Of a stretch of DNA of 64,000 bases, positions 1 to 64,000 are shown in pieces; the stretch's first letter is position 1; each line of letters starts with the position of its first letter. Below the pieces are notes generated by a model. The model had not been told where the DNA came from. It saw nothing but the letters and a program-made list of their open reading frames with translations, and did not search any database. The stretch lies in the IMG/VR virus record IMGVR_UViG_3300025030_000054, positions 1 through 64,000 of that record; one strand, written 5' to 3'. The position numbers and the translations under genes were made by a program. Source of the DNA: a virus.

Positions 1-44
1 TCTGTCTCAACCTGTCTGTTAAGTAACTTATCTATTAGTCTCAT
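1..44 (-). CDS. Start of gene downstream of TerL (partial, runs off left edge)
   Basis: ATG at 44 reading left, beginning MRLIDKLLNRQ, with a GGGAG ribosome binding site that lies inside the last codons of the terminase gene. Only 14 codons are visible. By position it would be the portal protein in most tailed phages, but nothing in the visible residues proves that. Confidence 0.6.
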   Translation of the reverse strand, partial: MRLIDKLLNRQVET

Positions 45-46
45 AA

Positions 47-1624
47 TTACTCCCAATAATCATCATCTATATCCGAGAAAGTAGAAGTTCTAAACATTCC
101 CTGTTTTGCCATTTGAAAGTCTAAGTTAGTTTCAGACTCTAGTTCATCATTAGCCAAGCTACCATCTTTGAGGTATTCTGTATGATCTAAAACAGCAACA
201 TCAATGGCGCCATCTTTAAGGTAACTAAACAAACCATACCTCAAAGCGTCTATCAAATCCCAGTCTGTTTTCTTTTCATCATCGGGCTTGAACGGCTTAA
301 CGCCTCCGCTGGAAGTTTCCCTAGCCATAGATGCCCCGTCTTCTTTCCAGCTAATAAAACAAAGCTGCCTGATAAGTTCTACACAACTATCATGCACCAA
401 CAGCCTTGGGCCTTTAGTCACCTTGCTCCGCTGGTAAAATAAAGTGTTGACGCAGTTAATAGACTCTCTAAGGTTCTTTGAGGCAAGATTGAAATACAAA
501 TCGTACTCAGTTAAGTCAGCATTTGTTTGGGCACCTGCTGGATCGGCGTACCTAACATAAGGATCTATGTTGTGTTTCGCCTCGTATCCGTTTATGTTAG
601 CTGCGTGAATCGGCGTTACCAATTGGTTCTTCTGGTATTCTCCAAATACTAAATAAGTATCTAAGGATTCCATATGTAGGCAATATATACCAGCGAAGTA
701 GTGATTGTACCCAGTGTCAATTGAATGAAATACTGGAAAGGCTCTTGTAGAAATCCACTCCCAAAACCTTGGAAAATCTTTGTCACCAAAAACATTCTCG
801 TCTCTGTCAAATTCCTTAAATACTTTTCCGGCAGAAGAAACAAATTTACCTTCGTATTCTTGCTCCCAAACATCAGGAGGAACACGAAGTTTCAGTTTTT
901 CCAAATAAGATTTAGATATTGTAGGGTTAGAAGAGGTAGGAAAAGACGTTGACCAATAATCAGCATACTTAGGATCAGTGCTTTGCCCTCTCTCGTAATA
1001 GTCTTGTAGCCAGCCCTCTTTAGGAGAACTGATAAGTATCGTCCTAGAATACGGAGCGAAGTCCAGAAGCTGAGGCTCAAGGAACATCTCGAACAGATCA
1101 CGCTGAAACAGTTTGGCTTCGTCTACGATCAGCAACGAAACAGAGTTACCGAGACGAGACTCTACGTTATCGTTTGAAGCAACACAGAGTTTGGCTCCAT
1201 GTGCTAATTCAAGTTCCAGCTCTTTCTTTCTATCCGCTACAATTTCTATACCAAGTCCTTTTATAATATCTCGGACTTGGTTGAAAATAACTTTACAGTT
1301 TTCTAGTCGATAAGAGCAAATAAGAACCTGAGCGTTTGGATAGAGCATCTCTTCGGCTGCTAGGTTAGAAACTATGAAGGACTTTCCCCAACGTCTCCCA
1401 CAAGCTGCTACAAAGGTCTTATATTTGTAATCGAAGGCTAGCCCTAAAGCAGCAGTCTCAGCAGTAGGTGGAACCTTCTCCATGTACGCGTCAATTAATG
1501 TTCTCTGACCGTCATGCGGTATGTTTCCTACATGCTCCAAAAAAGCGTAGGAGTCTAGATTACCTTTTACCTTCAAGTAGTCTATAACTTTTGCACTGCG
1601 TAAAGCAGGTTGTTTGTGTGCCAT
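47..1624 (-). CDS. terL: Terminase large subunit (packaging ATPase-nuclease)
   Basis: DNA-packaging motor that pumps the genome into the prohead and cuts the concatemer. The 525-aa protein has the full two-domain layout. The ATPase half carries Walker A CGRRWGKS (residues 75-82), Walker B LLIVDEA (164-170) and coupling motif ISSPKEG (about 199-204). The RNase H-like nuclease half has the first acidic residue in SIDTGYN (about 301), YADPAG (about 359) and the C-terminal DWDLIDALRYG. The length is typical. It is the fifth gene of a minus-strand operon, four bases after a small membrane protein, and its end overlaps the ribosome binding site of the next gene. Confidence 0.96.
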   Translation of the reverse strand: MAHKQPALRSAKVIDYLKVKGNLDSYAFLEHVGNIPHDGQRTLIDAYMEKVPPTAETAALGLAFDYKYKTFVAACGRRWGKSFIVSNLAAEEMLYPNAQVLICSYRLENCKVIFNQVRDIIKGLGIEIVADRKKELELELAHGAKLCVASNDNVESRLGNSVSLLIVDEAKLFQRDLFEMFLEPQLLDFAPYSRTILISSPKEGWLQDYYERGQSTDPKYADYWSTSFPTSSNPTISKSYLEKLKLRVPPDVWEQEYEGKFVSSAGKVFKEFDRDENVFGDKDFPRFWEWISTRAFPVFHSIDTGYNHYFAGIYCLHMESLDTYLVFGEYQKNQLVTPIHAANINGYEAKHNIDPYVRYADPAGAQTNADLTEYDLYFNLASKNLRESINCVNTLFYQRSKVTKGPRLLVHDSCVELIRQLCFISWKEDGASMARETSSGGVKPFKPDDEKKTDWDLIDALRYGLFSYLKDGAIDVAVLDHTEYLKDGSLANDELESETNLDFQMAKQGMFRTSTFSDIDDDYWE

Positions 1625-1627
1625 AAA

Positions 1628-1897
1628 TTAATTAACGAATTTTTTTATAAATTCGGCTCCTATACTTATTGCCAAACCAGTAACCGTAGTGCCTAAAAAA
1701 ATAATTAGACCGTTTATTTTAGCATCAATTTTGTCTATTCTTTTCTCTAAGCTTTCAATAGCAATAGCGATGTGCCCATTAGAAGGATTTGTGATGTGCT
1801 CAATAGCTTCCTTGGCTTCAGAAATATCTGACTCTAGTGCTTTATGTTTTATGTCGCATAATTCCTGAATGAAGCTAGCGGGCCTTGATCCTTCCAT
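1628..1897 (-). CDS. Small coiled-coil protein with C-terminal membrane segment (XhlA-like)
   Basis: 89 aa. Residues about 15-60 are charged and heptad-like (ESDISEAKEAIEH, SLEKRIDKIDAKI), followed by one hydrophobic helix (about 63-82) and a short basic tail. This layout resembles XhlA-type haemolysin/holin-accessory proteins, which work with a holin in lysis. The start overlaps the preceding four-TM gene by 23 bases, so the two are probably co-translated partners. The lysis role is inferred from architecture only; a tape-measure or signalling role is possible. Confidence 0.75.
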   Translation of the reverse strand: MEGSRPASFIQELCDIKHKALESDISEAKEAIEHITNPSNGHIAIAIESLEKRIDKIDAKINGLIIFLGTTVTGLAISIGAEFIKKFVN

Positions 1898-2303
1898 ACA
1901 GTATGCCTCCGAGAAATACCACAGCAGTTGCGGCTAGAATACCCCCTGTATGAACTGGAGGCTTGGTTGTAATAAAGTCGTAACTAAGCAAGGCAAGGGA
2001 GGCGATAGCTGAAAGATAACCTGTAACTAAAACAGACAGACTACCTTTAATGTACCTTTCAAACACCAGGCTACAAGCTCCAAAAAGGCCCAATAAACCC
2101 CACCAAAAGTGAGATGAATACCAGACTGCCTCTAAATTAGGAATGTCCTTTACAGCGCCATTTGTAGAGATACTTACTAAACTTAAAACAGCAAACTGTA
2201 TAAGAACAGTGGAGATGAATAGTTTAAACAAGGCTGTAGGACTGCTTGCATGGAACCCGAAAGCTTCCGCTACAATGTCCTTGATTGCGGTTAGGTATTT
2301 CAT
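1875..2303 (-). CDS. Four-TM membrane protein, possible holin
   Basis: 142 aa with four hydrophobic segments (roughly residues 26-46, 66-84, 90-112 and 118-136) and short basic loops. It overlaps the stop of the small terminase gene by 4 bases (ATGA) and overlaps the following XhlA-like gene. A multi-span protein beside a coiled-coil plus TM protein is a common holin arrangement, but lysis genes lying between terminase subunits are unusual, so the function stays provisional. Confidence 0.8.
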   Translation of the reverse strand: MKYLTAIKDIVAEAFGFHASSPTALFKLFISTVLIQFAVLSLVSISTNGAVKDIPNLEAVWYSSHFWWGLLGLFGACSLVFERYIKGSLSVLVTGYLSAIASLALLSYDFITTKPPVHTGGILAATAVVFLGGILYGRIKAR

Positions 2304-2776
2304 TCTTTAGTGCCCCCATCCACGTTAAATGTAATACTAGGTTTTGCAGATTTACTGATAAGTGCTTCGATAGTCTTCATGTAGTGGGATTGCTCTTTCT
2401 CACCAGAAGTGTCAGACGCTTTCCGCATACTTTCCATAATATCTAAAGTGTCTCTAGAGGACAGCATACTGAAATCGCCTAGCTCTTCAATCTTCTCGAC
2501 TCTTGCCTCAAGCATTTGATAGCAGAGCTGAAGGTGGTAGGCTCTCATATCTTTAGCAAGATCTAGAACAAAATCATTCATGTACTTTTTGAAGTCTGGA
2601 TGCTTCTTCCACCTTTTGATTGCTGACAAAGGAACGCCAGTAATCTCACTTACACGTTGAGGAGTTTTTGTTACTAAAAGTTCCGCTACCTGTCGTTGTT
2701 CAAATGACATTTCAAGAGGCTTTGCTGCCTCTAAGGTAGTTGGTAATTTATATTCAGTAGTATTTTCTTGGTCCAC
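2300..2776 (-). CDS. terS: Terminase small subunit
   Basis: 158 aa. The N-terminal third contains a helix-turn-helix (about residues 25-58: QRQVAELLV, PQRVSEITGVP, SAIKRWKKHPDF) of the kind that binds the packaging site. An alpha-helical oligomerisation region follows, with a short C-terminal tail for TerL contact. The HTH followed by FKKYMNDFVLDLAKDM is characteristic of the TerS family in siphophages. It is co-operonic with TerL, separated from it by two membrane-protein genes, and follows the sigma-like gene by two bases. Confidence 0.85.
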   Translation of the reverse strand: MDQENTTEYKLPTTLEAAKPLEMSFEQRQVAELLVTKTPQRVSEITGVPLSAIKRWKKHPDFKKYMNDFVLDLAKDMRAYHLQLCYQMLEARVEKIEELGDFSMLSSRDTLDIMESMRKASDTSGEKEQSHYMKTIEALISKSAKPSITFNVDGGTKE

Positions 2777-2778
2777 GT

Positions 2779-3168
2779 TTACTCTCCGTCGAGGTAGAAT
2801 TCTTTAAATTTCGCTTTAAGATTCCTAAGCCTCTTGCTGACTGTTGCTTGGCAGAGTCCTACAATATCTTTGATTTCTCTCTGCTTCATTCCTAAAAGCA
2901 TCAAATTAAATATCTCTAGGTCAGATTCGCTAAGTCCTTCTTTAAACTTCTCTAGGTCCATCTGCAACTCAAGATCATCGTAAGGTGATACAAGACCGAG
3001 TTCTCCGATTGCTTCCATATAGTTCATGTGTGCCTCTGGGTTTGCTTTGGAAAATTTCTCTTTTCTAAGTGCTGAATAAAGATCTGGACTATACCGCCAG
3101 ATATCTGAATTGTCTTTGCTAACTTCTTCGGGACTGATTCTTTTAGGGGACGTTGATACTCTGTGCAT
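2779..3168 (-). CDS. Sigma-70 region-4-like HTH protein, first gene of terminase operon
   Basis: 129 aa. The C-terminal 50 residues (LSESDLEIFNLML then MKQREIKDIVGL then CQATVSKRLRNLK) form a helix-turn-helix like sigma-70 region 4 or LuxR C-terminal domains, which read -35 elements. The start is ATG at 3168 with AGGAG 7 bases upstream. As first gene of the late operon it could be a late-gene activator or a packaging-linked DNA-binding protein. There is no region 2, so it is not a complete sigma factor. Confidence 0.8.
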   Translation of the reverse strand: MHRVSTSPKRISPEEVSKDNSDIWRYSPDLYSALRKEKFSKANPEAHMNYMEAIGELGLVSPYDDLELQMDLEKFKEGLSESDLEIFNLMLLGMKQREIKDIVGLCQATVSKRLRNLKAKFKEFYLDGE

Positions 3169-3182
3169 ATTCTTTCTCCTAT

Positions 3183-3194
3183 CTTAATATATAC
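3183..3194 (-). promoter_or_regulatory. GTATATATTAAG box upstream of terminase operon
   Basis: Read on the minus strand this is GTATATATTAAG, one base from GTATATAATAAG, which stands upstream of three homing-endonuclease genes elsewhere in the window. It lies 15 bases before the start of the sigma-like gene. It may be a phage-specific -10 type promoter or an untranslated-region motif. Confidence 0.4.
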
Positions 3195-3237
3195 CATATT
3201 ACTTAAAAATTTATTACGTAGAACCATCAATAAATAC

Positions 3238-3266
3238 ATTATAACAGATACCACGGGTTTTGTCAA
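3238..3266 (-). promoter_or_regulatory. Consensus sigma-70 promoter for terminase operon
   Basis: Minus strand TTGACA (3266-3261), 17-base spacer, TATAAT (3243-3238): a perfect consensus. It points at the sigma-like/TerS/TerL operon, leaving a leader of about 60 bases. Confidence 0.85.
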
Positions 3267-3389
3267 GTCTTTTCTTGGGTTTAGGCAAAATAATTATTGT
3301 GGTTATTATTGGGTATGGTTGTGGGTAAGGGATTGGTAAGGCTGTACTTCAAGGCTATAATCTACCTCTAAGACCTTCGGCCCGACCCT

Positions 3390-3418
3390 AGTATAGCACG
3401 ATATCGTTCTTTTGTCAA
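3390..3418 (-). promoter_or_regulatory. Second leftward sigma-70 promoter
   Basis: Minus strand TTGACA (3418-3413), 17-base spacer, TATACT (3395-3390). The transcript starts with GGGTCGGGCCGAAGGTC and runs through a C-rich stretch before the second leftward promoter. It belongs to a set of four promoters with similar downstream sequence (see 3451, 18920, 51351). Confidence 0.75.
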
Positions 3419-3450
3419 GTCTTTTATTTTTAATCTTGTAAATAAAAGAC

Positions 3451-3479
3451 TTGACAAAACCAAGATCTTGTGTTATAAT
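3451..3479 (+). promoter_or_regulatory. Consensus sigma-70 promoter, rightward
   Basis: TTGACA (3451-3456), 17-base spacer, TATAAT (3474-3479). The first transcribed bases, AAGTCGAGCGTCAAGCGAAG, are repeated after the antisense promoter at 18920. Confidence 0.88.
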
Positions 3480-3683
3480 AAGTCGAGCGTCAAGCGAAGA
3501 CTACCTATAGACTCTAAGGTTTGCTTTAAAGATTATCCTAATCCCTACCGTACCTTCTATAAACCCACCCAATAAAATTAACTAATTATTATTTGTAGTA
3601 ATAAATATTCCTATGGGCGAGTATATAGTTTAGTATAACGCACTTTGTGTGCTTTAACTCCGCAACATAAAGGAACCTTATCA
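3480..3683 (+). other. About 200-base leader between promoter and GIY-YIG gene
   Basis: No convincing gene. It begins with the shared leader (AGTC...GACT pairing ends, then CTACCTATAG and AAGGTTTGC), continues C-rich and G-poor (CCTAATCCCTACCGTACC), then becomes very AT-rich. A GTATATAGTTTAG stretch near 3620 weakly resembles the box seen before other homing endonucleases. Confidence 0.5.
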
Positions 3684-4682
3684 ATGAAAAATAATAACTG
3701 TTACCTGTACGTGTACACCGATCCACTAAAGCCCGGAAAATTTACCTACACAGATATAGGCATATCGTTTTTGTACGAACCTTTTTATGTAGGTAAAGGA
3801 TCTAGGCAACGTATGTTACAGCACATCCCAGAAGCCAAAAGAATAAATAAAACTTATAAACATAAGACTATAATAAATATAATAGATTCTGGATTAGACC
3901 CCAAAGACTACATTGTAAAAATTAAAAACAATCTTTCTGATGATGAAGCCTACCTCTTAGAAGAGCAGGTTGTAGACAGTATCGGACGTAAGCGAATAAA
4001 TAAAGGCCCACTCCTAAATATCAGGCCGGGAGGGGGTTGGATGACTTATAACGGCAACTCTAAACTATCCTACAAAGACAAACTAGATATAAAAGAATTA
4101 TATCGTTCTGGGATGTCGCCGATGGAAATCAAAGATATTTATAGTGTTTGTTATATTACTGTCTTAGTTGCTCTAAGAGAAGTTAATGCTGAAATTGTAC
4201 AAATATATGACAAAGTTAGAGTCTTCGATAAAGAATCAAGTAGACAAGTGGCTGATTTATACGCTTACGGATTTTCATCTCCTGAAATAGCCGAAATTTA
4301 TAACACATGTGAGGAGGTCGTCCTAAAAGCAGTTAAAGCTAATAATGTCGAGATTAGAGCTGGCAGATCTTTTACGAAACTTAGAACACTCAAAGATGAG
4401 ATAATATCTAAATATAATTCAGGAGCCTCTTTCGAAGAATTAGAAGAATTTTTTAGTACCGCATCTATCTTTATCGGAAAAATTTTGAGAGAGAACGGAG
4501 TACAAGTTAACCCGCCCAACTTTACAAAGACTTTGGAAACTAAGGTCATAAAACTATACCAATCAGGAAAAACCATGAAGCAAACTGGACTTGAAGTGGG
4601 TTTATCTATATGCCACGTAGAAAATATTTTAAAGATAAATAATATCAAAACTAGAGGCAGGAGCGCAGCAGTAAAAAAGTAG
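3684..4682 (+). CDS. GIY-YIG homing endonuclease with C-terminal HTH repeats
   Basis: 332 aa. The N-terminal GIY-YIG nuclease (residues 1-95) shows LYVYTDP and FYVGKGS in place of the two name motifs. Downstream residues match the paralogue at 51519-52841 (EAYLLE, SIGRK, then a glycine-rich PGGGW). The rest is about four DNA-binding helix-turn-helix repeats (for example LYRSGMSPMEIKDIY and LYAYGFSSPEIAEIY). The start at 3684 is chosen because it has AAAGGAAC upstream and matches the paralogue; an in-frame GTG at 3645 lacks a binding site. It is a selfish element that cuts homing-free alleles and sits at the junction between the packaging operon and the early genes. Confidence 0.88.
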   Translation: MKNNNCYLYVYTDPLKPGKFTYTDIGISFLYEPFYVGKGSRQRMLQHIPEAKRINKTYKHKTIINIIDSGLDPKDYIVKIKNNLSDDEAYLLEEQVVDSIGRKRINKGPLLNIRPGGGWMTYNGNSKLSYKDKLDIKELYRSGMSPMEIKDIYSVCYITVLVALREVNAEIVQIYDKVRVFDKESSRQVADLYAYGFSSPEIAEIYNTCEEVVLKAVKANNVEIRAGRSFTKLRTLKDEIISKYNSGASFEELEEFFSTASIFIGKILRENGVQVNPPNFTKTLETKVIKLYQSGKTMKQTGLEVGLSICHVENILKINNIKTRGRSAAVKK

Positions 4683-4726
4683 CTCACCCACTCCTAAATT
4701 TATTTTCGCAATACTCAAAATAAAGC

Positions 4727-4755
4727 TTGACTTTTACCCACTCTTGTGTTATAAT
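4727..4755 (+). promoter_or_regulatory. Sigma-70 promoter
   Basis: TTGACT (4727-4732), 17-base spacer, TATAAT (4750-4755), about 30 bases ahead of the gene at 4786. It follows the stop of the homing endonuclease and so restores early transcription to the resident genes. Confidence 0.85.
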
Positions 4756-4785
4756 GGTTGTATTGAATCACTAAAGGAGAAACAA

Positions 4786-5043
4786 ATGACAAACGCACCT
4801 ATCAATACAACTTCTATATTCCCTTCCGAATTTACTGACAGAGATAAGACTCTAATCTCTGAAACCGTAGAGCGACGTACCAAACTGCTTGAACTATTAC
4901 AGGCAAGTAATCTGGAAAGAATCGCTAAGTTGTCTAAAGCAATCAAAGAGAAGGAACGTGTAGAATCCTCTAAGAAGAATTCAGCTAGGTCCAAAAACAA
5001 AGCTGCTAAGAAAGCTAGAAAAATTAATAGGAGAAATAAATAA
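4786..5043 (+). CDS. Small basic coiled-coil protein, unknown
   Basis: 85 aa. The middle is helical and charged (ETVERRTKLLELLQ, KLSKAIKEKERVE) and the tail is strongly basic (KKARKINRRNK), suggesting nucleic-acid binding or a small scaffold. The start is ATG at 4786 after AAAGGAG. It is the first gene from the promoter at 4727, and its stop overlaps the next start (TAATG). The family is not recognised. Confidence 0.75.
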   Translation: MTNAPINTTSIFPSEFTDRDKTLISETVERRTKLLELLQASNLERIAKLSKAIKEKERVESSKKNSARSKNKAAKKARKINRRNK

Positions 5044-5264
5044 TGTGCCCACTGTTTGATTATAAATGTGAATCTTGTGACGAAATCATAGAAGATGTTT
5101 TCAAGCGTAGTACTAGCGACCCAGTTATTGAGTGCCCTGCCTGTGGCGCTGAAGTTACATTTAGGCACGCTCTTGTAGGTAGCTCGACGTTTAAACTGAA
5201 GGGCGCTGGCTGGTATAAGGACGGTTATAATAAAGATAACAACAATATTAATGTTAAGTATTGA
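5043..5264 (+). CDS. FmdB-type zinc ribbon protein
   Basis: 73 aa. A CxxC pair (YKCESCDE, about residues 9-12) and a second pair (IECPACGAE, about 31-34) form a single zinc ribbon of the FmdB/Zn_ribbon_8 type. The family's C-terminal FKLKGAGWYKDGY is also present. FmdB proteins are found widely in bacteria and phages; the molecular role is unclear and probably nucleic-acid or protein binding. Confidence 0.85.
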   Translation: MCPLFDYKCESCDEIIEDVFKRSTSDPVIECPACGAEVTFRHALVGSSTFKLKGAGWYKDGYNKDNNNINVKY

Positions 5265-5290
5265 TTTTAGGAATTCGGATAGGTAGAATT

Positions 5291-5300
5291 GGTAATTACC
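5291..5300. promoter_or_regulatory. GGTAATTACC palindrome, copy 1
   Basis: Context AATTGGTAATTACCTATTTT in the gap before the PhoH gene. It is the first of 23 exact copies in the window and a candidate operator. Confidence 0.7.
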
Positions 5301-5371
5301 TATTTTACTGTTTGGAATTAATGTTTTAAATAATTGTTTAAATACTGTTTTAAATAATCCTCGGAGAGATT

Positions 5372-6742
5372 ATGCCAAAAACTTATGTGCTGGATACGAA
5401 CGTGCTTCTAGCTGACTCAGAAGCCTTTCAGAAATTTGAAGACAACGACCTTGTAATTCCTATCCCCGTCTTAGAGGAACTCGACAGATTCAAAAAAGAA
5501 ATGACAGAGATAGGAAGGAATGCTAGGCAGACTGCTAGAAATCTTGATGCACTCAGAGAACTTGGCGATTTGTCTGTGGGGGTTAAACTTCCTAGCGGTG
5601 GAACTATCAGAGTAGCAGTGGCATTATCTAGAGTACTCTGCAAATTACCTTTAGGGCTTGATGAAAATATACCTGACAATCAGATCTTAGCAGTGGCTGT
5701 AGACTGTCATGGAATTTTGGTATCTAGGGATGTTAACCTAAGAATCAAAGCATCGGCTGTTGGAGTACCTGCTGAAGATTATAAACATACCGCAGTAAAG
5801 GTTGATGAGTTCTATACAGGCACTGGGAGAGGTTGGGTGTCAGGTGAAACTCTTAGCAAAATCTACAGTGATAAGAAATTGAATTTGGAAGATGTGACTT
5901 TGGTTGATATGGAAGTTCCTTACCCAAATCAGTGCTTCACTGTTTATAGCATGGACAATGAGAAGCAAGCGGCTCTTACCAGATACGACGCAGTAATGAA
6001 AGAGTTTGTGCTTCTGCCAGCAGACCTTAAAACGCTTGGCTTGGTCCCTAAAAATGCTGAACAGAGTTATGCTTTGGATTTGATGCTTAATGAAAATATA
6101 AATCTTGTTTCAGTGATTGGTAGGGCGGGTAGTGGTAAGACTCTTTTAGCATTGGCCGCAGCACTGCATGGAGTACTTGAGACAAAAAGATTTACTAAGC
6201 TGCTAATTCTAAAACCTATAGTGAGTGTTGGAAACGCACATAAACTAGGGTACATTCCTGGATCAACGGAAATGAAGCTAGCACCTTGGATGGCCAGCTT
6301 CTTTGACAATATTTCGTTCATTATGGGCGAGCCTACTTTCGACGAAGCACCTCTGAAAAAATCTAAAAAGAAAGAATCATTTGAGGACAAAAGTGCTGCC
6401 AAATTAACTGCGGCAGAAGAGTTAATGGCGTTGGGGTTGCTTGAGTGCGGCAGCTTAGAAACACTACGTGGAAGGTCCTTGCCAAATCAAGCTATCATTA
6501 TCGATGAGAGTCAGCAGCTTACTAACCATGAATTGAAAACTATCATAACTAGGGCTGGAGAAGGTTCCTGCATTTTTATGCTGGGCGACATTTCTCAGGT
6601 AGATTTGCCGTACCTCAGTGAAGATAATAATGGCCTTGTCTACGTAGCTGACAGAATGAAGCACAGTGAGATTACTGCTCACATTACATTAGTTAAAACG
6701 GTTAGATCTAAACTTGCTGAACTTGCTGCGGAGTTACTGTGA
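5372..6742 (+). CDS. phoH: PIN-PhoH fusion ATPase/ribonuclease (YlaK-like)
   Basis: 456 aa. The N-terminal PIN nuclease domain has VLDTNVLLAD, later acidic residues in DNQILAV and the SRDVN segment (residues 1-130). The C-terminal PhoH P-loop ATPase has Walker A GRAGSGKT (250-257), Walker B IIIDESQQL (about 376) and a sensor near GDISQVD. The order and length match the PhoH2/YlaK family, which couples ATP-driven unwinding to RNA cleavage. PhoH proteins are common in phages, where they are linked to RNA turnover or phosphate stress. A palindrome lies in the leader, and CGGAGAG precedes the ATG. Confidence 0.93.
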   Translation: MPKTYVLDTNVLLADSEAFQKFEDNDLVIPIPVLEELDRFKKEMTEIGRNARQTARNLDALRELGDLSVGVKLPSGGTIRVAVALSRVLCKLPLGLDENIPDNQILAVAVDCHGILVSRDVNLRIKASAVGVPAEDYKHTAVKVDEFYTGTGRGWVSGETLSKIYSDKKLNLEDVTLVDMEVPYPNQCFTVYSMDNEKQAALTRYDAVMKEFVLLPADLKTLGLVPKNAEQSYALDLMLNENINLVSVIGRAGSGKTLLALAAALHGVLETKRFTKLLILKPIVSVGNAHKLGYIPGSTEMKLAPWMASFFDNISFIMGEPTFDEAPLKKSKKKESFEDKSAAKLTAAEELMALGLLECGSLETLRGRSLPNQAIIIDESQQLTNHELKTIITRAGEGSCIFMLGDISQVDLPYLSEDNNGLVYVADRMKHSEITAHITLVKTVRSKLAELAAELL

Positions 6743-6770
6743 TAATTAAAGTAAGGAGAGGAATCCTACA

Positions 6771-6989
6771 ATGCTACTAAAACTACAAAGGAAACTTAAC
6801 CTATACCCATTCTGTAAATTCAGCAAAACTAAAGGAGACAGACTCTGGTACATAACAGCCAAGCAAGGACATAGAGTTTACATTCCTTTCGGAGTTTCTA
6901 TAGCCAAATCTTTAGAAGGACCTTTCAAGATTGTTCTGTATAAATTTTACTTAGGACCTCTAGTTATTAATATAGGAAGAAAAATTTAA
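6771..6989 (+). CDS. Small basic protein, unknown
   Basis: 72 aa, rich in Lys and aromatic residues (LYPFCKFSKTKGDRLWYI, VYIPFGVSIAK). It looks like a compact beta domain and has no transmembrane segment. AAGGAGAGG stands upstream. It is the last gene before the small-RNA promoter. The family is not recognised. Confidence 0.7.
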   Translation: MLLKLQRKLNLYPFCKFSKTKGDRLWYITAKQGHRVYIPFGVSIAKSLEGPFKIVLYKFYLGPLVINIGRKI

Positions 6990-7019
6990 ATTATTTTCCC
7001 CCAACCCCCAAAATAAAGC

Positions 7020-7049
7020 TTGACAAAACCCACTTCCGTGTGCTATAAT
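7020..7049 (+). promoter_or_regulatory. Sigma-70 promoter of the 7.05-kb small RNA
   Basis: TTGACA (7020-7025), 18-base spacer, TATAAT (7044-7049). It directly precedes a non-coding stretch that ends in an intrinsic terminator. Confidence 0.85.
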
Positions 7050-7055
7050 GTACCT

Positions 7056-7229
7056 ATAGCTCAGAGAACTAAAAGATTGCCTGAAGGTGTTACTTAATAT
7101 GGAGAGTAACTGGTGACTAGCAAGGATTCCTCCTATCTAAAGTTAGTCCACTTAATGTGTAAAAGCCTAATCTGTTAGTTCGGTGAAGGGGGCTGCTTCT
7201 AACTCAATTAGCAGCTCCCTTTTATTTTA
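7056..7229 (+). ncRNA. Candidate small RNA or attenuated leader, about 175 nt
   Basis: This non-coding stretch is bracketed by a strong promoter and a rho-independent terminator. Internal pairing includes GTTAC/GTAAC around 7089-7111. It contains TTCCTCCTAT, an anti-Shine-Dalgarno-like stretch, in a region otherwise without a reading frame. It could act as a free small RNA or as an attenuator for the 7251 operon, whose start codon lies only 22 bases beyond the terminator. No match to a known RNA class was recognised. Confidence 0.6.
7188..7229 (+). terminator. Rho-independent terminator
   Basis: Stem of ten pairs, GGGGGCTGCT (7188-7197) with AGCAGCTCCC (7210-7219), one G-U pair, 12-base loop, then TTTTATTTTAT. 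Confidence 0.85.
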
Positions 7230-7250
7230 TCTAAAAGGAGAAAGATTAAA

Positions 7251-7739
7251 ATGTGGTGGAAAAAACTATTAGCAATTAAGGTATCACTTGTAGTAGCAGT
7301 ATTGGCAGTCCTCTTGGTAAACGCAACTGACAGGATACATGAGAGATCGCTTGAAGTAAAGTACCTAAAGCAACAGGTAGAGCTACACAAGAAATTTGAA
7401 ACAAGAATGATGGGCATGGAGTGTAAAGATTTAAGGTCTGTGAAAGTTACCGTAACATCATTCAACCCAGTCAAGAGGCAAACAGATAGTGAACCACTTA
7501 TCGGAGCATCTGGTGAATTAGTTACTCCGGGAATTGTGGCAATATCCAGAGACTTAACTAAGAAGTATGGTATCAAGTTAGGCGATAAGGTAGTTATTGA
7601 GGGATATGGAGTGTTCACTGTAAAAGATTTTACAAATTCTAGGTTCAGGAAACGTGTTGATGTGCTCTCACTCATCCCTGACTTTTCTAAGGAATTTGGC
7701 ATCAAGAGGGGTATTAACCTCTATTTTAATAAAAACTAG
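7251..7739 (+). CDS. Membrane-anchored 3D-domain (RlpA/MltA-like barrel) protein
   Basis: 162 aa. One N-terminal membrane helix (about residues 8-25) is followed by a short coiled coil (30-52). The outside domain begins VTVTSFNP and ends with KYGIKLGDKVVIEGYG then KDF...KRVDVL, the pattern of 3D/double-psi barrel domains found in MltA-type lytic transglycosylases and resuscitation factors. The last Asp of the family signature is present (VDVL); the others are altered. A role in cell-wall cleavage or an envelope binding function is likely but not proven. AAAGGAG precedes the ATG. Confidence 0.75.
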   Translation: MWWKKLLAIKVSLVVAVLAVLLVNATDRIHERSLEVKYLKQQVELHKKFETRMMGMECKDLRSVKVTVTSFNPVKRQTDSEPLIGASGELVTPGIVAISRDLTKKYGIKLGDKVVIEGYGVFTVKDFTNSRFRKRVDVLSLIPDFSKEFGIKRGINLYFNKN

Positions 7740-7749
7740 GAGAATCCAA

Positions 7750-8094
7750 ATGACAATTAAAGAAATCGAAAAAGAAATAGCACTTATCAAAGAACTGCTG
7801 GAACTTAGAGGGAAACTTGGGGGCAATACTGAGGTAGTTACTACGGTTAACGCTACTATCACTGGCGGCCTCATTCCTAAAACAAAACCTGCTGTGTTCG
7901 GAGGTACTGGCTGGGTAGATTTTGACTATTATGACAAAGCTGCGCTAGCTGTTACCAGAAAGATTATGGAAAATGCAGCTAAAGAAGACAAAGGCTGGCC
8001 CTCTAGTGAAGAAGCTTGGAAAGATGTAGAGAAGCCTTTCTACAATGAAAATACCGGAGTACGGTTCGCTTGTACCTGCGGGTCGCGTAAATAA
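7750..8094 (+). CDS. Hypothetical protein with N-terminal coiled coil and C-terminal Cys pair
   Basis: 114 aa. Residues 1-25 form a coiled coil (EIEKEIALIKELLELRGKL). The middle has a Trp/Gly-rich stretch and the end carries CTCGSRK. The start at 7750 is preferred because AGGAG stands at the right distance; the frame stays open upstream into the previous gene. Unknown function. Confidence 0.75.
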   Translation: MTIKEIEKEIALIKELLELRGKLGGNTEVVTTVNATITGGLIPKTKPAVFGGTGWVDFDYYDKAALAVTRKIMENAAKEDKGWPSSEEAWKDVEKPFYNENTGVRFACTCGSRK

Positions 8095-8108
8095 AAGGAA
8101 CCGATAAA

Positions 8109-8408
8109 ATGCTCAAGCAATATATTTACAGAAATCGAAATGGCAAGAGGCAGAGGGTTGGTGTGTTGGTAGGAACTACAGTGAAGAATCAGATTGTTCT
8201 AGGCTACTCCCTATGCTGCCCTGAAGACACCTTCGACAGAGACAAAGGACTAGCGATAGCACTTGGCAGAGCACTTAGCCCGAAACTCATAGGCTGTCCT
8301 CCATCAATTGAGAATGATGTTTGGGACTTTGCTCTCAGGTGTATCAAGTATTTTAAAGATGCTAGGATATTTGACGAAGACGATGATTTTAACATGATTG
8401 GAGAATAA
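8109..8408 (+). CDS. Hypothetical protein, about 100 aa
   Basis: 99 aa. It reads LKQYIYRNRNGKRQRVGVLVG then SLCCPEDTFDRDKGLAIALGRA. This pattern (YRxxxGKRVGVLVA...GWSLC...DxFDKxxGLxIAxGRA) is a small conserved family in phages and bacteria with no known role. AAAGGAAC precedes the ATG. Confidence 0.8.
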   Translation: MLKQYIYRNRNGKRQRVGVLVGTTVKNQIVLGYSLCCPEDTFDRDKGLAIALGRALSPKLIGCPPSIENDVWDFALRCIKYFKDARIFDEDDDFNMIGE

Positions 8409-8409
8409 C

Positions 8410-8649
8410 TTGAAATACAAACTCTATAGATTCACAGTAATTGTAACCTCAATTTTCTTTATTTTTACAGCCCTTCCGTTCATTGCCTTAAGCCTTACCT
8501 CGGTAGCAGTCAAAACTTTATGTGATATCGTGCTAGATTTGATTGATGGTAACAGCCTAAGTAACTGGCTGGTAGGTAAAACTAATGAGGCTTTGGCTGA
8601 AGTTGAAGGTAAATATGCTAGCAAACCAGAAGAAAATGATGAAGAATAA
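8410..8649 (+). CDS. Small membrane protein
   Basis: 79 aa from TTG at 8410, which has TTGGAG seven bases upstream; an upstream TTG at 8398 is less well placed. A hydrophobic segment spans about residues 8-36, then an amphipathic helix and an acidic tail. Its position just before a terminator suggests it ends the operon that began at 7251. Confidence 0.75.
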   Translation: MKYKLYRFTVIVTSIFFIFTALPFIALSLTSVAVKTLCDIVLDLIDGNSLSNWLVGKTNEALAEVEGKYASKPEENDEE

Positions 8650-8654
8650 CCTGA

Positions 8655-8690
8655 AGAGAGCCTGTAAAATGGCTCTCTTTCCTTCATTTT
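8655..8690 (+). terminator. Rho-independent terminator
   Basis: Perfect 8-bp stem AGAGAGCC/GGCTCTCT (8655-8662 with 8671-8678), 8-base loop and T-rich tail. Confidence 0.85.
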
Positions 8691-8741
8691 ATAGCAATTT
8701 ATACAAATAAATCTGTATAAAACCAATTTAGGAGGTATAAA

Positions 8742-8996
8742 ATGGTAGATACCTATAGAAGCAGAATCTGCCCTATTTGCTCAGGTGTTGTGGAATGTGA
8801 CCTTAGAGCAACCCAGACTGACTTAGATAACTCATTTAAAGTAGCGTTTACAGCAGTTTGTAGTAGGTGTGGCCTGAGCGTTGAAGGTAATAAGTCTAGC
8901 CTGTTTGAGCTGTTTAGTGAGGCTAAGGTTAAAGCTGTCGAAGAAGTTGATGACAAATGGGTGTATACCACGGCAACTTACAGGAGTCTAGTTTGA
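8742..8996 (+). CDS. Zinc ribbon protein (Lar-like)
   Basis: 84 aa. CPICSG (10-13) and CSRCG (about 44-47) flank a beta-strand region, a single ribbon like Lar restriction-alleviation proteins and many phage zinc ribbons. It overlaps the next start by four bases (TTGA) and so is co-translated with the methylase-like protein. A restriction-related role is plausible but unproven. Confidence 0.8.
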   Translation: MVDTYRSRICPICSGVVECDLRATQTDLDNSFKVAFTAVCSRCGLSVEGNKSSLFELFSEAKVKAVEEVDDKWVYTTATYRSLV

Positions 8997-9571
8997 AAAT
9001 CTTAGTCTCCTGCGAATTTTCTGGAACTGTGAGGGACGCGTTTATAGCCAAAGGTCATGACGCTATGAGTTGTGACCTGTTACCTACTGAAAGTGAAGGA
9101 CCTCATTACCAAGGCGACGTGAGGGACATACTAGATGGCGGTTGGGACCTTATGATAGCCCACCCTCCATGTGACCATTTAGCAGTTTCTGGAGCAGCTT
9201 GGTTTAAACAGAAACAGGAGGACGGTAGGCAGCAACAAGGCATAGATTTCTTCATGCTGATGGTAAATGCTCCTATCCCTAAGAAGTGCATAGAGAACCC
9301 TGTGGGCATTATGTCTAGCCGGTATAGGAAGCCTGACCAGATAGTTAACCCTTGGCAGTTTGGTGATTCTATTTCTAAGAAGACTTGTCTATGGCTATTT
9401 AACTTACCGCCTTTGGTACCTACGGATATAGTGGAACCTAGCAAGTACATAACCAGTCCAAGTGGTAAGAGGTATCCTGAGTGGAATTGGAATACTGGTG
9501 GAGGGTCTGGTAAGAAACGTTCTATGTTCTTTGAGGGAATGGCTAAGGCGATGGCAGATCAGTGGGGTTAG
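8993..9571 (+). CDS. DNA cytosine methyltransferase-like protein
   Basis: 192 aa from TTG at 8993 (CAGGAG upstream; TTGA overlap). It shows a Rossmann N-terminus (KILVSCEFSGTVRDAF), an acidic GDVRDI, then HPPCDHLAVSG with the PPC catalytic-loop motif of C5-methylases and ENPVG, equivalent to motif IV/VI. It lacks the usual target-recognition domain and is shorter than DNMT-type enzymes (over 300 aa). This short family is common in phages; activity may be weak or directed at another substrate. Confidence 0.75.
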   Translation: MKILVSCEFSGTVRDAFIAKGHDAMSCDLLPTESEGPHYQGDVRDILDGGWDLMIAHPPCDHLAVSGAAWFKQKQEDGRQQQGIDFFMLMVNAPIPKKCIENPVGIMSSRYRKPDQIVNPWQFGDSISKKTCLWLFNLPPLVPTDIVEPSKYITSPSGKRYPEWNWNTGGGSGKKRSMFFEGMAKAMADQWG

Positions 9572-9618
9572 CTAGGCGGTACTATATAACATTTCAAAAA
9601 TACCTTTCATGGAATTTC

Positions 9619-9656
9619 GGCCCTATTCTTAATTGAGTAGGGTCATTTTTGTTTTT
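9619..9656 (+). terminator. Rho-independent terminator
   Basis: CCCTATTC (9621-9628) pairs with GAGTAGGG (9635-9642) with one mismatch, followed by TCATTTTTGTTTTT. It ends the methylase operon. Confidence 0.8.
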
Positions 9657-9717
9657 GGATTTAGTTTAGCTGTTTTGTGAGTTGTAGTGCTAGTAGTTTT
9701 GTGGGGATGTTTTAGGT

Positions 9718-9880
9718 AACTTGGAGAGTAGTGTTGCAGGTAATTTGGCGAGTAGTATTGTGAGTAGTGTTGCAGGTAATTTGGCGAGTAGTATGGCAAG
9801 TAATGCATTCAGTAATGTGCTAAGTAGTATGGCAAGTAGTATGGCAAGTAGTATGGCAAGTAGTGTTATAGGTAATCTTT
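9718..9880. repeat. Degenerate tandem array, unit AAGTAGTATGGC
   Basis: At least three clean 12-bp copies of AAGTAGTATGGC around 9830-9865, preceded by longer related units containing GTAGTGTTGCAGGTAATTTG. The same unit with base changes reappears in opposite orientation at 13681-13896. Confidence 0.75.
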
Positions 9881-10080
9881 AAAGCTATATAGGAAGTAGT
9901 ATTTTAAATCTTGGGTAAGTTGAGGGGTTTCTCGTTTCTCATTAAAAGAAAATAATTTGCCTCCGCCCCCACCTGGGCACATTTCCCTTGTAATCAAACA
10001 GTGTTTTAGTTTATAATATACTCCTGACGCCTCGATCCCGGACACAATATGCATATATAGATATATGGATTATCATATGT

Positions 10081-10168
10081 CTTGATCCCGACCTGTCGAG
10101 CTGGACCTTGATCCCGACCTGTCGAGCTGGACCTTGATCCCGACCTGTCGAGCTGGACCTTGATCCCG
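10081..10168. repeat. Three 26-bp direct repeats plus 10-bp partial
   Basis: Exact copies at 10081-10106, 10107-10132 and 10133-10158, then a partial copy at 10159-10168. Each unit starts CTTGATCCCGACC and ends GTCGAGCTGGAC. The GC content is far above the surrounding DNA. They are iteron-like. Confidence 0.85.
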
Positions 10169-10413
10169 TCAACCAACGCGCCAGTTAACTAAAAATGAAC
10201 CTATGCAAAATAAACTCTTGTAATCCATGTAGCATTGTGGTAATCTTTCTTATACGGTTTCACTCGTTCTTTTCACTCTCTGAACCGCTTCACCGGTACA
10301 CCTTGTTACATTATCTTTTAGTGAGATTTTTCTAATCTTTCTGGATATGGGATTGTATGCAATAATCGTGCCGGATAGTATCTCATTAAAACTTTCTAAT
10401 GAACCTGGAAAAT

Positions 10414-10423
10414 GGTAATTACC
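10414..10423. promoter_or_regulatory. GGTAATTACC palindrome, copy 2
   Basis: Context AATGGTAATTACCAATTTGA, i.e. flanks reversed relative to most copies. It lies about 50 bases ahead of the promoter at 10473. Confidence 0.7.
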
Positions 10424-10472
10424 AATTTGAGAGGCTGGCAAGAGAGGGTAAAAAAATAATTGAAAGAAAAGG

Positions 10473-10501
10473 TTGACACTGATTAGGGCATGTGGTAAAA
10501 A
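10473..10501 (+). promoter_or_regulatory. Sigma-70 promoter
   Basis: TTGACA (10473-10478), 17-base spacer, TAAAAA(T) (10496-10501), 40 bases ahead of the gene at 10541. Perfect -35 with a weak -10, as expected of a regulated promoter. Confidence 0.65.
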
Positions 10502-10540
10502 TATAGCCAGGTAGTTAATCAAGTTGTTTGTAGGATTCTA

Positions 10541-10762
10541 ATGAAAGCACGGCGCATATTCAATCCAGACAAAAGACACAATGCGAAGATTGAACAGCTT
10601 TTGACAGAACTTCAGAAAGATGGTTTTACAGGTTTTACTAGGGAAGCTATCAAAGCAAATGACATTTATGTATATACCAATGAGGATAAGAATATCGGTT
10701 TACAATGTTGTGAGAATGAAGGAGAGGATGACAGTATTATGTGGCTGTATCCTGAAAAATAA
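10541..10762 (+). CDS. Small hypothetical protein
   Basis: 73 aa. The N-terminus is basic (KARRIFNPDKRHNAKIEQ) and the C-terminal half is acidic (CENEGEDDSIMW). Its ribbon and helix pattern is not recognised. It has its own promoter at 10473, and GTAGGATTC serves as a weak binding site. It is the first gene of the cassette enclosed by repeats. Confidence 0.7.
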   Translation: MKARRIFNPDKRHNAKIEQLLTELQKDGFTGFTREAIKANDIYVYTNEDKNIGLQCCENEGEDDSIMWLYPEK

Positions 10763-10765
10763 ACC

Positions 10766-10794
10766 TTGACACTCTCTAAACGATCTGGTACTCT
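10766..10794 (+). promoter_or_regulatory. Possible sigma-70 promoter
   Basis: TTGACA (10766-10771), 17-base spacer, TACTCT (10789-10794). It lies just after the stop of the 10541 gene and 70 bases ahead of the 10866 gene. Confidence 0.55.
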
Positions 10795-10865
10795 TCTAAT
10801 CAGCTACACGAACAAACCACTAAACAGTCTACTAGCCAAACAGGTAGACAGGGGGAGAAAGAAAA

Positions 10866-11129
10866 ATGAGATACAAATTTAACGAACTTCCGACAATCAA
10901 TTTCCCTAAAAATCAAAAGGTTGTTCAGTATAACAGCCTCACGATTGATGGTGTAACAGAAACCGTCAGGATCATTGCTAGACTTGAATTTGTAAACGAA
11001 CTTTTCTACTACTTGTTAGATGGTAGAATCATTGTTTACAACCACAAAACTTTCACAGTGTACCAGAAAGGCAAAAGGATAATCGAGGCAGAATCTTTTC
11101 TTTACCTTTCCAGCACCCCTGAAAAATAG
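10866..11129 (+). CDS. Hypothetical beta-rich protein
   Basis: 87 aa with alternating hydrophobic strands (TETVRIIARLEFV, LFYYLLDGRIIVYN, KTFTVYQKGKRII), so probably a small beta sandwich. AGGGGGAG precedes the ATG. Unknown family. It appears to be transcribed from its own promoter at 10766. Confidence 0.75.
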   Translation: MRYKFNELPTINFPKNQKVVQYNSLTIDGVTETVRIIARLEFVNELFYYLLDGRIIVYNHKTFTVYQKGKRIIEAESFLYLSSTPEK

Positions 11130-11140
11130 ATTTTAACACT

Positions 11141-11174
11141 GCCTAGCATATTCCCTTAAAAGAATGTGCTAGGC
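11141..11174 (+). other. Strong hairpin between genes
   Basis: GCCTAGCA (11141-11148) pairs with TGCTAGGC (11167-11174), extended by ATT/AAT inside. There is no clean U-tract, so it is an RNA-stability or processing hairpin rather than a standard terminator. Confidence 0.6.
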
Positions 11175-11282
11175 AAATGTGATAAATTGTTTTTCGGTCT
11201 TAGTAAACAACCACAAAAGGTCACAGTCTGATTACCTTAGAAAACAGACACTACAGCCATAAAGGGCAAAGGAAACGAAGAC

Positions 11283-12263
11283 ATGAGAAAAACGATTGTA
11301 GCGAACATTGCCGCCATGATGTACTTCGCAGCAAACACCGAAAACGTCGGAAATGTGCCTGTAGACGAAACCAAAACGGAAGAAGCCGGAAAGGTCCAGG
11401 AAGTCCCCGAAAAAGCCAAGGGCAAAATCGGAACAGTCAATCCGGCAAGAGCAGCAGCGGCAGAAAAGGAAAATGAACTTGTGTCGGATGTGCTCAAGGC
11501 AAAAGACGAATTCAAGAAACCGGCGAACGATGAAGAACTGAAAACGCTGATCCACGAGCAATCGACCTACTTCAAAGAAATCGGCGACAATATCAACGGT
11601 GCAAGGATTTCGTCGGCGAAGTTGTGGCCTGTGTGGGAAAATCTCACGCCGATGACTTGGAACGAAAAATCCAACAAACTGGACCTCGGGAAGTTCTGCA
11701 AATCAATCTGGAACATGCTTGAGCCGGAGGTTAAACTTGCTGATCCCATGAAACCCAACACGTTCTTTGCTTGGGCTGAAGCAAGGAAGTACGGCAATAG
11801 CGCGGCCATGACCATCGAAAACATCAGGAACTATGTTAGGAACAACAAAGAGAAACTTTACCCGCATTGGTTCCCTGAGGTAGAAAAGAAGGAAGAAGTA
11901 AACAAAGGCGTGAAAGAAACCATAGACGCCGCTAAAAAAGCAAAACGGGAAGTAGAGGACGTCCTGAAACTCCAATATCTCCCGAAAGAGCAGTATGTCA
12001 TGCTCAACGAGAAAGGGGAGATTATCGAGGGTGCTAAGCCTGTAACCTTGGCCGACCTGCTCAAGGGTCTCATAGAAGAGATTAACAGCCATTTGCCCAA
12101 AGAAGAAACGCCACAAGCAAAGGCCGATAAGAACTATGAGGAGGAGTTGAAAGAACTTCAGGCGGAGAAAGAACAGCTTGCCAAGGAAAAAGCTGAACTT
12201 GAAAAGGAAAAAGCGAAGCTTGCAAAACAGGCGAAACATGCTGAAAAATCGGAAAAGAAATAA
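11283..12263 (+). CDS. Large charged helical protein, unknown, expression-optimised codons
   Basis: 326 aa. The N-terminus is Ala/Glu-rich (residues 20-70). The middle is a folded region with many Trp residues (about 100-215, for example SSAKLWPVWENLTP and YPHWFPEVE). The C-terminal 60 residues are a regular coiled coil (ELKELQAEKEQLAKEKAEL). Codons end in C or G more often than in neighbouring genes, consistent with high expression or separate origin. Possible abundant early protein; no family recognised. GGAAACGAAG is a poor binding site, but the long leader may help. Confidence 0.85.
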   Translation: MRKTIVANIAAMMYFAANTENVGNVPVDETKTEEAGKVQEVPEKAKGKIGTVNPARAAAAEKENELVSDVLKAKDEFKKPANDEELKTLIHEQSTYFKEIGDNINGARISSAKLWPVWENLTPMTWNEKSNKLDLGKFCKSIWNMLEPEVKLADPMKPNTFFAWAEARKYGNSAAMTIENIRNYVRNNKEKLYPHWFPEVEKKEEVNKGVKETIDAAKKAKREVEDVLKLQYLPKEQYVMLNEKGEIIEGAKPVTLADLLKGLIEEINSHLPKEETPQAKADKNYEEELKELQAEKEQLAKEKAELEKEKAKLAKQAKHAEKSEKK

Positions 12264-12278
12264 GCTGTAAGGTGGTAT

Positions 12279-12360
12279 GGAAGGTAGGCGTTTTTAGTCT
12301 ACCTTCCTGCTATCCTTTTAATCTCTCAGCCTAGGATTTGCTAGGACGCTAAAAGGATAG
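12279..12360 (+). other. Nested hairpin structure after the 326-aa gene
   Basis: First hairpin: GGAAGGTAG (12279-12287) with CTACCTTCC (12299-12307). Second: an 11-bp perfect stem CTATCCTTTTA (12310-12320) with TAAAAGGATAG (12350-12360), enclosing a third hairpin CCTAG/CTAGG (12330-12345). Probably a transcript end or processing signal, or an RNA with its own role. Confidence 0.65.
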
Positions 12361-12415
12361 TAGGAAAATTCCAGAACAGTCAATCGTTCAAACGGATTGA
12401 CAAAGGAGATTGAAA

Positions 12416-12616
12416 ATGTATAAAATCGTACAAGCTTTCTATTCGGCTAATCGGAAAAACACTTTATGGGAAGAATGGAACGAATTTGTTAGATATGAAA
12501 CCAAAGAATTAGCAGAAAAAGCATTGCCTGCGATTATGGAAGAATCTGAAAAACAAGGGAATTATAGACCCCTTAGGATTGTTAAAACTAGAAACAAAAA
12601 ATTGGTAATTACCTAA
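12416..12616 (+). CDS. Small hypothetical protein ending in palindrome-encoded LVIT
   Basis: 66 aa from ATG at 12416 (AAAGGAG seven bases upstream). It reads like a compact alpha-beta domain (YKIVQAFYSANRK, EWNEFVRYETKELAEKAL). The last codons, TTG GTA ATT ACC TAA, are the dispersed palindrome itself, so the operator supplies both C-terminus and stop. Confidence 0.75.
   Translation: MYKIVQAFYSANRKNTLWEEWNEFVRYETKELAEKALPAIMEESEKQGNYRPLRIVKTRNKKLVIT
12604..12613. promoter_or_regulatory. GGTAATTACC palindrome, copy 3
   Basis: It overlaps the 3' end of the 12416 gene and is followed by TAAAACA. Confidence 0.65.
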
Positions 12617-12661
12617 AACATAATCTGCTAAATCACAACAAAGCAGATACAAGGGGATTAA

Positions 12662-12832
12662 ATGAAGAAATTACAGGTTCTCTTACATGGCGAATGGAAA
12701 TTAGTACAATGTGCCTTTCTTAACTGTCATTACCCTATAACCACTTCAGATAGAGATTTAGCTAGAACTTCGGACGATATAGCTATATTTCAGTCTCATT
12801 TCCCTACTCTTGAATTTAGGCCTGAACCTTAA
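12662..12832 (+). CDS. 56-aa hypothetical protein
   Basis: ATG at 12662 with AAGGGGAT upstream; TAA at 12830-12832. It begins MKKLQVLLHGEWKLVQ and contains a Cys pair (CAFLNC). It closes the cassette just before a strong terminator. Unknown. Confidence 0.65.
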   Translation: MKKLQVLLHGEWKLVQCAFLNCHYPITTSDRDLARTSDDIAIFQSHFPTLEFRPEP

Positions 12833-12847
12833 AACAAAGCGTTAACC

Positions 12848-12893
12848 AAAAGGCATTAGCCCAATTTACATAAAAGCTAATGCCTTTTGTTTG
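12848..12893 (+). terminator. Strong intrinsic terminator, possibly bidirectional
   Basis: Perfect 13-bp stem AAAAGGCATTAGC (12848-12860) with GCTAATGCCTTTT (12876-12888), 15-base loop, then TTTGTTTG. The A-tract on the other side allows function in both directions. Confidence 0.85.
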
Positions 12894-13225
12894 ATCCTTT
12901 ACATGCAAATACTTGAATTAATAGATGTTTTCGAGGATGCCCTACAAAGGCATTTAAACTGGCTACCCTTATCACGGTATTCAGGAAACCTTTTAGGCCA
13001 CTTAAAACGCAATTTAGGCGCATTTAAAGCCATTTTAGGGTATACCTTACTATGCCCCAAAAATAATAGGCACCTTAAAACGCAAATTTCAGGCTATTTT
13101 GTTGCAAACTTTAACTATAACTAACGGGATACCTGAATAACAGCCAGGTATTATGTAAGTATAGCTATATCTGTATACTTTTATGGCTATAGTTGCGCCT
13201 ATTGGGTAATTTGCTAACAGAAATT

Positions 13226-13235
13226 GGTAATTACC
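13226..13235. promoter_or_regulatory. GGTAATTACC palindrome, copy 4
   Basis: Context AAATTGGTAATTACCTATTT; 49 bases from copy 5, no gene adjacent. Confidence 0.65.
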
Positions 13236-13274
13236 TATTTTGAGTGAATGTCTGGTTAAAGGATAGATGAAATT

Positions 13275-13284
13275 GGTAATTACC
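13275..13284. promoter_or_regulatory. GGTAATTACC palindrome, copy 5
   Basis: Context AAATTGGTAATTACCTATTT, followed by AGAGGCTGGCAAGA as after copy 2. Confidence 0.65.
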
Positions 13285-13417
13285 TATTTTAGAGGCTGGC
13301 AAGATGGATTGTCTAAGTGACTTGCTAAATTACTTACAGGATATTCCAGTATTCTACTAAAAACCTTGTAAGTAATTTAGCAGGTAGTTTAGAGAGTATA
13401 CAGAGCCGGGAAAAATT

Positions 13418-13427
13418 GGTAATTACC
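13418..13427. promoter_or_regulatory. GGTAATTACC palindrome, copy 6
   Basis: Context AAATTGGTAATTACCTATTT, followed by AGAGGCCGAAAAGA, a variant of the segment after copies 2 and 5. Confidence 0.65.
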
Positions 13428-13680
13428 TATTTAGAGGCCGAAAAGAGGGATTTTGGGGTAAATTGGGTGAATGACCTTGGGAAACCCTTGTAAGTACCTG
13501 ATATTACGTTGTCGGGTGGCTGGAAATGGACCTTTTAAAAGGGGTCGTTTTGGGCGAAGAGTTTTCATCAAAATGGTTGATAGTAGTGGAAAAGGTACCC
13601 CTATAAAAGTATGGCTAAAAGGTTGATGATTTCTTACGCGGAAAAGAGAGGACGCCAGTTTTGCGGGGTTCTGTAAGTTA

Positions 13681-13732
13681 TTGAAATCACTACTTGAAAT
13701 CACTACTTGAAATCACTACTTGAAATACTACC
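13681..13732. repeat. 13-bp tandem repeat TTGAAATCACTAC
   Basis: Three exact copies and one diverged copy. Read on the other strand the unit is AAGTAGTGATTTC in circular permutation, related to the 9.8-kb array. Confidence 0.8.
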
Positions 13733-13782
13733 CTAAAATCACTTGAATAATTACCTAAAATATTATCTGTTAGACTGTTAGT

Positions 13783-13896
13783 TATATTACTTGGAATATT
13801 ACTTGGAATATTACTTGGAATATTACTTGGAATATTACTTGGAATATTACTTGGAATATTACTTGGAAGATTACTTGGAAGATTACTTGGAAAACA
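13783..13896. repeat. 12-bp tandem repeat, about nine copies of ATTACTTGGAAT
   Basis: Nine ACTTGGAA units at exact 12-base spacing (13789, 13801 ... 13885), the last two with a single change. On the opposite strand this is AAGTAATATTCC, i.e. the 9.8-kb unit AAGTAGTATGGC with a few substitutions and reversed orientation. Confidence 0.85.
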
Positions 13897-13937
13897 ATCC
13901 AGTCAATTTCGGGCCACGGTAAATAGTATCTAAAGTT

Positions 13938-14372
13938 ATGTCTAAAGTTGTTATAGGCTGTTCTTTGGCTGTTTACAAAATTATCCAGGAAATTATCTTT
14001 GAAAACTATTTAGCATACAACCAAGAAACATCTAAATTGCTAGCTAAATCATTTTCAGAATTAACATCCTACCCTCACAATGTAAATTTAGGTAATTACC
14101 AATTTTTCAGACTCATAGAAAGGATACAAAACAAATTGCTACGCTTTAACAGAGAACTCCTAAACAAACTAAGCTCCGCTAACAAAACTCAGGAGAACAA
14201 CAAAATGAGAGCCGTACTTTCACCCTCGGAAAAAGACACTATCCCAAGAGTTTACGCGGATCTTACGATTCTTTGCCAAATTACTAAGCTGTTCACTGTA
14301 GAAGAGCTTAAAGTTTTAGAATCGGCTCAAAAGATTATCGGCCAGGTTATTGATGAAGATCGTTATTTGTAG
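13938..14372 (+). CDS. Hypothetical helical protein (start uncertain)
   Basis: Open from ATG at 13938 (144 aa), but that ATG has no ribosome binding site. An internal ATG at 14205 has CAGGAG at good spacing and would give 55 aa (MRAVLSPSEKDTIP...). The upstream part has neighbour-like codon use and looks protein-like, and the frame stays open for 89 codons, so I keep the long form with the short start as alternative. A palindrome copy lies inside at 14091, which supports the short form. Confidence 0.5.
   Translation: MSKVVIGCSLAVYKIIQEIIFENYLAYNQETSKLLAKSFSELTSYPHNVNLGNYQFFRLIERIQNKLLRFNRELLNKLSSANKTQENNKMRAVLSPSEKDTIPRVYADLTILCQITKLFTVEELKVLESAQKIIGQVIDEDRYL
14091..14100. promoter_or_regulatory. 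GGTAATTACC palindrome, copy 7
   Basis: Context AATTTAGGTAATTACCAATTT, 105 bases ahead of the SD-supported ATG at 14205. Confidence 0.55.
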
Positions 14373-14387
14373 TTGGTTAGCTGACTT

Positions 14388-14422
14388 AAACAACTATTTA
14401 GCTCCGCTACATAATGTTTTAA
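14388..14422. repeat. 35-bp direct repeat, first copy (second at 14553-14587)
   Basis: A stretch beginning TAAACAACTATTTAGC and ending CATAATGTTTTAA recurs exactly 165 bases later. The duplication spans the small ORF at 14505 and suggests local tandem duplication of a gene start region. Confidence 0.8.
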
Positions 14423-14504
14423 ATTAGATAAAATCACTCCTCGTACCACTCAATGCACCACTTAACAGGTTAGCAATTTGTACCAGCTAACAAGGAGGCT
14501 CGCC

Positions 14505-14579
14505 ATGAAAAATTCCCACATTGTTTCTAGTTTTACCATCTCTGTATTACCTAAACAACTATTTAGCTCCGCTACATAA
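14505..14579 (+). CDS. Possible 24-aa leader peptide
   Basis: ATG at 14505 preceded by AAGGAGG, ending TAA at 14577-14579 inside the second copy of the 35-bp repeat. It reads MKNSHIVSSFTISVLPKQ. Either a truncated gene whose tail was replaced by the duplication, or a regulatory micro-ORF. Confidence 0.35.
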   Translation: MKNSHIVSSFTISVLPKQLFSSAT

Positions 14580-14612
14580 TGTTTTAAGCAACTCATCAAA
14601 ATTCATAAAATA

Positions 14613-14622
14613 GGTAATTACC
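14613..14622. promoter_or_regulatory. GGTAATTACC palindrome, copy 8
   Basis: Context AAATAGGTAATTACCAATTC, about 35 bases ahead of the ribosome binding site of the 14670 gene. Confidence 0.7.
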
Positions 14623-14669
14623 AATTCAACGAAGCTAGCAGTTTTAACAAGCTAACTAGGAGGATTACC

Positions 14670-14882
14670 ATGAACATAACACGGAAAGTAATGCAACAAG
14701 TACTGCAAAACGTCCTGGAAAGAGGAAATGGCGTAGTTTCTGGCGAACCTTTTGCTCTTGATTTTGAAGGCCACATAGTAGACGTTCTAGGAAATAGACT
14801 GGAAACAACCAAGCAAAGAGAGTCCAGGTTAATCTTGGAAATGCTTAGTCTTTCTTCCAATAGGAGGACTAACCATGCCTAA
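14670..14882 (+). CDS. Small hypothetical protein
   Basis: 70 aa, starting MNITRKVMQQVLQNVLERG. Likely two helices with a beta hairpin (DFEGHIVDVLGNR). TAGGAGGATT precedes the ATG. It overlaps the next gene by eight bases. Unknown family. Confidence 0.75.
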   Translation: MNITRKVMQQVLQNVLERGNGVVSGEPFALDFEGHIVDVLGNRLETTKQRESRLILEMLSLSSNRRTNHA

Positions 14883-15321
14883 GAAAATAATGACTTTGGG
14901 AAAACCTCGTATAGAGAAACGTCTCAAGTCTAACCTGATAGATGAAATCTCTAGAATGACCAATCTCATGCACCCTCGTCATCATAAATGGGCCTATTGT
15001 TGCCAGTTAGATGAAAAGGGCAACATAAAAATGTTTGACCAATGGGACCATACGATTTTGGTATGTAACTACTTTCTGATAACTAAGGCTCTAATTGACG
15101 AGACAGGTAGCTATGTTCTGGAAACTTTCTATGATTATGAACTGTTGCCTGAAGATTTGGTTCAGATAGAGAAAGATGTAAACATAGCTTTGATAGATAA
15201 CATCCATTTCTGGCGCAGAGAGTCAAAGTTTGTATTTTGGCTTGAGCGCAATGCTGCTAGACTAAATGGAATGTCGCCCAACGTAGCTATGGCGTACATT
15301 CGGAAAGAGTTTTACGTGTGA
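14875..15321 (+). CDS. Hypothetical protein, 148 aa
   Basis: Helical, Trp- and Tyr-rich protein (HPRHHKWAYCCQLDEKG, NIHFWRRESKFVFWLERN). AGGAGG precedes the ATG. No motif recognised. It is followed by a palindrome and a run of micro-proteins. Confidence 0.8.
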   Translation: MPKKIMTLGKPRIEKRLKSNLIDEISRMTNLMHPRHHKWAYCCQLDEKGNIKMFDQWDHTILVCNYFLITKALIDETGSYVLETFYDYELLPEDLVQIEKDVNIALIDNIHFWRRESKFVFWLERNAARLNGMSPNVAMAYIRKEFYV

Positions 15322-15351
15322 TTTTCGGACACTGATTATGTAAATGAAATA

Positions 15352-15361
15352 GGTAATTACC
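15352..15361. promoter_or_regulatory. GGTAATTACC palindrome, copy 9
   Basis: Context AAATAGGTAATTACCAAAAT, about 35 bases ahead of the ribosome binding site of the 15409 micro-ORF. Confidence 0.7.
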
Positions 15362-15408
15362 AAAATCAACTAAACCACTATAAAATTAGTACATAAGGAG
15401 AGTCAGCC

Positions 15409-15501
15409 ATGCTATTTGTTATTAAGTATGAACACATTTTTGTAACTTTCGGCGCTATTTCTGTGTGTTTTGTAAGTACTAAACTGATACCTTTCGAGTA
15501 A
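15409..15501 (+). CDS. 30-aa hydrophobic peptide
   Basis: ATG at 15409 with AAGGAGAG upstream. MLFVIKYEHIFVTFGAISV is almost wholly hydrophobic, so probably a single membrane span. First of a chain of micro-proteins after copy 9 of the palindrome. Confidence 0.5.
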   Translation: MLFVIKYEHIFVTFGAISVCFVSTKLIPFE

Positions 15502-15520
15502 CTTTAAAGGAGGCTTAAAA

Positions 15521-15673
15521 ATGACTACCTGGAAAATTGTGGCATTTAACGGGACAGCAAAAGAGTATAGTTGCTCCATTGAGAAGGCTATCTCTCGGTT
15601 TTGTCGTGAGAATAATCTTCAGAGACTTGATATCTTTACGGTTATTCAGGTACACAGGGAGGTACAAAAATGA
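15521..15673 (+). CDS. 50-aa hypothetical protein
   Basis: ATG at 15521 after AAAGGAGG. It starts MTTWKIVAFNGTAKEYSCS and includes an amphipathic helix (IEKAISRFCRENNLQRL). The pattern resembles a small beta-beta-alpha fold. Its stop overlaps the next start (ATGA), so it is translationally coupled. Confidence 0.7.
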   Translation: MTTWKIVAFNGTAKEYSCSIEKAISRFCRENNLQRLDIFTVIQVHREVQK

Positions 15674-15816
15674 TCTGGTATTTCTTTGCTTTGCTGTCTT
15701 GGGTGTCAATCTTTGTTTGTGGACTCTCATCGGTATTTTTGCGTGACCTGAGTGACTTTGGTGCTAAGGCTTTACTAATATCAATAGTCTACCTAATCGC
15801 CTACTACACTTACTAA
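15670..15816 (+). CDS. 48-aa two-span membrane protein
   Basis: Starts at the ATGA overlap. Hydrophobic segments at residues 2-23 (WYFFALLSWVSIFVCGL) and 33-47 are joined by a short polar loop (RDLSDFGAK). Possibly a small holin-like or host-membrane effector. A shadow frame of similar length exists here but lacks a binding site. Confidence 0.65.
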   Translation: MIWYFFALLSWVSIFVCGLSSVFLRDLSDFGAKALLISIVYLIAYYTY

Positions 15817-15865
15817 CAAGCTATCGGTTTTACCAATACCAAATAAATTCAAGGGGTTATATAAA

Positions 15866-16000
15866 ATGTCGTATTTCATGAAAGACCAAGTTGACAGAAA
15901 AGCTAAAATGAACAGAATCTGGAACAGCGTGGAAACACTGTTCTATGAATTCGCTGACGGAATTATTAGCACAGGGAAGGAGTTCTTGGCTAAAAGTTAA
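15866..16000 (+). CDS. 44-aa hypothetical protein
   Basis: ATG at 15866 with AAGGGG upstream. MSYFMKDQVDRKAKMNRIW is helical and amphipathic. Unknown. Confidence 0.6.
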   Translation: MSYFMKDQVDRKAKMNRIWNSVETLFYEFADGIISTGKEFLAKS

Positions 16001-16014
16001 AAATTGGAGGCACT

Positions 16015-16209
16015 ATGTTCTGCACAACTTGTTTATCTAAGGTAGAGGAGATAGGCTCAGACATTTTTGTAAATGATTCCGAGGAGTTAGTAGAAGAATC
16101 CCAGATGCAGTGTGTTGCCTGTGGAGCCTTCGGAAGCATTTTTGTGGTTAACTGTTCTACAATTGAATATTTTGGAGTTTACGAGTCACCCTCGGAAGTA
16201 ATGGGTTAG
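16015..16209 (+). CDS. Small zinc ribbon protein
   Basis: 64 aa. CTTC (3-6) and CVAC (about 33-36) form one ribbon with an acidic insert between. TTGGAGG precedes the ATG. One of about twelve single-ribbon micro-proteins in the window. Confidence 0.75.
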   Translation: MFCTTCLSKVEEIGSDIFVNDSEELVEESQMQCVACGAFGSIFVVNCSTIEYFGVYESPSEVMG

Positions 16210-16217
16210 CTGAAATT

Positions 16218-16227
16218 GGTAATTACC
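16218..16227. promoter_or_regulatory. GGTAATTACC palindrome, copy 10
   Basis: Context AAATTGGTAATTACCTATTC, 20 bases ahead of an AAAGGAGG that leads only to a three-codon frame. Confidence 0.7.
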
Positions 16228-16256
16228 TATTCTGAACAACTTGAAAGGAGGTACTT

Positions 16257-16268
16257 ATGCGCAAATAA
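16257..16268 (+). other. Three-codon minigene ATG CGC AAA TAA with full ribosome binding site
   Basis: AAAGGAGGT stands five bases ahead of ATG CGC AAA TAA. No longer frame follows. Either a relic of a lost gene or a functional minigene like the bar minigenes of phage lambda. Confidence 0.35.
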
Positions 16269-16293
16269 TCTAAAAACAAATCAAGAAGAGATT

Positions 16294-16412
16294 TTGGGCA
16301 CTACCTAACGTGAATGCTAAGTGCTCACTATCAGCAACCTAGAGAATTGGCTCTAGGATTGCTTAGAAAACTCAACTTTAGATTATTAGAAGTAGAGTCT
16401 TGTAAGCAATTC
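16294..16412 (+). ncRNA. Structured RNA element E1
   Basis: Non-coding. Three hairpins: GGGCACT with AGTGCTC (16296-16327, one wobble), CCTAGAG with CTCTAGG (16338-16357), and ATTGCTTA with TAAGCAAT (16358-16365 with 16403-16410). It shares TAGGATTGCTTAG and a following ACTTTAG with elements E2 and E4, though it is the most diverged copy. Confidence 0.45.
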
Positions 16413-16435
16413 TAAAACCTTTAAAGGATAGCACT

Positions 16436-16645
16436 GTGAACACTAAAATAAAAGACAAAATAGAAGAACTTCTAACAACTATCAGAGGAACTGATTCTGG
16501 TAAATTTAATAATATGATATACCTAGGGAAAGGTTTTTCTAAACAGAACCTTGACGATGCTTTGGAAGAAATTAAGGAAATGCTTAGTCATAACTTAGCG
16601 CGCACTGAGGACCAAGCCAGGATTATCAATCAGAAATGCCTCTAA
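16436..16645 (+). CDS. Small helical hypothetical protein
   Basis: 69 aa from GTG at 16436 with AAAGGA upstream. Charged helices (KIKDKIEELLTTIRG, LDDALEEIKEMLSH). Its stop codon lies inside the first arm of RNA element E2. Confidence 0.7.
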   Translation: MNTKIKDKIEELLTTIRGTDSGKFNNMIYLGKGFSKQNLDDALEEIKEMLSHNLARTEDQARIINQKCL

Positions 16646-16735
16646 AACGAACGAGGATTGCCTGTAGAGGGACTTTAGAGGCTACCCTATAGGATGGTAT
16701 GGGTTATTGATAAAGTGGCTTTAAAACCACTAAAA
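16639..16735 (+). ncRNA. Structured RNA element E2 (ACGAGGAT hairpin)
   Basis: CCTCTA (16639-16644) pairs with TAGAGG (16665-16670) around a loop with AACGAACGAGGATTGCC. A second structure pairs GACTTTA with TAAAGTG (ends about 16671 and 16718), enclosing ACCC/GGGT. A 31-base stretch recurs with one mismatch in E4 at 49330 on the other strand, and the fold recurs in E3 with compensating changes. Confidence 0.55.
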
Positions 16736-16760
16736 TTGACACAAATAAGGAGAAGTGGCT

Positions 16761-16901
16761 ATGAGAAAGCACGCACTAATAATAACCGTAAGCAATTGCT
16801 ACAAAGCTTTGGACAGCGAGTTTTTAGTTTTAGATTTGGAAACAAATTTTAGCTGGGTTGATGCTTGCAACCTTTCAGCAGTTGAGTGGTTTTACAACTA
16901 A
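16761..16901 (+). CDS. 46-aa hypothetical protein
   Basis: ATG at 16761 after AAGGAG. MRKHALIITVSNCYKALDS then FLVLDLETNFSWVDACN; two strands and a helix. Unknown. Confidence 0.65.
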   Translation: MRKHALIITVSNCYKALDSEFLVLDLETNFSWVDACNLSAVEWFYN

Positions 16902-16915
16902 ACAAGGAGACTGCC

Positions 16916-17011
16916 ATGAGTGACTCGGTTGCGTGGTGTATCGTAGGAGTACTAACTGTATTTGATGCTGTAGTGGCGTACATCTTGGTAAAGCCGCTAT
17001 TCAAGAAATAA
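16916..17011 (+). CDS. 31-aa single-span membrane peptide
   Basis: ATG at 16916 after AAGGAG. Hydrophobic residues 4-25 (SVAWCIVGVLTVFDAVVAY) and a basic tail (KPLFKK) give a clear inside-positive membrane anchor. Confidence 0.65.
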   Translation: MSDSVAWCIVGVLTVFDAVVAYILVKPLFKK

Positions 17012-17036
17012 CCACCATCATTCTCCTTCACAAATA

Positions 17037-17131
17037 GCCCTAGAACGCACGAGGATCGTCTCTAGGGCCACTTTAAAGCCTCCCCCATACCTTCCTATAG
17101 GGTAATCTTTAAAGTGGCCTCAGAAGCCATA
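17037..17131 (+). ncRNA. Structured RNA element E3 (ACGAGGAT hairpin)
   Basis: First hairpin: perfect 8-bp stem GCCCTAGA (17037-17044) with TCTAGGGC (17061-17068), loop containing CACGAGGATCGTC. Second: perfect 13-bp stem GGCCACTTTAAAG (17066-17078) with CTTTAAAGTGGCC (17107-17119), enclosing CTCCCCCATACC. The stem sequences differ from E2 but pairing is kept, as expected for a functional RNA. Confidence 0.6.
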
Positions 17132-17154
17132 TTTTAAGCACAAGGAGGACCAAA

Positions 17155-17343
17155 GTGCTAAAACCAATTATGAAGGCTTATCTTGTCAATAGAGATTTGT
17201 ATAGGTTCAGAGAATCACTTAGACAGTTTCTTAGGGGAGATCCGTCCTCTGAGTCTAACAAACTGTATCTGAAGAAAAAGGCTGGAGATTTCTTCTACGG
17301 ACAGCAATACAAAACAATCATTGAAGCAATAAATAACCTATAA
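17155..17343 (+). CDS. Small basic hypothetical protein
   Basis: 62 aa from GTG at 17155 after AAGGAGG. Helical and basic (YRFRESLRQFLRGD, LYLKKKAGDFFYG). Followed immediately by a palindrome. Unknown. Confidence 0.7.
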   Translation: MLKPIMKAYLVNRDLYRFRESLRQFLRGDPSSESNKLYLKKKAGDFFYGQQYKTIIEAINNL

Positions 17344-17346
17344 ATT

Positions 17347-17356
17347 GGTAATTACC
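17347..17356. promoter_or_regulatory. GGTAATTACC palindrome, copy 11
   Basis: Context TAAATTGGTAATTACCTAAAA between the 17155 stop and the AAGGAG of the 17373 gene. Confidence 0.75.
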
Positions 17357-17372
17357 TAAAAAGGAGCCTACC

Positions 17373-17858
17373 ATGCAAGTTAAACAGCATACGAATTACT
17401 ACTCAGCTCTTCTCCTACAAGGTGCTAAAGTGGTTGAACCTCTGAAAATGCGAGGGGAGACTGAAAAGGGCAAGGGAAGGATGTGGAAGGCTACGGCTAA
17501 ACTGATGCTAGGTGGTTTTGAATATCACCTGAATGCAATGTTTCACGGCGGTCTTGCGGAAACCGAGGAGGTTGCTTCTGCGAATCTCAACATAGATAAA
17601 GTTGTAATGTTTGTTGAGGGTGGCAATGAGGCTGACTTTGTAGAGTATACGAGGGAAGGCTTTCAACTTCTCCTTTTAGACGATGGTGCCTACATTCTGC
17701 CGGATAAACAGAAAGAGGCCAGGAACGAGGTAAGAGCCATGTATCCTAGGAATATCAACACTTCTAGGTACGTTGGGATACCTACGCCTGAAGAGGTTGA
17801 GAGGATCAAAGAGTTGGGGTATGTGAAGATAGTTAGCTGGATGAATCACATTCGCTGA
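17373..17858 (+). CDS. Hypothetical protein, 161 aa
   Basis: Alpha-beta protein. MWKATAKLMLGGFEYHLN and KVVMFVEGGNEADFVEY suggest a beta sheet with helices, and the C-terminal third (TPEEVERIKELGYVKI) is helix-strand. AAAAGGAGC precedes the ATG. No family recognised. Confidence 0.82.
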   Translation: MQVKQHTNYYSALLLQGAKVVEPLKMRGETEKGKGRMWKATAKLMLGGFEYHLNAMFHGGLAETEEVASANLNIDKVVMFVEGGNEADFVEYTREGFQLLLLDDGAYILPDKQKEARNEVRAMYPRNINTSRYVGIPTPEEVERIKELGYVKIVSWMNHIR

Positions 17859-17862
17859 AATT

Positions 17863-17872
17863 GGTAGTTACC
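17863..17872. promoter_or_regulatory. GGTAGTTACC, one-mismatch palindrome copy
   Basis: Context AAATTGGTAGTTACCTAAAT, 10 bases ahead of TTGGAGG of the lipoprotein gene. Confidence 0.6.
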
Positions 17873-17894
17873 TAAATAATTTGGAGGATAAACA

Positions 17895-18131
17895 ATGAAA
17901 AGATTGCTTCTGATTCTTTGCATAGCTGTTTGTGTGTCTGGATGTGATTATAAGTATCAGTACGAAGAGATAAATGCACTACAAAAGCCTGTAATAGTCG
18001 CAGCGACAAGCAGAGATGGAGGAATACTTTTACGAGGGGGAGACGGCAAAGTTTATTTGGCTAACAGCACCACATACCTGGGACTGACTCTTAAAGACTG
18101 CAAAGTGGGAGACGTGATAGTCCCTAAATAG
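17895..18131 (+). CDS. Small lipoprotein
   Basis: 78 aa. Signal peptide with basic start MKR, hydrophobic core LLLILCIAVCV and lipobox VSGC (Cys17). The mature part is polar with beta strands (KPVIVAATSRDGGILLRGG). Phage lipoproteins can act as superinfection-exclusion (Cor/Llp-like) or spanin-like proteins; the sequence does not decide which. Flanked by palindrome copies on both sides. Confidence 0.8.
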   Translation: MKRLLLILCIAVCVSGCDYKYQYEEINALQKPVIVAATSRDGGILLRGGDGKVYLANSTTYLGLTLKDCKVGDVIVPK

Positions 18132-18140
18132 GTAATTACC
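18131..18140. promoter_or_regulatory. GGTAATTACC palindrome, copy 12
   Basis: Starts on the last base of the lipoprotein stop codon (AAATAGGTAATTACCTAAA); about 15 bases ahead of ACGGAGG. Confidence 0.72.
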
Positions 18141-18164
18141 TAAACCAAACACGGAGGCTACAAA

Positions 18165-18455
18165 ATGAGTGCTAAGAAAAACAAAGCAACAGGGCCTAGA
18201 GAGTGTTACACTATGCAGTTGTTCGGCTGGGAACCTGTAGTGTACCTGGACTTCAACACGGCCTACAAACTTATGCTGTCCTACATGGCTATGGAAGGGT
18301 GTGTTCCTAACATAGTTTCTGAGCAGATAATGGAGAAGTTGAATGGGGCATCTAAACAAGCAATCGTCTATGGTTTGAACGGTGGTTTGAAGGTTGACGT
18401 TTCAGTAATTTTCAGAAAACTTTCCTTGGTTACGGAGGTCACTGATGAAGCGTAA
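18165..18455 (+). CDS. Hypothetical protein, 96 aa
   Basis: Mostly helical (FNTAYKLMLSYMAMEG, VSEQIMEKLNGASKQAIVYGL). CGGAGG precedes the ATG. It overlaps the next gene by 11 bases. Unknown. Confidence 0.75.
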   Translation: MSAKKNKATGPRECYTMQLFGWEPVVYLDFNTAYKLMLSYMAMEGCVPNIVSEQIMEKLNGASKQAIVYGLNGGLKVDVSVIFRKLSLVTEVTDEA

Positions 18456-18720
18456 TCATAATCACCGTCAGATGGGTAGATGCAAAGTCTGTAACCACTA
18501 CATCTGGAAGCCTGAAACACTGGCTGCTAAGATTGGTCCTATATGTGCTAGGAAAGGCGCTAGTCTGGAAGTGAGTTTAGAAATTCAGGAGGAAATTTGG
18601 AGATTAGCGTCTCAGATTCTGAATGAGCAAAAACGGAAAGGCTACAGAGGTTTGAAAGCTAAGGCTCATAGTAACCTTTGGCTGTGGAAGAAAAACAAGA
18701 AATTGATAGAGGGGTGGTAA
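18445..18720 (+). CDS. DUF6011-like zinc-binding protein
   Basis: 91 aa. CKVCNHYIWKPETLAA then IGPICARK matches the CxxC-x(n)-L-x-P-x(n)-GPxC pattern of the DUF6011 family, small phage and actinobacterial zinc-binding proteins. The rest is a basic helix-rich tail (LNEQKRKGYRGLKAKAH). Confidence 0.7.
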   Translation: MKRNHNHRQMGRCKVCNHYIWKPETLAAKIGPICARKGASLEVSLEIQEEIWRLASQILNEQKRKGYRGLKAKAHSNLWLWKKNKKLIEGW

Positions 18721-18724
18721 GGTG

Positions 18725-18820
18725 ATGATTAGGTTTATCTTGGTATTGGCTAGTGTGGATCTTGTGATAATGTTAGTGCTATGGTTATTGTTGGAGTATG
18801 GTACGGGATTGGGTAGGTAG
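18725..18820 (+). CDS. 31-aa membrane peptide
   Basis: ATG at 18725 (GTG at 18722 in the same frame), GAGGGG upstream. MIRFILVLASVDLVIMLVLW is a single membrane span. Last gene before an antisense promoter element. Confidence 0.45.
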   Translation: MIRFILVLASVDLVIMLVLWLLLEYGTGLGR

Positions 18821-18914
18821 TGGGTTAGTGAGGGTTAGGGTTGTGGAGGTTAGGGCTGTAGGCAAACCTTAAAGGCAATCTATAGCCTATATAGGTAGTC
18901 TTCGCTTGACGCTC
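18821..18914 (-). ncRNA. Candidate antisense RNA, C-rich tail
   Basis: Transcribed leftward from the promoter at 18920-18948. It begins AAGTCGAGCGTCAAGCGAAG, identical to the transcript start at 3480, then has a CCTATATAGG palindrome, CCTTTAAGG and AAGGTTTGCC. It then turns C-rich and G-poor (CCCTAACCTCCACAACCC), typical of a Rho loading site. No minus-strand gene follows. The end point is unknown. Confidence 0.45.
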
Positions 18915-18919
18915 GACTT

Positions 18920-18948
18920 ATTATACCACAAGAATCCACTTTTGTCAA
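18920..18948 (-). promoter_or_regulatory. Consensus sigma-70 promoter, antisense to surrounding genes
   Basis: Minus strand TTGACA (18948-18943), 17-base spacer, TATAAT (18925-18920). A perfect consensus, yet every neighbouring gene lies on the plus strand. Confidence 0.85.
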
Positions 18949-19041
18949 GCTTTTTATTTGCATTTTGAAAAATAAATTTATAATAAAAGTTAGGGGTAAA
19001 GTAATATTTTTATTGGATACTCACTTAAAGGAGGTGCCAAA

Positions 19042-19224
19042 ATGCCCACACTTAAAGAGAATTTGACCAACATAGTAAAAAGGCTTCAGTATATTCAAAA
19101 CGCTGCGAATTACGCCGCAATGGAGACTGGGCATGACGCGGTAATAGATGCATATCGCGCAATAGAGGCTGATGTAATAAAATGCAGAAAAGCCATAGAC
19201 TCTATTTCAGATTTGGTGGGGTGA
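19042..19224 (+). CDS. 60-aa helical protein
   Basis: ATG at 19042 after AAAGGAGGT. Two amphipathic helices (LKENLTNIVKRLQYIQNAA, VIDAYRAIEADVIKCRKAI). Unknown. Confidence 0.72.
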   Translation: MPTLKENLTNIVKRLQYIQNAANYAAMETGHDAVIDAYRAIEADVIKCRKAIDSISDLVG

Positions 19225-19229
19225 CTCCT

Positions 19230-19361
19230 ATGGTCGAAATGTTAGCACTTAGATCGTTTAATTTGCGTCTCGCTTCATATAAACGCGGCCAACTATTTTG
19301 GATATCCAAGGATTTTGCCAAATTGTTGGAAATGTCCGGCGATGCAAAACCTGTAACATAA
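19230..19361 (+). CDS. 43-aa hypothetical protein
   Basis: ATG at 19230, five bases after the previous stop, weak GGGGTG binding site. MVEMLALRSFNLRLASYKRG then FWISKDFAKLLEM. Translational coupling with the gene upstream is likely if it is real. Confidence 0.45.
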   Translation: MVEMLALRSFNLRLASYKRGQLFWISKDFAKLLEMSGDAKPVT

Positions 19362-19377
19362 ACCAATCAGAAAAATA

Positions 19378-19387
19378 GGTAATTACC
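19378..19387. promoter_or_regulatory. GGTAATTACC palindrome, copy 13
   Basis: Context AAATAGGTAATTACCAAAAC, six bases ahead of AAAGGAG of the 19411 gene. Confidence 0.75.
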
Positions 19388-19410
19388 AAAACCAAAGGAG
19401 AAAAAATATA

Positions 19411-19644
19411 ATGAATCCGGTGATGTTGGTTGTGATTACAGCAGGTATCTTTCTTTTGGCGTTCTTCTACAAGAGATGGGAGGTTAGAAAGACTACTGAG
19501 AAGGATAATGCTCACAACCTTGCTCACGTAAGAGGCAGTTGGATGTTATATGGATGGGATCACATCTATCTCAAGTGTGCTAGGTGTGGTACGTGTATAG
19601 GTCACGGTGGAAAGTTACACTGCAAATGTGACGAAAAGAAATAA
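19411..19644 (+). CDS. Membrane-anchored zinc-finger protein
   Basis: 77 aa. One N-terminal membrane span (residues 3-20), a basic linker, then a cytoplasmic Cys cluster (CARCGTC and HCKC) that probably binds one zinc. Unknown role. Confidence 0.75.
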   Translation: MNPVMLVVITAGIFLLAFFYKRWEVRKTTEKDNAHNLAHVRGSWMLYGWDHIYLKCARCGTCIGHGGKLHCKCDEKK

Positions 19645-19685
19645 CTGAAAAAATAACTATAAGATAACAACAAAAGGAGTCCAAA

Positions 19686-20021
19686 ATGCCAACTCAAATA
19701 GAACCACCGGTCTGGTATGACATAGAGCCGGACGAGAAGAAGGTTAAATGCGCCTACTGCAAACGTCAGGGACCTACAGAAGACTTTATCTACCTCGAAA
19801 GGAGAAACAAGTTAACTGATCTGATAGTCCACAAGGAGTGTGTCGGCCAGGATTTTCTAAATAGAGCTGAACACAATCTTACGCCTAAACGTAGAACCGT
19901 GGCTAAGATATGGCACTCTAGAGGCTGGCCTACCAAAATCAAACTGGTACATCATAAATCAGGAAAGATAAAAGACTTCTCAATCCCTAAAGAGTTGAAG
20001 AAGCCTAAGAAAAAGAAGTAG
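19686..20021 (+). CDS. Hypothetical zinc-binding basic protein
   Basis: 111 aa. CAYCKRQGP near residue 23 plus HKEC (about 50-53) form a Cys/His cluster. The C-terminus is very basic (FSIPKELKKPKKKK). Nucleic-acid binding is likely. AAAAGGAG precedes the ATG. Confidence 0.77.
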   Translation: MPTQIEPPVWYDIEPDEKKVKCAYCKRQGPTEDFIYLERRNKLTDLIVHKECVGQDFLNRAEHNLTPKRRTVAKIWHSRGWPTKIKLVHHKSGKIKDFSIPKELKKPKKKK

Positions 20022-20613
20022 CTGAAATATGAGGTATAATGCTAATTATTTAGAGTAGATTGGCATTATATCTAATATTTTCGCTGTAAAATAGTTAGGT
20101 ATTGGTTCTTCTTTGAAGAGCGCCTAACGAACTGTCTTACAAATTGACAGTTGCTGCGCTTCCATGACCACAGAGGGCACTACAAAATGTTTTTTACCCA
20201 CACTTCCTACATTTGCACCTGTCTTTCTTCAATCCTCGTAGCACAATCCGCAACAAATCTTTCACATCTCTTAGCAACAACTCTCAAAATCACTCTCCGA
20301 ATCACAGAACAAATCCCCCAAAAGTACTTTCAAAATCTCCCCTCTAGGCATTTAATCAACAACCTCACCAGCTAATTCCCAAACTGTTTTCAAAATCAAA
20401 CGTAGTTATATTATGTATTGAGAGTAATTTCAATACTTTAGGGATACTTTTGTCTTAAATCTGGAAAATGGTAATTACCAATTTACTTGGAGTATGCACT
20501 TTTGCGTCTACTTTCCATGAATTTATAAAATAGTGTTTTAAAATTGATCTAACCAATTACCTTAAATGAAGGACCAACGCTATCGGAAAAACCGATACTA
20601 CAAGGAGTCTACC
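20022..20613 (+). other. About 590-base region, structured and C-rich, mostly non-coding
   Basis: Hairpins: GTTAGG with CCTAAC (20094-20128) enclosing TCTTC/GAAGA; ACTGTC with GACAGT (20131-20151); TATCGG with CCGATA just before the 20614 gene. A frame at 20187-20375 (62 aa, GAGGG upstream) has CAAAATC-type repetition and Ser/Thr/Leu-rich composition, so I treat it as doubtful. The stretch 20200-20390 is C-rich on the plus strand, like the tails of the antisense RNAs. Confidence 0.5.
20470..20479. promoter_or_regulatory. GGTAATTACC palindrome, copy 14
   Basis: Context AATGGTAATTACCAATTTAC, the reversed-flank form also seen at 10414. Confidence 0.68.
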
Positions 20614-20976
20614 ATGAGCCAAAGCCTGTTAGTTAGAGACGAGAACCTTCAGAAATTGGATTACACACACTGCGGGACTAAAGGCGGTAACGTAAGGAAC
20701 CTCAAACTCTCAATGACCTGTCAGCGTTGCGGTTCGGAATCTGAAGAACTTATTTGTGATAAGTGTAGAAATGAGCAGCCGAAGAGAGGCCAAGCTAGAA
20801 CACAATCTGGATGGGAACAACTTCTGAAGCACGTTACGGTTTCTGGCTGCGATGTTTTGGTTAATGGAAAGATAGAACAGAAGTGTAAAGATTCATTTCA
20901 TGCTGAGGTAGTTAGGAAGGCGTTGAACAAAATATACCTTAAACATAACCTAGAATGTCTCTCTCACATTAAATAG
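20614..20976 (+). CDS. Zinc ribbon protein, 120 aa
   Basis: ATG at 20614 with CAAGGAG upstream. A first ribbon has CQRCGSES and CDKCRNEQ (about residues 35-55); the rest is alpha-beta and has an additional Cys/His pair. Possibly a DNA- or RNA-binding regulator. The start at 20614 is chosen over an upstream in-frame ATG because of the binding site. Confidence 0.75.
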   Translation: MSQSLLVRDENLQKLDYTHCGTKGGNVRNLKLSMTCQRCGSESEELICDKCRNEQPKRGQARTQSGWEQLLKHVTVSGCDVLVNGKIEQKCKDSFHAEVVRKALNKIYLKHNLECLSHIK

Positions 20977-20985
20977 GAGGTTAAC

Positions 20986-21237
20986 ATGCACAGAGTATGT
21001 GAAGAAGCTGATATATTTTGCATGGATTGTAGCTATGGAGTTCCTCACCTAGAGGCCGGGAAAGAGACTCATCTGTGTGGCTTTAAGTTTAGAGAGGTAA
21101 AATTAGTTCCTGTGGTCTTTGAGGCGGTGATGAGTTCAAAGTATTCTAAGCAGTATGACCAGAATCGCGACAGGTTTTATGGCGTGGAGTATGACCCTTA
21201 CACCAAGAAATCCTGTGATTGTAGAGACAGGGACTGA
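20986..21237 (+). CDS. Cys-rich hypothetical protein
   Basis: 83 aa. CEEADIFCMDC at the N-terminus, a further HLCGF, and CDCRD at the end suggest one zinc site. AGGAGGT precedes the ATG. Unknown. Confidence 0.75.
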   Translation: MHRVCEEADIFCMDCSYGVPHLEAGKETHLCGFKFREVKLVPVVFEAVMSSKYSKQYDQNRDRFYGVEYDPYTKKSCDCRDRD

Positions 21238-21257
21238 GGTTGTGAGCGGGTGAAATT

Positions 21258-21267
21258 GGTAATTACC
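21258..21267. promoter_or_regulatory. GGTAATTACC palindrome, copy 15
   Basis: Context AAATTGGTAATTACCTAAAA, followed directly by AGAAGGAG of the first MKHLK-family gene. Confidence 0.75.
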
Positions 21268-21290
21268 TAAAAAGAAGGAGTTAACTGGGT

Positions 21291-21647
21291 ATGAAAAAGC
21301 ACATAAAAGTTAGTGCTAAATATAACAGAGATGGAGAGACTTTTACGTTGACTGTTAAGGAGATGACTCATCCTTCTGTGTTTGACTTTGGAGGTGGCCA
21401 GTCCGAAGTGACCTCAGAGTATAGAGTCAAGATGTTTGTTCATGGAAATACTTTGTTAGCTTTTAACGGACTTACTGGTTTTGGTGACTCGGAGTTTACC
21501 TTAAGAGCTTGGTCAGCACCTAAAGAAGTCACAAAAGTTTTCGTACTAAACTCCCAAGAATCTGAAAACACAATGACCCTTCCTGTTAAATACTGGCCGG
21601 ATTTAAGGGAAGCTATTAAGGCTTACAATGAATTTTACTCTGAATGA
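21291..21647 (+). CDS. MKHLK-family protein 1
   Basis: 118 aa, first of 14 genes sharing one unknown fold. N-terminal strand KKHIKVSAKYN, second strand TFTLTVKEMTH, a conserved FDFGG, variable centre, then LPVKYWPDLREAIKAYNEF at the C-terminus. Two beta strands plus a C-terminal helix recur in all copies. Function unknown. A palindrome copy lies directly upstream. Confidence 0.82.
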   Translation: MKKHIKVSAKYNRDGETFTLTVKEMTHPSVFDFGGGQSEVTSEYRVKMFVHGNTLLAFNGLTGFGDSEFTLRAWSAPKEVTKVFVLNSQESENTMTLPVKYWPDLREAIKAYNEFYSE

Positions 21648-21662
21648 AAATAGGAGAATTAT

Positions 21663-21854
21663 ATGAAACAGAGTACTAAAGACGAGGTAAAAGTCGTTAA
21701 GGTTATAAATTCTTGCGTTACTTTTGAGCAGTGGTGGGTGGCTAGAGAGATGGTTAAGAATTGGGACAGGATGCACTGGGAGAAGTGGCGTAGCAGTCCT
21801 TTGTGGAAGATACTTAACAGAAAATACAAAAAACTTATCTATAAGGAGAACTAA
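21663..21854 (+). CDS. Small Trp-rich basic protein
   Basis: 63 aa, TFEQWWVAREMVKNW and MHWEKWRSS give seven Trp residues in one helical stretch. ATAGGAG upstream. Unknown. Confidence 0.7.
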   Translation: MKQSTKDEVKVVKVINSCVTFEQWWVAREMVKNWDRMHWEKWRSSPLWKILNRKYKKLIYKEN

Positions 21855-21855
21855 A

Positions 21856-22308
21856 ATGGACAGATTCGCTGATGCTAAAGTTGGTGATAAGGTTTATGAT
21901 AGAGTGTATGGTTTTGGTAAAGTGAAAGCAACACACCCATATAGTAATAAAGACCAGCTTCCGTTAAAGATAGACTTCCACAAACACATAGGGACACATT
22001 CTTATAGCAGTTGTGGGAAGTCCTACCTCCACGCGGAAGAAGCCACCCTCTTCTATGTAGACGGTGGCAACAAATACGCCGAAAAGAGGCCCATTCCAAA
22101 AGTGCCTTGGGATAAAGTTCCGGTTGATACTAAGATTATAGTCGGCGGCGATATGAAGAGGTATTACGCTGGATTTAAGCATTTCTATCCCGTAGGGCTG
22201 ACTTCTTGGACTAATGGAATACCTGTAGAGAAATTTGGCTCTCACATCGTAGTCTTGGCAGAAGAAATAACAATCGACGGCGTAGTTTATCCTATAGGGA
22301 GTAAATAA
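21856..22308 (+). CDS. Hypothetical protein with KOW/SH3-like start
   Basis: 150 aa from ATG at 21856 (AAGGAG). It begins FADAKVGDKVYDRVYGFGKV, the pattern of a small SH3/KOW-like barrel seen in phage and prophage proteins. A second similar module begins VPVDTKIIVGG. It is one of several barrel-type proteins here, with 39456 and the tail of 25964. Unknown role. Confidence 0.78.
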   Translation: MDRFADAKVGDKVYDRVYGFGKVKATHPYSNKDQLPLKIDFHKHIGTHSYSSCGKSYLHAEEATLFYVDGGNKYAEKRPIPKVPWDKVPVDTKIIVGGDMKRYYAGFKHFYPVGLTSWTNGIPVEKFGSHIVVLAEEITIDGVVYPIGSK

Positions 22309-22318
22309 GGAGACTGAA

Positions 22319-23683
22319 ATGTCCACAAAAGCACTTGAAATATGCCTAGAAGTTCACAAACAAAACGGAACTGCCTACATAACCGGAGGGGCTGTTAGAG
22401 ATATGCTTTTGGGGTGGCCTTGCAATGATGTAGACCTTGAAGTGTTCGGAATTTCTCAGGAAACTCTGGAGACTATTTTGAACACTGTCTGTTCTAAGGT
22501 AGATCTTGTAGGCAAATCTTACGGAATTTACAAGGCAGATGGTATTGACGTGGGATTTCCTCGTAGAGACAGAACACATGGAAAAGGGGCTGACGTTGAA
22601 ATTGATCCTTACATGTCAGTTGAAGAAGCTGCTTTGCGGAGAGATCTTACAGTAAATTCCATGTATTTCAACCCGATAACTATGGATATAATTGATCCTT
22701 TTGGTGGTAGGGTAGATTTACAGAGACAACTTGTAGGTATGGTTTCTTATGACACTTTCAACGAAGACCCATTGAGGCCAATTAGAGCAGCTAGGTTTTG
22801 TGCTACTTTGGGTTTATTTCTACACGGTGATACTTTAACGGCTTGCCAAACTGCTGATCGAAACAAAATACACAACTTACCCAAAGAACGTATTTTCGGT
22901 GAACTTGAAAAAGTACTGATGGAAGCAGAATATCCTTCAGTATTCTTCGAAGAACTTGATGACATGGATTTGACTAAAATTCTGTTTCCTGAGTTGCAGC
23001 TAACCAAGCAAATAGAACAAGGCAAATGTTACCACCCGGAAGGCTCTGTTTATGCACATTCACTCTTAGCCCTCGATGTACTACCAATAAAAGAAAGATC
23101 CTTAGATGTTTTATTAGCAATCCTATTTCATGACCTCGGCAAAGCATCTGTAGAAACCGAGGTAAGTGGCGATAAGATCAGTTTTAAAGGTCACGCAGAA
23201 GATCTTACCTTAGCTACCGCTGCAATGGCTAGATTGACGGATGATAAAGAGCTGACCGAAAGTGTGCTTAACCTAATCAAATACCACATGCACCCTTACC
23301 AGTTCAAGAACGGAGTGACTAAAAAGCGGATTAGAAGGTTAGCATCGAAAGTTGATGTTAGAAAACTTATGAAAGTTCACAAAGCAGATCAAAAAGGTAG
23401 GGAATATTCAGAGGAGAATAATAAATATGTCAAAAGAAACAATGAAGTTGCTGCTGAAATTATGGCCGTATTTGAAGAGATTGAAGGAGAAATCGTGCCT
23501 ATTATGCAAGGCAGACACCTCATCGAAGCAGGGTGGGTGCCAGGAAAACATTTCGGCTACATTCTTGCGCAGCTTTACGAGTACCAGTTAGACGGCGAAT
23601 TGGTTGATGTTGCTAGTGGCATGGAACTAGCTCATACGTTGTTTGGCGGGGTGAAGAAATCAACAGTTGTTAAAGGAGCCTGA
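22319..23683 (+). CDS. cca: tRNA nucleotidyltransferase (CCA-adding enzyme) with HD domain
   Basis: 454 aa. It builds or repairs the 3' CCA end of tRNAs using CTP and ATP. The head has the nucleotidyltransferase signature GGAVRD (23-28) and DVDLEV with the metal-binding aspartates (37, 39). RRDLTVNSMYFNP and the ERxxGEL-type motif (KERIFGELEKVL) follow. A C-terminal HD phosphohydrolase domain (HDLGK at about 271) resembles the E. coli-type enzyme. All catalytic residues seem intact. It sits beside an RNA ligase and glutamyl-tRNA synthetase, consistent with tRNA repair during infection. AAGGAG precedes the ATG. Confidence 0.93.
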   Translation: MSTKALEICLEVHKQNGTAYITGGAVRDMLLGWPCNDVDLEVFGISQETLETILNTVCSKVDLVGKSYGIYKADGIDVGFPRRDRTHGKGADVEIDPYMSVEEAALRRDLTVNSMYFNPITMDIIDPFGGRVDLQRQLVGMVSYDTFNEDPLRPIRAARFCATLGLFLHGDTLTACQTADRNKIHNLPKERIFGELEKVLMEAEYPSVFFEELDDMDLTKILFPELQLTKQIEQGKCYHPEGSVYAHSLLALDVLPIKERSLDVLLAILFHDLGKASVETEVSGDKISFKGHAEDLTLATAAMARLTDDKELTESVLNLIKYHMHPYQFKNGVTKKRIRRLASKVDVRKLMKVHKADQKGREYSEENNKYVKRNNEVAAEIMAVFEEIEGEIVPIMQGRHLIEAGWVPGKHFGYILAQLYEYQLDGELVDVASGMELAHTLFGGVKKSTVVKGA

Positions 23684-23685
23684 AA

Positions 23686-24093
23686 ATGATTATCTCAAAA
23701 TCTGGATTGCCGCACGCCGAGCAGTATTTAGTGGCCTTGAAAGAACTACGTCAGCAGTATTTGGATTGGCGACGTGGCTCTGTGACGTGCCCTTTGTGTT
23801 GTGTACTTCGAGATTGTTCTGAGTGCCCTTGGCGAACACTTACGGGAGCGAATTGTTTCAGTAGCTTACGGGGTCTAAAACAGAAAAACAAAATTCTAAG
23901 AAAATTCAAGTTTCTAAGAAAAATTGCTCTAAAAATTAACCGACCAATAGCCAAAAGAATCAAAGAGCTGGACCTTTGGATAGCTATTTACAAGCAGTAC
24001 ATCCACTACATCAAAAGAGGTATGCCGCCAGAACTCGCCATGAAACTTACTAAATCACTTTACGGAGACCTTCTAAATGAGGCTAGAAATTAA
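23686..24093 (+). CDS. Cys-rich basic hypothetical protein
   Basis: 135 aa. The N-terminal half holds CPLCCVLRDCSECPW, likely a zinc or Fe-S cluster site, then a further Cys. The C-terminal half is a very basic helix (RKFKFLRKIALKINR). This CPLC...C..CPW pattern recurs in phage proteins of unknown function. It follows cca by three bases and overlaps the next gene. Confidence 0.77.
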   Translation: MIISKSGLPHAEQYLVALKELRQQYLDWRRGSVTCPLCCVLRDCSECPWRTLTGANCFSSLRGLKQKNKILRKFKFLRKIALKINRPIAKRIKELDLWIAIYKQYIHYIKRGMPPELAMKLTKSLYGDLLNEARN

Positions 24094-24253
24094 CCTAGGA
24101 ATACTAAAGTTCAGTCTCAGCAAGTCAGGACTCCGTGTAGGAACCAAGATAGGAGATACTTACGTCTCAAAAAGAGTTGTGAAAACTGGTGCTGTGAGTA
24201 AAAAGAAAGAGAAATTGGTAATTACCGAAAAAGCTGCTAAGCGTGTGAAATAG
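24077..24253 (+). CDS. 58-aa DUF4236-like protein
   Basis: ATG at 24077 inside the end of the previous gene, ACGGAG upstream. LGILKFSLSKSGLRVGTK matches the pattern of DUF4236 (short beta protein, often SLSKSGxSxSxG). The C-terminus contains the dispersed palindrome as coding sequence (KLVITEK). Unknown role. Confidence 0.6.
   Translation: MRLEINLGILKFSLSKSGLRVGTKIGDTYVSKRVVKTGAVSKKKEKLVITEKAAKRVK
24217..24226. promoter_or_regulatory. GGTAATTACC palindrome, copy 16
   Basis: Lies inside the 3' coding end of the 24077 gene (TTG GTA ATT ACC), about 55 bases ahead of the RNA ligase binding site. Confidence 0.62.
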
Positions 24254-24290
24254 TTCAGACGCTAACTAAGACCCCAAAAGGAGATCTGAG

Positions 24291-24842
24291 ATGGAACAGA
24301 ACGAAGAATTTGTAAGCTTCCCCAAAATGCCGAGGCTTTCCCGCGATGTAGTAGTGACTGAGAAGATCGACGGAACAAACGCACAGGTTTTTATCACAGA
24401 CGATTTCAGGATGTTTGTTGGTAGCCGTAATAAATGGATTCAGCCAGGCAAACAAGACAATGCGGGTTTTGCCGGATGGTGCGAGGCAAATAAAGAAGAA
24501 CTCATGAAGCTCGGCCCAGGAAGGCACTTTGGTGAGTGGTGGGGAAAAGGCATTCAGAGAGGTTATGGATTGTCTGAAAAGAAATTCTCCCTATTCAATG
24601 CAGAACGTTGGGCAGACCCCTCAGTACGCCCTGCTTGCTGCGACGTAGTGCCTGTGTTGTATAAAGGACCGTTTGATACGGCAGCTATCGAGGAAGTTTT
24701 GAGGAAGCTGAAAGAATCTGGTAGCGTAGCTGCACCGGGATTTATGAATCCTGAAGGGATTATCGTCTACCACACCGCTGGAAACTTTGGCATGAAAAAG
24801 ACCATTGATAATGATGGTATGCCTAAATCTCTGGTAAAGTAA
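24291..24842 (+). CDS. RNA ligase (Rnl2/DRB0094-like)
   Basis: 183 aa. Motif I KIDGTN (about residues 25-30) holds the lysine that becomes adenylated. GRHFGEWWGKGIQ (motif III region), PEGIIVYH (motif IV) and MKKT (motif V) follow in order. The compact size without extra domains fits the short Rnl2/DRB0094-like branch, which seals nicked or broken RNA. It lies downstream of cca and upstream of gltX. The likely task is rejoining tRNAs cut by host anticodon nucleases (inference). Confidence 0.87.
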   Translation: MEQNEEFVSFPKMPRLSRDVVVTEKIDGTNAQVFITDDFRMFVGSRNKWIQPGKQDNAGFAGWCEANKEELMKLGPGRHFGEWWGKGIQRGYGLSEKKFSLFNAERWADPSVRPACCDVVPVLYKGPFDTAAIEEVLRKLKESGSVAAPGFMNPEGIIVYHTAGNFGMKKTIDNDGMPKSLVK

Positions 24843-24898
24843 CTTCGTAGGTTAACCCAAAGAATTACCAACTAAGACCCCAAAAGGAGAATCTTACA

Positions 24899-25261
24899 AT
24901 GGCTAAAAACAAAACTGAAAATGAAGTGGTGAAGTCCTCATCAACTGGTAAAGGGATGACAGGCGAAATCGAGTGCATTTGTAATCGCTGCCAAGCAGTT
25001 ATGAAAGTAACCACAGGAAAGTTCTACACGAAAGCTGTTCCTGCGAGAGCTGCGGTTCCTGCTAAATCGGAACTCAAAGACAAAGAGGGTAACGTTCTTC
25101 GTGAGGCTGTAGCTGCCAAGCCTTTCTTTCCGGGCCGTAGTCTGAGGCACTTCGATATCGTTTCAGGCGGTTGCGACGGCACGCTTTCTACAGTTAACCA
25201 GAAGAAACCTAAGCTGCATAAGAAGTCGCGGGACAAGGCTATTAAGAACAAGCAGAAGTAG
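24899..25261 (+). CDS. Hypothetical protein with Cys site and basic tail
   Basis: 120 aa. CICNRCQA (about residues 27-32), later GGCDG, a mid repeat of VPARAAVPAK and a basic tail (KKSRDKAIKNKQK). Shares the AACTAAGACCCCAAAAGGAG leader with the RNA ligase gene, a local duplication of a gene start region. Unknown. Confidence 0.75.
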   Translation: MAKNKTENEVVKSSSTGKGMTGEIECICNRCQAVMKVTTGKFYTKAVPARAAVPAKSELKDKEGNVLREAVAAKPFFPGRSLRHFDIVSGGCDGTLSTVNQKKPKLHKKSRDKAIKNKQK

Positions 25262-25319
25262 TGGATTTCTGAGAACTTTGTGCAGATTAATTAAAATAAC
25301 TGACTAAAAGGAGGAAGTT

Positions 25320-25706
25320 ATGGAATGGTGGCATATTTATTTGTTTACTAGGTTGGATTCGGTAAATGGTATGGTCAGCGATGTTATTTCCATTCTCGGC
25401 CCTGTTTTATTAGTTGCACTTTCGGTGCTTTTACTTTATTACAATGAGATAAAGAGCCTCAATGCTTTGCCTAGTTTTATGAAAATACTGAAGATAGCGA
25501 TAGCTGTATTTTGTTTTTTCTTACTAGGATCTATTCTTATTCCTACCCAGAAAGAAGCCGCAGCAATTTACCTTCTACCTAAACTTGCTAAGAGTGACTT
25601 TGCAAAGGAAGCACAGCAGATCCCTGCAGAAGCGGCTAAACTGATGAGGATGAAACTGGAGGCTTGGGTATCTGACATGGAGCCTAAGAAAGCTGAAGGT
25701 AAGTAA
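25320..25706 (+). CDS. Two-span membrane protein
   Basis: 128 aa. Hydrophobic segments at about residues 19-42 (VISILGPVLLVALSVLLLYY) and 53-73 (KILKIAIAVFCFFLLG), then a long helical cytoplasmic tail (AEAAKLMRMKLEAW). AAGGAGG precedes the ATG. Could be an inner-membrane effector; no family recognised. Confidence 0.77.
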   Translation: MEWWHIYLFTRLDSVNGMVSDVISILGPVLLVALSVLLLYYNEIKSLNALPSFMKILKIAIAVFCFFLLGSILIPTQKEAAAIYLLPKLAKSDFAKEAQQIPAEAAKLMRMKLEAWVSDMEPKKAEGK

Positions 25707-25723
25707 GTATTTCTTGAGACTTT

Positions 25724-25733
25724 GGTAATTACC
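25724..25733. promoter_or_regulatory. GGTAATTACC palindrome, copy 17
   Basis: Context ACTTTGGTAATTACCTATTT, 33 bases ahead of the 25767 start. Confidence 0.7.
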
Positions 25734-25766
25734 TATTTTTACACAAACAACTAAACGAGGTAGACA

Positions 25767-25931
25767 ATGCCTAAGAATAAAGACAGAGTGGTAACTGTAA
25801 TGGTAGTGCATACAGCAGCAAACGGTGAAGAAGTTATCAAATCGTTAAATCTTAAAATACCAGACGGCGTATTAGCGAGAAACTTTGCAGCCACTACGTT
25901 TGCAGTCATCGAGAGTTTACTGACCGACTAA
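25767..25931 (+). CDS. 54-aa hypothetical protein
   Basis: ATG at 25767 with CGAGGT upstream. RVVTVMVVHTAANGEEVIKS then GVLARNFAATTFAVIESLL; a beta-alpha mini-domain. Unknown. Confidence 0.65.
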   Translation: MPKNKDRVVTVMVVHTAANGEEVIKSLNLKIPDGVLARNFAATTFAVIESLLTD

Positions 25932-25963
25932 ACTAAACTAAACTAAATCAAAGGAGAACTAGA

Positions 25964-27064
25964 ATGAAACACATCAAATTCACTGCTACACCCGTTGGCC
26001 CGGATTTTCAGACGGTAGAAGTGGTTATTGTGGAACAGAGTCATGTGCGAGAGCGGTTTGGGATTGGCGGTTCTGATAGGTTTAAGGCGAGCAATGGAAT
26101 GGAACTTCGCAGTATAGCCTGCCCTGAAATATACAGAAACTATATTTGTGTCAGGGGCGATTTAACCTGTGGTAATGACAACAAACTCATCTTCACCACC
26201 TCAGAATACAACAAATTTCGGGAAGCTGCAGAGGAGTACAACGAGTATTTTAAAGACAAACCCAAAAGCAAAAAGCCACAACGTCTTAGGGTCCACGCAG
26301 AAGCTATTGGCCCGGACTTCAAAAATGTGTCTGTGACTGTAGTTGAACAGAGTTGCTTTGAGGGGCAGTTTGGGAATAAGTTTATCTATGAAAAGATAGG
26401 AGATTTTGTACACGGAAAAGTCAGACTTTGCTCTAGTACCGGAGGCAGTGGGGTGAATTTTTTAGAATTTTTTGTTCCATCTGAGTACAAAAACAAAGGA
26501 CTCATCGGAACCTTCTATGTAGCTAACAAAGTGACTAAAGAGGACAAGGAAAAGCTTAAAACTGTTGTTACTGTGGAAGTGTGGCAGGAGATTTTGAAGA
26601 CTGTTGAGGTGTTTAATAAGGAGTTTTGCGAGGATATTTCTGAGACGGAGCTTGCTGAGATTCCTGTGGAGAAGAAGCCCGAGGTTCAGAAAGATAGGTA
26701 TTTTGTAAGGACTAAAAGTAACAGCTCAAATCATAACTTCGCAGCGGGACTTGTAGGCAAGGTCGTAAAAGAATCCAACAGCGGAAGATCTGTTACGGTA
26801 ACTCTCCCTAACGGACAAACAAGTAATTGGCTCAAAGAAAACTGCGTGGAAATCACTGAGATCCCTGTGGTAGAGAAGAAGAGGTGGTTTGTTAGGACTA
26901 AACCTAATCGCTATGCTATTGCTGGTATTATCGCCTCCGTAGGGACTGTTGGGAAATTTGTTCAAGGTAGCGTGGGTGGGGTACACGTAAAGTTGCCTAG
27001 CGGTAAAACTGAATTCTGGGATAGTGAGAACTGCGTCGAGGTTAGGGATCTTCCTAATGTGTAG
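25964..27064 (+). CDS. MKHLK-family double domain fused to two SH3-like repeats (protein 2)
   Basis: 366 aa. Two family domains in tandem: residues 1-98 (MKHIKFTATPVG ... AAEEYNEYFK) and about 105-225 (RLRVHAEAIGPD ... EVFNKEFCE). Two repeats follow, each about 50 residues (RYFVRTKSNSS ... NWLKENCVEI and RWFVRTKPNRY ... FWDSENCVEV), like small beta barrels. It is the only gene with the family domain fused to something else and hence the best clue to function: the barrels may direct the domain to a nucleic acid or protein target. Confidence 0.82.
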   Translation: MKHIKFTATPVGPDFQTVEVVIVEQSHVRERFGIGGSDRFKASNGMELRSIACPEIYRNYICVRGDLTCGNDNKLIFTTSEYNKFREAAEEYNEYFKDKPKSKKPQRLRVHAEAIGPDFKNVSVTVVEQSCFEGQFGNKFIYEKIGDFVHGKVRLCSSTGGSGVNFLEFFVPSEYKNKGLIGTFYVANKVTKEDKEKLKTVVTVEVWQEILKTVEVFNKEFCEDISETELAEIPVEKKPEVQKDRYFVRTKSNSSNHNFAAGLVGKVVKESNSGRSVTVTLPNGQTSNWLKENCVEITEIPVVEKKRWFVRTKPNRYAIAGIIASVGTVGKFVQGSVGGVHVKLPSGKTEFWDSENCVEVRDLPNV

Positions 27065-27074
27065 TGATGGTTGG

Positions 27075-27143
27075 TAGGTAGTTGAAAGTGTAGTTGATAG
27101 GTAGTTGAAAGTGTAGTTGATAGGTAGTTGAAAGTGTAGTTGA
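27075..27143. repeat. Three exact 23-bp tandem repeats
   Basis: Units at 27075-27097, 27098-27120 and 27121-27143, each TAGGTAGTTGAAAG then TGTAGTTGA. Immediately after the stop of the 366-aa gene and just before a large hairpin. Confidence 0.85.
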
Positions 27144-27153
27144 AAGGATAAGG

Positions 27154-27197
27154 GAAGGGACTTAAATAATTATTTAGGTAGTTATTTAAGTCCCTTC
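27154..27197. terminator. 16-bp hairpin between converging genes
   Basis: GAAGGGACTTAAATAA (27154-27169) pairs perfectly with TTATTTAAGTCCCTTC (27182-27197), 12-base loop. It lies between a plus-strand gene and a minus-strand homing endonuclease. The U-tract is weak, so function as a terminator is likely but not certain. Confidence 0.65.
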
Positions 27198-27332
27198 AAC
27201 TAAGAACTAGTGGCTTTTTCTATTGGCTTTATCTTAATAATCTTTTTAGATTGATGGAATAAAGGCTGTAGGAATTGGTATTAGATTTGAGTTTGTTTTA
27301 TGGTTTGTTAATTTGTTTGTTAGATAATATTG

Positions 27333-28157
27333 TTAGGCAGCTTGTTTTACTGCCTGATTAGAGTCATATGATATTGTGTCCTGAGAAGTATATGGAATTA
27401 TGCTTGTATCAATGCCAAGATGATAGTCGAGAATTTGAGTGAGATTGTCAATGTCTTTGTAGGATATTACTAACAGTTTAATGTTGTTTTTAAGTGCGTA
27501 GTCGATCTTGAGTTGATCGCGGTATTTTATTACCTCTAAATTCTTTTTCATAGTCTCTTCAGACCTATCTGAACCGAAACTAGTTGGAAAAAAATGTTGT
27601 ATTCCGCGGCTCTCGCAGAGAATTTCCGCTTCAGGTAAGTAGAAGTCATATCTCAAAGACATTCCGGTAAGGTTATTTTTCAAGTCTGGGAATGTCTTTT
27701 CACGTTTGTATTTTATGTTTCGTAGGTTGAGATACCCTGCAAGTTTTATTTCAAATTTAGAGCTACTACAGAATCTGCAACCGTCTCCTCTACGTATATG
27801 TCGTCCGAAATTTTGTGTAAACACTCCGTGATGTGGGCATATAATAGAAACTTTTCTCTTAGAACCTTTATACGTTGTAGGGTCAATTAGGGAATAATCG
27901 TACTTCGACTGATGAATAATATTCGCACGTCTTATTTGCTCCTCTAAAGGTATTGTTTTGGCTGTGTTTGCACAAGACGGACAGCCAGCACCGCGAAGAT
28001 GCGCGTTAGGCGACTGAGAGAACTCTCCATGAATTCGGCAGATAATAGGTACTTTGACCTTGTTTTGAGTGTAGACTACCTTAGAGTAGTCGTAAGTGTC
28101 TCCATATAGTGCCGCGGCATCCGATATAAACTCTTCTGTTGTTTTTCTTTTACCCAT
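27333..28157 (-). CDS. Vsr/EDxHD-like homing endonuclease with DUF723-type zinc repeats
   Basis: 274 aa from ATG at 28157 (AAGGAAC upstream). Two DNA-binding repeats have the TEEFISDAAALYGDTYDYS ... CPSC and NFGRHIRRGDGCRFC layout. A Vsr/PD-(D/E)XK-like nuclease follows (EIKLAGYLNLRNIKYKRE, LRYDFYLPE, then ESRGIQHFFP). Such genes are freestanding homing endonucleases. This one interrupts the plus-strand array in the opposite direction just before gltX, so gltX or its flank is the probable target. Confidence 0.8.
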   Translation of the reverse strand: MGKRKTTEEFISDAAALYGDTYDYSKVVYTQNKVKVPIICRIHGEFSQSPNAHLRGAGCPSCANTAKTIPLEEQIRRANIIHQSKYDYSLIDPTTYKGSKRKVSIICPHHGVFTQNFGRHIRRGDGCRFCSSSKFEIKLAGYLNLRNIKYKREKTFPDLKNNLTGMSLRYDFYLPEAEILCESRGIQHFFPTSFGSDRSEETMKKNLEVIKYRDQLKIDYALKNNIKLLVISYKDIDNLTQILDYHLGIDTSIIPYTSQDTISYDSNQAVKQAA

Positions 28158-28213
28158 TTGCATGTTCCTTACAGTAGAAATAGTCGAACGCAACCTATTG
28201 TAATTACGTTCAC

Positions 28214-28225
28214 CTTATTATATAC
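28214..28225 (-). promoter_or_regulatory. GTATATAATAAG box upstream of homing endonuclease
   Basis: Minus strand GTATATAATAAG, 57 bases ahead of the endonuclease start. Identical boxes precede the GIY-YIG gene (52903) and the MerR-like/HNH pair (58818). Confidence 0.55.
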
Positions 28226-28256
28226 ATAATACTCATTAAATTTATTACCTGAAAAT

Positions 28257-28266
28257 GGTAATTACC
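28257..28266. promoter_or_regulatory. GGTAATTACC palindrome, copy 18
   Basis: Context AAAATGGTAATTACCTAAAT, 12 bases ahead of AAAGGAG of gltX. Confidence 0.73.
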
Positions 28267-28291
28267 TAAATCAACTAAAAGGAGACGAGAG

Positions 28292-29665
28292 ATGGAGAAA
28301 GGATTCGTAAGAACTGCGCCCAGCCCTACTGGACGACCTACGTTAGGTACTTCTAGAACGGCGATTTACAACTTTCTACATGCAAGACAGCAAGGTATGG
28401 GGTATTTAACCAGGCTAGAGGACAGTGATCCAGTACGCTCTAAGCAAGAATTCGCTGACGATATTATAGAAGGACTTGCGTGGCTTGGGATAGTATCTGA
28501 CGTGCCAATCATAAAACAATCTGAGCGTGGAGATATATATGCAAAATACGTGGATCAGTTGTTAGCCGAAGGTAAAGCATACCGGTGTTACTGTTCGGCT
28601 GAGAAGTTAGAAGCGGATCGGGAGAGGAAACTAGCGGCAAAAGAGAAGCCTATTTACGACAGAACTTGCTTAGGGCTTGGTGAGCAGCCGGGCAAGCCTT
28701 TTACGGTGAGGCTGAAGGTGGATACCTACGGCGCTGTGACTTTTCGGGATGCTGTGTACAAAAGGGTGAATGTGAGGAAGGCAGAAATTGGAGATTTTAT
28801 TGTTCAAAGAAGTGATGGCACAGTAGGGTACCTTCTATCTAACGTAATTGACGATGCTTTGCAAAATGTTACTATGGTTATAAGAGGCCGCGATGGAATT
28901 AGTAACGCTCCCGCACAAATTTTATTGTATGAGGCTCTCGGTTTTCCAGTACCTAGCTACGCCCACGCCGCCTTTATATTAAACGAAAAAGGTCAGAAAC
29001 TTTCCAAGAGGAACGGAGATGCCTCACTATTGGACTACCGCGATAAAGGTTACTTGCCAGAAGCTATGTTCAACGCCCTCGCAAGAATAGGAGCAAGTTT
29101 CGGGGATAGGGAACTGTTAAGTGTAAAGGAGATGGTAGAGCTATTTGACCTAAAAAATCTTAGTAAATCCGATGGCGTTTTCGACCCTCAAAAGCTTCTT
29201 AACATCAACAAGCACTGGATCAAAACCATTGAACCAGAAAGATTACAAACACTATTAACCCCATTCCTTCTTAAAGAACAAATAACCGAAGAACAAATAT
29301 CCGAATTTAATAAAGTATCTTCAGTAAGTAAGGCAATCCAAACGCTACAAACTCGCTCGGCCACCCTTGTAGAAATGGCTCAAAAGGCTAAATTCTACTT
29401 CATACGGCCAGCCTATTCGTCCATCAGTTTAACAGGATTTCAAAAGGCAATTTTACAGTCATTCATAGACAACCTAACCAACAACAACTCAATAGACGAA
29501 GCCATAGAAGAAACCTGTAAGCAAGCTAACTGCACGATAAAGGAACTTGGGCCGCCGGTTAGATTATCCCTCTCAGGCTCTCTTGCAGCACCCGGAATAG
29601 TAGAAATCATTGAAGTTCTGGGGACCAAAGAAACTATTGAAAGGATTAAATTGGTAATTACCTAA
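28292..29665 (+). CDS. gltX: Glutamyl-tRNA synthetase, altered HIGH motif
   Basis: 457 aa, nearly full bacterial length. It would charge tRNA-Glu with glutamate. Class I catalytic core: APSPTGRPTLGTSRTA (residues 9-24), where normal enzymes read LHIG or LHVG, so the first HIGH histidine is Thr here. Zn-site cysteines CYC (99, 101) and C126 are kept. VIRGRDGISNAP replaces the common RGxDH. The KMSKS-type loop KLSKR (236-240) is intact, including the Ser that HipA kinase phosphorylates in E. coli GltX. The C-terminal anticodon-binding region is present. A complete GltX is rare in phages. The stop codon is supplied by a palindrome copy (KLVIT-stop). AAAGGAG precedes the ATG. Confidence 0.92.
   Translation: MEKGFVRTAPSPTGRPTLGTSRTAIYNFLHARQQGMGYLTRLEDSDPVRSKQEFADDIIEGLAWLGIVSDVPIIKQSERGDIYAKYVDQLLAEGKAYRCYCSAEKLEADRERKLAAKEKPIYDRTCLGLGEQPGKPFTVRLKVDTYGAVTFRDAVYKRVNVRKAEIGDFIVQRSDGTVGYLLSNVIDDALQNVTMVIRGRDGISNAPAQILLYEALGFPVPSYAHAAFILNEKGQKLSKRNGDASLLDYRDKGYLPEAMFNALARIGASFGDRELLSVKEMVELFDLKNLSKSDGVFDPQKLLNINKHWIKTIEPERLQTLLTPFLLKEQITEEQISEFNKVSSVSKAIQTLQTRSATLVEMAQKAKFYFIRPAYSSISLTGFQKAILQSFIDNLTNNNSIDEAIEETCKQANCTIKELGPPVRLSLSGSLAAPGIVEIIEVLGTKETIERIKLVIT
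29653..29662. promoter_or_regulatory. GGTAATTACC palindrome, copy 19
   Basis: Overlaps the last codons of gltX (TTG GTA ATT ACC TAA). Confidence 0.68.
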
Positions 29666-29710
29666 ATCACCAGAAAGTATATTTAATCTTAATCCATAAG
29701 AGGAGCCTCC

Positions 29711-30070
29711 ATGAAGAAGCATATTAAGATCCGAGCGGAGCTAGTTGATAACAAAACTAGAGTCAAAGTAACCATTCTGGAACAGTCCCATTTCCTCTAC
29801 TACTTCGCAGAACATAAAACAAGTTTTATAAATGAGACTCACGCTTTCTGTCACGGTAGAATCAGAATGGCTTCTCATAGAGAAAATATTCCTAAATTTA
29901 TGATAGGAGGTCTAACTAGCAAAGAATTTAAGAAAAATGGCATAGTAGACAAACTCTATGTAGCTCATTCCCAGTACCAACTACCAGTCACTTTCACAGT
30001 TACTTTAAAAGACTACCCAGCAATCAAAAAGTGCATCGAAGCATACAACTCATACGAATTCACTAACTAA
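29711..30070 (+). CDS. MKHLK-family protein 3
   Basis: 119 aa. KKHIKIRAELVDNKTRVKVTI then LEQSHFLYYFAE, a variable centre with CHGRIRM, and KDYPAIKKCIEAYNSYEF at the C-terminus. Starts with GAGGAGCC, shortly after gltX. Confidence 0.82.
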   Translation: MKKHIKIRAELVDNKTRVKVTILEQSHFLYYFAEHKTSFINETHAFCHGRIRMASHRENIPKFMIGGLTSKEFKKNGIVDKLYVAHSQYQLPVTFTVTLKDYPAIKKCIEAYNSYEFTN

Positions 30071-30082
30071 GGAGCCAAACAA

Positions 30083-30247
30083 ATGTCTACTAAATCCTAT
30101 GAAAACAATGAATTCTCCAAGTTCTCTAACAAATCAACCAATAAAAATCAAAACCAAGAAGAGCCATCAAGAAGGAATATACAGAAGGCTAGAGAAACAG
30201 CCATAAATCAGGCTAGAAGAGTCAAGACCTCTATCAGATATGCTTAG
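30083..30247 (+). CDS. 54-aa basic, Asn-rich protein
   Basis: ATG at 30083 after AAGGAG. N-terminal half disordered and Asn/Ser-rich, C-terminal half a basic helix (NIQKARETAINQARRVK). Overlaps the next small gene. Unknown. Confidence 0.65.
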   Translation: MSTKSYENNEFSKFSNKSTNKNQNQEEPSRRNIQKARETAINQARRVKTSIRYA

Positions 30248-30371
30248 AAATTATTTAATAGTCATTTTCTTCAGGCTACTTAAATCAATAGCCGTGGTGC
30301 GTAGAAATCCAATGGAATTTAAAAAGGAAATCAAAGCCACGGTTAACGATATCTTTCTGAGAGGAGGTTGA
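30240..30371 (+). CDS. 43-aa protein with hydrophobic start
   Basis: ATG at 30240 inside the previous gene's end; no clear binding site, so translation would rely on coupling. MLRNYLIVIFFRLLKSIAVV then a charged helix. Its end provides the AGAGGAGG used by the next gene. Confidence 0.45.
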   Translation: MLRNYLIVIFFRLLKSIAVVRRNPMEFKKEIKATVNDIFLRGG

Positions 30372-30372
30372 G

Positions 30373-30591
30373 ATGAGCAGCGTAGCAGAATTCCTAGTCC
30401 TTTACTTGCTCAAAGACATTAAAAAGGAACCTGTAAAGAGAGTCCATAAACCCACGCCAGTGGTTAAGTACGTGAAATCACTAGAGTCTCCGGTCTTGCT
30501 TAAAGAAACGGTATGTGGTATGTGTTTGGTAGAGCTACCTTCAGAAGAGCATTGCTGGGTTTCGGAAGATGACTTAGTTAAATTACAATAA
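30373..30591 (+). CDS. Small hypothetical protein
   Basis: 72 aa, N-terminal helix (VAEFLVLYLLKDIKKE) and C-terminal CGMC with a His/Cys (EEHCW), a possible zinc site. GAGGAGG precedes. Unknown. Confidence 0.7.
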   Translation: MSSVAEFLVLYLLKDIKKEPVKRVHKPTPVVKYVKSLESPVLLKETVCGMCLVELPSEEHCWVSEDDLVKLQ

Positions 30592-30601
30592 GGACTTAAA
30601 A

Positions 30602-30697
30602 ATGTTTTCTTACTTAATTATTGGCTCGGTAGTTTTAGGAATGATTTTGTGTGTAGTTTGTGCAGTTTACTCTTACTTGATTAAAAGGAGGTACTAA
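30602..30697 (+). CDS. 31-aa single-span membrane peptide
   Basis: ATG at 30602, AAGGAC upstream. MFSYLIIGSVVLGMILCVVC is a membrane span; the tail IKRRY is basic. Its last codons (AAA AGG AGG TAC TAA) form the binding site of the next gene, and the stop overlaps the next ATG. Confidence 0.6.
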   Translation: MFSYLIIGSVVLGMILCVVCAVYSYLIKRRY

Positions 30698-30942
30698 TGT
30701 TTTCCTTCAGAAAAAAGTCTGTTCCGTTGACCAATAAAACCAGAGACATAGAGGTGGTTCAGACATGGGAGGTTCGTTGGAAATCACGTTATGGAGATTT
30801 TTCCGGTTGCTTAAGACCAGAAGTTGAGGTGTTCACGTCTAAGGAAGAAGCTGTGAAATTCAAGGAATCTTTAGAGGCTGCTGCCAAACTACTCAAGTAC
30901 ACTGAATTTATGCGTATAGCCACTATAGAAAAAAGACAGTGA
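30697..30942 (+). CDS. Hypothetical alpha-beta protein
   Basis: 81 aa, TWEVRWKSRYGDFSGCL and EVFTSKEEAVKFKESLEAA; beta hairpin then helix. AAAAGGAGG precedes. Unknown. Confidence 0.75.
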   Translation: MFSFRKKSVPLTNKTRDIEVVQTWEVRWKSRYGDFSGCLRPEVEVFTSKEEAVKFKESLEAAAKLLKYTEFMRIATIEKRQ

Positions 30943-30952
30943 GGAGACTAAA

Positions 30953-31174
30953 ATGGCAAAGACCCTAATAGCATACCCTCTAGCAGTTATAGCAATCATC
31001 CTGGTAGTCTACGCTAGAGTTCAGTCACTCCATCTGACTGAAGGAGAGGCTTTAATAACTGGTTGGAAGTTTTATTTAGGAGGAATTTGTCTAATTATTT
31101 CCTCTGTCTACCTAGCAAAATGTAACCCAAACAAACTAAGGAGACCAAAATGGCCCACAATAAAAAGACCATAA
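30953..31174 (+). CDS. Two-span membrane protein
   Basis: 73 aa. Spans at about residues 5-24 (IAYPLAVIAIILVVYAR) and 38-55 (WKFYLGGICLIISSVYL), with a basic C-terminus. Overlaps the next membrane protein gene by 25 bases; they may work as a pair. Confidence 0.72.
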   Translation: MAKTLIAYPLAVIAIILVVYARVQSLHLTEGEALITGWKFYLGGICLIISSVYLAKCNPNKLRRPKWPTIKRP

Positions 31175-31410
31175 AAGAACAAGCAGAAGCTAGTTATTGG
31201 TGGCATTGTAAAGATGCTTTCAAAACTATGTTCGGGATCAAATTACTACCGTTTAAGGAGTGGCTTAACGCATTTGGCTTGTTAGGTGACTTAATTCTTT
31301 GGATTCTCTGTATCTTGCTATTTCCCATAACAGTACCATTGGCAGGTTACACTAGAAAACAGCACGCCCAGAAACTAGTAGAAAAGTACCGAAAAGACTA
31401 TGAGAAGTAG
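31150..31410 (+). CDS. Membrane protein with C-terminal hairpin span
   Basis: 86 aa. A charged helical start, a hydrophobic stretch at about 44-68 (LGDLILWILCILLFPITVPLA) and a basic end. AAGGAG precedes the ATG. Unknown. Confidence 0.72.
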   Translation: MAHNKKTIKEQAEASYWWHCKDAFKTMFGIKLLPFKEWLNAFGLLGDLILWILCILLFPITVPLAGYTRKQHAQKLVEKYRKDYEK

Positions 31411-31424
31411 TAAGCTAAATAAGT

Positions 31425-31463
31425 GTGCTGAGTTATTTATTAAACTACTCAGCACCCTTGTTT
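31425..31463 (+). terminator. Intrinsic terminator
   Basis: GTGCTGAGT (31425-31433) pairs with ACTCAGCAC (31447-31455), followed by CCTTGTTT. Ends the membrane-protein operon. Confidence 0.72.
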
Positions 31464-31483
31464 AAATTATCACTCAAACATAA

Positions 31484-31759
31484 ATGAGCCTACAAATGAA
31501 AAATTTCTTTAAGAAGTTATTTGGTAAAAAAGTTTATTTAATACTTGAAATAGAAATAGGAGCTACTTATGGATTTTATAAAAATGAAACTGAGAAATCA
31601 AACCCCTTCGTGGACCTTAATGAAATGGTGAAGGCTAGGGTAAAGGACTACAAAGACGGTTGGGTTCTTTACGAAATAGTAGGCCCAGGAATTATGGTTA
31701 AAAATGAAACCCTTGAAGCAGAAAGCTTCCTCCGAGTATACAACAGAAAACTAACATAA
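31484..31759 (+). CDS. Hypothetical protein, 91 aa (start uncertain)
   Basis: ATG at 31484 or 31496; neither has a good binding site. KNFFKKLFGKKVYLILEIEIG is basic then a strand; later VLYEIVGPGIMVKNETLE. A small beta domain similar in size to the MKHLK family but lacking its motifs. Confidence 0.65.
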   Translation: MSLQMKNFFKKLFGKKVYLILEIEIGATYGFYKNETEKSNPFVDLNEMVKARVKDYKDGWVLYEIVGPGIMVKNETLEAESFLRVYNRKLT

Positions 31760-31773
31760 AAGAGGCCAATAAA

Positions 31774-31965
31774 ATGAACTACAAAATATCCTACAACGAT
31801 TTCTTAGACTTCAAAAACAATTACCTTAAAGACAGTGACCCGCTCAAGACCTTCGGAAATGCTTTCTGTGATACTTTCAAAATTGATAATGAATGTATAA
31901 GAAAAACAAATTCCGTAACTGATGCTAGGATTCTCATCGACTCATTAGCAGAGTGGACTAACTAA
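31774..31965 (+). CDS. Small hypothetical protein
   Basis: 63 aa, NYKISYNDFLDFKNNYLK and TDARILIDSLAEW; helical. AGAGGCC precedes the ATG. Unknown. Confidence 0.68.
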   Translation: MNYKISYNDFLDFKNNYLKDSDPLKTFGNAFCDTFKIDNECIRKTNSVTDARILIDSLAEWTN

Positions 31966-31980
31966 TAGGAGGTTAAGGAT

Positions 31981-32334
31981 ATGAAAAGGCACCTGAAGGT
32001 TAGAGCTGAATTAGTAAGACGTAATGAAGAAGTTAAGGTTACTATACTAGAGAAAGTTGCGGAGCCTAGTAAATTTAGTAAGATAGGAATGTCTCACCCA
32101 AGTCACCATTCAGGAGTATTTAGGCATGAAGATGTGCTTTTGATATCTTTAGATTGGTTGCAAAAATCTAGGTACACTGGATTTAAGTGGAATACTGGAT
32201 TTGGAATTAACATGCACTATTTCGAGATAGGCCATACTCCTACTTTAACTCTCCCAATAAAAGTATGGCCAAAGATAAAAAAGGCTATCGAAGCGTACAA
32301 CGAATGGGGTGCTGAAAATCCTATAGAGGAGTGA
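31981..32334 (+). CDS. MKHLK-family protein 4
   Basis: 117 aa. KRHLKVRAELVRRNEEVKVTI then LEKVAEPSKF (EQTH motif changed to EKVA), a centre without FG, and LPIKVWPKIKKAIEAYNEW. TAGGAGG precedes. Followed by copy 5 after seven bases, so a tandem duplication. Confidence 0.8.
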   Translation: MKRHLKVRAELVRRNEEVKVTILEKVAEPSKFSKIGMSHPSHHSGVFRHEDVLLISLDWLQKSRYTGFKWNTGFGINMHYFEIGHTPTLTLPIKVWPKIKKAIEAYNEWGAENPIEE

Positions 32335-32340
32335 TAATGA

Positions 32341-32631
32341 ATGAAACATTTAAAACTAAGAGCCAGACTCGTTCCAAACTCCAAAGAAGCAATTGTTACT
32401 GTAGTTGAGCAGACACATGGATACTACGAGTTTGGGAATAGTGCAGGTAAGTCACACTTCAGATGTTCAGAAGGAGCTATAAGTTCACACCCGATGACTG
32501 TGCCACTAATGGGTTCTAATTTATGGCTAGGAACAGGGCCTGGAATAGAATTCATAATACAACAATCACGGTGGCCTAAAATCAAAAAGTTAGTAGAAGC
32601 ATACAATGAATGGGGAGCAACTCAACCTTAA
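32341..32631 (+). CDS. MKHLK-family protein 5
   Basis: 96 aa, the shortest copy: KHLKLRARLVPNSKEAIVTV, VEQTHGYYEFGN, RWPKIKKLVEAYNEW. Reads directly after copy 4. Its small size shows the minimal domain. Confidence 0.8.
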   Translation: MKHLKLRARLVPNSKEAIVTVVEQTHGYYEFGNSAGKSHFRCSEGAISSHPMTVPLMGSNLWLGTGPGIEFIIQQSRWPKIKKLVEAYNEWGATQP

Positions 32632-32648
32632 CCGAGGAGGAACTTATT

Positions 32649-33380
32649 ATGCCAGTTGGAGAATTTGATTACGCAAAAGCTTTAATACCCGTCTACGATA
32701 GCTTGTATAACCGAGCCGTAGCACTCATGGACAGGTTCAACCCATGCAATGTCTGCGATGGAGTTTGTGAGAGGCACCGGAGGCAAGGGGGTAGGAATTT
32801 CTGCTGTGACGGTTGCTTGTATTTAGGTAAAGAGGGTTGTAGCGTAAAGGCTCTACAATGTAAACTCTGGATTTGCCGCTATGACCTTGTAGCACCAGTC
32901 AATAAGAGAGCCTTCGATTCAATCATGTGGGGTCTTATGATAGAGGCTGCTGGGTTTAATCTCTTGTACGCCAGAGGAAGTATGGAAGACGCTATAGCAC
33001 AGGCTTGCCGGTACTACATAGAACATAAAGATGAAAGGGACAAACTCATGAAGGCTGCTGTAGAGTTTCAACCCAAGCCTATCTTCTTTGCCCCTCCCGT
33101 TTCTTCGTCGGGGGCTATGAAGGCAGCTTTTCCGGCTGCTTACGGTAGGCATGTTGGAGGCATGGATAGCACTTATACAGGTGCTTACAAAGCATCTAAG
33201 CCTATCTTATCCAGAGAAGAACCTGTGGTTAAAAAAGAGGAACCAATAAGACACAATTCTTTCGCTTCCACCTACAAAAGCCTTTATGGAAAAACCTTAT
33301 TTGAAGACTTCGAACCGTCCCCAAAGTTCTTTAAAGAAGAGGAGCCTATGGTTGAAGTAGCAACTGGGGATCACGTATGA
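32649..33380 (+). CDS. Cys-cluster protein, 243 aa, unknown
   Basis: ATG at 32649 after GAGGAGG. The N-terminal domain has many Cys (CNVCDGVC, FCCDGC, EGC, QCKLWIC; residues about 36-85), likely a metal cluster, perhaps YkgJ-like. A helical segment follows with a Pro-rich low-complexity tail. It overlaps the next gene by four bases. Unknown function, possibly redox or metal handling. Confidence 0.8.
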   Translation: MPVGEFDYAKALIPVYDSLYNRAVALMDRFNPCNVCDGVCERHRRQGGRNFCCDGCLYLGKEGCSVKALQCKLWICRYDLVAPVNKRAFDSIMWGLMIEAAGFNLLYARGSMEDAIAQACRYYIEHKDERDKLMKAAVEFQPKPIFFAPPVSSSGAMKAAFPAAYGRHVGGMDSTYTGAYKASKPILSREEPVVKKEEPIRHNSFASTYKSLYGKTLFEDFEPSPKFFKEEEPMVEVATGDHV

Positions 33381-33640
33381 AATTAATTACTCCTGAAACT
33401 ACTTTCGATATGGTTACGTTTGACCTAGAAAATCCTGCCATAGACCCCTTCGTAGAAAGGTTGAATGAACGGGAAAGGCTAGAAAGTGGGCACTGCTGGG
33501 TTTGTTGCAATGAGTTTGACAAGGGATCTGGAAAATTACTTAGAGAATCAGACCCTAACTGTTACGAAATAGCCAACCGTTTAGATGTTTGTCCAAGTTG
33601 TTGTGGAGTTGTTAACCCAGACGCCTTTAATTTCTACTGA
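33377..33640 (+). CDS. Zinc-binding hypothetical protein
   Basis: 87 aa. HCWVCCNEF (about 40-45) and CPSCCG (about 73-77) form a two-part zinc site. Start overlaps the previous stop (ATGA). Unknown. Confidence 0.75.
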   Translation: MKLITPETTFDMVTFDLENPAIDPFVERLNERERLESGHCWVCCNEFDKGSGKLLRESDPNCYEIANRLDVCPSCCGVVNPDAFNFY

Positions 33641-33651
33641 GCTAAGAAATT

Positions 33652-33661
33652 GGTAATTACC
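33652..33661. promoter_or_regulatory. GGTAATTACC palindrome, copy 20
   Basis: Context AAATTGGTAATTACCTATTT, three bases ahead of AGGAGG of the 33678 gene. Confidence 0.74.
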
Positions 33662-33677
33662 TATTTAGGAGGAACTG

Positions 33678-34016
33678 ATGCCAGATAGTAAAGAAAGGAG
33701 GTGGGAAGGTGAAAAGAAATGGATCAAGTATCGTGCTAAATTAACCACAGATAAGAAATCAGTAGCTGTTACTATTTTAGAGCAGAGTCATAGGAGCTAT
33801 AACTTTGGAGTGGGAGGTGAGGATGAGTTTAGGTATCTCGGCTACGGCATAGGCAGTATCGCTTATCCAGATACGACTTCTGTGTTCACGTACCTACGAG
33901 GCAGCGAAACCAGCCGAGACGACACAACCATATACATGCCACTAGAAATGTACCAGAAGTTCAAAGCTACAGTTCTAGCTTATAACAAGTATTTTAAAGG
34001 CGACTCAGAAGACTAA
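33678..34016 (+). CDS. MKHLK-family protein 6
   Basis: 112 aa with a 13-residue N-terminal extension before KWIKYRAKLTTDKKSVAVTI. LEQSHRSYNFGVGG, later TIYMPLEMYQKFKATVLAYNKYFK. Palindrome copy 20 lies in its leader. Confidence 0.78.
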   Translation: MPDSKERRWEGEKKWIKYRAKLTTDKKSVAVTILEQSHRSYNFGVGGEDEFRYLGYGIGSIAYPDTTSVFTYLRGSETSRDDTTIYMPLEMYQKFKATVLAYNKYFKGDSED

Positions 34017-34090
34017 CCAATTAATTTATCTGAGTCTAACTTCCACCCCCAGCCTAACTACAGGCTGTACAAGACTAAGGAGAATACAAA

Positions 34091-34483
34091 ATGAAACACA
34101 TTAAACTCGAAGTAGCAGCTAACCCGGAATTCAGCCAGACACTTATCCGCGTAGTTAGCCAGACCAACGTAGGCAAAAAGTTCGGCAACATGAAAGGCGA
34201 CCTGCGTAAATTCAAAGCGGCCAACGGTCTTACAATCGCTAGCAACCTGTTCCCCGCTAAAGATGAGGACTTCAGGAACACTCAGACGATTTGGCTTCAG
34301 GGTCTTGGCTCTGCATCTCAAAATGCTACTTGCCTTGCCCTCCCCAATGACGTGGCAGTTAAACTTTGCGAGGCTGTTGAGGAGTATAATGAGTACTATA
34401 CCCAAGCTAACGTTAACCGCCGCGTGCAAGCCAAGCGTGAAGCTGCGGCACTTCGTAGTGGCCGTGTCGAGTACGTTGGGTAA
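34091..34483 (+). CDS. MKHLK-family protein 7, expression-optimised
   Basis: 130 aa. KHIKLEVAANPEFSQTLIRV, VSQTNVGKKFGN and CEAVEEYNEYY, then a basic tail (VNRRVQAKREAAALRSGR). Codons are richer in C-ending and CGT/CGC forms than other family members, suggesting high expression. Closest relative is protein 8 directly downstream; both have long basic tails. Confidence 0.82.
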   Translation: MKHIKLEVAANPEFSQTLIRVVSQTNVGKKFGNMKGDLRKFKAANGLTIASNLFPAKDEDFRNTQTIWLQGLGSASQNATCLALPNDVAVKLCEAVEEYNEYYTQANVNRRVQAKREAAALRSGRVEYVG

Positions 34484-34494
34484 GTAATTTTAGG

Positions 34495-34529
34495 AGCTGC
34501 ATGTTCAAGTAATGTGCAGCTTCATTTTC
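34495..34529 (+). terminator. Intrinsic terminator
   Basis: AGCTGCA (34495-34501) pairs with TGCAGCT (34515-34521), then TCATTTTCA. Confidence 0.7.
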
Positions 34530-34602
34530 ACAGTCACTATTTACGGTAACCCGCTCAACTTCTAAAAGAGGTTGATACAAACATCCATAAGGAGAATACA
34601 AA

Positions 34603-35064
34603 ATGAAACACATCAACGCTAAAGTAATGATTCTTCCGAGCTTTTCCAAGGGACTCATCAAGATCACCGGCCAGACCCACATCAACACTGCTTTCGGTAA
34701 CTCTGATGACGGCAAAACCTTCACAGCTACTAACGGTATTACTCTCGGAAGTAACCGCCGAGTCGCTAGGGATGCTGACGAGGTAAACACCATCTGGCTT
34801 CGTGGCACGGATACTTCTAAAAATTACACTTCGCTTGCTATTCCGGTGAAACGTCTTGGTAAAGTTGTCGATGCTATTAAGGAGTATAACGAGTACTACT
34901 CCGTAGCTAGCATTAACCAGCGAGTCAGGACTAAACGCGCAGCAGAAGCCGAAGCAGCTCGTCAGGCACTTATCGAAGCAGCTCGTCAGGCAGAACTCGC
35001 AAGGCAGGCTGAACTTGCTCGCCGTGCTGTTACTTTCTCTTCCTGCACGTTCATCGTAGGTTAA
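34603..35064 (+). CDS. MKHLK-family protein 8, Ala-rich tail, expression-optimised
   Basis: 153 aa. KHINAKVMILPSFSKGLIKI, TGQTHINTAFGN and VDAIKEYNEYY, then an Arg/Ala/Gln helix with tandem AARQAELARQAEL. The leader CATAAGGAGAATACAAAATG and codon bias mirror protein 7. A stable helical tail and high expression hint at a structural or abundant binding protein. Confidence 0.82.
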   Translation: MKHINAKVMILPSFSKGLIKITGQTHINTAFGNSDDGKTFTATNGITLGSNRRVARDADEVNTIWLRGTDTSKNYTSLAIPVKRLGKVVDAIKEYNEYYSVASINQRVRTKRAAEAEAARQALIEAARQAELARQAELARRAVTFSSCTFIVG

Positions 35065-35071
35065 TCAAAAA

Positions 35072-35407
35072 GTGCCCCCGCGAGAGCATAGGCACATAAA
35101 GTATAGAGCTGAATTGTTGAGTTGTAGGAGTCGGGTTAAAGTCATGGTCCTTGAGCAAACCCACAGGGGCCGTGACTTTGCTTTACCAGAGGATGGGAGT
35201 GCTCTATACTCAGGTGGTCAGAGTTTTGAGCATGAGAACACAATATTGGGAAGCTGGTCTTACCCAGAGTTTTTAGATGGCCGTGACTGGGTGGCCTTGC
35301 GGGGAGACAACCCAGCAAGAGACTTATACCCCATAACATTCCCAACTCTGCAATCTTACTACGATTTTAAAGCTGCTGTGCTTGCCTACAATGAGAGGTA
35401 TAAGTAA
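35072..35407 (+). CDS. MKHLK-family protein 9
   Basis: 111 aa from GTG at 35072, poor binding site, eight bases after protein 8. RHIKYRAELLSCRSRVKVMV, LEQTHRGRDFALPEDG, and FKAAVLAYNERYK at the end. The start is uncertain, but the family match begins within the first eight residues. Confidence 0.72.
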   Translation: MPPREHRHIKYRAELLSCRSRVKVMVLEQTHRGRDFALPEDGSALYSGGQSFEHENTILGSWSYPEFLDGRDWVALRGDNPARDLYPITFPTLQSYYDFKAAVLAYNERYK

Positions 35408-35463
35408 CTAAAATTAACAATCTGGCTCCAAACTGAGTCATACAAACTAAAGGAGGATTCTTT

Positions 35464-35652
35464 ATGAAACGACAGAATTTTGACGCACGGGTAACTGTAA
35501 AGAGAGAAGCCGCCGTAGAGAGGGCCGCTGAAAGGTCTAAAAGGACTCCACAGGAGCAGCTAGATATTCTTGACAGTAGACTTGGAAAGGGAATTGGTGC
35601 AATAAAAGAGAGGGCTAAACTGCTATCAATCATCAACAAGCAGGAGGGTTAA
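35464..35652 (+). CDS. Small charged helical protein
   Basis: 62 aa, VTVKREAAVERAAERSKRTPQ then LGKGIGAIKERAKLLSII. Resembles small phage proteins with an RTPEQQLxxLDxRLGxGxGAxKER pattern, a conserved short family of unknown role. AAAGGAGG precedes. Confidence 0.78.
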   Translation: MKRQNFDARVTVKREAAVERAAERSKRTPQEQLDILDSRLGKGIGAIKERAKLLSIINKQEG

Positions 35653-35653
35653 T

Positions 35654-36046
35654 ATGAGAGAAATCCAAGAAGGGGATATTGTTAAAAGTAGTTACCAAAG
35701 TATCTCAGTGGGAATTGTTGAAAGAATTTTTGAGGAAGACGGAGATAGGGTTGCTAAAATAAGGTATAAATATTGCGGAAGTATTCACGCAGACGAGTAC
35801 AGTATAGAAGACTTCACTCTGTATGAAACTCTCCCAACCTTTGAGGCCGAAATAACAGGACTCGGTTGTGGGAGACATGTAGCTAGAACCAATGCTGACA
35901 CTGAAGAGGGAGCTGTCTGCTGGTTTAACAAATTTATCAAAGGGGACGTGACAGATGTACTCGGTAGACATATCTCAGAAATTGTTAAAGTGTCAAGTAA
36001 GTCAGACACTTCCTCACTTATTATAACTTATATCAAAGCAGTTTAG
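35654..36046 (+). CDS. Hypothetical protein with SH3-like start
   Basis: 130 aa. IQEGDIVKSSYQSISVGIVERIF resembles a KOW/SH3-like barrel. The second half (FEAEITGLGCGRHVARTNADTEEGAVCWFN) is close in pattern to the second half of the 39456 protein. Unknown. AGGAGGG precedes. Confidence 0.77.
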   Translation: MREIQEGDIVKSSYQSISVGIVERIFEEDGDRVAKIRYKYCGSIHADEYSIEDFTLYETLPTFEAEITGLGCGRHVARTNADTEEGAVCWFNKFIKGDVTDVLGRHISEIVKVSSKSDTSSLIITYIKAV

Positions 36047-36090
36047 CTACTAACCACATCGTAGTGCCTAGATAGTCCTTGGAGGGAAAA

Positions 36091-36354
36091 ATGAGCAACA
36101 AAGTGTTTTGCCACGATTGTGGGTTGCAGTATGGCGGAGATGCTTGGATAGAAGCTGTGGTGCCGGACCAGATATGGGATCAAATACGCCCGACAGGTAG
36201 TAGTAAGGGTTGTGGCATACTCTGTGTTTCATGCATTGCCCGGAGGCTGCGGATATTGGGAATGAAAGATGTTCCAGTATGGTTCTGTGGGACTGAGCCT
36301 TTAATTGCTGTCGGAGGAGACCCTTCGGACCGGTTAGACCTTTTGAGAGGATAG
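36091..36354 (+). CDS. Zinc-binding hypothetical protein
   Basis: 87 aa from ATG at 36091 (TTGGAGG). CHDCGLQYGGDAW and CGILCVSCIARRL form one zinc site; WFCGTEPL lies near the end. The pattern recurs in phages with unknown function. An upstream in-frame TTG overlaps the binding site and is not used. Confidence 0.75.
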   Translation: MSNKVFCHDCGLQYGGDAWIEAVVPDQIWDQIRPTGSSKGCGILCVSCIARRLRILGMKDVPVWFCGTEPLIAVGGDPSDRLDLLRG

Positions 36355-36459
36355 GCTGTCTGTTACGGGCACAGTCTTATAGGGTAGCCCCGCACTTGTT
36401 TGCTAGAAAAATACTAGAAGGTAAATTTAACCAACCTTAAACCAACAACTAACCAAATA

Positions 36460-36469
36460 GGTAATTACC
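36460..36469. promoter_or_regulatory. GGTAATTACC palindrome, copy 21
   Basis: Context AAATAGGTAATTACCTAAAT, eight bases ahead of CGGAGGG of the 36491 gene. Confidence 0.75.
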
Positions 36470-36490
36470 TAAATCAACGGAGGGAACAAA

Positions 36491-38074
36491 ATGAAAGATT
36501 TGTTGAAAACTACTGGCACGGTTTTGAGAAAACATGGTCTTCCTGATACAATGCTTGAGAAACTGCACGATCAGATGCGTGATGCAAAGAGCAGCCTTGA
36601 CTCCACTCTCGGTCTTACAGAATCCACTCTTTTCCGTAAGTCTATCCCGCTTGCTAGGAAAGAGGCAGATGTGCGTAAAGATTATCCGCAGACCTATTCG
36701 GTAATTGCTCATGTTCTTCATCAGGCAATTCAGGCAGGTTCTCCGATTGACTTGGGTTCTGTTTCTCTGATTGAAAATACCGTGAAAGTCAAGAATCAGG
36801 AAAGTAAACTGTCTAGGGTACTGGCCAAGCAACTTAAAGGACAAGAGGAAGTGCTCAAGTATTGTATGCCTGAACTCGGTATCAGCAAACCTGAGCAGTT
36901 TCTTCCTAAACTTGGCGATATAGTAAAGTCTGGAAGGCAACTTTGGGTTTCGACCAACATACTTGATTTCATTTATGCGTCGGAACATGCCTCCTTTACT
37001 TCTTGCCATTCCCTCAGCGGGTGCCACTTCAACGGTAACTTGGCATACGCTAGGGATGGTCTGACCTTGATAACCTTCGTTTCTGACGAAAAGGCAACCG
37101 CAGCGCAGCATGAAATTTATAAGCTGGGAAGGAGCTGGATGTTTGTCGTGGATAATACAATCATACAGCCCAAGTCTTATGGCGCTTACTACGATTTTGA
37201 AAGGGACACTGCGAGGCTGTTTGTAGAAGAGAAGATCGCGGAGTCTCTAGGGGTAGAAAACAAGTGGAAGATCAAACGCGGCGGTAGCATTGGCGAGGTA
37301 TATTTTGAGGAGCCTAAAGATAAGTATGCCAGCTCTGGTAGTGGTGCGCTCTACCTTGACAACTATGATCTGGATATCTCCTACATGGGTTCGTATAATT
37401 CTCCTAGCGTAGAGTTTTCTGCAGCAATGTGCTTGGAGTGTGGCCAGACCACTGATTATACTCAGAAGGGAGTTTGCACAGAACATGACGGCAAAGTTAA
37501 AGCAACCTGCCCGATCTGCGGAGAAAGGCACATCACTCACAATATGTACAACGTTGGTGGGGAAGAAGGTACTGTCTGTTCAACGTGCTTTACCCTAGAG
37601 TTTGGTCAGTGCAATCAGTGTGGAAACTATCATCGTAAGGGTGCTTTGGAAACTATCGACGGTAGGTTTGTTTGTGCTCCCTGCAAACAAAACCACTACA
37701 CAACCTGCGATTGCTGCGGAACTTTTAGCAAAAAAGACAAACTGGCTAATCTGAAAGGTGTTGGAAATGCTTGCCTTTCGTGCCAAGATAAGTACATGCT
37801 CTGCTCAATCTGTGGCGACTATCATCTTAAATCTGACGTTGAGTATTACAAGTATGTCGGTCGGGTGTGCAAAGTCTGCGTCGAATTTAGCACCTTCCCT
37901 TGCATTTCCTGCGGAGAAGTTCACCCTATGTCTGACAGAAAGGTAACTGGAAAGGAATCTCTCTGTACTGCTTGTGAGGCTCGTAGGGAAGGAAAAGAAG
38001 TTACACTTAAGTTTAAGCCTAAGTACGCTGATCTTCCTGAAGGTTGGGACGACTATGTAGAAGAAGTCGGCTAA
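36491..38074 (+). CDS. Multi-zinc-knuckle protein, 527 aa, unknown
   Basis: The N-terminal 300 residues are a folded domain with WVSTNILDFIYASEH then SCHSLSGCHFNGNLAYARDG and later GRSWMFVVDN, a set that recurs in phage and mobile-element proteins without assigned activity. The C-terminal part (about residue 315-505) has eleven CxxC motifs (CLEC, CPIC, CSTC, CNQC, CAPC, CDCC, CLSC, CSIC, CKVC, CISC, CTAC), many followed by CG-x(2)-H, an array of tandem zinc knuckles for RNA, DNA or protein binding. Codons are C-ending rich as in 34091. Palindrome copy 21 lies in its leader. Confidence 0.85.
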   Translation: MKDLLKTTGTVLRKHGLPDTMLEKLHDQMRDAKSSLDSTLGLTESTLFRKSIPLARKEADVRKDYPQTYSVIAHVLHQAIQAGSPIDLGSVSLIENTVKVKNQESKLSRVLAKQLKGQEEVLKYCMPELGISKPEQFLPKLGDIVKSGRQLWVSTNILDFIYASEHASFTSCHSLSGCHFNGNLAYARDGLTLITFVSDEKATAAQHEIYKLGRSWMFVVDNTIIQPKSYGAYYDFERDTARLFVEEKIAESLGVENKWKIKRGGSIGEVYFEEPKDKYASSGSGALYLDNYDLDISYMGSYNSPSVEFSAAMCLECGQTTDYTQKGVCTEHDGKVKATCPICGERHITHNMYNVGGEEGTVCSTCFTLEFGQCNQCGNYHRKGALETIDGRFVCAPCKQNHYTTCDCCGTFSKKDKLANLKGVGNACLSCQDKYMLCSICGDYHLKSDVEYYKYVGRVCKVCVEFSTFPCISCGEVHPMSDRKVTGKESLCTACEARREGKEVTLKFKPKYADLPEGWDDYVEEVG

Positions 38075-38085
38075 ATCTTCTTCAA

Positions 38086-38124
38086 GGCTGTCTAGTTTTG
38101 CTTTTGTTAGGGGACTAGACAGCC
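38086..38124 (+). other. Perfect 11-bp hairpin after the 36491 gene
   Basis: GGCTGTCTAGT (38086-38096) pairs with ACTAGACAGCC (38114-38124). No U-tract follows, so partial termination or RNA protection rather than a full stop. Confidence 0.6.
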
Positions 38125-38164
38125 ACTGTAAGTAAACTTGGAAGAACCTAAAGGGGGACATAGA

Positions 38165-39463
38165 ATGGGTTATAAATTAAACACAATTCAAGAAGTGCTG
38201 GAAATGCCTACTGACGAAATGCTCCCAGCGTGTACAGATTACCTACTAGACTACTTTGAAGCTGACCCGAAGTCTGATCCGAAGGTTTACGTTTTGGAGG
38301 ATGATTTTGTATATGCCATCGGAGAAAGTCCTATCACTATCGTAGCGCACGTTGATACGGTTCGTGATAGATACATGCAAAAAGTGCCTACAAAAAATAC
38401 AGCCAACATAGTTCTAGCGAGTAGCAAGAAAGATGATTCGATGGTTCTTTGTCAAGACAGAAATGTTATCACAAACCTCAACGGAGTTCTGGGGGCCGAT
38501 GACAGAGCGGGAGTCTTCGGGTGCCTTGAGATAGTCAGACGTTGTAGTGAAGCTGGCTTACCTTTGCCAAGTGTCATTCTTACTAACGGGGAAGAGAGCG
38601 GGGGAATTGGTGTTGGGGCTTTTTGCAGATCTAAAATCTTTGAAGAACATGACAAAGGAAGGACCAAACTCTTTGTAGAAATGGACCGCTGCAACGCTAC
38701 AGAATGGGTTACTTACGGTGCTAAACTGCCTTCGGAAGTAGTTTCGTATGTTGAGTCGTTCGGATTCCATAAAGGTCATGGGTCATATTCTGATATAGCA
38801 GACTTGCAGGAGGAATATTTAATTCCTGCTGTAAACGTAAGTATCGGATATTACTCACAGCATTCGGCTTGTGAAAAACTTCATGTGGATGAGATGTACT
38901 TAACCATTGAGAGAGTTTTTCAAATGGTTAAAGATCCTATTGACAAACTCTATAAAGTAGATGCTGATGTTAAGGGCTATGGGTGGGATGAAGATTGGTA
39001 CAACCATTATAACCACAAAAACTATGTCAGTACTAACCACAACAAACCAAAAACAGAAACTCCTAAAACAACTACTAACAAGACTACCAAAGGAGTTACT
39101 TCATTTCCACAAGGCAAGCCTGGAAAAACTTCTGTTGATAATGCTCTGGATGCTATTACGAGGGGTGGATTTTGTATCAGTTGTGGGCATATCTGGAGTG
39201 ATTGCGAATGCGGCGAAATGCTTAAGGACATTGCAGCATACATGTACAAGGAAGAGATAGAGTTCCTCTTAGAGAACTACCTGTTTCCGGAAGATTCTAT
39301 GCATATTCTTCTCACTGCGTTTTTGGAAATGGAAAATGACCAGATTGCTGCAATAGACGTTGCTGTTGTGGCTGACGAAGGGACCAAGCTGCTAATTCAA
39401 AATAATGCTGTTGAGCAGTTTGCTAAAGAATCTGAGAATAACGAGGGGGTAGGAAATGCCTAA
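38165..39463 (+). CDS. Zinc-dependent M20/M42-like peptidase
   Basis: 432 aa from ATG at 38165. Co-catalytic metal motifs: IVAHVDTV (H-x-D), GADDRAGVFG (bridging Asp), TNGEESGGIG (catalytic Glu pair), VEMDR and a late SIGYYSQHSACEKLHVDE with the final His. The order matches M20/M42 aminopeptidases. The last 110 residues carry a zinc ribbon-like CISCGHIWSDCEC. Such peptidases occur in some large phages; the substrate is unknown, perhaps peptides released by host proteolysis or a host signal peptide. Confidence 0.82.
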   Translation: MGYKLNTIQEVLEMPTDEMLPACTDYLLDYFEADPKSDPKVYVLEDDFVYAIGESPITIVAHVDTVRDRYMQKVPTKNTANIVLASSKKDDSMVLCQDRNVITNLNGVLGADDRAGVFGCLEIVRRCSEAGLPLPSVILTNGEESGGIGVGAFCRSKIFEEHDKGRTKLFVEMDRCNATEWVTYGAKLPSEVVSYVESFGFHKGHGSYSDIADLQEEYLIPAVNVSIGYYSQHSACEKLHVDEMYLTIERVFQMVKDPIDKLYKVDADVKGYGWDEDWYNHYNHKNYVSTNHNKPKTETPKTTTNKTTKGVTSFPQGKPGKTSVDNALDAITRGGFCISCGHIWSDCECGEMLKDIAAYMYKEEIEFLLENYLFPEDSMHILLTAFLEMENDQIAAIDVAVVADEGTKLLIQNNAVEQFAKESENNEGVGNA

Positions 39464-39869
39464 GTTTAAGAGAGGAGATTTTGTACTAGATACCTACTAT
39501 GCTAGGCTAGGAATTGTTGCTGACACTGGCCAACACCGAATCAGAATATACCTACCTGACACTGATAGGTACCAAAATGAGAGCCCTAGCTACCTGAAAC
39601 CTCTAAAACGATCTTTCAAAGCTACCTTCGTGTCACTTGGCAGGGGTTCGGTAACAGCCATTATAAACCAACCCACAGAAGCTGCTGCTAGAGCTAGAGC
39701 TGCTAAACTAATTTCTAATTCTAGTCTAAGGGATAGCTGTGGGAATAGGCTTGAATCTTTAGGCTGGACTTATCCTTCATGTGAGGGGGCGAAAGAACTT
39801 AAGCCGATTCTAGTTCACTTAGAAGACTTAACCCCTATGCTTGAAGAAGGGCTGACTCATTTAACTTGA
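39456..39869 (+). CDS. Hypothetical protein with SH3-like start
   Basis: 137 aa. KFKRGDFVLDTYYARLGIVAD is a barrel-like start. The second half (FKATFVSLGRGSVTAIINQPTEAAARARA) resembles the second half of the 35654 protein. Overlaps the peptidase gene by eight bases. Unknown. Confidence 0.77.
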   Translation: MPKFKRGDFVLDTYYARLGIVADTGQHRIRIYLPDTDRYQNESPSYLKPLKRSFKATFVSLGRGSVTAIINQPTEAAARARAAKLISNSSLRDSCGNRLESLGWTYPSCEGAKELKPILVHLEDLTPMLEEGLTHLT

Positions 39870-39879
39870 GGAGGTACCT

Positions 39880-40434
39880 ATGGGGCATCATAAAGAGCTA
39901 CCTGAATCTGTGAAACAACATGCAGATAGGGTAGGTAGATTGGCCAGACTATCTGCAAGAGCTACTGGCAAAGACGAGAGAGCAGCTTATCTTGCGGGTA
40001 TTTTTCACGATGACGGGAAAGCTACCTTGCCTCCTGAACTGTTTGACGGCAGGGAGATAACCTTAGAAGAGTACTTGCTAATCAAAGAACACGCTATAAG
40101 AGGCTACCTTGATCTAAAAGAGAGGATGCCCTTCACCGGACTATGCTCTGGTTTACACCATGAAATGTCTGTGGTGGACGGCTATGGAATTACTTTGGAG
40201 GATATCCCTAAAGAATTATCTTTCGCAGACCTTAAAAAGATTTTAGACATTGCCACCATAGTTTCCATCGCAGACTTCATAGATGCTTATAATACTAGGA
40301 AGACTTCAATAGGACTTGGTGGTGCTAAAAAATTGGGGCTGAAAGAACTTCTCTGTAATAGGTACCCCTCAGAAATCCCTTTAGTGACTGTGATGTTGGA
40401 ATTGAGCGAAGAATTGTACAAACAAACCACCTGA
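39880..40434 (+). CDS. HD-GYP-like phosphohydrolase
   Basis: 184 aa. VKQHADRVGRLARL (first His), FHDDGKATLPPELF (HD pair), LIKEHAIRGY (His), CSGLHHEMSVVDGYG (HH and the GYP-equivalent GYG), and a final SIADFIDA Asp. This is the HD-GYP order, a branch that hydrolyses cyclic di-nucleotides. A phage copy could degrade c-di-GMP or a CBASS signal (inference), or be a general nucleotidase. AGGAGGT precedes. Confidence 0.75.
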   Translation: MGHHKELPESVKQHADRVGRLARLSARATGKDERAAYLAGIFHDDGKATLPPELFDGREITLEEYLLIKEHAIRGYLDLKERMPFTGLCSGLHHEMSVVDGYGITLEDIPKELSFADLKKILDIATIVSIADFIDAYNTRKTSIGLGGAKKLGLKELLCNRYPSEIPLVTVMLELSEELYKQTT

Positions 40435-40455
40435 GAAACCAAAAGGAGAAATAAT

Positions 40456-41274
40456 ATGGATGAGAATAGCAAGCAGGGAGGTGAGGTGATTGAGAGTGTG
40501 GATTTAGGTAATACCAATTTAGAGCCTAAGCACAGGGAAAATTCATCTAAAGAATTATTTCAAAAAGATCCGGCAAGGTATTGGTACATTGAAGGAATGA
40601 GAGACGAAATAGAGTTACTGTACGAAGAGGCGGCTACTAAATACACCGCTGCGTACACTCAGGCAATTAGGGAAGGTAGATCTTCCGCGTTGCCTTACAA
40701 GTGGGAAGCCATGCGGTGTATTGAATTTGCAGCGATTTATAAAGGTTTAATGGATGAATGGGCAGCTACTAAAAATACTGGCCGAATGATTGACGAGCAT
40801 CAGCACATGGTTCACTGGTATGATGAGAAATCAGTGGTACCAAAAGAATTACTCGACGTGTACAAGAAAAAGGTTCCTGCGGGATTTCTATATAACGTAG
40901 TAATATATAACAGAGAAAATAAACAATGCCGGTTTGTCCACTCACTAGATTATCATAAGGACTCTGACCCTCTTATGGATAGAGAGTATGTTGCATATCC
41001 TGGAGGGTTTGTTCAGGCAAATGTGTATATCAAAGACCCTGAAGTTATCTTTCACAAGTGGATGTTAACCTCTAATAAACTTAATGACACACACGATTTC
41101 AGGAATGCGGTTAAGAGAAGCATCAGACTGAGGTACTTGCAAATGCCTGATTCGCTTAGACAAGAAATGCACAAGAGTAGTGTGTACAAAAAGTATGTGG
41201 CTCCCGCTATTGGAAATCGTAGTGTGGGTAGTTTGTTCGATGACTTTGTTGCCTACAAGGCTGGGTTAGTATGA
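40456..41274 (+). CDS. Hypothetical protein, 272 aa
   Basis: Mostly helical (YIEGMRDEIELLYEEAATKY, CIEFAAIYKGLMDEWAATK) with a central beta segment. No motif recognised. AAAGGAG precedes. Overlaps the next MKHLK-family gene by four bases. Confidence 0.8.
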   Translation: MDENSKQGGEVIESVDLGNTNLEPKHRENSSKELFQKDPARYWYIEGMRDEIELLYEEAATKYTAAYTQAIREGRSSALPYKWEAMRCIEFAAIYKGLMDEWAATKNTGRMIDEHQHMVHWYDEKSVVPKELLDVYKKKVPAGFLYNVVIYNRENKQCRFVHSLDYHKDSDPLMDREYVAYPGGFVQANVYIKDPEVIFHKWMLTSNKLNDTHDFRNAVKRSIRLRYLQMPDSLRQEMHKSSVYKKYVAPAIGNRSVGSLFDDFVAYKAGLV

Positions 41275-41600
41275 AAAAATATCTTAAAGTTCGTGGAGAG
41301 TTGGTCTACCCAGATAACAAATTCGTTCGTATGACAGTGCTAGAAAATAGTCATGATGGTTATGAGTTTGGTGGGAACTCTGATGGCAGGCTTGGTGGTT
41401 ATGTATTTGTAACTGGAAGAATCAGACTTAGGGCCACTAAAACAGCACTTCCAAGTTTTTATGTAGCTCCTGCAGGCACATATTATGTATGGGTAACTCT
41501 AGGAAACCCAATAGGCGGCTCTATCCTAATACCCATAGAGTACTGGAAAGAAGTTAAAGAAGCTGTTCTAACCTACAACGAATGGGGGAAATCTCAATGA
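41271..41600 (+). CDS. MKHLK-family protein 10
   Basis: 109 aa. KKYLKVRGELVYPDNKFVRM, TVLENSHDGYEFGGNS and EAVLTYNEWGK. Start overlaps the previous stop, and its stop overlaps the start of copy 11 (ATGA). Confidence 0.8.
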   Translation: MKKYLKVRGELVYPDNKFVRMTVLENSHDGYEFGGNSDGRLGGYVFVTGRIRLRATKTALPSFYVAPAGTYYVWVTLGNPIGGSILIPIEYWKEVKEAVLTYNEWGKSQ

Positions 41601-42211
41601 AACATTTAAAACTACGTGCTGAATTGGATAAGATAGATAAAAATTTCTGTTTTGTGGAGGTAGTTGAGCAGACACATAGGAGGTTAGATTTTGGGGTTAC
41701 TTTTAGTGGAGCCGGTTCTTTTGCTCATGGAGAGATTATGCTAGTGTCTTATGGAGAACCTCAGTGGGTTAACCACGGATTTGGCCGGGGTGGACATTCA
41801 GGGGTAGCCTTCCGGTTGTATGTACGGGGTCATCAAGAACAAAGAGATAAAGATAAAGTGAGAGTACCTACAAACATGTGGCCTAAAATAAAAGCTGCTG
41901 TTTTGGCTTATAATGAATTTTATTCTGGTAATAAAGAGGTGAAGAAAGAGAGTAAGGTAGAACCAGTAGTTAAAGCGACTGTTAAAAGTAAGGCTGATAA
42001 AGAATCTGACTGGGGCAGAATAACCAAAGAGTCTTTTGAGAAGTGCCTTGCTCAATATACTTCCACACTGGACACTGAATTTATTTATAGTGACTCAGTA
42101 GTAGAAGCGCCGCCAAGTCCACGGTGGCAAGCTACAAGGCGTACCTTTAACACTGATTTAAGGGGCTACATTACTTCTGCCTATTTTTTGGATGACCTTA
42201 ATGGCGACTAA
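41597..42211 (+). CDS. MKHLK-family protein 11 with 90-residue tail
   Basis: 204 aa from ATG at 41597. Family domain residues 1-115 (KHLKLRAELDKIDKNFCFVEV, VEQTHRRLDFGV, WPKIKAAVLAYNEFY), then a charged linker and a C-terminal segment with no recognised motif. Translationally coupled to copy 10. Confidence 0.8.
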   Translation: MKHLKLRAELDKIDKNFCFVEVVEQTHRRLDFGVTFSGAGSFAHGEIMLVSYGEPQWVNHGFGRGGHSGVAFRLYVRGHQEQRDKDKVRVPTNMWPKIKAAVLAYNEFYSGNKEVKKESKVEPVVKATVKSKADKESDWGRITKESFEKCLAQYTSTLDTEFIYSDSVVEAPPSPRWQATRRTFNTDLRGYITSAYFLDDLNGD

Positions 42212-42398
42212 AAAACTTATCAGCCTGAGTCTAACAAAAGATGAAATAGCTCTGCTAGACACTCTTGTAATTATTGCAGAAAATAGAGCTATAAACCCCA
42301 AGCAAGTGAACAGAAGTACAGTTATCCGCGACCTTATGGTAAACTCCATGAGAGAGATACAGAGTACTAAAACTTCTCAAGGAGGTAACAATGAGTAA
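42201..42398 (+). CDS. Ribbon-helix-helix (CopG-like) DNA-binding protein
   Basis: 65 aa from ATG at 42201. KLISLSLTKDEIALLDTLVI is the beta strand plus first helix, and NRSTVIRDLMVNSMRE the second helix, the RHH dimer pattern. Such proteins bind short palindromic DNA operators, so it is one candidate reader of the dispersed palindrome, without proof. An in-frame ATG at 42192 is an alternative start. Confidence 0.72.
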   Translation: MATKKLISLSLTKDEIALLDTLVIIAENRAINPKQVNRSTVIRDLMVNSMREIQSTKTSQGGNNE

Positions 42399-42723
42399 AG
42401 AAAATGGGGCAGAAAGGGTGACTGTAACTATTGAAGCACCGCCTAGCTTTTCTGTTGTTGAATACATTGAGTTGGTAAAGCAGGAAGGCTACAAAAATGA
42501 TTACATGAATTTCAACTTCGACCAACTTCTTGAAGATCTTCCTAAAGCCATGAAATCGTTTACAAATGACATAGTAGCCAAAGCAATACTTTCGCATAGT
42601 TATGGAGAGATGCTGGCAAAACATTTTAGAAATTGGGTCAGGGGAAACATGGACGAGACCTTAGAGTACGCTTGTGGTGGGGCTAGCATCGGAGAAGACG
42701 AGGAGGGACTTGCTGAATGTTAA
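42391..42723 (+). CDS. Hypothetical protein, 110 aa
   Basis: RVTVTIEAPPSFSVVEYIELV then a helical stretch with FDQLLEDLPKAMKSF and an acidic end. Overlaps the RHH gene by eight bases and the next gene by seven. AAGGAGGT precedes. Unknown. Confidence 0.77.
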   Translation: MSKENGAERVTVTIEAPPSFSVVEYIELVKQEGYKNDYMNFNFDQLLEDLPKAMKSFTNDIVAKAILSHSYGEMLAKHFRNWVRGNMDETLEYACGGASIGEDEEGLAEC

Positions 42724-43310
42724 AAGTAGAAAACATCGGAGTGTTTAATATTGAAGGTGCTTTCAGGGGCATGAGAAATCCTTTGGAAAGTTGGGATAAG
42801 TCGGACAATGGAGGACCGAAAGATTTAGCTCTGGCAAAGAAACTAGTAGCTGCTGGAACGGATCATAGTAAATTCATGAGGCAGATTTTTGTAAGCATGG
42901 ATATCACTACCTCTATGAGTCTTTGGAGTGAACTTGACACATACAAGGTAAGCACAGTAAGAAACAGCACCAGCCGTATGCACCGTCTCGGCTCCAGACT
43001 TTTAACTGCTGAGGATTTTAGTTGGGACAATGAAGAAGGTATTGTAGAATTGACTCCTTACAGAGAATCTTTTCTAAAGGAAATAAATACCCGTATAACA
43101 GTTTGGCAGGAAACTAAGGATAAGAATCTTTGGAGGCAGATAGTTCTTGACCTACCTGCTAGTTATAATTTTCTAAGTACTTGGACAGGTAACTATCAGG
43201 TACTGAGAGCAATTTATCATGCCCGTAAGAACCATAAGCAAAGAGAATTTAGAGAGTTATGTGGCGAGGTAATTGCTAAATTGCCTTACAGTGAACTTAT
43301 TACAGATTAA
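42717..43310 (+). CDS. ThyX-like (Thy1) family protein
   Basis: 197 aa. SMDITTSMSLWSELDTYKV then VRNSTSRMH, and late YHARKNHKQREFRELCG with LPYSEL. This matches a phage/firmicute family annotated as flavin-dependent thymidylate synthase-like because SxLWxExDTY...SxxxRMH aligns with the ThyX core. The canonical RHRxxSxNExSxRY is not present, so activity as dTMP synthase is doubtful. Overlaps the previous gene. Confidence 0.6.
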   Translation: MLKVENIGVFNIEGAFRGMRNPLESWDKSDNGGPKDLALAKKLVAAGTDHSKFMRQIFVSMDITTSMSLWSELDTYKVSTVRNSTSRMHRLGSRLLTAEDFSWDNEEGIVELTPYRESFLKEINTRITVWQETKDKNLWRQIVLDLPASYNFLSTWTGNYQVLRAIYHARKNHKQREFRELCGEVIAKLPYSELITD

Positions 43311-43320
43311 GGAGGAGTCT

Positions 43321-43743
43321 ATGAAAGTCGGTGACATTATAGGGGCTGGAGACGGAACTTTGATAGGCTTAACATGCAGTATTGAAAGTATACAAGGTAA
43401 GCAAATAGATGCTTGGGTTATTAATGGAGAATGGAATATTACTTTCTTTTTAGATAATAGAGCCACTATATGTCACTCTCCAGAAGGTCCAAGAGAGTTG
43501 CCTAGACAGAAAATTATGACAACATTCCCGATTCCTAAAGGACTAAATTATAATGAGCAGTTAGAGTATATGAATAAGCAATTTAGCAGCAGCCCTATAA
43601 TTAGGTATACTACCGGCAAACTCTTAATGGTTAGGATGTGGGCATCTAAAATTCAAGATTCTTTAGCAGCAGCCTCAGTAGCATTTAAAAAGACATGGAA
43701 AGGAGAACCAGAAGATATCTCTGATAGCGATATCCCATTCTAA
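43321..43743 (+). CDS. Hypothetical protein with SSB-like acidic tail
   Basis: 140 aa. ATG at 43321 after AAGGAGG. Compact beta-rich centre (IIGAGDGTLIGLTCSIE, INGEWNITFFLDNR) and an acidic end EPEDISDSDIPF identical in type to the tail of single-strand binding proteins that recruit replication partners. Upstream of the ligase, so possibly a single-strand-binding protein or a protein that mimics its tail. Confidence 0.65.
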   Translation: MKVGDIIGAGDGTLIGLTCSIESIQGKQIDAWVINGEWNITFFLDNRATICHSPEGPRELPRQKIMTTFPIPKGLNYNEQLEYMNKQFSSSPIIRYTTGKLLMVRMWASKIQDSLAAASVAFKKTWKGEPEDISDSDIPF

Positions 43744-43760
43744 AAATTAAAGGAGACTAA

Positions 43761-45119
43761 ATGAAAGAATTTCAAGTGCTTAAAGATATTCAAAATACTA
43801 CCTCCAAAAAAGAAAAAGAGGCCATCTTGTATTGTAATGATTCAGAGACTCTTAGAAAGATGCTTCTGTACTGTTACTCTCCGCTTCTCACGTACAGAGT
43901 TAAACAGATTGATTTTCCAGATAAATATAACACTGTCCAGCCAGATATTTCTGATGAACTGTTCCGACTACTTGACCTACTAGCTACACACACGGTCGGG
44001 ACAAATGACGCTAAAGCTATGATTAAAAGATTGCTAGCTAAGTGTACGGAAGATGGTGCTAATTGGGTTTGTAAAATAATTAGTAAAGACCTTAAGATAG
44101 GGATTTCTGAGTCAACCATCAACAAAGCTTTTCCTGACCTTGTGCCTACTTTTAAGGTTCAATTAGCACTTCCGATGACTGAGCCTAAATCTGGGGAAAC
44201 TAGGTGGGACACAATTACTTACCCTAACTCTTGGATTCAGGAAGTTAAGCTAGACGCTCTTAGGTGCGTTGCTCTGTGTGATGGTGAAAAAGTTATATTT
44301 AGTAGCCGTGAAGGGTTTGAATTTGAGTCTTTAGATTTCCTGGCCAGCGAAGTTTTGAAGTTAGCTCAAGGTCGTGCTATAGTTTTAGACGGTGAAATTG
44401 TAGCGACTACTTACAATCCAAACTGTAAGGTTGCTAAAAAGAACTTTGAAGCAGGAACTAAATGGGTATTTCCTCAATCAAGTAGCATGGTCCGTTCAAG
44501 CAAAGGTTCATACACTGAAGAGGAAATGAAAAGGTGCCTTACCTACGTAGTTTGGGATGTTGTTAGTTACGACTACTTTCTGAGCCAAGGGAAAGAAGGA
44601 ACTTGCAAGCCTCTAAGGTACCGTAAAACTGAACTGGCGGGTATGTTTGAGGCGACTTCTGAACTTTCTAACATAAAGCGGATTTCAAGTAGACCTGTAG
44701 AATCTAAGGAAGGGGCTGTCGAATATCACAAAGAAATGATTGACCGAGACGAAGAAGGCACGATGCTGAAAGATCTTGATGCTGTTTATGAGTTTAAAAG
44801 GTCGCCTACTGTGTTGAAATTAAAAGACTTTTTTACAAGTGACCTGAGAATCATAGGAGCAGTAGAAGGTACTAAAGGTTCTAAGTATGAAATGTCTTTG
44901 GGCACTTTGGTAGTCAGTGACGATGCAGATTTGGTTAGTGAGGTGGGAACTGGAATTGACGACGATCTTAGGTTAAACATGTGGTTCAGGCATAAACGAG
45001 GAGAACTTGTTGGGGGAATTGTTGAAGTAATTTTTCAGGAACGCACGGCAGATAATAGTTTGAGACTCCCTGTGTTCGTTAGAGAGCGTCCTGAAAAAAT
45101 GGAAGTTTCGTGGGGCTGA
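43761..45119 (+). CDS. ATP-dependent DNA ligase
   Basis: 452 aa. Motif I EVKLDALR (KxDG with Ala for Gly), motif Ia SREGFEF, motif III VLDGEIV, motif IV DEEGTMLK and motif V VLKLKDF, followed by an OB-fold region (LRIIGAVEGTKGS, GTLVV). The order and length fit phage ATP-dependent ligases. The KxDA variant is unusual. Likely joins Okazaki fragments during phage replication. AAAGGAG precedes. Confidence 0.9.
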   Translation: MKEFQVLKDIQNTTSKKEKEAILYCNDSETLRKMLLYCYSPLLTYRVKQIDFPDKYNTVQPDISDELFRLLDLLATHTVGTNDAKAMIKRLLAKCTEDGANWVCKIISKDLKIGISESTINKAFPDLVPTFKVQLALPMTEPKSGETRWDTITYPNSWIQEVKLDALRCVALCDGEKVIFSSREGFEFESLDFLASEVLKLAQGRAIVLDGEIVATTYNPNCKVAKKNFEAGTKWVFPQSSSMVRSSKGSYTEEEMKRCLTYVVWDVVSYDYFLSQGKEGTCKPLRYRKTELAGMFEATSELSNIKRISSRPVESKEGAVEYHKEMIDRDEEGTMLKDLDAVYEFKRSPTVLKLKDFFTSDLRIIGAVEGTKGSKYEMSLGTLVVSDDADLVSEVGTGIDDDLRLNMWFRHKRGELVGGIVEVIFQERTADNSLRLPVFVRERPEKMEVSWG

Positions 45120-45133
45120 TTGGTAGCAAAATA

Positions 45134-45143
45134 GGTAATTACC
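45134..45143. promoter_or_regulatory. GGTAATTACC palindrome, copy 22
   Basis: Context AAATAGGTAATTACCTAAAT, nine bases ahead of AAGGAGG of MKHLK protein 12. Confidence 0.74.
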
Positions 45144-45165
45144 TAAATCTTAAGGAGGGGGTACA

Positions 45166-45540
45166 ATGAAGCACCTTAAAATACGGGCAGAGTACAGACC
45201 TGCCACAAAAGACGTAGAAGTAACTTTATTAGAGCAGTCGCATTTTGGTACTGATTTCGGTAGGATAGAAGATGCTTTTAAGATTGATCCAAAAAATAAT
45301 TGTGTGTTTAAACATAATGGTGTGGCGATTTATAGCCATATCACTTACAATAGAACCCCAATCTATTTTCACAAAAACAAGTACTCAAACGAAGTAAACA
45401 AAATTACCACTTGGATTTGCTTAGGAGATAGTTCCTCAATATTCAAACAAACTAAAGTAGAAAACACAGTGCCGATTGCTGAATGGCCAGCCTTGAAAGC
45501 AGCTATTGAAGCCTACAACGAATGGGGAGTTATCCAATGA
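45166..45540 (+). CDS. MKHLK-family protein 12
   Basis: 124 aa. KHLKIRAEYRPATKDVEVTL, LEQSHFGTDFGRIE, a Lys-rich insert in the middle and EWPALKAAIEAYNEWGV. Overlaps copy 13 by four bases. Confidence 0.82.
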   Translation: MKHLKIRAEYRPATKDVEVTLLEQSHFGTDFGRIEDAFKIDPKNNCVFKHNGVAIYSHITYNRTPIYFHKNKYSNEVNKITTWICLGDSSSIFKQTKVENTVPIAEWPALKAAIEAYNEWGVIQ

Positions 45541-45887
45541 AACATTTAAAAATTAGAGGGGAACTTGTAAAAGAAGCTAAGGATAAAGTTAAAGTAACCA
45601 TTCTGGAACAGACGCATTTCTTTAGAGAGTTCGGTAATGTTACAGATAAAATGGCTGGCTCTGCCTTTATTCATGGAGAAGGGATTTTGCACAGCGACGG
45701 AGAAGAGCCTTTATACAGCGGCAAAAATTCATACGCCGGACCTGACGCAAAGTACTACCACTGGCTATTTGTTAATGGGCAATCACACCACAAAGGCGAT
45801 GTTGTGGAACCTATAACACTAGAGGCTTGGGCAGTTTTGAAAGAAACTGTGAAGGCTTACAACGAATGGGGAGCAGATCAACCTTAG
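45537..45887 (+). CDS. MKHLK-family protein 13
   Basis: 116 aa from ATG at 45537 (ATGA overlap). KHLKIRGELVKEAKDKVKVTI, LEQTHFFREFGNV, EAWAVLKETVKAYNEWG. RtcB follows 13 bases downstream. Confidence 0.82.
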   Translation: MKHLKIRGELVKEAKDKVKVTILEQTHFFREFGNVTDKMAGSAFIHGEGILHSDGEEPLYSGKNSYAGPDAKYYHWLFVNGQSHHKGDVVEPITLEAWAVLKETVKAYNEWGADQP

Positions 45888-45900
45888 AGGAGAAACTACT

Positions 45901-47004
45901 ATGTCGATTTTAGATAAATTTGCCTCACTTATTCCACTTGAAGATTTAGAAGAAGGAGCTAAACAACAAATTTACAACATCCTGAAACTTGACTGTTTAA
46001 AGAAACTTGCATTGATGCCAGATGCCCACCAAGGCTATGATATGCCTATTGGTGGAGTGGCTTTGCTAGACGGATTTATCTCAGCTAGCTTCGTGGGCTA
46101 TGATTTGGGATGCGGCGTATGCCATATAGCTACTGAAGAAAACGCAGAAGACTACTCAAAAGATGATTTACAACACATTTATAAGACTATCCACAAGACT
46201 ATTCCGACAGGGTTTTCTTCACATTATCATTCTAAAGACTATCTTCCTAAGTTTAAGTCTGCGATTCTTGATAAACAGACCACTGACAGAATAGCAGAGA
46301 AGGTTGACTTTCAGCTTGGTACACTAGGCGGTGGAAACCACTTCATAGAAATTGGAAGCAATAGGAAAGGTAAACTGGCGGTAACTATCCATTCTGGCTC
46401 TAGGAATGTGGGACATACTATCGGCGGGGCTTATATGAAGATGGGTCGTATGTTTGAACTTTCTTCGGAACTAGGTCAGTCTTACCTGAGAGACATGAAC
46501 TACGCACTTGACTGGGCTTTGGAAAACAGAATGCAAATGATGCGGAAGGTTTTAGAAGCAATTGGGATTAATAATAAAAATATAACGGTAGTCTTGAAGG
46601 ACGTTATAAACGAGAACCATAATCATGCTGTAGTTACTTCTGAAGGTGTTTTGCACCGTAAGGGAGCTACTCCTGCTGATTTAGATCAACTTGGTATTAT
46701 TCCGGCTAACATGCGAGACGGAGTTTATATTACTAGGGGTTTAGGTAATACCGAATTTTTGTCATCAGCTAGTCACGGTTGCGGTAGGCTTATGGGAAGG
46801 AACGTAGCTAAGAAATCTCTAGACTACGATGAATTCGTAACTCAGATGGAAGGTATTGTATGCTCCACCGACAGAAGCATTTTAGATGAGGCTCCAAATG
46901 CCTATAAAGATGTTAACTATGTGCTTGATGCTCAAGTTGGTAGGACTGTGGAAGTTGTTGATTTTATTAAGCCTTTGCTAAATATTAAAGCAGGAGGAGA
47001 CTAA
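45901..47004 (+). CDS. rtcB: RNA-splicing ligase RtcB
   Basis: 367 aa. It ligates RNA 2',3'-cyclic phosphate ends to 5'-OH ends with GTP and Mn. Signature motifs: PDAHQGYDMPIGG, GYDLGCGV (metal Cys), GGGNHFIE, HSGSRNVG, NHNHAVV and SHGCGRLMGR with the guanylated histidine region, then YKDVNYVLDA. It is shorter than E. coli RtcB (408 aa) but all motifs are seen. It would heal breaks left by anticodon nucleases; GAGGAG precedes. Flanked by MKHLK-family genes on both sides. Confidence 0.93.
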   Translation: MSILDKFASLIPLEDLEEGAKQQIYNILKLDCLKKLALMPDAHQGYDMPIGGVALLDGFISASFVGYDLGCGVCHIATEENAEDYSKDDLQHIYKTIHKTIPTGFSSHYHSKDYLPKFKSAILDKQTTDRIAEKVDFQLGTLGGGNHFIEIGSNRKGKLAVTIHSGSRNVGHTIGGAYMKMGRMFELSSELGQSYLRDMNYALDWALENRMQMMRKVLEAIGINNKNITVVLKDVINENHNHAVVTSEGVLHRKGATPADLDQLGIIPANMRDGVYITRGLGNTEFLSSASHGCGRLMGRNVAKKSLDYDEFVTQMEGIVCSTDRSILDEAPNAYKDVNYVLDAQVGRTVEVVDFIKPLLNIKAGGD

Positions 47005-47007
47005 CCA

Positions 47008-47352
47008 ATGAGCAGACACCTAAAAATAAAAGCACAATTAAATCTAGATAAAAAGACAGCAACTCTCACGTGGATTTCTCAAACTCATTTTGGAAGTAAT
47101 TTTGGAAATAGTAGGCCGGTTGGTAGTTATATGTTTGACAGTAGCTCCTTCAATATTGGCAACTTTAGTCTTGTAAGTCATCCTGACAACGAGTTCAGAA
47201 AAGCGAGGTTAAGCCTGCCTAGTAATAAAAATAATAAATGGTTTTTGGTACCTTGTCGAATCAATCCGTGGAATCCAACCACTACAATAGAAGTAGAAGA
47301 CTGGCCTTGGATTAAAAAACTGGTGGAATCTTACAATGAATTTTACAAATAA
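47008..47352 (+). CDS. MKHLK-family protein 14
   Basis: 114 aa. RHLKIKAQLNLDKKTATLTW, ISQTHFGSNFGNSR, EDWPWIKKLVESYNEFYK. Last family member in the window. AGGAGG precedes, three bases after rtcB. Confidence 0.8.
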   Translation: MSRHLKIKAQLNLDKKTATLTWISQTHFGSNFGNSRPVGSYMFDSSSFNIGNFSLVSHPDNEFRKARLSLPSNKNNKWFLVPCRINPWNPTTTIEVEDWPWIKKLVESYNEFYK

Positions 47353-47366
47353 GGAGGTACCTAAAA

Positions 47367-47684
47367 ATGATAATTGACTACTGCAAAGATGGAGAAGCTG
47401 TTGGGGATCTTAGTGCTAAAGATTACCTAAGAAAGAAATATGCAGAATACCCAGATTGGCACATTCACACTTCTTCAGAATGTGTTGTTGATGCAGCTAG
47501 GGCCATGGTGGCCGAAGGTGAACTTCCGGCTGATAAAATAAAGATTTGGCATGAGCACAAGTTCGTTAGTAAGATAGATAAATACGGTAAACTGACTCAG
47601 TGGCCTAAAGGACTTTGCGACTTTTCCTTTGATTGCAATGTGAGAATTCTAAAAGCGGCTTCTGTCAATAGGAAAACACCATGA
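47367..47684 (+). CDS. Hypothetical protein, 105 aa
   Basis: Compact alpha-beta (YLRKKYAEYPDWHIHTSSECVVDAARAM). AAGGAGGT precedes. Overlaps the next gene by four bases. Unknown. Confidence 0.75.
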   Translation: MIIDYCKDGEAVGDLSAKDYLRKKYAEYPDWHIHTSSECVVDAARAMVAEGELPADKIKIWHEHKFVSKIDKYGKLTQWPKGLCDFSFDCNVRILKAASVNRKTP

Positions 47685-47989
47685 AAATGCAATCTACCAG
47701 AGAAAAATACTTAGTAACTAAAATGGGAATCCAATACAAACACTGCACAGATAACTACGTATTTACTGGTCAGGGTATGTGGACCGAAGGAGAGTATTTT
47801 TACAAACTATTTAAATGGGCACAGAACAGTTCTTGGTGGGGTTATTTGAAAAGGGATTATATAGGCGACGAGGGGGATGGTATTTTAGGCCCGCTTTACT
47901 ATCCTATTGACGAATCCTACATAGACGCTGAGATGCTGGCTAATGCAATCTACTCCTATTTTCTTAAGAAAGAGGAGGTTCCATTTTGA
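47681..47989 (+). CDS. Hypothetical protein, 102 aa
   Basis: Aromatic-rich (YVFTGQGMWTEGEYFYKLFKW, NSSWWGYLKRDY). Overlaps neighbours at both ends (ATGA before, TTGA after). Unknown. Confidence 0.75.
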   Translation: MKMQSTREKYLVTKMGIQYKHCTDNYVFTGQGMWTEGEYFYKLFKWAQNSSWWGYLKRDYIGDEGDGILGPLYYPIDESYIDAEMLANAIYSYFLKKEEVPF

Positions 47990-49302
47990 TAGAGGTTAGG
48001 CATGTCGCTCGCGTCCAACTACCTGAAGATGAAAATGTAAAAGCCCTGATTTTAAACCTATTTGCGTACACTTCCAGAAATGGAGAATCTTTTCACAACT
48101 ACTCTTACAAAGATGGAGTAGCATATTTTCCCCCTTGTCTTCCAAAATTAGAGGTAGTTGCTAGTCTGTTAAATGAAACGGTAGTGGATAACAGGAGCCA
48201 TGGGCAGACTATATCCTCGCCTTTCATACTAAATCCAGAATTCACTTTAAGGGATTATCAAGTTGAACCTGCCAGACAACTTTTCGACGACACAAGAGAT
48301 AATAAATCAGCAACTTTAAGTGCAGGCTGTGGAACTGGAAAAACTATAGTGGTATCTCACGCGGCTGGTCGCTTAAATAAGAAGATCCTAGGAATTTTAG
48401 ATCAGTCGAACTTATTCCAAAATTGGGCGATTGCTTTTGATCTTATCTACGGCAAAAAAATTCAGCAACTAAAATCAACGGACATTGTATTCTCAGACGT
48501 ATGCATAACAACGTTTCAGATGCTACACAGGAACCCTGAGTTACTTTCTAGGATTAGGAAAGAATTCGGCTGTCTAATTTTAGATGAGTGCCATGTTGTA
48601 AAGGCTACTACCTTCAAACAAGTTTTATCCAGACTAGATACGCAATACCGTGTAGCATGTACGGCCACTTTCTTCAACAAAAACCTACCTTTAGGGATTC
48701 TTGAGGACTGGCTTGCTCCGGTGTCTGTTAAGATGGTAGATCAATATGCCTTAACTCCAGAGATACGTTGGATAGACACAGGAGTCATTTGGTCTTCAGA
48801 AGAACCTATGGACTATGCTTCCTACGTTCTTCCAGCACTTGCAGCAGATGCCAAAAGAAACGCTGTTATATTTAGTATACTAAAACAATGCCTAGAAGAG
48901 AAACGTAGAACTATAGTTTGCTGCATCACAGTAAAACAGGCTAACTTTCTACATGAGATTATGGTCAAATCTGGCGCACGATCTACCGTGTACACTGGAA
49001 GTACTACTGCTAAGAGGGACTTGGAAGTCAAAACTAAAATGAATTCTGGAGAGTTAGACTTCATTTTTGCTTCCATGAAATTTAATAAGGGAACAGATAT
49101 AGATACAGCGGATTGCATGGTTTTGGTAAGACCCAACAACAATCTTAAAGACACTCAACAATTAACTGGGCGAGTAGTTCGGAAGGTTGAAGGGAAACCA
49201 AAGCCCATAGTTTATGATTTTGCTGATGTAGGTTACTTGGCAGAAATCTTCGTAAGAAACCGTAAAAAGTTCTATAGGAGCCTTAACTACGAAGAAGGGT
49301 AG
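47986..49302 (+). CDS. SF2 DNA/RNA helicase
   Basis: 438 aa from TTG at 47986 (GAGGAGG; TTGA overlap). Helicase motifs: Q-region RDYQVEPA, Walker A AGCGTGKT (about 112-119), Walker B LDECH (about 199-203), motif III CTATF, then motif V FNKGTDIDTAD and motif VI QLTGRVVRK. It is a UvsW/RecG-like single-chain SF2 enzyme (uncertain subclass), probably for replication restart or recombination. Confidence 0.9.
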   Translation: MIEVRHVARVQLPEDENVKALILNLFAYTSRNGESFHNYSYKDGVAYFPPCLPKLEVVASLLNETVVDNRSHGQTISSPFILNPEFTLRDYQVEPARQLFDDTRDNKSATLSAGCGTGKTIVVSHAAGRLNKKILGILDQSNLFQNWAIAFDLIYGKKIQQLKSTDIVFSDVCITTFQMLHRNPELLSRIRKEFGCLILDECHVVKATTFKQVLSRLDTQYRVACTATFFNKNLPLGILEDWLAPVSVKMVDQYALTPEIRWIDTGVIWSSEEPMDYASYVLPALAADAKRNAVIFSILKQCLEEKRRTIVCCITVKQANFLHEIMVKSGARSTVYTGSTTAKRDLEVKTKMNSGELDFIFASMKFNKGTDIDTADCMVLVRPNNNLKDTQQLTGRVVRKVEGKPKPIVYDFADVGYLAEIFVRNRKKFYRSLNYEEG

Positions 49303-49329
49303 GCTAGGGTATGGGGGAGTTAAAAAGTC

Positions 49330-49361
49330 CCTCTACAAGCAATCCTCGTTCGTTTTAGAGG
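49330..49361 (-). ncRNA. Structured RNA element E4 (ACGAGGAT hairpin, inverted)
   Basis: On the minus strand: CCTCTA pairs with TAGAGG around AACGAACGAGGATTGCTTG, followed by GACTTTTTAACTCCCCCATACCC. It matches E2 over 31 bases with one mismatch and shares the CTCCCCCATACC stretch with E3. It lies after the helicase gene, reversed with respect to it. Confidence 0.5.
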
Positions 49362-49394
49362 TGGTTGTGGAGGATAATATGGAGGAGTTTTATT

Positions 49395-49598
49395 ATGAGA
49401 AATATTGTGACTGAAGAAGAGGCAGCTACGAAACGGTGCCCTCAACTCATGGGTAGGTCTGATCTTGTAAATCGGTATTGCAAAGGATCTGACTGCATGG
49501 CTTGGCGGTGGCATTCTGAGGAGACACTAGAGAAGGGCTATGGAGAGAAAACTGTGGTACTAAAATATGGGTACTGTGGTAAGGTGCCTTTAACATGA
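49395..49598 (+). CDS. Small conserved Cys protein (CMAWRW family)
   Basis: 67 aa from ATG at 49395 after GGAGGAG. KRCPQLMG then CKGSDCMAWRW and a last YCGKV form the small conserved phage family with a CxGSxCMAWRW core. Probably a zinc-binding protein; the role is unknown. Confidence 0.78.
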   Translation: MRNIVTEEEAATKRCPQLMGRSDLVNRYCKGSDCMAWRWHSEETLEKGYGEKTVVLKYGYCGKVPLT

Positions 49599-49602
49599 AA
49601 TT

Positions 49603-49612
49603 GGTAATTACC
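49603..49612. promoter_or_regulatory. GGTAATTACC palindrome, copy 23
   Basis: Context AAATTGGTAATTACCTAAAA, followed directly by AAGGAG of the 49631 phosphoesterase gene. Confidence 0.75.
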
Positions 49613-49630
49613 TAAAAAGGAGAAAATAAT

Positions 49631-50380
49631 ATGGCATTAGTTTCGGGCGACAGCCATGGTAACCTCAACCGCTTAAAAGCATTCCTGAGATACAAACCTG
49701 AAGAGGAACACATTCTAACAGGAGACCTAATGGACTCCTACATAGCGTCCGACACAGGTATTATAGAGACCTTTCAGTTGTTTCAAAAATCAGATGCATT
49801 AGCAACATGGTCGAACCATGATACGGTTTACCTAAAAAACTGTCCTGGACAACTGATGTGCTCAGGTCATCGTACTAACCCAATTTTCGGTCATCTGATA
49901 AACGGCAGCAAGGATAAATACAGAGGGTCGTTTGTAAGAGATGGCTACCTGATAACACATGCAGGAGTTGTGGAAGAGATTGGTAGTAGGTTCTCTGACC
50001 TAGAATCTTTAAGCGAGTATATAAACACTGAGATAGATAAGATTGTCTATAACGAGGAAATTTGGGTAGATAGTCCTTTGTCGGATGTGTTTAATATCTC
50101 TGTTGTGAGAGGAGGTTACCATAAGTACGGCGGACCTCTATGGGCTGATTACAGAAGAGAAAAATATGATTGCACCAAGAATCAAATCTTTGGACACTCT
50201 CATTCGGAAACTTTGAAAATCTTTAACTACGGAGATGATGAAAACGAGAGGAAGCATGTCGCTGTAGATTGTAGTGAGTTTAGCTGTTTTAACACCAAGA
50301 CTGGCGCAGCAGAGGATTTCATGTTTCCTGCTTTTAAAGATGGTCCTGCGGTAAGAAAACTGTTGGAGGTCGGGTACTAA
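49631..50380 (+). CDS. Calcineurin-like metallophosphoesterase
   Basis: 249 aa. SGDSHGNL (D-x-H), LTGDLMD (GDxxD), WSNHD (usually GNHD, here S for G), and FGHSHSE (GHxH). These are metallophosphatase motifs in the right order. Members act as Ser/Thr phosphatases or nucleases. AAAGGAG follows palindrome copy 23. Confidence 0.87.
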   Translation: MALVSGDSHGNLNRLKAFLRYKPEEEHILTGDLMDSYIASDTGIIETFQLFQKSDALATWSNHDTVYLKNCPGQLMCSGHRTNPIFGHLINGSKDKYRGSFVRDGYLITHAGVVEEIGSRFSDLESLSEYINTEIDKIVYNEEIWVDSPLSDVFNISVVRGGYHKYGGPLWADYRREKYDCTKNQIFGHSHSETLKIFNYGDDENERKHVAVDCSEFSCFNTKTGAAEDFMFPAFKDGPAVRKLLEVGY

Positions 50381-50553
50381 TGGTCAGAAAACAATTTACT
50401 TTGTTGGATTCTTTAAGATATCCAGAGAGCTACAATTCAAATTATCTTGAAGGCTCATATACAGAGGACGGTTCATTACATTTTTATGGGTATTGGGATG
50501 AACGTAAGAAATGTTGGATACCTCTGAGCGAGCTGAAATACTATTCGGAATAG
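50380..50553 (+). CDS. 57-aa hypothetical protein
   Basis: ATG at 50380 on the previous stop (TAATG) with TGGAGG upstream. RKQFTLLDSLRYPESYNS then HFYGYWDERKKCWIP. Unknown. Confidence 0.65.
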   Translation: MVRKQFTLLDSLRYPESYNSNYLEGSYTEDGSLHFYGYWDERKKCWIPLSELKYYSE

Positions 50554-50562
50554 GGGAGGGTT

Positions 50563-50775
50563 ATGATACGTGTAGAAGTAGACTTATCTGACATTCCTAA
50601 ATGGGCACAGACTAATGATACCGACGCCTTCTCGTGCTATATTGCTGGAGAACTCAGTGCAGCAGGTATTCCTATAGTTGGAAGTCCTCTGCTGTCTAGG
50701 GTAGATTTTACTAAAGGAACGTTACTAACTTGGTACGACTATGAAAATGATAGGAATATTTACTTATGGAAGTAG
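50563..50775 (+). CDS. Small hypothetical protein
   Basis: 70 aa, IRVEVDLSDIPKWAQTND then FSCYIAGELSAAGIPI. GGGGAGGG precedes. Unknown. Confidence 0.7.
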   Translation: MIRVEVDLSDIPKWAQTNDTDAFSCYIAGELSAAGIPIVGSPLLSRVDFTKGTLLTWYDYENDRNIYLWK

Positions 50776-50786
50776 AGGAGGACAAA

Positions 50787-51005
50787 ATGAAATGGAAAAA
50801 GAAAGAGAAGATTTATCCTAAGGAATACTCGACTAGACAAAGATATATTTTTACTTGGTATCCTGTAACAATAAGCGGAGAAACTCGTTGGCTATGGTTT
50901 TACAAAGTGGAGGAGATACATTATTACGGTACGTGCAGGCTTCTTGGAGATGAGAAATTCTATCCCGAGTTTGGATTTTGGAGCTACAGCCGGTGGATTG
51001 ACTAA
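50787..51005 (+). CDS. Small basic aromatic protein
   Basis: 72 aa from ATG at 50787 (AGAGGAGG). KWKKKEKIYPKEYSTRQRYIF then a beta hairpin with RWLWFYKVEE; resembles a small phage beta domain. Unknown. Confidence 0.7.
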   Translation: MKWKKKEKIYPKEYSTRQRYIFTWYPVTISGETRWLWFYKVEEIHYYGTCRLLGDEKFYPEFGFWSYSRWID

Positions 51006-51016
51006 AGGAGGGTAAA

Positions 51017-51259
51017 ATGAATTCTAAAAAAGAGATTTGGATAACTAATAGCGGTGAAGTTCTAGATGTTGATGAGATGACCGAAGATCATGTTAGAAAT
51101 ACCCTGAAGATGTTGATAAAGCAAATTAGGGAAGGCAAGCTTGGTTGTCTGGGGTACCATCAGGATAGGATAAATATGGAGAGGCGTATGGAAGAACTGA
51201 GGGAGATTCATCCTAGTCTTACTACTGGGATTAGGGAGTATGGTGTGGATGGTGGGTAG
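51017..51259 (+). CDS. Hypothetical protein, 80 aa
   Basis: ATG at 51017 after AAGGAGG. Helical acidic start (EIWITNSGEVLDVDEMTED). Last gene before the second antisense promoter element. Unknown. Confidence 0.7.
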   Translation: MNSKKEIWITNSGEVLDVDEMTEDHVRNTLKMLIKQIREGKLGCLGYHQDRINMERRMEELREIHPSLTTGIREYGVDGG

Positions 51260-51345
51260 GGGTTGTGTTAGGGAGTGGGTAGGGACTAAGGCAGTTGTTA
51301 GGTAAACCTTATAGTCTATATTATATATCTCGTCCGAAACGGACG
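51260..51345 (-). ncRNA. Candidate antisense RNA, C-rich tail
   Basis: Leftward from the promoter at 51351-51379: begins AAGGTCGTCCGTTTCGGACG (a 7-bp hairpin), then TATAAGGTTTACC and CCTTAGTCCCTACCCACTCC. The AAGGTTT and C-rich tail match the 18821 element. It runs antisense to the 51017 gene. Confidence 0.45.
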
Positions 51346-51350
51346 ACCTT

Positions 51351-51379
51351 ATTATACCACAGAAATGGCTTTTTGTCAA
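51351..51379 (-). promoter_or_regulatory. Consensus sigma-70 promoter, antisense
   Basis: Minus strand TTGACA (51379-51374), 17-base spacer, TATAAT (51356-51351). No minus-strand gene lies downstream. Confidence 0.85.
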
Positions 51380-51426
51380 GCTTTTTCTTCAATGAAATGA
51401 TTATTTTATTTTAATGTTCTGATTTT

Positions 51427-51436
51427 GGTAACTACC
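51427..51436. promoter_or_regulatory. GGTAACTACC, one-mismatch palindrome copy
   Basis: Context ATTTTGGTAACTACCTAAAA, 20 bases ahead of the 17-bp inverted repeat. Confidence 0.55.
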
Positions 51437-51456
51437 TAAAATTTAAGGAATAAGGA

Positions 51457-51502
51457 CTGTCAAGAGAATTATATTTAGTGATTTGTATAATTCTCTTGAC
51501 AG
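51457..51502. repeat. Perfect 17-bp inverted repeat, GIY-YIG 3' end
   Basis: CTGTCAAGAGAATTATA (51457-51473) and TATAATTCTCTTGACAG (51486-51502), 12-base loop. It lies just past the minus-strand homing endonuclease end and may terminate it. One arm also holds the -35 of the plus-strand promoter at 51496. Confidence 0.8.
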
Positions 51503-51525
51503 AATTGGGTTTGGTGTGCTATAGT
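51496..51525 (+). promoter_or_regulatory. Sigma-70 promoter of replication module, split by homing gene
   Basis: TTGACA (51496-51501), 18-base spacer, TATAGT (51520-51525). It points to the DnaB-type helicase 1.4 kb away; the GIY-YIG gene lies between, in opposite orientation. Its stop (51519-51521) overlaps the -10. Confidence 0.72.
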
Positions 51526-52841
51526 GGATTATTGGTTGTGTTGTTTTGTCGGTTTCTTACTACATGCCCATTACGTCTGACTGCATCTACGACAACACCC
51601 CCTCCGACATTGAAATCCTTGGAGATAGATAAAGCCGATTCTCCTGCCAAGTACCTCGTCACAGCAACGGCTTCTTGTTCCTTAGTTAGTGCAAATTTAC
51701 ACATAAGCGGGCGCATAGGTGTGTTCTTTTTGGCTAAAATTACATGCACAGAGGAGGATGATATACCAAACTTAGCAGCTATGCTCTCTGCATTGGCCCC
51801 TTCTAGGTATAATTTAACAATTTCATCGCCGTATAAGTCTATTAATTTTGGCTTAGGTTCTTTCTTGGGTTTTGGTGTGCACTCAGGTCTGCCATATACG
51901 TCATATAGGTAGTTACGAACCCTTTTAGCATTTAGTCGCAATAAGTCGCCAATAGCTCCTGCGGTAAGTCCTTCGGTATATTTTGTTCGAATTTGACTTA
52001 GTAACTGCTCGTCCCAATTGTGATCGCGAATAATTCCACGTGACCTTAGAAGTTTTGCTGTAGCTGCTTTAGGCACTTTGTACTTTCGTACGATAGCTTC
52101 AACTGACATACGATTTTCGTAATCTTTTATGATATTTTCTTTATTGTGCTCAAGGCGTTTATCACAAGCTCTAAGTCTTTTAGCTCCTTTCAGAATACTG
52201 CTGACTCTGGATTGGTTTACTTTAGTATGGGTTGATATTTCTTTTCTAGACATACCGCCATCGTGTAAAGTTTTAATGTAATTTATTGTTTCGTCTGGTA
52301 TAGCACTATAAAATGAGTTTGATCGAGGCTGAATTCCCTCACGGTCTAAAATGTTTCGCACAGTTTTGTGAGACACTTTATATTTTTTACCTAGAGTAAC
52401 CGTAGAGGCTCCATTTAGATATTCTTTAACTATTTCAAGTTCGTCTTCAGGAGAGTATTTGTGAGGCTTCAGCTTCCCTCCAGCGCCTCCATGGTGTACA
52501 TTTAGAAGTGGGTTACTTTTGTCTATTATCTTCCTTCCGATACTCTTTATTGCCTTAGTCTCTAATAGGTAAGCTTCATCTTCGGGCATATTGTCTTTCA
52601 ATTTAATTATATAATCTCTTAGATCGAAGCCACTATCAATGATTTTCAGTATTAGCTTGTGCTTGGCTGTCTTATTTTTATTCTTAGCCTCAGAAATATG
52701 ATTGTACATTCTGATCTTACTGCCCTTTCCGACATAAAATGGTTCATACTCTGTAACTAGACCTATATCTGGATACACAAAATTTCCTTCCACCAGCGGA
52801 TTGAGGTACACATAAATATAGAAATTACGTTTTTGTTTCAT
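51519..52841 (-). CDS. GIY-YIG homing endonuclease with C-terminal HTH repeats
   Basis: 440 aa. N-terminal GIY-YIG domain (FYIYVYLNP ... FYVGKGSKIRMYNH) and about six HTH repeats (for example LDDREGIQPR-type segments and YLAGESALSISKDFNV). A clear paralogue of the gene at 3684, longer by two repeats. Inserted between the replication promoter and the DnaB-type helicase, the likely homing target. Confidence 0.88.
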   Translation of the reverse strand: MKQKRNFYIYVYLNPLVEGNFVYPDIGLVTEYEPFYVGKGSKIRMYNHISEAKNKNKTAKHKLILKIIDSGFDLRDYIIKLKDNMPEDEAYLLETKAIKSIGRKIIDKSNPLLNVHHGGAGGKLKPHKYSPEDELEIVKEYLNGASTVTLGKKYKVSHKTVRNILDREGIQPRSNSFYSAIPDETINYIKTLHDGGMSRKEISTHTKVNQSRVSSILKGAKRLRACDKRLEHNKENIIKDYENRMSVEAIVRKYKVPKAATAKLLRSRGIIRDHNWDEQLLSQIRTKYTEGLTAGAIGDLLRLNAKRVRNYLYDVYGRPECTPKPKKEPKPKLIDLYGDEIVKLYLEGANAESIAAKFGISSSSVHVILAKKNTPMRPLMCKFALTKEQEAVAVTRYLAGESALSISKDFNVGGGVVVDAVRRNGHVVRNRQNNTTNNPL

Positions 52842-52902
52842 AACTACTCCTTATAAAATATGATCTGGCTACCAATGTTTACCCCTCACAACTCTTCCTT
52901 AC

Positions 52903-52914
52903 CTTATTATATAC
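52903..52914 (-). promoter_or_regulatory. GTATATAATAAG box upstream of homing endonuclease
   Basis: Minus strand GTATATAATAAG, 62 bases ahead of the GIY-YIG start. Same 12 bases as at 28214 and 58818. Confidence 0.55.
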
Positions 52915-52953
52915 GTAAATGGGTAATAACTTATCACTTAAAGGAGAAACAAA

Positions 52954-54324
52954 TTGTCAAAGATAGCTAACGTGCAGTATGAAATACTATCTCTCAAAAA
53001 ACTTCTAGACTCTAGAGATCCAGAGCTACTTAATAGACTACATTTTGATCTGTACTCTAACGCTGAACTAGCAAATATTTTGAAGATATCTAGTATACTG
53101 TATATGGACACTGGAAGACTGCCTAGCTGGGACCATCTTAAAGCGGAGATAGTAAACAGGGTATTACAGACTGACAAGCAAAACTTTTACCTAGGGCTGC
53201 TTCAAGATATCAAGGACAAGGACGCGGCAGACATAAGCACGGAAGACATAATTAAGAACTTGAAGACTCAAAGACAGTTCAGGCAGATACTGGACTCTGC
53301 TGGCAAACTAGTAGGGTCTGTGGAAAGTAGAGATGCTAACGCAGCAGTAGATATTATGAAAGAATTGTACCAAGACATGTTTTATCAAGACTCTCAAGAA
53401 TCCCTTGAATCTTCTGACTTAGTGAATATGGCAGGTAAGACAACGAGTATAGATTGGGAGACGACTGGCTACGACTCTATAGATGAGAGAGGTGGGATTT
53501 GTAAGGGTGGTTTATGGTACTGCTTAGGTGCAGCTAAGAGAGGTAAAAGCACATTAGCTCAAGGAATGCTGACCCATGCACATGAAAAGTACGGTGGAAG
53601 TTCTTGCTACATGTCATTTGAAATGTCAAAAATCGAGGTAAAGTCTAGGATACTGGCTGCCAAAAGCTCGACAGATATCGGCCTTGTAATAAGTGGATTG
53701 CTAAGTCAAACTGAGAGACTGAATCTAAGAAAAGCTGAGGTGGATCTTCTGATAGGACTTACTCCAAACGCAGAAGACTTTTGCGAGTACACTAGTCAGT
53801 TAAACGATGCAGAGTTTTGGGCAGAGGCTTGGCAGAATTTTGCGCCAAAGGATGATAGGGTCTACATTATCGACGATGCAGGCGATTGGGCTGATACGTT
53901 TACTAAGATGAGATTGTTGGCTACACTCAAAGGAGTCAAGCGATTTGTCATAGATTATCCGATGCTCATCCCTAGGGCATCGGGACCAGAATTCTCTAAA
54001 TTATCCACGTGGGAATATCATTTGGAAATGTCAAAGCAGTTAAAAAGTTTTGCTAGAAATACTGGCACTAGGATCATAGCCCCTGCGCAGTACAAAGAGG
54101 GGGAGGATAAAATTTCTTTTGCTAGTAATATTATCAACGATTGCGACGGAATGATTGCTTTGTATGAAGATGACGGAGACAAAGATTATGGCGAAATGGG
54201 TTGCGTGTCAGTTAAATTTAAAGCATACAGGAACTATATCACAATACCAAGTCAGCCGACACTTCAGCCTTTCAAACTACTTAAAGAATTAAACTACTCT
54301 AGATTTGCTAATTTCAACTTCTAA
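52954..54324 (+). CDS. dnaB: DnaB-type replicative helicase
   Basis: 456 aa from TTG at 52954 after AAAGGAG. N-terminal domain of about 130 residues, then a RecA-fold ATPase: GAAKRGKST (192-200, Walker A), CYMSFEMSKIEV, VIDYP (Walker B region), and TRIIAPAQYKEG near a late CDGMIALY. The order matches the C-terminal half of DnaB/gp4-type helicases. It forms a ring that unwinds the fork and acts with the primase at 57015. Confidence 0.88.
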   Translation: MSKIANVQYEILSLKKLLDSRDPELLNRLHFDLYSNAELANILKISSILYMDTGRLPSWDHLKAEIVNRVLQTDKQNFYLGLLQDIKDKDAADISTEDIIKNLKTQRQFRQILDSAGKLVGSVESRDANAAVDIMKELYQDMFYQDSQESLESSDLVNMAGKTTSIDWETTGYDSIDERGGICKGGLWYCLGAAKRGKSTLAQGMLTHAHEKYGGSSCYMSFEMSKIEVKSRILAAKSSTDIGLVISGLLSQTERLNLRKAEVDLLIGLTPNAEDFCEYTSQLNDAEFWAEAWQNFAPKDDRVYIIDDAGDWADTFTKMRLLATLKGVKRFVIDYPMLIPRASGPEFSKLSTWEYHLEMSKQLKSFARNTGTRIIAPAQYKEGEDKISFASNIINDCDGMIALYEDDGDKDYGEMGCVSVKFKAYRNYITIPSQPTLQPFKLLKELNYSRFANFNF

Positions 54325-54337
54325 GGAGACCAAAACA

Positions 54338-54715
54338 ATGCCTAAAACAATGACTAAACAAATCCCCAAAACCCATTCCCCAATCTTCACCAAACCAGAC
54401 CTATCAACCCTCTACCACAAAGACGACTGCCGATACTACTACGATCCTGAATTTTGTACGTGCGGTGCAGATGCTTTTGCGGAGCTAGAATTTTACAAAA
54501 CTGCTTACAAGGAGTTAGAAACAGCACTCCAAAAACAACAAGAAGAACATGAACAGCTCAACGAAACTAATAAGAAATATAAACAGGCGTTGGGGAAGAT
54601 AGCCATTGAGGAAGCTAACTTGATTAACACCGATGGAGGGCATTACCGTTACGAATACTGTGAGGTTTGTACAGTTATTATCAAACTAGCCGCAGAAGCA
54701 CTTAGTACAAAGTAA
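54338..54715 (+). CDS. Hypothetical protein with coiled coil and Cys sites
   Basis: 125 aa from ATG at 54338 (AAGGAG). A DCRYYYDPEFCTCGAD Cys/His site, a central coiled coil (KELETALQKQQEEHEQLNE) and a second Cys pair (CEVC). Unknown, in the replication operon. Confidence 0.75.
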   Translation: MPKTMTKQIPKTHSPIFTKPDLSTLYHKDDCRYYYDPEFCTCGADAFAELEFYKTAYKELETALQKQQEEHEQLNETNKKYKQALGKIAIEEANLINTDGGHYRYEYCEVCTVIIKLAAEALSTK

Positions 54716-54727
54716 AGGAGCCAAAAA

Positions 54728-54910
54728 ATGATCTATGAAAATTCCCAAGAAGGCAAATGTCCAAAATGTTCTAACCCACATCTAGATTCATCAGACGTAG
54801 AATTTGGTTCAGATTGGGTATCTCACTCAGTATTCTGTGACATTTGCCATTGGTATGGTTCTGAGGTTTATTCTACAAAATTTCTAAGAATGGAGGATGG
54901 AGAGAAATGA
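54728..54910 (+). CDS. Zinc ribbon protein
   Basis: 60 aa. CPKCSNPHL (about 11-14) and CDICHWYG (about 38-41), one ribbon. AAAGGAGCC precedes. Overlaps the next gene by four bases. Confidence 0.75.
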   Translation: MIYENSQEGKCPKCSNPHLDSSDVEFGSDWVSHSVFCDICHWYGSEVYSTKFLRMEDGEK

Positions 54911-55296
54911 TCCTAAGATGCCCACTGAACGCACAAATTAATGCACTAATCTGCATATACACCTGCACAAAAAGTGTGAAAGAAGTATGCAAGGTTTACG
55001 AACAGAACTATGACAAGATTACCAAGCTGCTTATCGAACAGAAGTACCTTGATAAGTATGGTATTCCAGGGCACGTTCTACCAAAATCTAGGCAACCTAA
55101 AAAAGAATCTAAGAGGAAACCAAAGGAAACTACAGCTACAGTTAAGCCAGCTAAAGAAACTAACCCAAAGACTGCTAAACCTGCTAAAGACAAAGAGGCA
55201 GTTCCAGCAGCTTCGGTAAAACCTAAAAGGAAACGTAGAACGAAAGCTGAGATGGCTTTGGCTAGGAATAAGGAGTACCGTAAGGGGGCAGCCTGA
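54907..55296 (+). CDS. Basic Lys/Pro-rich protein
   Basis: 129 aa. N-terminal helical domain (KEVCKVYEQNYDKITKLLIEQ), then a Lys/Pro/Ala-rich linker and KRKRRTKAEMALARN at the end, a tail seen on many phage DNA-binding proteins. Nucleic-acid association likely. Confidence 0.77.
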   Translation: MILRCPLNAQINALICIYTCTKSVKEVCKVYEQNYDKITKLLIEQKYLDKYGIPGHVLPKSRQPKKESKRKPKETTATVKPAKETNPKTAKPAKDKEAVPAASVKPKRKRRTKAEMALARNKEYRKGAA

Positions 55297-56111
55297 ATAA
55301 GTTCAATCACAAAAAGAACTACATAAGACCTTTAAGTAAAGAGTACACAGACCTTGACGCAGCAATATTCAAGAAGTACCTTCACATGCCTAAAGTATAC
55401 TTGAGAGGCATTATAAGAAGGTATCCTAAGAATCTTAACGAAGTCCCTTTGGTGCTTCACAAGCTGCTTGAACAATGTGACTCTTATATTTGGAAAGGAG
55501 TTAAGATGGAACGTAGTAAAGAAGAAATGATTGCGGCTGTTAAGATGAAAATCTCCGGCGTTCCTCCTGCATATTTACTTAGAACAGAACTTCCAAGCAC
55601 TTGTGGAACTAACCTTAAAGTCTATCACAGCATATTGGAAGCACCAGAGTCACTTTCTAAATTAGGTAGGTTGTTGTATTTTCACAGTGGGTTTGAGGAC
55701 AATTCTCTTCTAGCAGCGTCTAACATAATTAAGTCAGGTGTCACAAAAGGCTTAAAGTGCAAGATGACTTCTATGCCTCAGTTCATGGAGGAGCTAAAGA
55801 CCTTTGAAGCCTCTAAGATATTGACCTCCCTAGCCGAAGCAGATATCTCTTGTCTGTATATGTTGGGAACTGTTTATGTTAAAGCTGAATCAGGGTTCAC
55901 AGAGTCTTCTTTATTGACCTTCATAGACCAAAGGAGGGTGAACAAGAAGGCAACTATTTTGTCATCCCACCTAACACCCGCTGAGTTCAAGACGAGATTC
56001 AAAATAGACCTTGATAAGCTAGGGGCAATTTGTTTCAAGATGGAAGATGATGGTGTGGTAAATACTGTGTCGCAGTTAGCTAAAGAACTTGCAGCGTTGA
56101 GAGGGGACTGA
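55293..56111 (+). CDS. Hypothetical protein, probable CTG start
   Basis: 272 aa if translation begins at CTG 55293, which overlaps the previous stop (CTGA) and has AAGGGGG upstream; 241 aa from the first ATG at 55386, which lacks a good binding site. The intervening 31 residues (KFNHKKNYIRPLSKEYTDLD and on) read as coding. The protein is helical and has no recognised motif. Replication operon. Confidence 0.65.
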   Translation: MNKFNHKKNYIRPLSKEYTDLDAAIFKKYLHMPKVYLRGIIRRYPKNLNEVPLVLHKLLEQCDSYIWKGVKMERSKEEMIAAVKMKISGVPPAYLLRTELPSTCGTNLKVYHSILEAPESLSKLGRLLYFHSGFEDNSLLAASNIIKSGVTKGLKCKMTSMPQFMEELKTFEASKILTSLAEADISCLYMLGTVYVKAESGFTESSLLTFIDQRRVNKKATILSSHLTPAEFKTRFKIDLDKLGAICFKMEDDGVVNTVSQLAKELAALRGD

Positions 56112-56113
56112 AA

Positions 56114-56293
56114 ATGGGCGTAAGTATTAACTGCAAATCAAACGATAGAGGCACTTGGTGTGTAAACAGAAATGTAAAGCGAAGTCTGTTTGGCCTCGGT
56201 GCCCGCTGCTGTGTACTGTTCGATAATTGTTCCAGTAGCTGTCCCTTTCAGGAGAAAGTACTTAGGCCAGAATGTCCACCTCCCCGCCCCTAG
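56114..56293 (+). CDS. 59-aa Cys-rich protein
   Basis: ATG at 56114, two bases after the previous stop. Eight Cys (CKSNDRGTWCVNRNVKRS, RCCVLFDNCSSSC, PEC). The CKSNDRGTWC...CPF pattern is a small phage family, likely a zinc or Fe-S protein of unknown role. Confidence 0.7.
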   Translation: MGVSINCKSNDRGTWCVNRNVKRSLFGLGARCCVLFDNCSSSCPFQEKVLRPECPPPRP

Positions 56294-56320
56294 AAAACTA
56301 AATTATTGAGGAGAACAACT

Positions 56321-56566
56321 ATGCCAACAATTTTCATAAAACCTGTAGACTACCTAGTAAGCACCAAAGGAATTGGTATTGACGTTTACAACCAAGATGA
56401 TTACAAGTTGGTTGGGTGTACTTACTTATCAGTGAGTGATGCAAGGAATTTGGCTTGTGAGATTTTAAAGCAGTGTGAGCGGTTTGACAGTGAGTTAGCT
56501 AAGAATAAAGAAGTTGATGGCAAAACTTTTAGCGAGCTTGACTTTAAAAAAGACATGTTGTTTTAA
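56321..56566 (+). CDS. Hypothetical protein, 81 aa
   Basis: ATG at 56321 after GAGGAG. PTIFIKPVDYLVSTKGIGIDV then DARNLACEILKQCERFD, beta then helix. Unknown. Confidence 0.75.
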   Translation: MPTIFIKPVDYLVSTKGIGIDVYNQDDYKLVGCTYLSVSDARNLACEILKQCERFDSELAKNKEVDGKTFSELDFKKDMLF

Positions 56567-56591
56567 AAATAATTTAAATAGGAGGTTATAA

Positions 56592-57005
56592 ATGAGCCAA
56601 GAAATTATAGAAGGCATTAAAGTGCTAAGTGATATGATTAAGAAGTGTCAAGAAGAACTGAAGGTTATTTTGACTGACACTGAAACACCACTGGCAGAGC
56701 GTTGGGAGATTTATAAGCAGACGGTAGAAGAAGATATTATTAGTGAGGTTGATAATTACGGTCCAAGCCTTAGAATCTTAGATAAGATGGGTATTGACAG
56801 CCCTTACGACTACCTATACTGCGATAGATATGCTACTAAGGATTATCTAGATATAGTGGACACTCTGAGAGATAAAATTGCGACAGAGCCTAATAAACGA
56901 GGAAGTTTATGGAAAAGCGTAGATCTTACTAGAGAAAACATCAACAAGGTAAAAGAAGAAATCCTCAGCAAATTCCCTGAAAGGGGCTTTACCTATGACT
57001 GGTAG
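56592..57005 (+). CDS. Hypothetical protein, 137 aa
   Basis: Helical N-terminus (IIEGIKVLSDMIKKCQEELKV) and a middle LRILDKMGIDSPYDYLYCDR. AGGAGGT precedes. Next to primase; unknown. Confidence 0.77.
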   Translation: MSQEIIEGIKVLSDMIKKCQEELKVILTDTETPLAERWEIYKQTVEEDIISEVDNYGPSLRILDKMGIDSPYDYLYCDRYATKDYLDIVDTLRDKIATEPNKRGSLWKSVDLTRENINKVKEEILSKFPERGFTYDW

Positions 57006-57014
57006 GTAATAACT

Positions 57015-57953
57015 ATGGAAGTCCTAGAAATCTTAGACAGCAGGGGTATCCCCTATGTTCACCGAGGAGACAATGAATACGCTATAGTCTGTCTCAACGC
57101 AGCAAATCATCAAGGAGGTTTTGATAGCAAGCCTAGTTTAAACATCAATGTGGAGAAACTTCAAGCCTTCTGTTTTAGCTGCGGATTCTCAATGTCAGAA
57201 ACAGGATTGACTCGCTGGCTTATTGGAGGGGAACTAGAAGATTTATCCTTGCAGACTATGGCTCTAAGGGCTAAGATAAATCGCCTGAAATTGGAAGAGA
57301 CTAAAGATCTTTCAGAAGCTAGGCAGATATTCATTCCACCTGGAGAACCTTGGGCCGAAGATGGGTATAGGGGGATCAGTTTAGACACCTACCAAAAACT
57401 TGGGGCTATAAAATGTACAAGAGGTTTTTACAGTGACCGGATAGTGTTTCCTATTTATCTGCGTGGGGAATTAATTGGAGTGGATGCTAGGGCGCTGCTG
57501 GAAGGGATGCAGCCTAAGTACCAGAGAAATAAAGGATCGCTAGTAAAATCTACTTGGCTGTATCCTTACGATTTGGTTTGCGAGAATAAGCCTGAGTATG
57601 TAATTCTTTGTGAAGGAATATTCGACGCTATAAATTTAGTGGATAAGGGCTTTGATGGGCTATGTTTCTTCGGCACAAACAACTTCGGGTTAACCAAACT
57701 TAGGCTCTTACTAGCTACTGGTTGCGGTGAGGTCATATTATTTTTAGATAAAGACGAGGCTGGCCAGGAAGCGCAGAAACGGATAGGTAGTATGTTAAGC
57801 GACTGGTTACACGTTACTGAGGCTTATACAGGTCACCTGAAAATAAAACCGATAGACTCTTTAGCGAAAGGAAAGTTAGTTTATCAGGACTGTGGCGAAT
57901 TGACTAGAGAAGAGATTTTAGAGGCTGTGGAAAATAGAACTAAATTTAAGTAG
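57015..57953 (+). CDS. DNA primase (zinc finger plus TOPRIM)
   Basis: 312 aa. N-terminal zinc finger of the CHC2 type (CLNAANHQGGFDSKPSL, AFCFSCGF), then a TOPRIM domain with VILCEGIFDAINL (Glu) and ILFLDKDEAGQ (DxD). This equals the primase half of T7 gp4-like proteins, here separate from the helicase. Makes RNA primers at the fork. Starts soon after the 56592 gene with weak spacing. Confidence 0.87.
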   Translation: MEVLEILDSRGIPYVHRGDNEYAIVCLNAANHQGGFDSKPSLNINVEKLQAFCFSCGFSMSETGLTRWLIGGELEDLSLQTMALRAKINRLKLEETKDLSEARQIFIPPGEPWAEDGYRGISLDTYQKLGAIKCTRGFYSDRIVFPIYLRGELIGVDARALLEGMQPKYQRNKGSLVKSTWLYPYDLVCENKPEYVILCEGIFDAINLVDKGFDGLCFFGTNNFGLTKLRLLLATGCGEVILFLDKDEAGQEAQKRIGSMLSDWLHVTEAYTGHLKIKPIDSLAKGKLVYQDCGELTREEILEAVENRTKFK

Positions 57954-58010
57954 TTAAGGTATCTGAGAATTAAACTATAAGGAGGTACAGAATGAAGATG
58001 CAGCAAAATC

Positions 58011-58020
58011 GGTATTTACC
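58011..58020. promoter_or_regulatory. GGTATTTACC, one-mismatch palindrome copy
   Basis: Context AATCGGTATTTACCAATTTC (reversed flanks), nine bases ahead of AGGAGC of the 58038 gene. Confidence 0.5.
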
Positions 58021-58037
58021 AATTTCTAGGAGCATCA

Positions 58038-58424
58038 ATGGCATTAACGGAACAAGAAACGAGGCAAGAGGCGGAAAAGTTCTTAGCTTGGCTGCGACGA
58101 AAATATCCGGCGTATGGGGCACAGGTAAAGGTGATGTACATAAACAAACCGGAGTTGCAGCCAAAAGTGGAGGCAATGGTTTACCAGTACGGAAACGTGT
58201 TTAAGGTTCATGTCGCTACTAGAAGAGACTTTAAGTTTGTTCTACGTGGTGTTGCACATGAATTTGAACATGTTCGGCAGGTTGTAAATGAAGGGGTACC
58301 TATAAATAAAATTAGGGTTAATCAAGAAAAAGCAGCTTGGTTTTTTGCATTACAAGCCCTCAGAGAATACAAGAAAGAAGACCTTAAAAGATGGACTAGA
58401 ATTACTGGTGAGGAAGTTACTTAA
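58038..58424 (+). CDS. SprT-like zinc metallopeptidase
   Basis: 128 aa. ATG at 58038 with AGGAGC upstream. VAHEFEHVRQ is an HExxH zinc site (H-E-F-E-H) and a third metal ligand may be the late Glu. Similar small peptidases are seen in phages. It could trim phage or host proteins, or be a toxin-like defence peptidase. A second frame at 57992 overlaps its first half. Confidence 0.75.
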   Translation: MALTEQETRQEAEKFLAWLRRKYPAYGAQVKVMYINKPELQPKVEAMVYQYGNVFKVHVATRRDFKFVLRGVAHEFEHVRQVVNEGVPINKIRVNQEKAAWFFALQALREYKKEDLKRWTRITGEEVT

Positions 58425-58443
58425 AGGATAAAAGGAGAAAATT

Positions 58444-58752
58444 ATGTCAGAGAATTATTACGGAGTAGGGACTAGTATGCCGGGCGGGAGTTGGCTCTTT
58501 GAGGGTATATTTAGTTCAGAAAAATTGGCGGTAGAGGCTATTGAAGAATTACGTAATATGGTGGGAGTCTCACCTAACGGAGAAATAGCGCCTGAAGACA
58601 TGTTTGTAGCCTACCCAGTTGTGGTGGATGATTTTTATGGCAGCTATGACATATATAATTTTGAGGTGTACTACAGACCTTTGAGAGAGACTAAGGAAGA
58701 AGGACTTAAAGGTTTGATGGAGTATAAGAAATCTGTGGAAGAGGCTTACTAA
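58444..58752 (+). CDS. Hypothetical protein, 102 aa
   Basis: ATG at 58444 after AAAGGAG. Alpha-beta (SSEKLAVEAIEELRNMVG, DMFVAYPVVVDDFYGSYD). Unknown. Last resident gene before a homing-endonuclease insertion. Confidence 0.75.
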   Translation: MSENYYGVGTSMPGGSWLFEGIFSSEKLAVEAIEELRNMVGVSPNGEIAPEDMFVAYPVVVDDFYGSYDIYNFEVYYRPLRETKEEGLKGLMEYKKSVEEAY

Positions 58753-58817
58753 GGGAATTAAAATAAGCATAACCGTTATAAAACGATTATTGATGGAATA
58801 AAAAGTTGGGTGACCTG

Positions 58818-58829
58818 GTATATAATAAG
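58818..58829 (+). promoter_or_regulatory. GTATATAATAAG box upstream of MerR-like/HNH pair
   Basis: GTATATAATAAG 37 bases ahead of the ATG at 58867. Same box precedes two other homing genes. Confidence 0.6.
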
Positions 58830-58866
58830 ATAGAGAAGTACAAAACTATCTTAGGAGAAGTATACC

Positions 58867-59043
58867 ATGTTAATTTCGTCAGGCACCGTATGGAAAAAAT
58901 TTGAAATTTCGAGAGTAAGTTTAGAAGACTGGTTTAATAAAGGACTCATAAGACGCTTCCCGACTCCGGGGGGACATTATAGGTACCTTGAAAAAGAAAT
59001 AATGGCTGTCCTCAATGTTACCGCTGAGGACTTACAGAAGTGA
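58867..59043 (+). CDS. 58-aa MerR/excisionase-like DNA-binding protein
   Basis: ATG at 58867 with TTAGGAG upstream. Winged-helix pattern EISRVSLEDWFNKGLIRR then PTPGGHYRYLEKEI; GGHxRY is the MerR/excisionase wing turn. Its stop overlaps the start of the HNH gene (GTGA), so the pair forms one unit, perhaps a repressor of its own endonuclease. Confidence 0.72.
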   Translation: MLISSGTVWKKFEISRVSLEDWFNKGLIRRFPTPGGHYRYLEKEIMAVLNVTAEDLQK

Positions 59044-60101
59044 TAGTTGATGAGTGGGTTGACGTGATTTGGAACTCTAGCACTAAAGACTACTACATTA
59101 ATTTAGGGTATAAATACACCAAGCTGAGAGGTCCGTTAAAAGTACGAGTAGAACACCTTACTCAGGGGTCCAGCCAACTAGTGACTGTTCAGTGTGATTT
59201 TTGCGGCAAAGTGATTAAAAGACCTATGTACAGATACAACCAAGTAACTAAAAACCAAACTACTGGCTATAGATGCAGAGATTGTTTTGAAGGGAACTTT
59301 GAAAAGGTACACTCCGAATTCTTAGCAAGAGGGCTCACTCCGCTATTCACTGAGTATGTAAACTGTAAAGAGACTTTAGAGTATGTCTGTAAAAAGCATC
59401 CAGATAAAGTACAACGGACCAACTACGATAATTTTTCTTCAGGGCGTGGTTGTATGTTATGCGGTTGGGAATCTACAAGGTACTTTAAATTATCCAAGAT
59501 TGAAGACATCAAAGAAGAATTTGCTAAAGACCCTAGAGGCTACATTCTTTTGAGTGAAAGTTACACGTCGCTAAAAGACAAGCTGCTGTATATTTGCCCT
59601 AAGCACCCCCAGGAAGTTATGAAAATTTCTTTAAACAATTATCGAAGAGGTAAAGGTTGCAGACTGTGTGCCTTTGACCGCCAAAGAGGTGCTGGGAATG
59701 GGAATTATAAAGGACTTTCCACTATTACTAAGAGTTTAAGGTTACACATAATACCGTGGGTCTTGACAGCCTTGAAAGAAAGTAACTTTACATGCTCTCT
59801 GACTGGCGTTAGGGGAGTGCCTTTGGAAGTTCACCATGAGTACTCCTTCTCGGCTAGTAGAGACTCAGCACTAAGGGCAACCGGATTTAGAAAAAATGCA
59901 GTCAGAAATGAACTTTCTGAAGAGCAGTACAGTGAGCTGGTAAAGGTATTTGAGAATATTCATAACAGACACGCACCTAAAGTTATACAAAAGCCTTTAC
60001 ACAAATTATTTCACAAGTACTACGGAAACCGCAATAACACACAACAACAGTTTGAAGAATTTGCGTCTGATTTCTCAAAAGGTTGGTTACTATTTAGCTA
60101 A
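59040..60101 (+). CDS. HNH homing endonuclease
   Basis: 353 aa from GTG at 59040. Three zinc-knuckle/DUF723-like DNA-binding repeats (CDFCGKVIKR, CMLCGWEST, CRLCAFDRQRG), then an HNH nuclease core: CSLTGVRGVPLEVHHEYSFSA (HH and N positions) and a late HKLFHKYYG. Homing endonuclease whose likely target is the DNA polymerase gene that begins ten bases downstream. Confidence 0.85.
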   Translation: MIVDEWVDVIWNSSTKDYYINLGYKYTKLRGPLKVRVEHLTQGSSQLVTVQCDFCGKVIKRPMYRYNQVTKNQTTGYRCRDCFEGNFEKVHSEFLARGLTPLFTEYVNCKETLEYVCKKHPDKVQRTNYDNFSSGRGCMLCGWESTRYFKLSKIEDIKEEFAKDPRGYILLSESYTSLKDKLLYICPKHPQEVMKISLNNYRRGKGCRLCAFDRQRGAGNGNYKGLSTITKSLRLHIIPWVLTALKESNFTCSLTGVRGVPLEVHHEYSFSASRDSALRATGFRKNAVRNELSEEQYSELVKVFENIHNRHAPKVIQKPLHKLFHKYYGNRNNTQQQFEEFASDFSKGWLLFS

Positions 60102-60111
60102 GGAGGTTAAA

Positions 60112-62631
60112 TTGATTGTAGCAAAGATAGGCAGCAAAGTAAACTTGTTGATACTTTACGATTCTCCGCAACACCAAAACTGGATAACTAAAGGAGAAGT
60201 TACCTCAGACGGACTTGGAAAATTCTATACAGACGCAACTACACAAGCTGGTATAGATTTTAACGAGGTTGCTATTTGCTGCCTATCTGACGAGAAGGAC
60301 GGAAAGGCAGCAGGGTTCAAAGCTAAAGAAGCATACATCCAAGAGCTGATAGAAGTCTATGCCCCCAACTTGATCTTGCTGCCTTCCTCAAAAGCATTTG
60401 AAATATTTATGGGAATGAAAGGAGCAAGTAAATTTTACGGGAGAGTTCTGTACAACGAGAAACATAACTGTAAAGTAATAACTATGCCTCCTCACTCTAT
60501 GCTTGTTTACAAACCAGACATTCAGCCTCTGATAACTTCCTCTCTGAGAACCGTTAAAGTAGAAATGGACTTTCCTGAGTTAAGAGAAGAAGAACGGCCC
60601 GACAAGCAGTATGTAATGATTGACACTATAGCCAAATTTAGATCAATGTTTAGGTTCTACAAAGAAAACGTATTTAGCTTCGCTATAGATACTGAAACAA
60701 CGAGCCTTAGATTTAACAGCGGAAAAGTTATCCTCATTCAGTTGAGCCACAAAGATCATTTTGGGGCAGCGATACCAACTCCCGATTACGGAGCTAAGTG
60801 GGCTGATGAAGAGTGGGCCGAAATAGTTGCAGGGCTTAAAGAACTTATAGAAGACGTTAGGAGGGAGAAACTCGTAGCTAATGGTTACTTTGACTTTAAG
60901 TTTTTGGAACACTGTTACGATATTAAACTTCCGAAGGAAAATGTCTTCTGTGTGTTAATTGCGAGTTTTCTCTGTGATGAAAATCGGGAATCTCATTCTC
61001 TAAAATTCTGTGCGTCAACTCTCTTAGACGACAAAACCGCTGTCAACTATGAAGCCCCTTTAGATGACTTCAAAGACAAGTATTGCAAAGAACATAAAAT
61101 CAAGAAGAGTGAGTTCACTTACGATTTAGTTCCACCGGATACCTTGTTTACTTATTCTTGCATGGATGTTGATTTCACATTTCAATTGGCAAGGTACTTT
61201 AAAGAAGAACTTAAAAAAGAAGAACAAGAACAGGTCTTTAAAGATGTAAGTTCTTATGCTTGGGCTTTGGCTAGGATTGAGCAAAATGGCTGGAAGATTG
61301 ACATGGAAGAAGCCCAAAGGTATAAAGAAGAACTAACCGGCAGGATAGCGGAGCTGGAAGAAAAAATTCAAGACCTAAATGAAATCAAAGCTGCTACTAA
61401 GGTCTTGTCTGCGGCAAAGTTAGTAGCTGAAAATGCTAAAAGAAAAACCAAATTAAAAGCACTTAAAGAGCCTCTCAAGTTTCTGGTAAGCAGTCCTAAC
61501 CATAAACGTGTGCTTTTTAAAGACGTGCTTAGGTTCCCTGAAGTAAAGAAAACTAAGAAAGGTTCTTACGCAGTAGATAAAGAATGCTTTGCTATTTGGT
61601 GTGAAAAGTATCCTACAGTTCCTTCTATAAAAGTTATTAGAGAGTTGGAGGAACTTACTAAAATGCGTAATACATATGTGAACGCATTGTTAGAAAAATC
61701 TGTAGACGGAAGAATTCACTGCTCCTACCGAGTAGCTTTTCCTAAAACGGGACGTATTTCAGCACTTTCGCCCAATCTCCAGAACATTACAATGCACTCA
61801 GAAGAGAGTAAAAAACTCAGGAGATGTTTCACTGTAGACAAAGGAAACATGCTGGTACTTTCGGACCTCTCAAACGCGGAGCTGAGACAGGTCGCTGCCA
61901 TAAGCGGTGATGCAGTAATGAGCGAAGGCTTTAAAAATGGACAAGATCCCCACTCTACCACAGCAAAAAGTATTTTTAATCTTGAAGCGCCTGTTGAGGA
62001 AATTAAAGAAAAGTTCAACGAGTATAGACAGCTAGGTAAAGTCCTAGGCTTCTCTGCACTTTACGGCGGAGGTGGTTCTCTGATTGCTAAACGGGCTAAC
62101 ATTGAGGTCGAGGAAGCAGAAAGGCATCTGTCGGAATACTTTAGAAAACATTCTGGAATTGCCCAACTCTTTAAAGACAACACAGCTTTCGCCAAAGAAC
62201 ACGGTTACGCGGTTGCAATCTCAGGTAGACGTAGAAGGGTTCCGTACATCAATTCGGAAGATAAATATTTGGTTCTGAGAGCAGAAAGACAAGCCAACAA
62301 CTTCTTAATCCAGTCTGTTGCCTCGGACTGCATGTTAAAATCCATTGTAAATATGATTACCGAGATTGATGAACTCAACCTCCCTATTAAACTCATCAAC
62401 GTGATCCACGACAGCGTTGAAACGGAAGTGCCTGAGTACTACGTCAACGAAGCCGCAGCATTCATAAAGAGGCATCTGGAAGTCTGGCATTTTGGGTTGA
62501 ACCCAGGATTTGACATGAAGTGTGACGTTGAGGTAGGTTATACGTGGGCCGATCTTGGTGCTTACAAAGAAGAGAGTTATGCTGAACTTGCTGTAGAAAT
62601 CGACCCAGAACAAGAGGAGGAAGAAGAATGA
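60112..62631 (+). CDS. DNA polymerase I family (family A) with UDG-like N-terminal domain
   Basis: 839 aa from TTG at 60112 (AAGGAGGT; the frame is open further upstream but lacks a signal). Residues 1-165 resemble a uracil-DNA-glycosylase-fold domain (YDSPQHQNWITKGEVTSDGLG, PPHSMLVYKPD) without the catalytic residues, as in SPO1-type polymerases. 3'-5' exonuclease: FAIDTETTSL (Asp 193) and NGYFDFKFL. Polymerase motif A SDLSNAELRQ (Asp 585; typical DYSQIELR), motif B RQLGKVLGFSALYG (from Arg 639; typical NFGxxYG), motif C VIHDSVETE (His 766, Asp 767; usual HDE). Replicative polymerase. Confidence 0.93.
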   Translation: MIVAKIGSKVNLLILYDSPQHQNWITKGEVTSDGLGKFYTDATTQAGIDFNEVAICCLSDEKDGKAAGFKAKEAYIQELIEVYAPNLILLPSSKAFEIFMGMKGASKFYGRVLYNEKHNCKVITMPPHSMLVYKPDIQPLITSSLRTVKVEMDFPELREEERPDKQYVMIDTIAKFRSMFRFYKENVFSFAIDTETTSLRFNSGKVILIQLSHKDHFGAAIPTPDYGAKWADEEWAEIVAGLKELIEDVRREKLVANGYFDFKFLEHCYDIKLPKENVFCVLIASFLCDENRESHSLKFCASTLLDDKTAVNYEAPLDDFKDKYCKEHKIKKSEFTYDLVPPDTLFTYSCMDVDFTFQLARYFKEELKKEEQEQVFKDVSSYAWALARIEQNGWKIDMEEAQRYKEELTGRIAELEEKIQDLNEIKAATKVLSAAKLVAENAKRKTKLKALKEPLKFLVSSPNHKRVLFKDVLRFPEVKKTKKGSYAVDKECFAIWCEKYPTVPSIKVIRELEELTKMRNTYVNALLEKSVDGRIHCSYRVAFPKTGRISALSPNLQNITMHSEESKKLRRCFTVDKGNMLVLSDLSNAELRQVAAISGDAVMSEGFKNGQDPHSTTAKSIFNLEAPVEEIKEKFNEYRQLGKVLGFSALYGGGGSLIAKRANIEVEEAERHLSEYFRKHSGIAQLFKDNTAFAKEHGYAVAISGRRRRVPYINSEDKYLVLRAERQANNFLIQSVASDCMLKSIVNMITEIDELNLPIKLINVIHDSVETEVPEYYVNEAAAFIKRHLEVWHFGLNPGFDMKCDVEVGYTWADLGAYKEESYAELAVEIDPEQEEEEE

Positions 62632-63008
62632 TATTTTGTGAAAATTGTAAGCATCTCCTGTACCCAAATTACCTTAATTATTATCCACCAGCAAATGTAA
62701 AGACAGTCTTTGTAGACCCGACTTATAAAGAAGATCCTGATCGTCATTTGCTACAAGAACGGAGAGAAGGTTATACCATTTCACCAATCTGCAACCACTC
62801 ACAGTGCTTTGAAACATCAACCAAAATAACTCCTGTAACTAAACTTATCACCAAAACTAGAATCAAAGGACAAGCGCAGCTAAACAGGCATAACAACTGT
62901 AGGTTCTTTGAGGCTAAAGAGACTAAGCCTATCAGCTATTCGGAAGGCGGTTCAGCAGCAATAGTAGAAGCGCCTAAGCAAAAGCCGCGGTACAAATTCT
63001 GGCTCTAA
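62628..63008 (+). CDS. Cys-rich hypothetical protein
   Basis: 126 aa. FCENCKHLLYPNY, then CNHSQCF and NNCRFFE; probable zinc site. Overlaps the polymerase gene by four bases. Unknown. Confidence 0.77.
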   Translation: MIFCENCKHLLYPNYLNYYPPANVKTVFVDPTYKEDPDRHLLQERREGYTISPICNHSQCFETSTKITPVTKLITKTRIKGQAQLNRHNNCRFFEAKETKPISYSEGGSAAIVEAPKQKPRYKFWL

Positions 63009-63036
63009 TTCAAGGGCACTATGAGGAGAACTAAAC

Positions 63037-63204
63037 ATGAGTAAAGTATTCGATATCTCAAAAACATGCATAGTGAAACCTATATTTGACGGCAGTAGCT
63101 TGTACGAATTTTCATGCGGACACTGTGTATTCATCGAAGGGAAATCAATTCTTTCCTTAGATAAGTGCCCTTTCTGTGATAAGCCAGTCAACTCGTTAAC
63201 CTAG
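63037..63204 (+). CDS. 55-aa zinc ribbon protein
   Basis: ATG at 63037 after GAGGAG. CGHC (27-30) and CPFC (44-47), one ribbon. Unknown. Confidence 0.7.
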   Translation: MSKVFDISKTCIVKPIFDGSSLYEFSCGHCVFIEGKSILSLDKCPFCDKPVNSLT

Positions 63205-63247
63205 TATCATAAACTTAATTAACTCTTACTCAAAAGGTGGTGATAAA

Positions 63248-63373
63248 GTGTCAACAGTAGTACGGTGTGATAAGGAACGTTGTAAATATAACGACGAAGG
63301 AGAATGTGTGGCTCAGGTTATTGAACTAGACGAGGAGGGAACTTGCCTTGATTTCGAAAAATTTATCGGATAG
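63248..63373 (+). CDS. 41-aa DUF1540-like Cys protein
   Basis: GTG at 63248 with AAAGGTGGT upstream. VRCDKERCKYNDEGECVAQVI then GTCLDFE matches the DUF1540 pattern C-x(4)-C-x-Y-N-x(2)-G-x-C, a small zinc-binding protein of phages and firmicutes. Overlaps the next gene by 26 bases. Confidence 0.65.
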   Translation: MSTVVRCDKERCKYNDEGECVAQVIELDEEGTCLDFEKFIG

Positions 63374-63668
63374 CCGGGGTTCTTTTTTAAGGTCTGACAC
63401 TAAATGCTGGATTAGTTCTAGTCTATTCTTCATGTGTATCGAGAAGCTTGGCCTCAATGAAAAGATCTATTATATTCCGTCTGGTATTGAGTGTACCAAC
63501 GAAGAACTTACATACTACGTGGATCATTTATTTGACGAACTAGGCCACTTAGAAATGCGTAAGGACTACTGGACAGAGACCGAAAAGGATGCTAGAAACT
63601 ATGTGACTAAGATCGGCTTTGCATTGAGAAACTGGTCTAAGGAGGGATTCGGAGTGAAACTAATCTGA
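63348..63668 (+). CDS. Hypothetical protein, 106 aa
   Basis: TTG at 63348, with GAGGAGGG about nine bases upstream inside the previous gene. Helical (CTNEELTYYVDHLFDELGHL, DARNYVTKIGFALRNWSKEG). Unknown. Confidence 0.72.
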   Translation: MISKNLSDSRGSFLRSDTKCWISSSLFFMCIEKLGLNEKIYYIPSGIECTNEELTYYVDHLFDELGHLEMRKDYWTETEKDARNYVTKIGFALRNWSKEGFGVKLI

Positions 63669-63892
63669 TGGTATACTTAAATAGGTATTGTGTAGGTTGC
63701 CGAAGGTTAATTCCAGAAGACACCAATAGCCCTATCTTAGTTATAGGACAGGCTACCGTAAAGTGGAATAAAAAACAACATAAACACTCCGCTAAAACTG
63801 ACGGAGAATACGACTGCTTCTGTGAAATCTGCGCAGGTAGAATGATGGAGCTTATTAAGGCTCAACGGGAAAAGGGAGTGAAGGTACTATGA
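63668..63892 (+). CDS. Zinc-binding hypothetical protein
   Basis: 74 aa. CVGCRRLI (8-11) and CEICAG (about 52-55) form one zinc site. Coupled to both neighbours by single- or four-base overlaps. Confidence 0.75.
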   Translation: MVYLNRYCVGCRRLIPEDTNSPILVIGQATVKWNKKQHKHSAKTDGEYDCFCEICAGRMMELIKAQREKGVKVL

Positions 63893-64000
63893 CAAATGTG
63901 TTAGTCCTAGACGTACTTAACTGCGCGTTTACTTTGAAGCATGTTAAAGAGAAAGACCCTCTGTGGCGATTCATAACAGACATTAGAAACATTATCAGTG
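63889..64000 (+). CDS. Start of 5'-3' exonuclease/flap endonuclease (partial)
   Basis: ATG at 63889 (ATGA overlap). NVLVLDVLNCAFTLKHVK matches the N-terminus of flap-type 5'-3' exonucleases, where VLVVDGxNxxF holds the first metal aspartate (here VLDVLN, Gly changed to Val). Cut off after 37 codons by the window edge. It would remove RNA primers with the polymerase and ligase. Confidence 0.65.
   Translation, partial: MTNVLVLDVLNCAFTLKHVKEKDPLWRFITDIRNIIS

Follow-up and report, generated by a model that had tools for sequence, protein, structure and literature searches.

Three copies of a 76-nt element, here called E2, E3 and E4, recur in the genome of an uncultured phage as duplicated structured elements; the family they form is real, small and restricted to this lineage. 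Our preferred reading, which we hold tentatively, is that this lineage-restricted duplicated element acts through an RNA hairpin, and that at E4 it is an element of an untranslated region. The window analysed spans the initial 64 kb of an uncultured virus record of 105,687 bp, and its genes include those for a terminase, a PhoH-like protein, a CCA-adding enzyme, a DnaB-like helicase, a primase and a DNA polymerase. The CCA-adding enzyme and a full glutamyl-tRNA synthetase-like protein with an anticodon-binding domain are encoded at 22319-23683 and 28292-29665, and despite these two proteins no tRNA genes were found in the window. Tandem repeats with 12-, 26-, 13/12- and 23-nt units occupy gene-poor stretches (9700-9900, 10081-10168, 13681-13890 and 27070-27147), and one intergenic stretch, AACTATTTAGCTCCGCTACATAATGTTTTAA, is duplicated (14387-14420 and 14552-14585). 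The nearest relatives found were two contigs from one metagenome, G001 and G002; isolate phages reached protein identities of only ~25%.

Three ungapped copies and an unrelated hairpin cluster

The copies lie at 16612-16687 (E2, minus strand), 17010-17085 (E3, minus strand) and 49313-49388 (E4, plus strand), on the strand that we favour below; E3 had previously been read on the plus strand. E2, located by covariance model and ungapped alignment, lies between genes and overlaps the final codons and stop codon of a plus-strand ORF (16436-16645), and E4 lies between the helicase gene (47986-49302) and an ORF starting at 49395. All 76 nt aligned without a single indel, with ungapped identities of 53/76 (E2-E4), 51/76 (E2-E3) and 49/76 (E3-E4), compared with 39/76 at the best unrelated position when the element was set against every window position. 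The near-identity of E2 and E4, claimed earlier over 31 bases, was confirmed: they are inverted copies across 55 nt at 85%, with 37 of 38 core positions equal (BLAST within the record, 2.8e-13). At E3 both strands are unusually structured.

Allowing up to three mismatches, the pattern CTCTANAACGNACGAGGATYG occurred only at E2, E3 and E4 in the whole record. The bare motif ACGAGGATYG, allowed one mismatch, was no rarer than chance (5 found v 3.6 expected); significance belongs to the extended element only, not to this motif. A fourth exact ACGAGGATTG, at 20230 on the minus strand, is without a stem and was attributed to chance. G001 and G002, the sole relatives found, both retain E4 at this locus in the helicase region, 49313-49388 of the window. 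Pattern scans of IMG/VR gave real matches in these two contigs only; the matches L006 and L008 were chance occurrences within coding sequence, and a looser pattern added 20 further matches, all without a matching stem. A single isolated match in the GTDB genomes (Pseudarthrobacter, L055) was taken as chance, and INPHARED left the region unmatched, with no useful match to E2 or E3. Searches through PhoH and its neighbouring ORF found no relatives spanning E2/E3, and the helicase alignment added none. No relatives were found outside this phage lineage.

The initial annotation had proposed four family members and suggested a covariance model built from the copies as a check. Such a model recovered E2-E4 (its high scores for the sequences it was trained on follow from how it was built) and the two E4 orthologs, with nothing convincing beyond these; E1 was not detected at E ≤ 10. 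E1 (16294-16440, plus strand) is a series of strong hairpins that is not homologous to E2-E4. Its loop, AATTGG, is unlike that of the family, and its AGGATTG sits in a stem arm. The best 40-mer similarity of E1 was at background level against E2 and E4 and slightly above background against E3 (24/40 matches, where 60 random pieces reached at most 22). E1 forms a strong, unusually stable hairpin on both strands and is treated here as an unrelated hairpin cluster, not a family member. Shortly before it, a three-codon ORF, ATGCGCAAATAA, with a good ribosome-binding site (16258-16269) could encode a leader peptide. Rfam searches at gathering and relaxed thresholds gave no family match in the window at gathering score; below threshold there were only microRNA-type and intron matches near E1/E3, and none at E4.

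For E2, E3 and E4 the shared stem, loop and [C/G]ACTTT of the original description were borne out. On the strand first proposed, the conserved loop reads AACG[A/C]ACGAGGAT[T/C]G, followed by [C/G]ACTTT, and the loop core ATCCTCGT/ACGAGGAT is invariant across copies. The main stem of E3, GCCCTAGA/TCTAGGGC (around 17037-17068), extends on the minus strand to ~14 bp with two G-U pairs. The flank to the left of the elements as first delimited is also conserved (on the favoured strand, TTGTGAAGGAGAAT in E3 and TTGTGGAGGATAAT in E4). A second long stem, hairpin B, had been described for both E2 and E3; it is perfect in E3, weaker in E2 and essentially absent in E4, where the CCCCCATACC half alone exists. 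In E3 (17064-17122, plus strand) it is a 13-bp stem, GGCCACTTTAAAG/CTTTAAAGTGGCC, enclosing CCCCCATACCTTCCTATAGGG, and folds at -26.0 kcal/mol on the plus strand and -31.7 kcal/mol on the minus strand. The loop module of hairpin B in E2 (16672-16716, plus strand) is the inverse of that in E3: positions 16672-16703 are the reverse complement of 17084-17115 at 88%. E2 therefore carries the CCCCATACC module of E3 turned around, not in the same sense.

Pairing, constraint and choice of strand

The pairing is probably under selection. On the favoured strand, in-register pairing covers 97.5% of cells; slid registers reach no more than 62.5%. The observed pairing values were reached by 18 of 500 shuffles. 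In register, the main stem has two doubly changed pairs that set E3 apart from the others (C-G to G-C and U-A to C-G), and the G002 ortholog adds one further double change, from A-U to G-C, within its inner helix. Thus, 3 of 10 pairs are doubly changed, which is suggestive but not significant because there are only four distinct sequences (the three copies and the G002 ortholog). The covariation proposed earlier was right in direction, with fewer changes than its two stem spellings suggest.

G002 differs from the window at four core positions, all in the inner helix and all pair-preserving on the favoured strand. Across the element, the difference is 8/76 sites, close to the rate at four-fold sites in the helicase (24/176), so the G002 comparison does not establish strong constraint. 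Over ~2 kb around E4, from ~49.1 kb to past 51 kb, G001 and the window are identical, although most of the upstream helicase differs by ~7%; this identity looks like recent exchange and is therefore uninformative on selection. A coding explanation was considered for a 15-codon ORF (MGELKSPSTSNPRSF*) on the E4 strand, which terminates within the stem and is also present in G002; since early stops interrupt this ORF in E2 and E3, it cannot account for the family. The string GTTTTAGAG in E4 (plus strand) resembles the start of a type II CRISPR repeat, and was set aside since it is not kept in E3 or G002.

When the same structure was counted on both strands, 35 of 40 cells (87.5%) paired on the strand of the initial annotation and 39 of 40 on its opposite. 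The difference arises because a transition that yields G-U on one strand yields A-C on its complement. All four sequences also folded better on the favoured strand than on the annotated one (E3, -23.8 v -15.3 kcal/mol; E4, -20.2 v -13.4; G002 ortholog, -16.8 v -9.9; E2, -10.7 v -8.1). By this asymmetry and these energies the strand originally implied is probably wrong, and the functional strand is probably its opposite, plus at E4 and minus at E2/E3. This is a lean, not proof: there are few sequences, they are related to one another, and transitions are frequent in any case.

The choice of strand bears directly on the suggestion that the elements are a CsrA/RsmA sponge or phage-specific small RNAs, which we consider very improbable. 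A GGA is exposed in the hairpin loop, as in CsrA/RsmA-binding hairpins of the CsrB/RsmZ type, on the annotated strand only, the one that pairs and folds worse; on the favoured strand the loop reads AAUCCUC and the GGA motif therefore disappears. The CsrA SELEX consensus is RUACARGGAUGU (PMC7652899), and the ACA before GGA is absent from the loop AACG[A/C]ACGAGGAT. Unlike CsrB/RsmZ-type RNAs, which carry multiple sites per RNA, these are three single sites scattered over three separate intergenic regions in two orientations, each on a long stable stem, and no csrA gene is encoded in the phage record. Discrete small RNAs fare no better, as neither an 11-12/12 consensus promoter nor a T-run terminator was found at E2-E4. 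The same features separate the elements from the promoter early stem-loops (PeSLs) of T4-like phages, described, as cited in PMC4503421, as promoter-terminator composites: duplicated intergenic stem-loop modules scattered between phage genes are common to both, and E2-E4 are without a good promoter or T-run terminator.

The sole consensus promoter found on the minus strand of E2/E3 is at 18948, ~1.9 kb upstream. It is one of two perfect sigma-70 promoters (18948-18920 and 51379-51351, both minus strand; TTGACA-17-TATAAT with TG before the second hexamer) that oppose plus-strand gene arrays, each followed by a C-rich, G-poor, rut-like leader of ~150 nt; the second is also present in G001 and G002. 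These promoters might drive early antisense transcripts that are ended by Rho. The leaders at 3451-3545 (plus), 18976-18859 (minus) and 51351-51250 (minus) share sequence, such as TATAGACTCTAAGGTTTGC, and TTTAAAGATTA[C/T]CCTA, found in the 3451 leader, is seen again in hairpin B of E3 (minus strand, 17113-17098); a nut-like antitermination site in these leaders would be a guess. Elsewhere, the palindrome [T/A]GGTAATTACC[T/A], usually within AAATTGGTAATTACCTA, occurs at 26 places between 5290 and 51437, where 4 were expected with up to two mismatches. It lies mostly just before the ribosome-binding sites of plus-strand genes and looks like an operator or promoter-associated site.

A proposed E4 leader and rival explanations

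The strand favoured at E4 is that of the mRNA, and the element lies after the helicase stop codon and reaches into the ribosome-binding region before the ATG at 49395. A competing stem is predicted on this strand (49330-49374), in which CCUCUACAA pairs with UUGUGGAGG over 9 bp, covering a ribosome-binding GGAGG and excluding the CCUCUA/UAGAGG stem. Its predicted pair probabilities were ~0.9-1.0 in E4; for the G002 ortholog, in which A-to-G changes can be accommodated as G-U pairs, they were 0.64-0.83. The GGAGG that the stem hides is not the most favourably positioned for ATG 49395, and a better-placed GGAGGAG remains outside. With longer flanks the E4 fold was no better than shuffles (z = -0.22), and a 115-nt G002 fold gave z = +1.26. 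No credible gene was found downstream of E2 or E3 on the minus strand.

Our proposal for E4, held with low to moderate confidence, is therefore a hairpin in the untranslated region that acts in cis. E2, E3 and E4 would be copies of one ~76-nt intergenic element that spread in the lineage by duplication and inversion, with a function that depends on an intrastrand hairpin in RNA. E4 would sit untranslated within the helicase-to-ORF49395 mRNA, where its 5' arm CCUCUACAA could pair with UAGAGG in a local hairpin that leaves the ribosome-binding region free, or with UUGUGGAGG in the stem that hides GGAGG. These alternatives may set the translation or stability of the downstream gene, and E2 and E3, as inverted copies, would play at most a secondary role. 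With two mutually exclusive predicted stems, one of them over GGAGG, E4 resembles the general class of leader RNAs with competing anti-Shine-Dalgarno stems; unlike these, E4 has no ligand and no Rfam family, and its switching is only predicted.

A less likely reading is that the elements have little or no function and are small palindromic repeats spread by recombination, their arms kept complementary by hairpin-mediated inversion and gene conversion. Bacterial REP and other palindromic intergenic repeats are likewise small inverted-repeat units found between genes in both orientations; here there are three copies only, in a phage, and we know of no sequence similarity between the two. The copies in both orientations, the B loop of E2 inverted relative to E3, the further duplicated intergenic segments (such as those near 14387 and 14552) and the divergence of E4 from G002 near the four-fold-site rate would all fit such an origin. 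It accounts less well for three pairs with pair-preserving changes, a loop core identical in all copies and a 76-nt register free of indels. An orientation-independent DNA dyad, serving as the binding site of a phage protein or in replication or recombination, is improbable: the elements are near-palindromic, intergenic and in both orientations, but a protein-binding dyad keeps its arm sequence, and here arm bases change in pairs, in a compensating way, with changes that become G-U on one strand.

All copies are surrounded by plus-strand genes, so the E2/E3 and E4 mRNAs carry complementary hairpins, which might silence or process one another in trans, with pairing that could start through the loops (GAGGAUUG with CAAUCCUC). 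Between E2(+) and E4(+), 37 of 38 core bases are complementary and the predicted duplex is at -72.1 kcal/mol, and the predicted duplexes E3(+)/E4(+) and E2B(+)/E3B(+) reach -46.9 and -49.6 kcal/mol. We regard this as rather unlikely: any inverted duplication between co-oriented genes yields such complementarity, and no relative covering E2/E3 was found in which loop-loop co-change with E4 could be seen. A combined circuit, in which E4 is a two-state leader in the helicase operon and the opposite-orientation plus-strand transcripts of E2/E3 act as trans antisense, is a long shot.

The GGA-in-loop case illustrates that a motif read from one strand needs a strand check before a regulator is named. 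If the pairing is not functional, the family would neatly illustrate how phages come to carry inverted intergenic repeats. If it is functional, E2-E4 would represent an undescribed phage RNA element, and its inverted copies may amount to a compact form of self-antisense control.

Follow-up and report, generated by a model that had tools for sequence, protein, structure and literature searches.

A fifteen-domain family of small phage proteins with conserved ends and, in most copies, a variable centre

Introduction

Why would a single phage carry fourteen genes for one small protein family, and what could their products serve for? The question is raised by the window analysed here, which comprises bases 1-64,000 of a linear viral record of 105,687 bp (a 105.7-kb contig). 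An earlier note had described within it 14 genes with 15 domains of one family that resembled nothing known, and had reasoned that a fixed scaffold carries a diversifying surface. Judged from sequence, the source is an uncultivated bacterial virus, distantly T5-like, and the assumption of a phage genome was supported. Its terminase is ~30% identical to those of T5-like phages, and genes read by eye include DNA polymerase I, DnaB, primase, dUTPase, SbcC/SbcD-like nucleases and ribonucleotide reductase proteins. Minus-strand virion genes take up 0-3 kb and 83-105 kb, and all family copies reside on the plus strand at 21-47 kb amid replication, RNA-repair and small unknown genes (Table 1), a position which suggests a non-virion role. 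The RNA-repair genes interspersed with the family comprise an RNA ligase (24291), RtcB (45901), a CCA/poly(A)-polymerase-like gene (22319) and a glutamyl-tRNA synthetase-like gene (28292); the neighbouring RtcB, ligase and HD protein evolve slowly (96-98% identity). The genome also contains homing endonucleases and shows patchy mosaicism, suggesting frequent co-infection, and there are 26 sites of the palindrome GGTAATTACC, most of which lie upstream of a gene, in four cases a family gene.

Table 1. Family copies and associated features in the window
Feature	Position	Strand	Description
Palindrome GGTAATTACC	21258..21267	no strand	just upstream of copy 1
Copy 1	21291..21647	+	118 aa, tail-less, variable centre
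Domain 2a	25964..26254	+	first domain of 366-aa fusion, short form
Domain 2b	26282..26626	+	second domain of 366-aa fusion
Fusion C-terminal repeat 1	26696..26860	+	G-x-V-G-K-V ... LPNG ... W ... ENCVE
Fusion C-terminal repeat 2	26882..27049	+	
Palindrome GGTAATTACC	29653..29662	no strand	upstream of copy 3
Copy 3	29711..30070	+	119 aa
Copy 4	31981..32334	+	117 aa
Copy 5	32341..32631	+	96 aa, minimal
Palindrome GGTAATTACC	33652..33661	no strand	upstream of copy 6
Copy 6	33678..34016	+	112 aa, short form; structure predicted
Copy 7	34091..34483	+	130 aa, conserved tailed class
Copy 7 C-terminal tail	34400..34480	+	ends ...AALRSGRVEYVG, divergent form of C-terminal motif
Copy 8	34603..35064	+	153 aa, conserved tailed class
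Copy 8 tail	34900..35061	+	Ala-rich linker, then SCTFIVG-COOH
Copy 9	35072..35407	+	111 aa, GTG start
Copy 10	41271..41600	+	109 aa; stop overlaps copy 11 start (ATGA)
Copy 11	41597..42211	+	204 aa from MKHLK; unrelated C-terminal extension
Palindrome GGTAATTACC	45134..45143	no strand	upstream of copy 12
Copy 12	45166..45540	+	124 aa, long form; structure predicted
Copy 13	45537..45887	+	116 aa; start overlaps copy 12 stop
Copy 14	47008..47352	+	114 aa

Extent and coherence of the family

All 14 genes were found at the coordinates of the earlier note as intact plus-strand ORFs with start and stop codons, and the gene beginning at 25964 was found to possess two domains (residues 1-97 and 107-221), as the note had claimed. 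For copies 11 and 13 the longest ORFs start in frame upstream of MKHLK, at 41582 and 45522 respectively. The note had further proposed one homologous family, a claim made dependent on the copies aligning significantly with each other, which they do: in a leave-one-out test each of the 15 domains matched the profile of the other 14 with 44-88 bits (E 4e-26 to 2e-12, Z=1000), the best of 999 shuffles per domain reaching 3.5-12.4 bits. A profile search of the remainder of the record found no further copies.

The motifs listed previously were correct and incomplete, as a second conserved F and a conserved S had been overlooked, as had a conserved P and [YFW][VL]RG in the short forms; the core common to all relatives reads E-Q-[TS]-H, F-G, F, S, P, [YFW]-[VL]-R-G, Y-N. 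Of the four tandem pairs listed in the note, copies 10/11 and 12/13 overlap by ATGA, copies 4/5 lie 6 bp apart, and copies 7/8 are separated by a gap of 119 bp.

Predicted fold and searches for known relatives

AlphaFold modelling of copy 6 together with 69 family sequences (pLDDT 94.8, pTM 0.86) placed six strands (b1-b6) at residues 4-10, 16-24, 38-41, 44-47, 58-60 and 72-76, followed by a helix at 77-95, and for the long copy 12 (pLDDT 90.8) the same succession of elements was predicted, the loops that connect strands 2 to 6 being longer. The family fold is thus confidently modelled as a small β-sheet with a C-terminal helix, and the variable segment described below (about codons 28-80) falls between b2 and b6. 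Foldseek comparison of both models with the PDB (350,542 chains) gave no match below E 1, and neither a Foldseek match at E < 0.001 nor a PDB profile match, either of which was to count as a solved structure, was obtained; hence the fold is one without a recognisable solved relative, within the limits of Foldseek on small beta-rich proteins. A weak PDB profile match to 2JRO (E 0.046) disappeared with a larger alignment. The same predicted fold was identified in the BFVD for three uncharacterised phage proteins, namely A0A8S5R5N7 (E 5e-6, TM 0.73), A0A8S5T4K4 (E 2e-5, TM 0.68) and A0A8D9C9H8 (E 7.5e-4, TM 0.57; TM on query throughout), which share 18-20% identity with the family.

Searches of Pfam, PHROGs, NCBIfam and PADLOC yielded no consistent match but isolated single-member matches with E > 0.004; those to Pfam, PHROGs and NCBIfam, including one to the DNA mimic Arn (E 0.054), were judged to be chance since no other member repeats them. 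No copy matches any known anti-defence or defence family, and an acidic DNA-mimic inhibitor of the Ocr or ArdA type was rejected on charge, the mean net charge of the family being +2.6 and that of the window copies ranging from -2 to +8. The first C-terminal repeat of the fusion was judged by eye to be SH3/KOW-like, and a Pfam search with it returned no match. The earlier statement that no known family is recognisable was therefore sustained, given that no library tried recognised family, fold or domain and that the structure and profile checks gave no confident match to one known structural family. Protein family and fold appear to be undescribed in every library searched.

Occurrence in other phages

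Profile searches of related IMG/VR contigs identified 16 family domains in G001 (64 kb), 4 in G002, about 29 in G003 (113 kb) and 15 in G005 (113 kb), and several in the fragments G004, G006 and G007. More distant relatives, found by scanning DNA with a degenerate pattern for the EQTH....FG core and filtering with the family profile, are low-copy domains of the form EQTH...VRG...YN in eight other IMG/VR contigs (G008-G015; one or two copies in most). They share the conserved core and belong to the same family by profile, the matches covering most of the domain at E 1e-13 to 7e-19; the one exception is a contig-end fragment in G014 (E 6e-8). With seven copies, G008 stands out among these; almost no other protein of it is common with the window phage. 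A protein of Fusobacterium phage phiKSUM (WPH65648.1) matched weakly (E 4e-4), and an additional viral pattern scan returned a single match of doubtful value (E 0.03). INPHARED, queried at both nucleotide and protein level with long-form, short-form and consensus sequences, yielded no close relative, a search of plasmids found none, and none of 58 pattern matches in 84,980 cellular species genomes was a relative. A cellular profile search covering 391 Clostridia and 396 genomes of the phylum of MAG L165 (titled Bacteroidales) had a single match, 118 aa long and in Clostridia (E 4e-6).

In a tree of 89 domains all 15 window domains pair one-to-one with G001 domains, so the expansion is older than the divergence of this phage and its closest relative; by this tree the copies, each of which has a G001 ortholog of its own, are long-standing paralogs and not the product of a recent tandem burst. 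Some G003 domains group with those of the window and G001 and others form clusters of their own, the deep forks being unresolved. G003 holds further copies of its own, and G008 shows a separate expansion. Near 22.4 kb in G003, two ORFs that overlap each other have a degenerate appearance.

Conserved ends and a variable centre

Tail-less copies show the dip in the centre that the earlier note had described: amino-acid identity between orthologs is 0.89/0.57/0.91 for N-flank, centre and C-flank, with the dip present in 11/11 ortholog pairs, and between paralogs within the window it is 0.43/0.16/0.38. In copy 5, compared with G001, nucleotide identity is 97-100% over the first 27 codons and 80-90% in the last block, versus 36-59% in the centre, where the block directly following codon 27 stands at 36%. 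Across G000/G001 pairs the central 40% has lower identity than the ends in every one of 13 family genes (Wilcoxon p=2.4e-4); restricted to codons for the same residue, the central drop amounts to 0.17 (p=0.0017). These values are to be read with the reservation that saturation of the centres makes alignment there less certain. Twenty-two size-matched control genes (up to 200 aa) showed no central drop (p=0.9), and the dip distinguishes the family from them with p=1.8e-4. Clustered third-position differences were significant in 10/18 control genes too (p<0.05), the genome being mosaic; because clustering is this frequent, it was not used as evidence by itself, and only the central placement of the cluster sets the family apart from the controls.

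The positive-selection check that had been proposed did not support selected point mutations: dN/dS is 0.09-0.38 throughout the family genes (G000/G001), and positive selection by point mutation was rejected on these values. Since synonymous sites in the centres diverge as well, the pattern is explained better by recombinational replacement than by repeated selection of point mutations, and the centres appear to have been exchanged in this way; a search of the contigs compared for a donor of the new centres found none. A diversity-generating retroelement was rejected, as no reverse transcriptase was found in the four contigs searched (G000, G001, G003 and G005), where positive controls were detected. 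Targets of such retroelements resemble the family in combining a fixed scaffold with a hypervariable part, but the variable part of the family is central, changes in length and at synonymous sites, and comes without reverse transcriptase. From the one-to-one G001 ortholog of all 15 domains and a dN/dS below 0.4 it follows that the copies are kept by selection.

A conserved class with C-terminal tails

The flank and centre comparisons support a fixed scaffold with a diversifying centre, but its extension to every copy failed for two of them. In copies 7 and 8, as in their G003 and G005 relatives, the central dip is absent (identity 0.44/0.43/0.37 for N-flank, centre and C-flank). These proteins end in a peptide of the form C-x-[FYV]-I-[IVL]-G, or in a modified version of it, on an Ala- or Pro-rich linker, an ending that some further short forms of G003 and G005 also carry. 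The endings comprise SCTFIVG, SCSYIIG, ACSYVIG, GCSFILG, ACAVIVG, CTVIIG, CAVIIG and CAVVIG, with RVEYVG as the variant in copy 7. A strict search of the T5-like genomes found no non-family ORF ending in this tail, and a looser pattern adds one ORF of 47 aa. Unlike the tails of the window phage, that of G008 is of DxLFx[IV] type, matched strictly by 5/7 of its family copies and present on other small ORFs as well (nine strict matches versus 0.33 in shuffles). The C-terminal tail is probably a docking peptide, in copies 7 and 8 for one fixed partner.

Discussion

The reading that we prefer, at roughly even odds (about 0.5), is that the copies form a host-directed repertoire of variable binders outside the virion, whereby the central loops set the target and recombination diversifies them. 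The data show the family itself, its predicted fold, the divergence of the centres at both synonymous and nonsynonymous sites, the tails and the range of copy numbers; binding function, host targets, anti-defence role, cytoplasmic location and the docking role of the tail are the parts that we infer. Amplification of a phage protein family would have produced a set of small single-domain binders, probably located in the cytoplasm, each retaining as scaffold the strands b1-b2 and b6 with the long C-terminal helix, and the b2-to-b6 segment, that is loops and the short strands b3-b5, would be the candidate surface for binding. The centre would in most copies be swapped for divergent sequence by homologous recombination in the conserved ends, so that each orthologous slot could switch its target with the fold persisting. 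The targets would most likely be host proteins or ligands, with components of anti-phage defence as leading candidates, and copies 7 and 8, which lack central diversification, would probably dock one fixed partner by their tail. Phages with RNA-repair enzymes face RNA-cutting defences, as known for T4 Pnkp/Rnl1 and PrrC, and together with the RNA-repair genes found here this renders an anti-defence setting plausible, which is not to say that it demonstrates one; use of the copies against defences is plausible, though somewhat less likely than not. A fuller version, in which up to 29 variants of one new fold per genome, each with an exchangeable central segment for specificity, constitute a recognition repertoire and conserved tailed copies are anchored to a fixed partner via the C-terminal peptide, is put forward as an unlikely one. 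Nothing matching an in-genome repertoire of such kind turned up in the literature searches.

Other readings have to account for the same centres. The copies might be sponges, each binding a small molecule such as a second messenger of a defence system within a pocket that the conserved EQTH, R-G and D residues line, with the ligand preference varying by copy. Low-copy relatives in unrelated phages do share the polar set E, Q, T/S, H, S, R-G and often D, and Acb4, a sponge protein, is similarly small (96 aa; PMC11722364), as Acb2, Tad1 and Tad2 are phage proteins within a similar size range. The core of Acb4, however, consists of three antiparallel strands flanked by helices and assembles into a tetramer, neither Foldseek nor sequence comparison matched the family to the folds of Acb4, Tad1, Tad2 or Acb2, and no PDB entry at all matched its fold. 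Furthermore, the long tail-less copies are devoid of the R-G and D residues, and a centre as divergent as this is more in keeping with protein surfaces than with a single class of small ligand, leaving the sponge reading unlikely; we know of no report of phage sponges occurring as in-genome repertoires. Exchange of centres between close relatives with constant flanks, along with the signs of co-infection mentioned above, would also agree with a conflict between phages, in which the copies act on competitors or as markers of self and non-self (superinfection exclusion, immunity) and the centres would change in step with those of rival phages. Yet inspection of the copies by eye revealed neither a membrane nor a secretion signal, nothing specific points to a phage target, and we hold this to be quite improbable.

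Tails that are family-specific in T5-like phages and common to other small proteins in G008 would agree with phage-internal adaptors or regulators that modulate phage or host nucleic-acid machinery, docked to a hub by the tail and diverging in their centres along with their partners, to which the SH3-like fusions, the positive mean charge and the palindromic sites upstream of several copies could be added; the slow evolution of RtcB, ligase and HD protein, however, makes co-diverging phage partners not evident, and the adaptor reading is very unlikely. Finally, the centres could be functionless loops drifting in weakly constrained duplicates, as their indels and the degenerate-looking G003 ORFs might suggest. 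This is disfavoured and exceedingly improbable, given that none of the 15 copies is broken and each has its counterpart preserved in G001, that drift would not raise synonymous divergence solely in the centre, and that dN/dS is below 0.4.

Expanded sets of accessory proteins in phages are already known; new are the exchangeable centres in up to 29 slots and the tailed subclass. A family without annotation in the libraries searched and without a solved relative of its fold nevertheless fills 14 genes of one phage, and a second phage has about 29 of its domains. The exchange of centres between constant flanks offers a direct route to asking what a lytic phage diversifies against, as the alleles of a slot are swappable and testable. 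If the copies inhibit defences, they would represent a ready set of inhibitors for unknown systems in environmental bacteria, and if the fuller version of a recognition repertoire holds true, the family would be the lytic phage counterpart of a variable-binder library, maintained by recombination and not by a retroelement.

Probable regulatory element and probable transferred segment

Twenty-six exact copies of GGTAATTACC, a perfect palindrome found in the surrounding context TTGGTAATTACCTAAA, occur in the 105.7-kb record, for which a Markov model expects about none. Many of these sites locate 15-45 bp upstream of start codons, and the palindrome probably serves a large phage regulon as its operator or promoter. 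G001, the closest relative, carries 13 copies and the related contig G002 carries 3 (20 kb searched), and exact copies were absent from the related contigs G003 and G005 and from the unrelated phage contig G008.

Within window ~49631-55300 the encoded proteins are 100% identical to those of G001, the rest of the genome having diverged from it, and for this reason the block is read as a recent transfer, with homing perhaps serving as the route.

Positions of the features considered (window coordinates unless indicated)
Feature	Position	Remark
GGTAATTACC starts, first half	5291, 10414, 12604, 13226, 13275, 13418, 14091, 14613, 15352, 16218, 17347, 18131	
GGTAATTACC starts, second half	19378, 20470, 21258, 24217, 25724, 28257, 29653, 33652, 36460, 45134, 49603	
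CCA/poly(A) polymerase-like gene	22319-23683	RNA-repair set
RNA ligase gene	24291-24842	RNA-repair set
23-bp repeat GTTGATAGGTAGTTGAAAGTGTA	27070-27147	3 tandem copies, directly after the two-domain fusion gene
Glutamyl-tRNA synthetase-like gene	28292-29665	RNA-repair set
CxxC-rich protein	36491-38074	527 aa, conserved
M20/M42-type peptidase-like protein	38138-39463	judged by eye
RtcB gene	45901-47004	RNA-repair set
GIY-YIG/HTH gene	51519-52841	within the block identical to G001
Ribonucleotide reductase-like gene	L009 12573-15572 (record 75573-78572)	999 aa, by eye; beyond the window
Single-copy family member	L189 1423-1995	other phage; GNYFxTxExAExALxKI-type ending
Single-copy family member	L187 8983-9465	other phage; GNYFxTxExAExALxKI-type ending

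Candidate partner modules and neighbouring genes

The single-copy family members of two phages end in a shared-looking GNYFxTxExAExALxKI module, to which a gene adjoining the Clostridia copy L202 is similar, and modules of this type are regarded as a recurrent partner domain. In G008 (98 kb; L203-L207), nine or more small ORFs, some belonging to the family and some not, terminate in [DEN]xLFx[IV], shuffles expecting 0.33; this ending is interpreted as a C-terminal tag used phage-wide, perhaps for docking to a common hub, for example a sliding clamp.

In the window, an RNA-repair gene set is interleaved with the family copies. Both the CxxC-rich and the peptidase-like protein are retained in G003 and G005, and neither gave a Pfam match. 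By eye, the ribonucleotide reductase-like gene apparently contains an intein-like insert. It is followed by a radical-SAM activase-like gene (likewise by eye), and this succession suggests that the host of the window phage is anaerobic.
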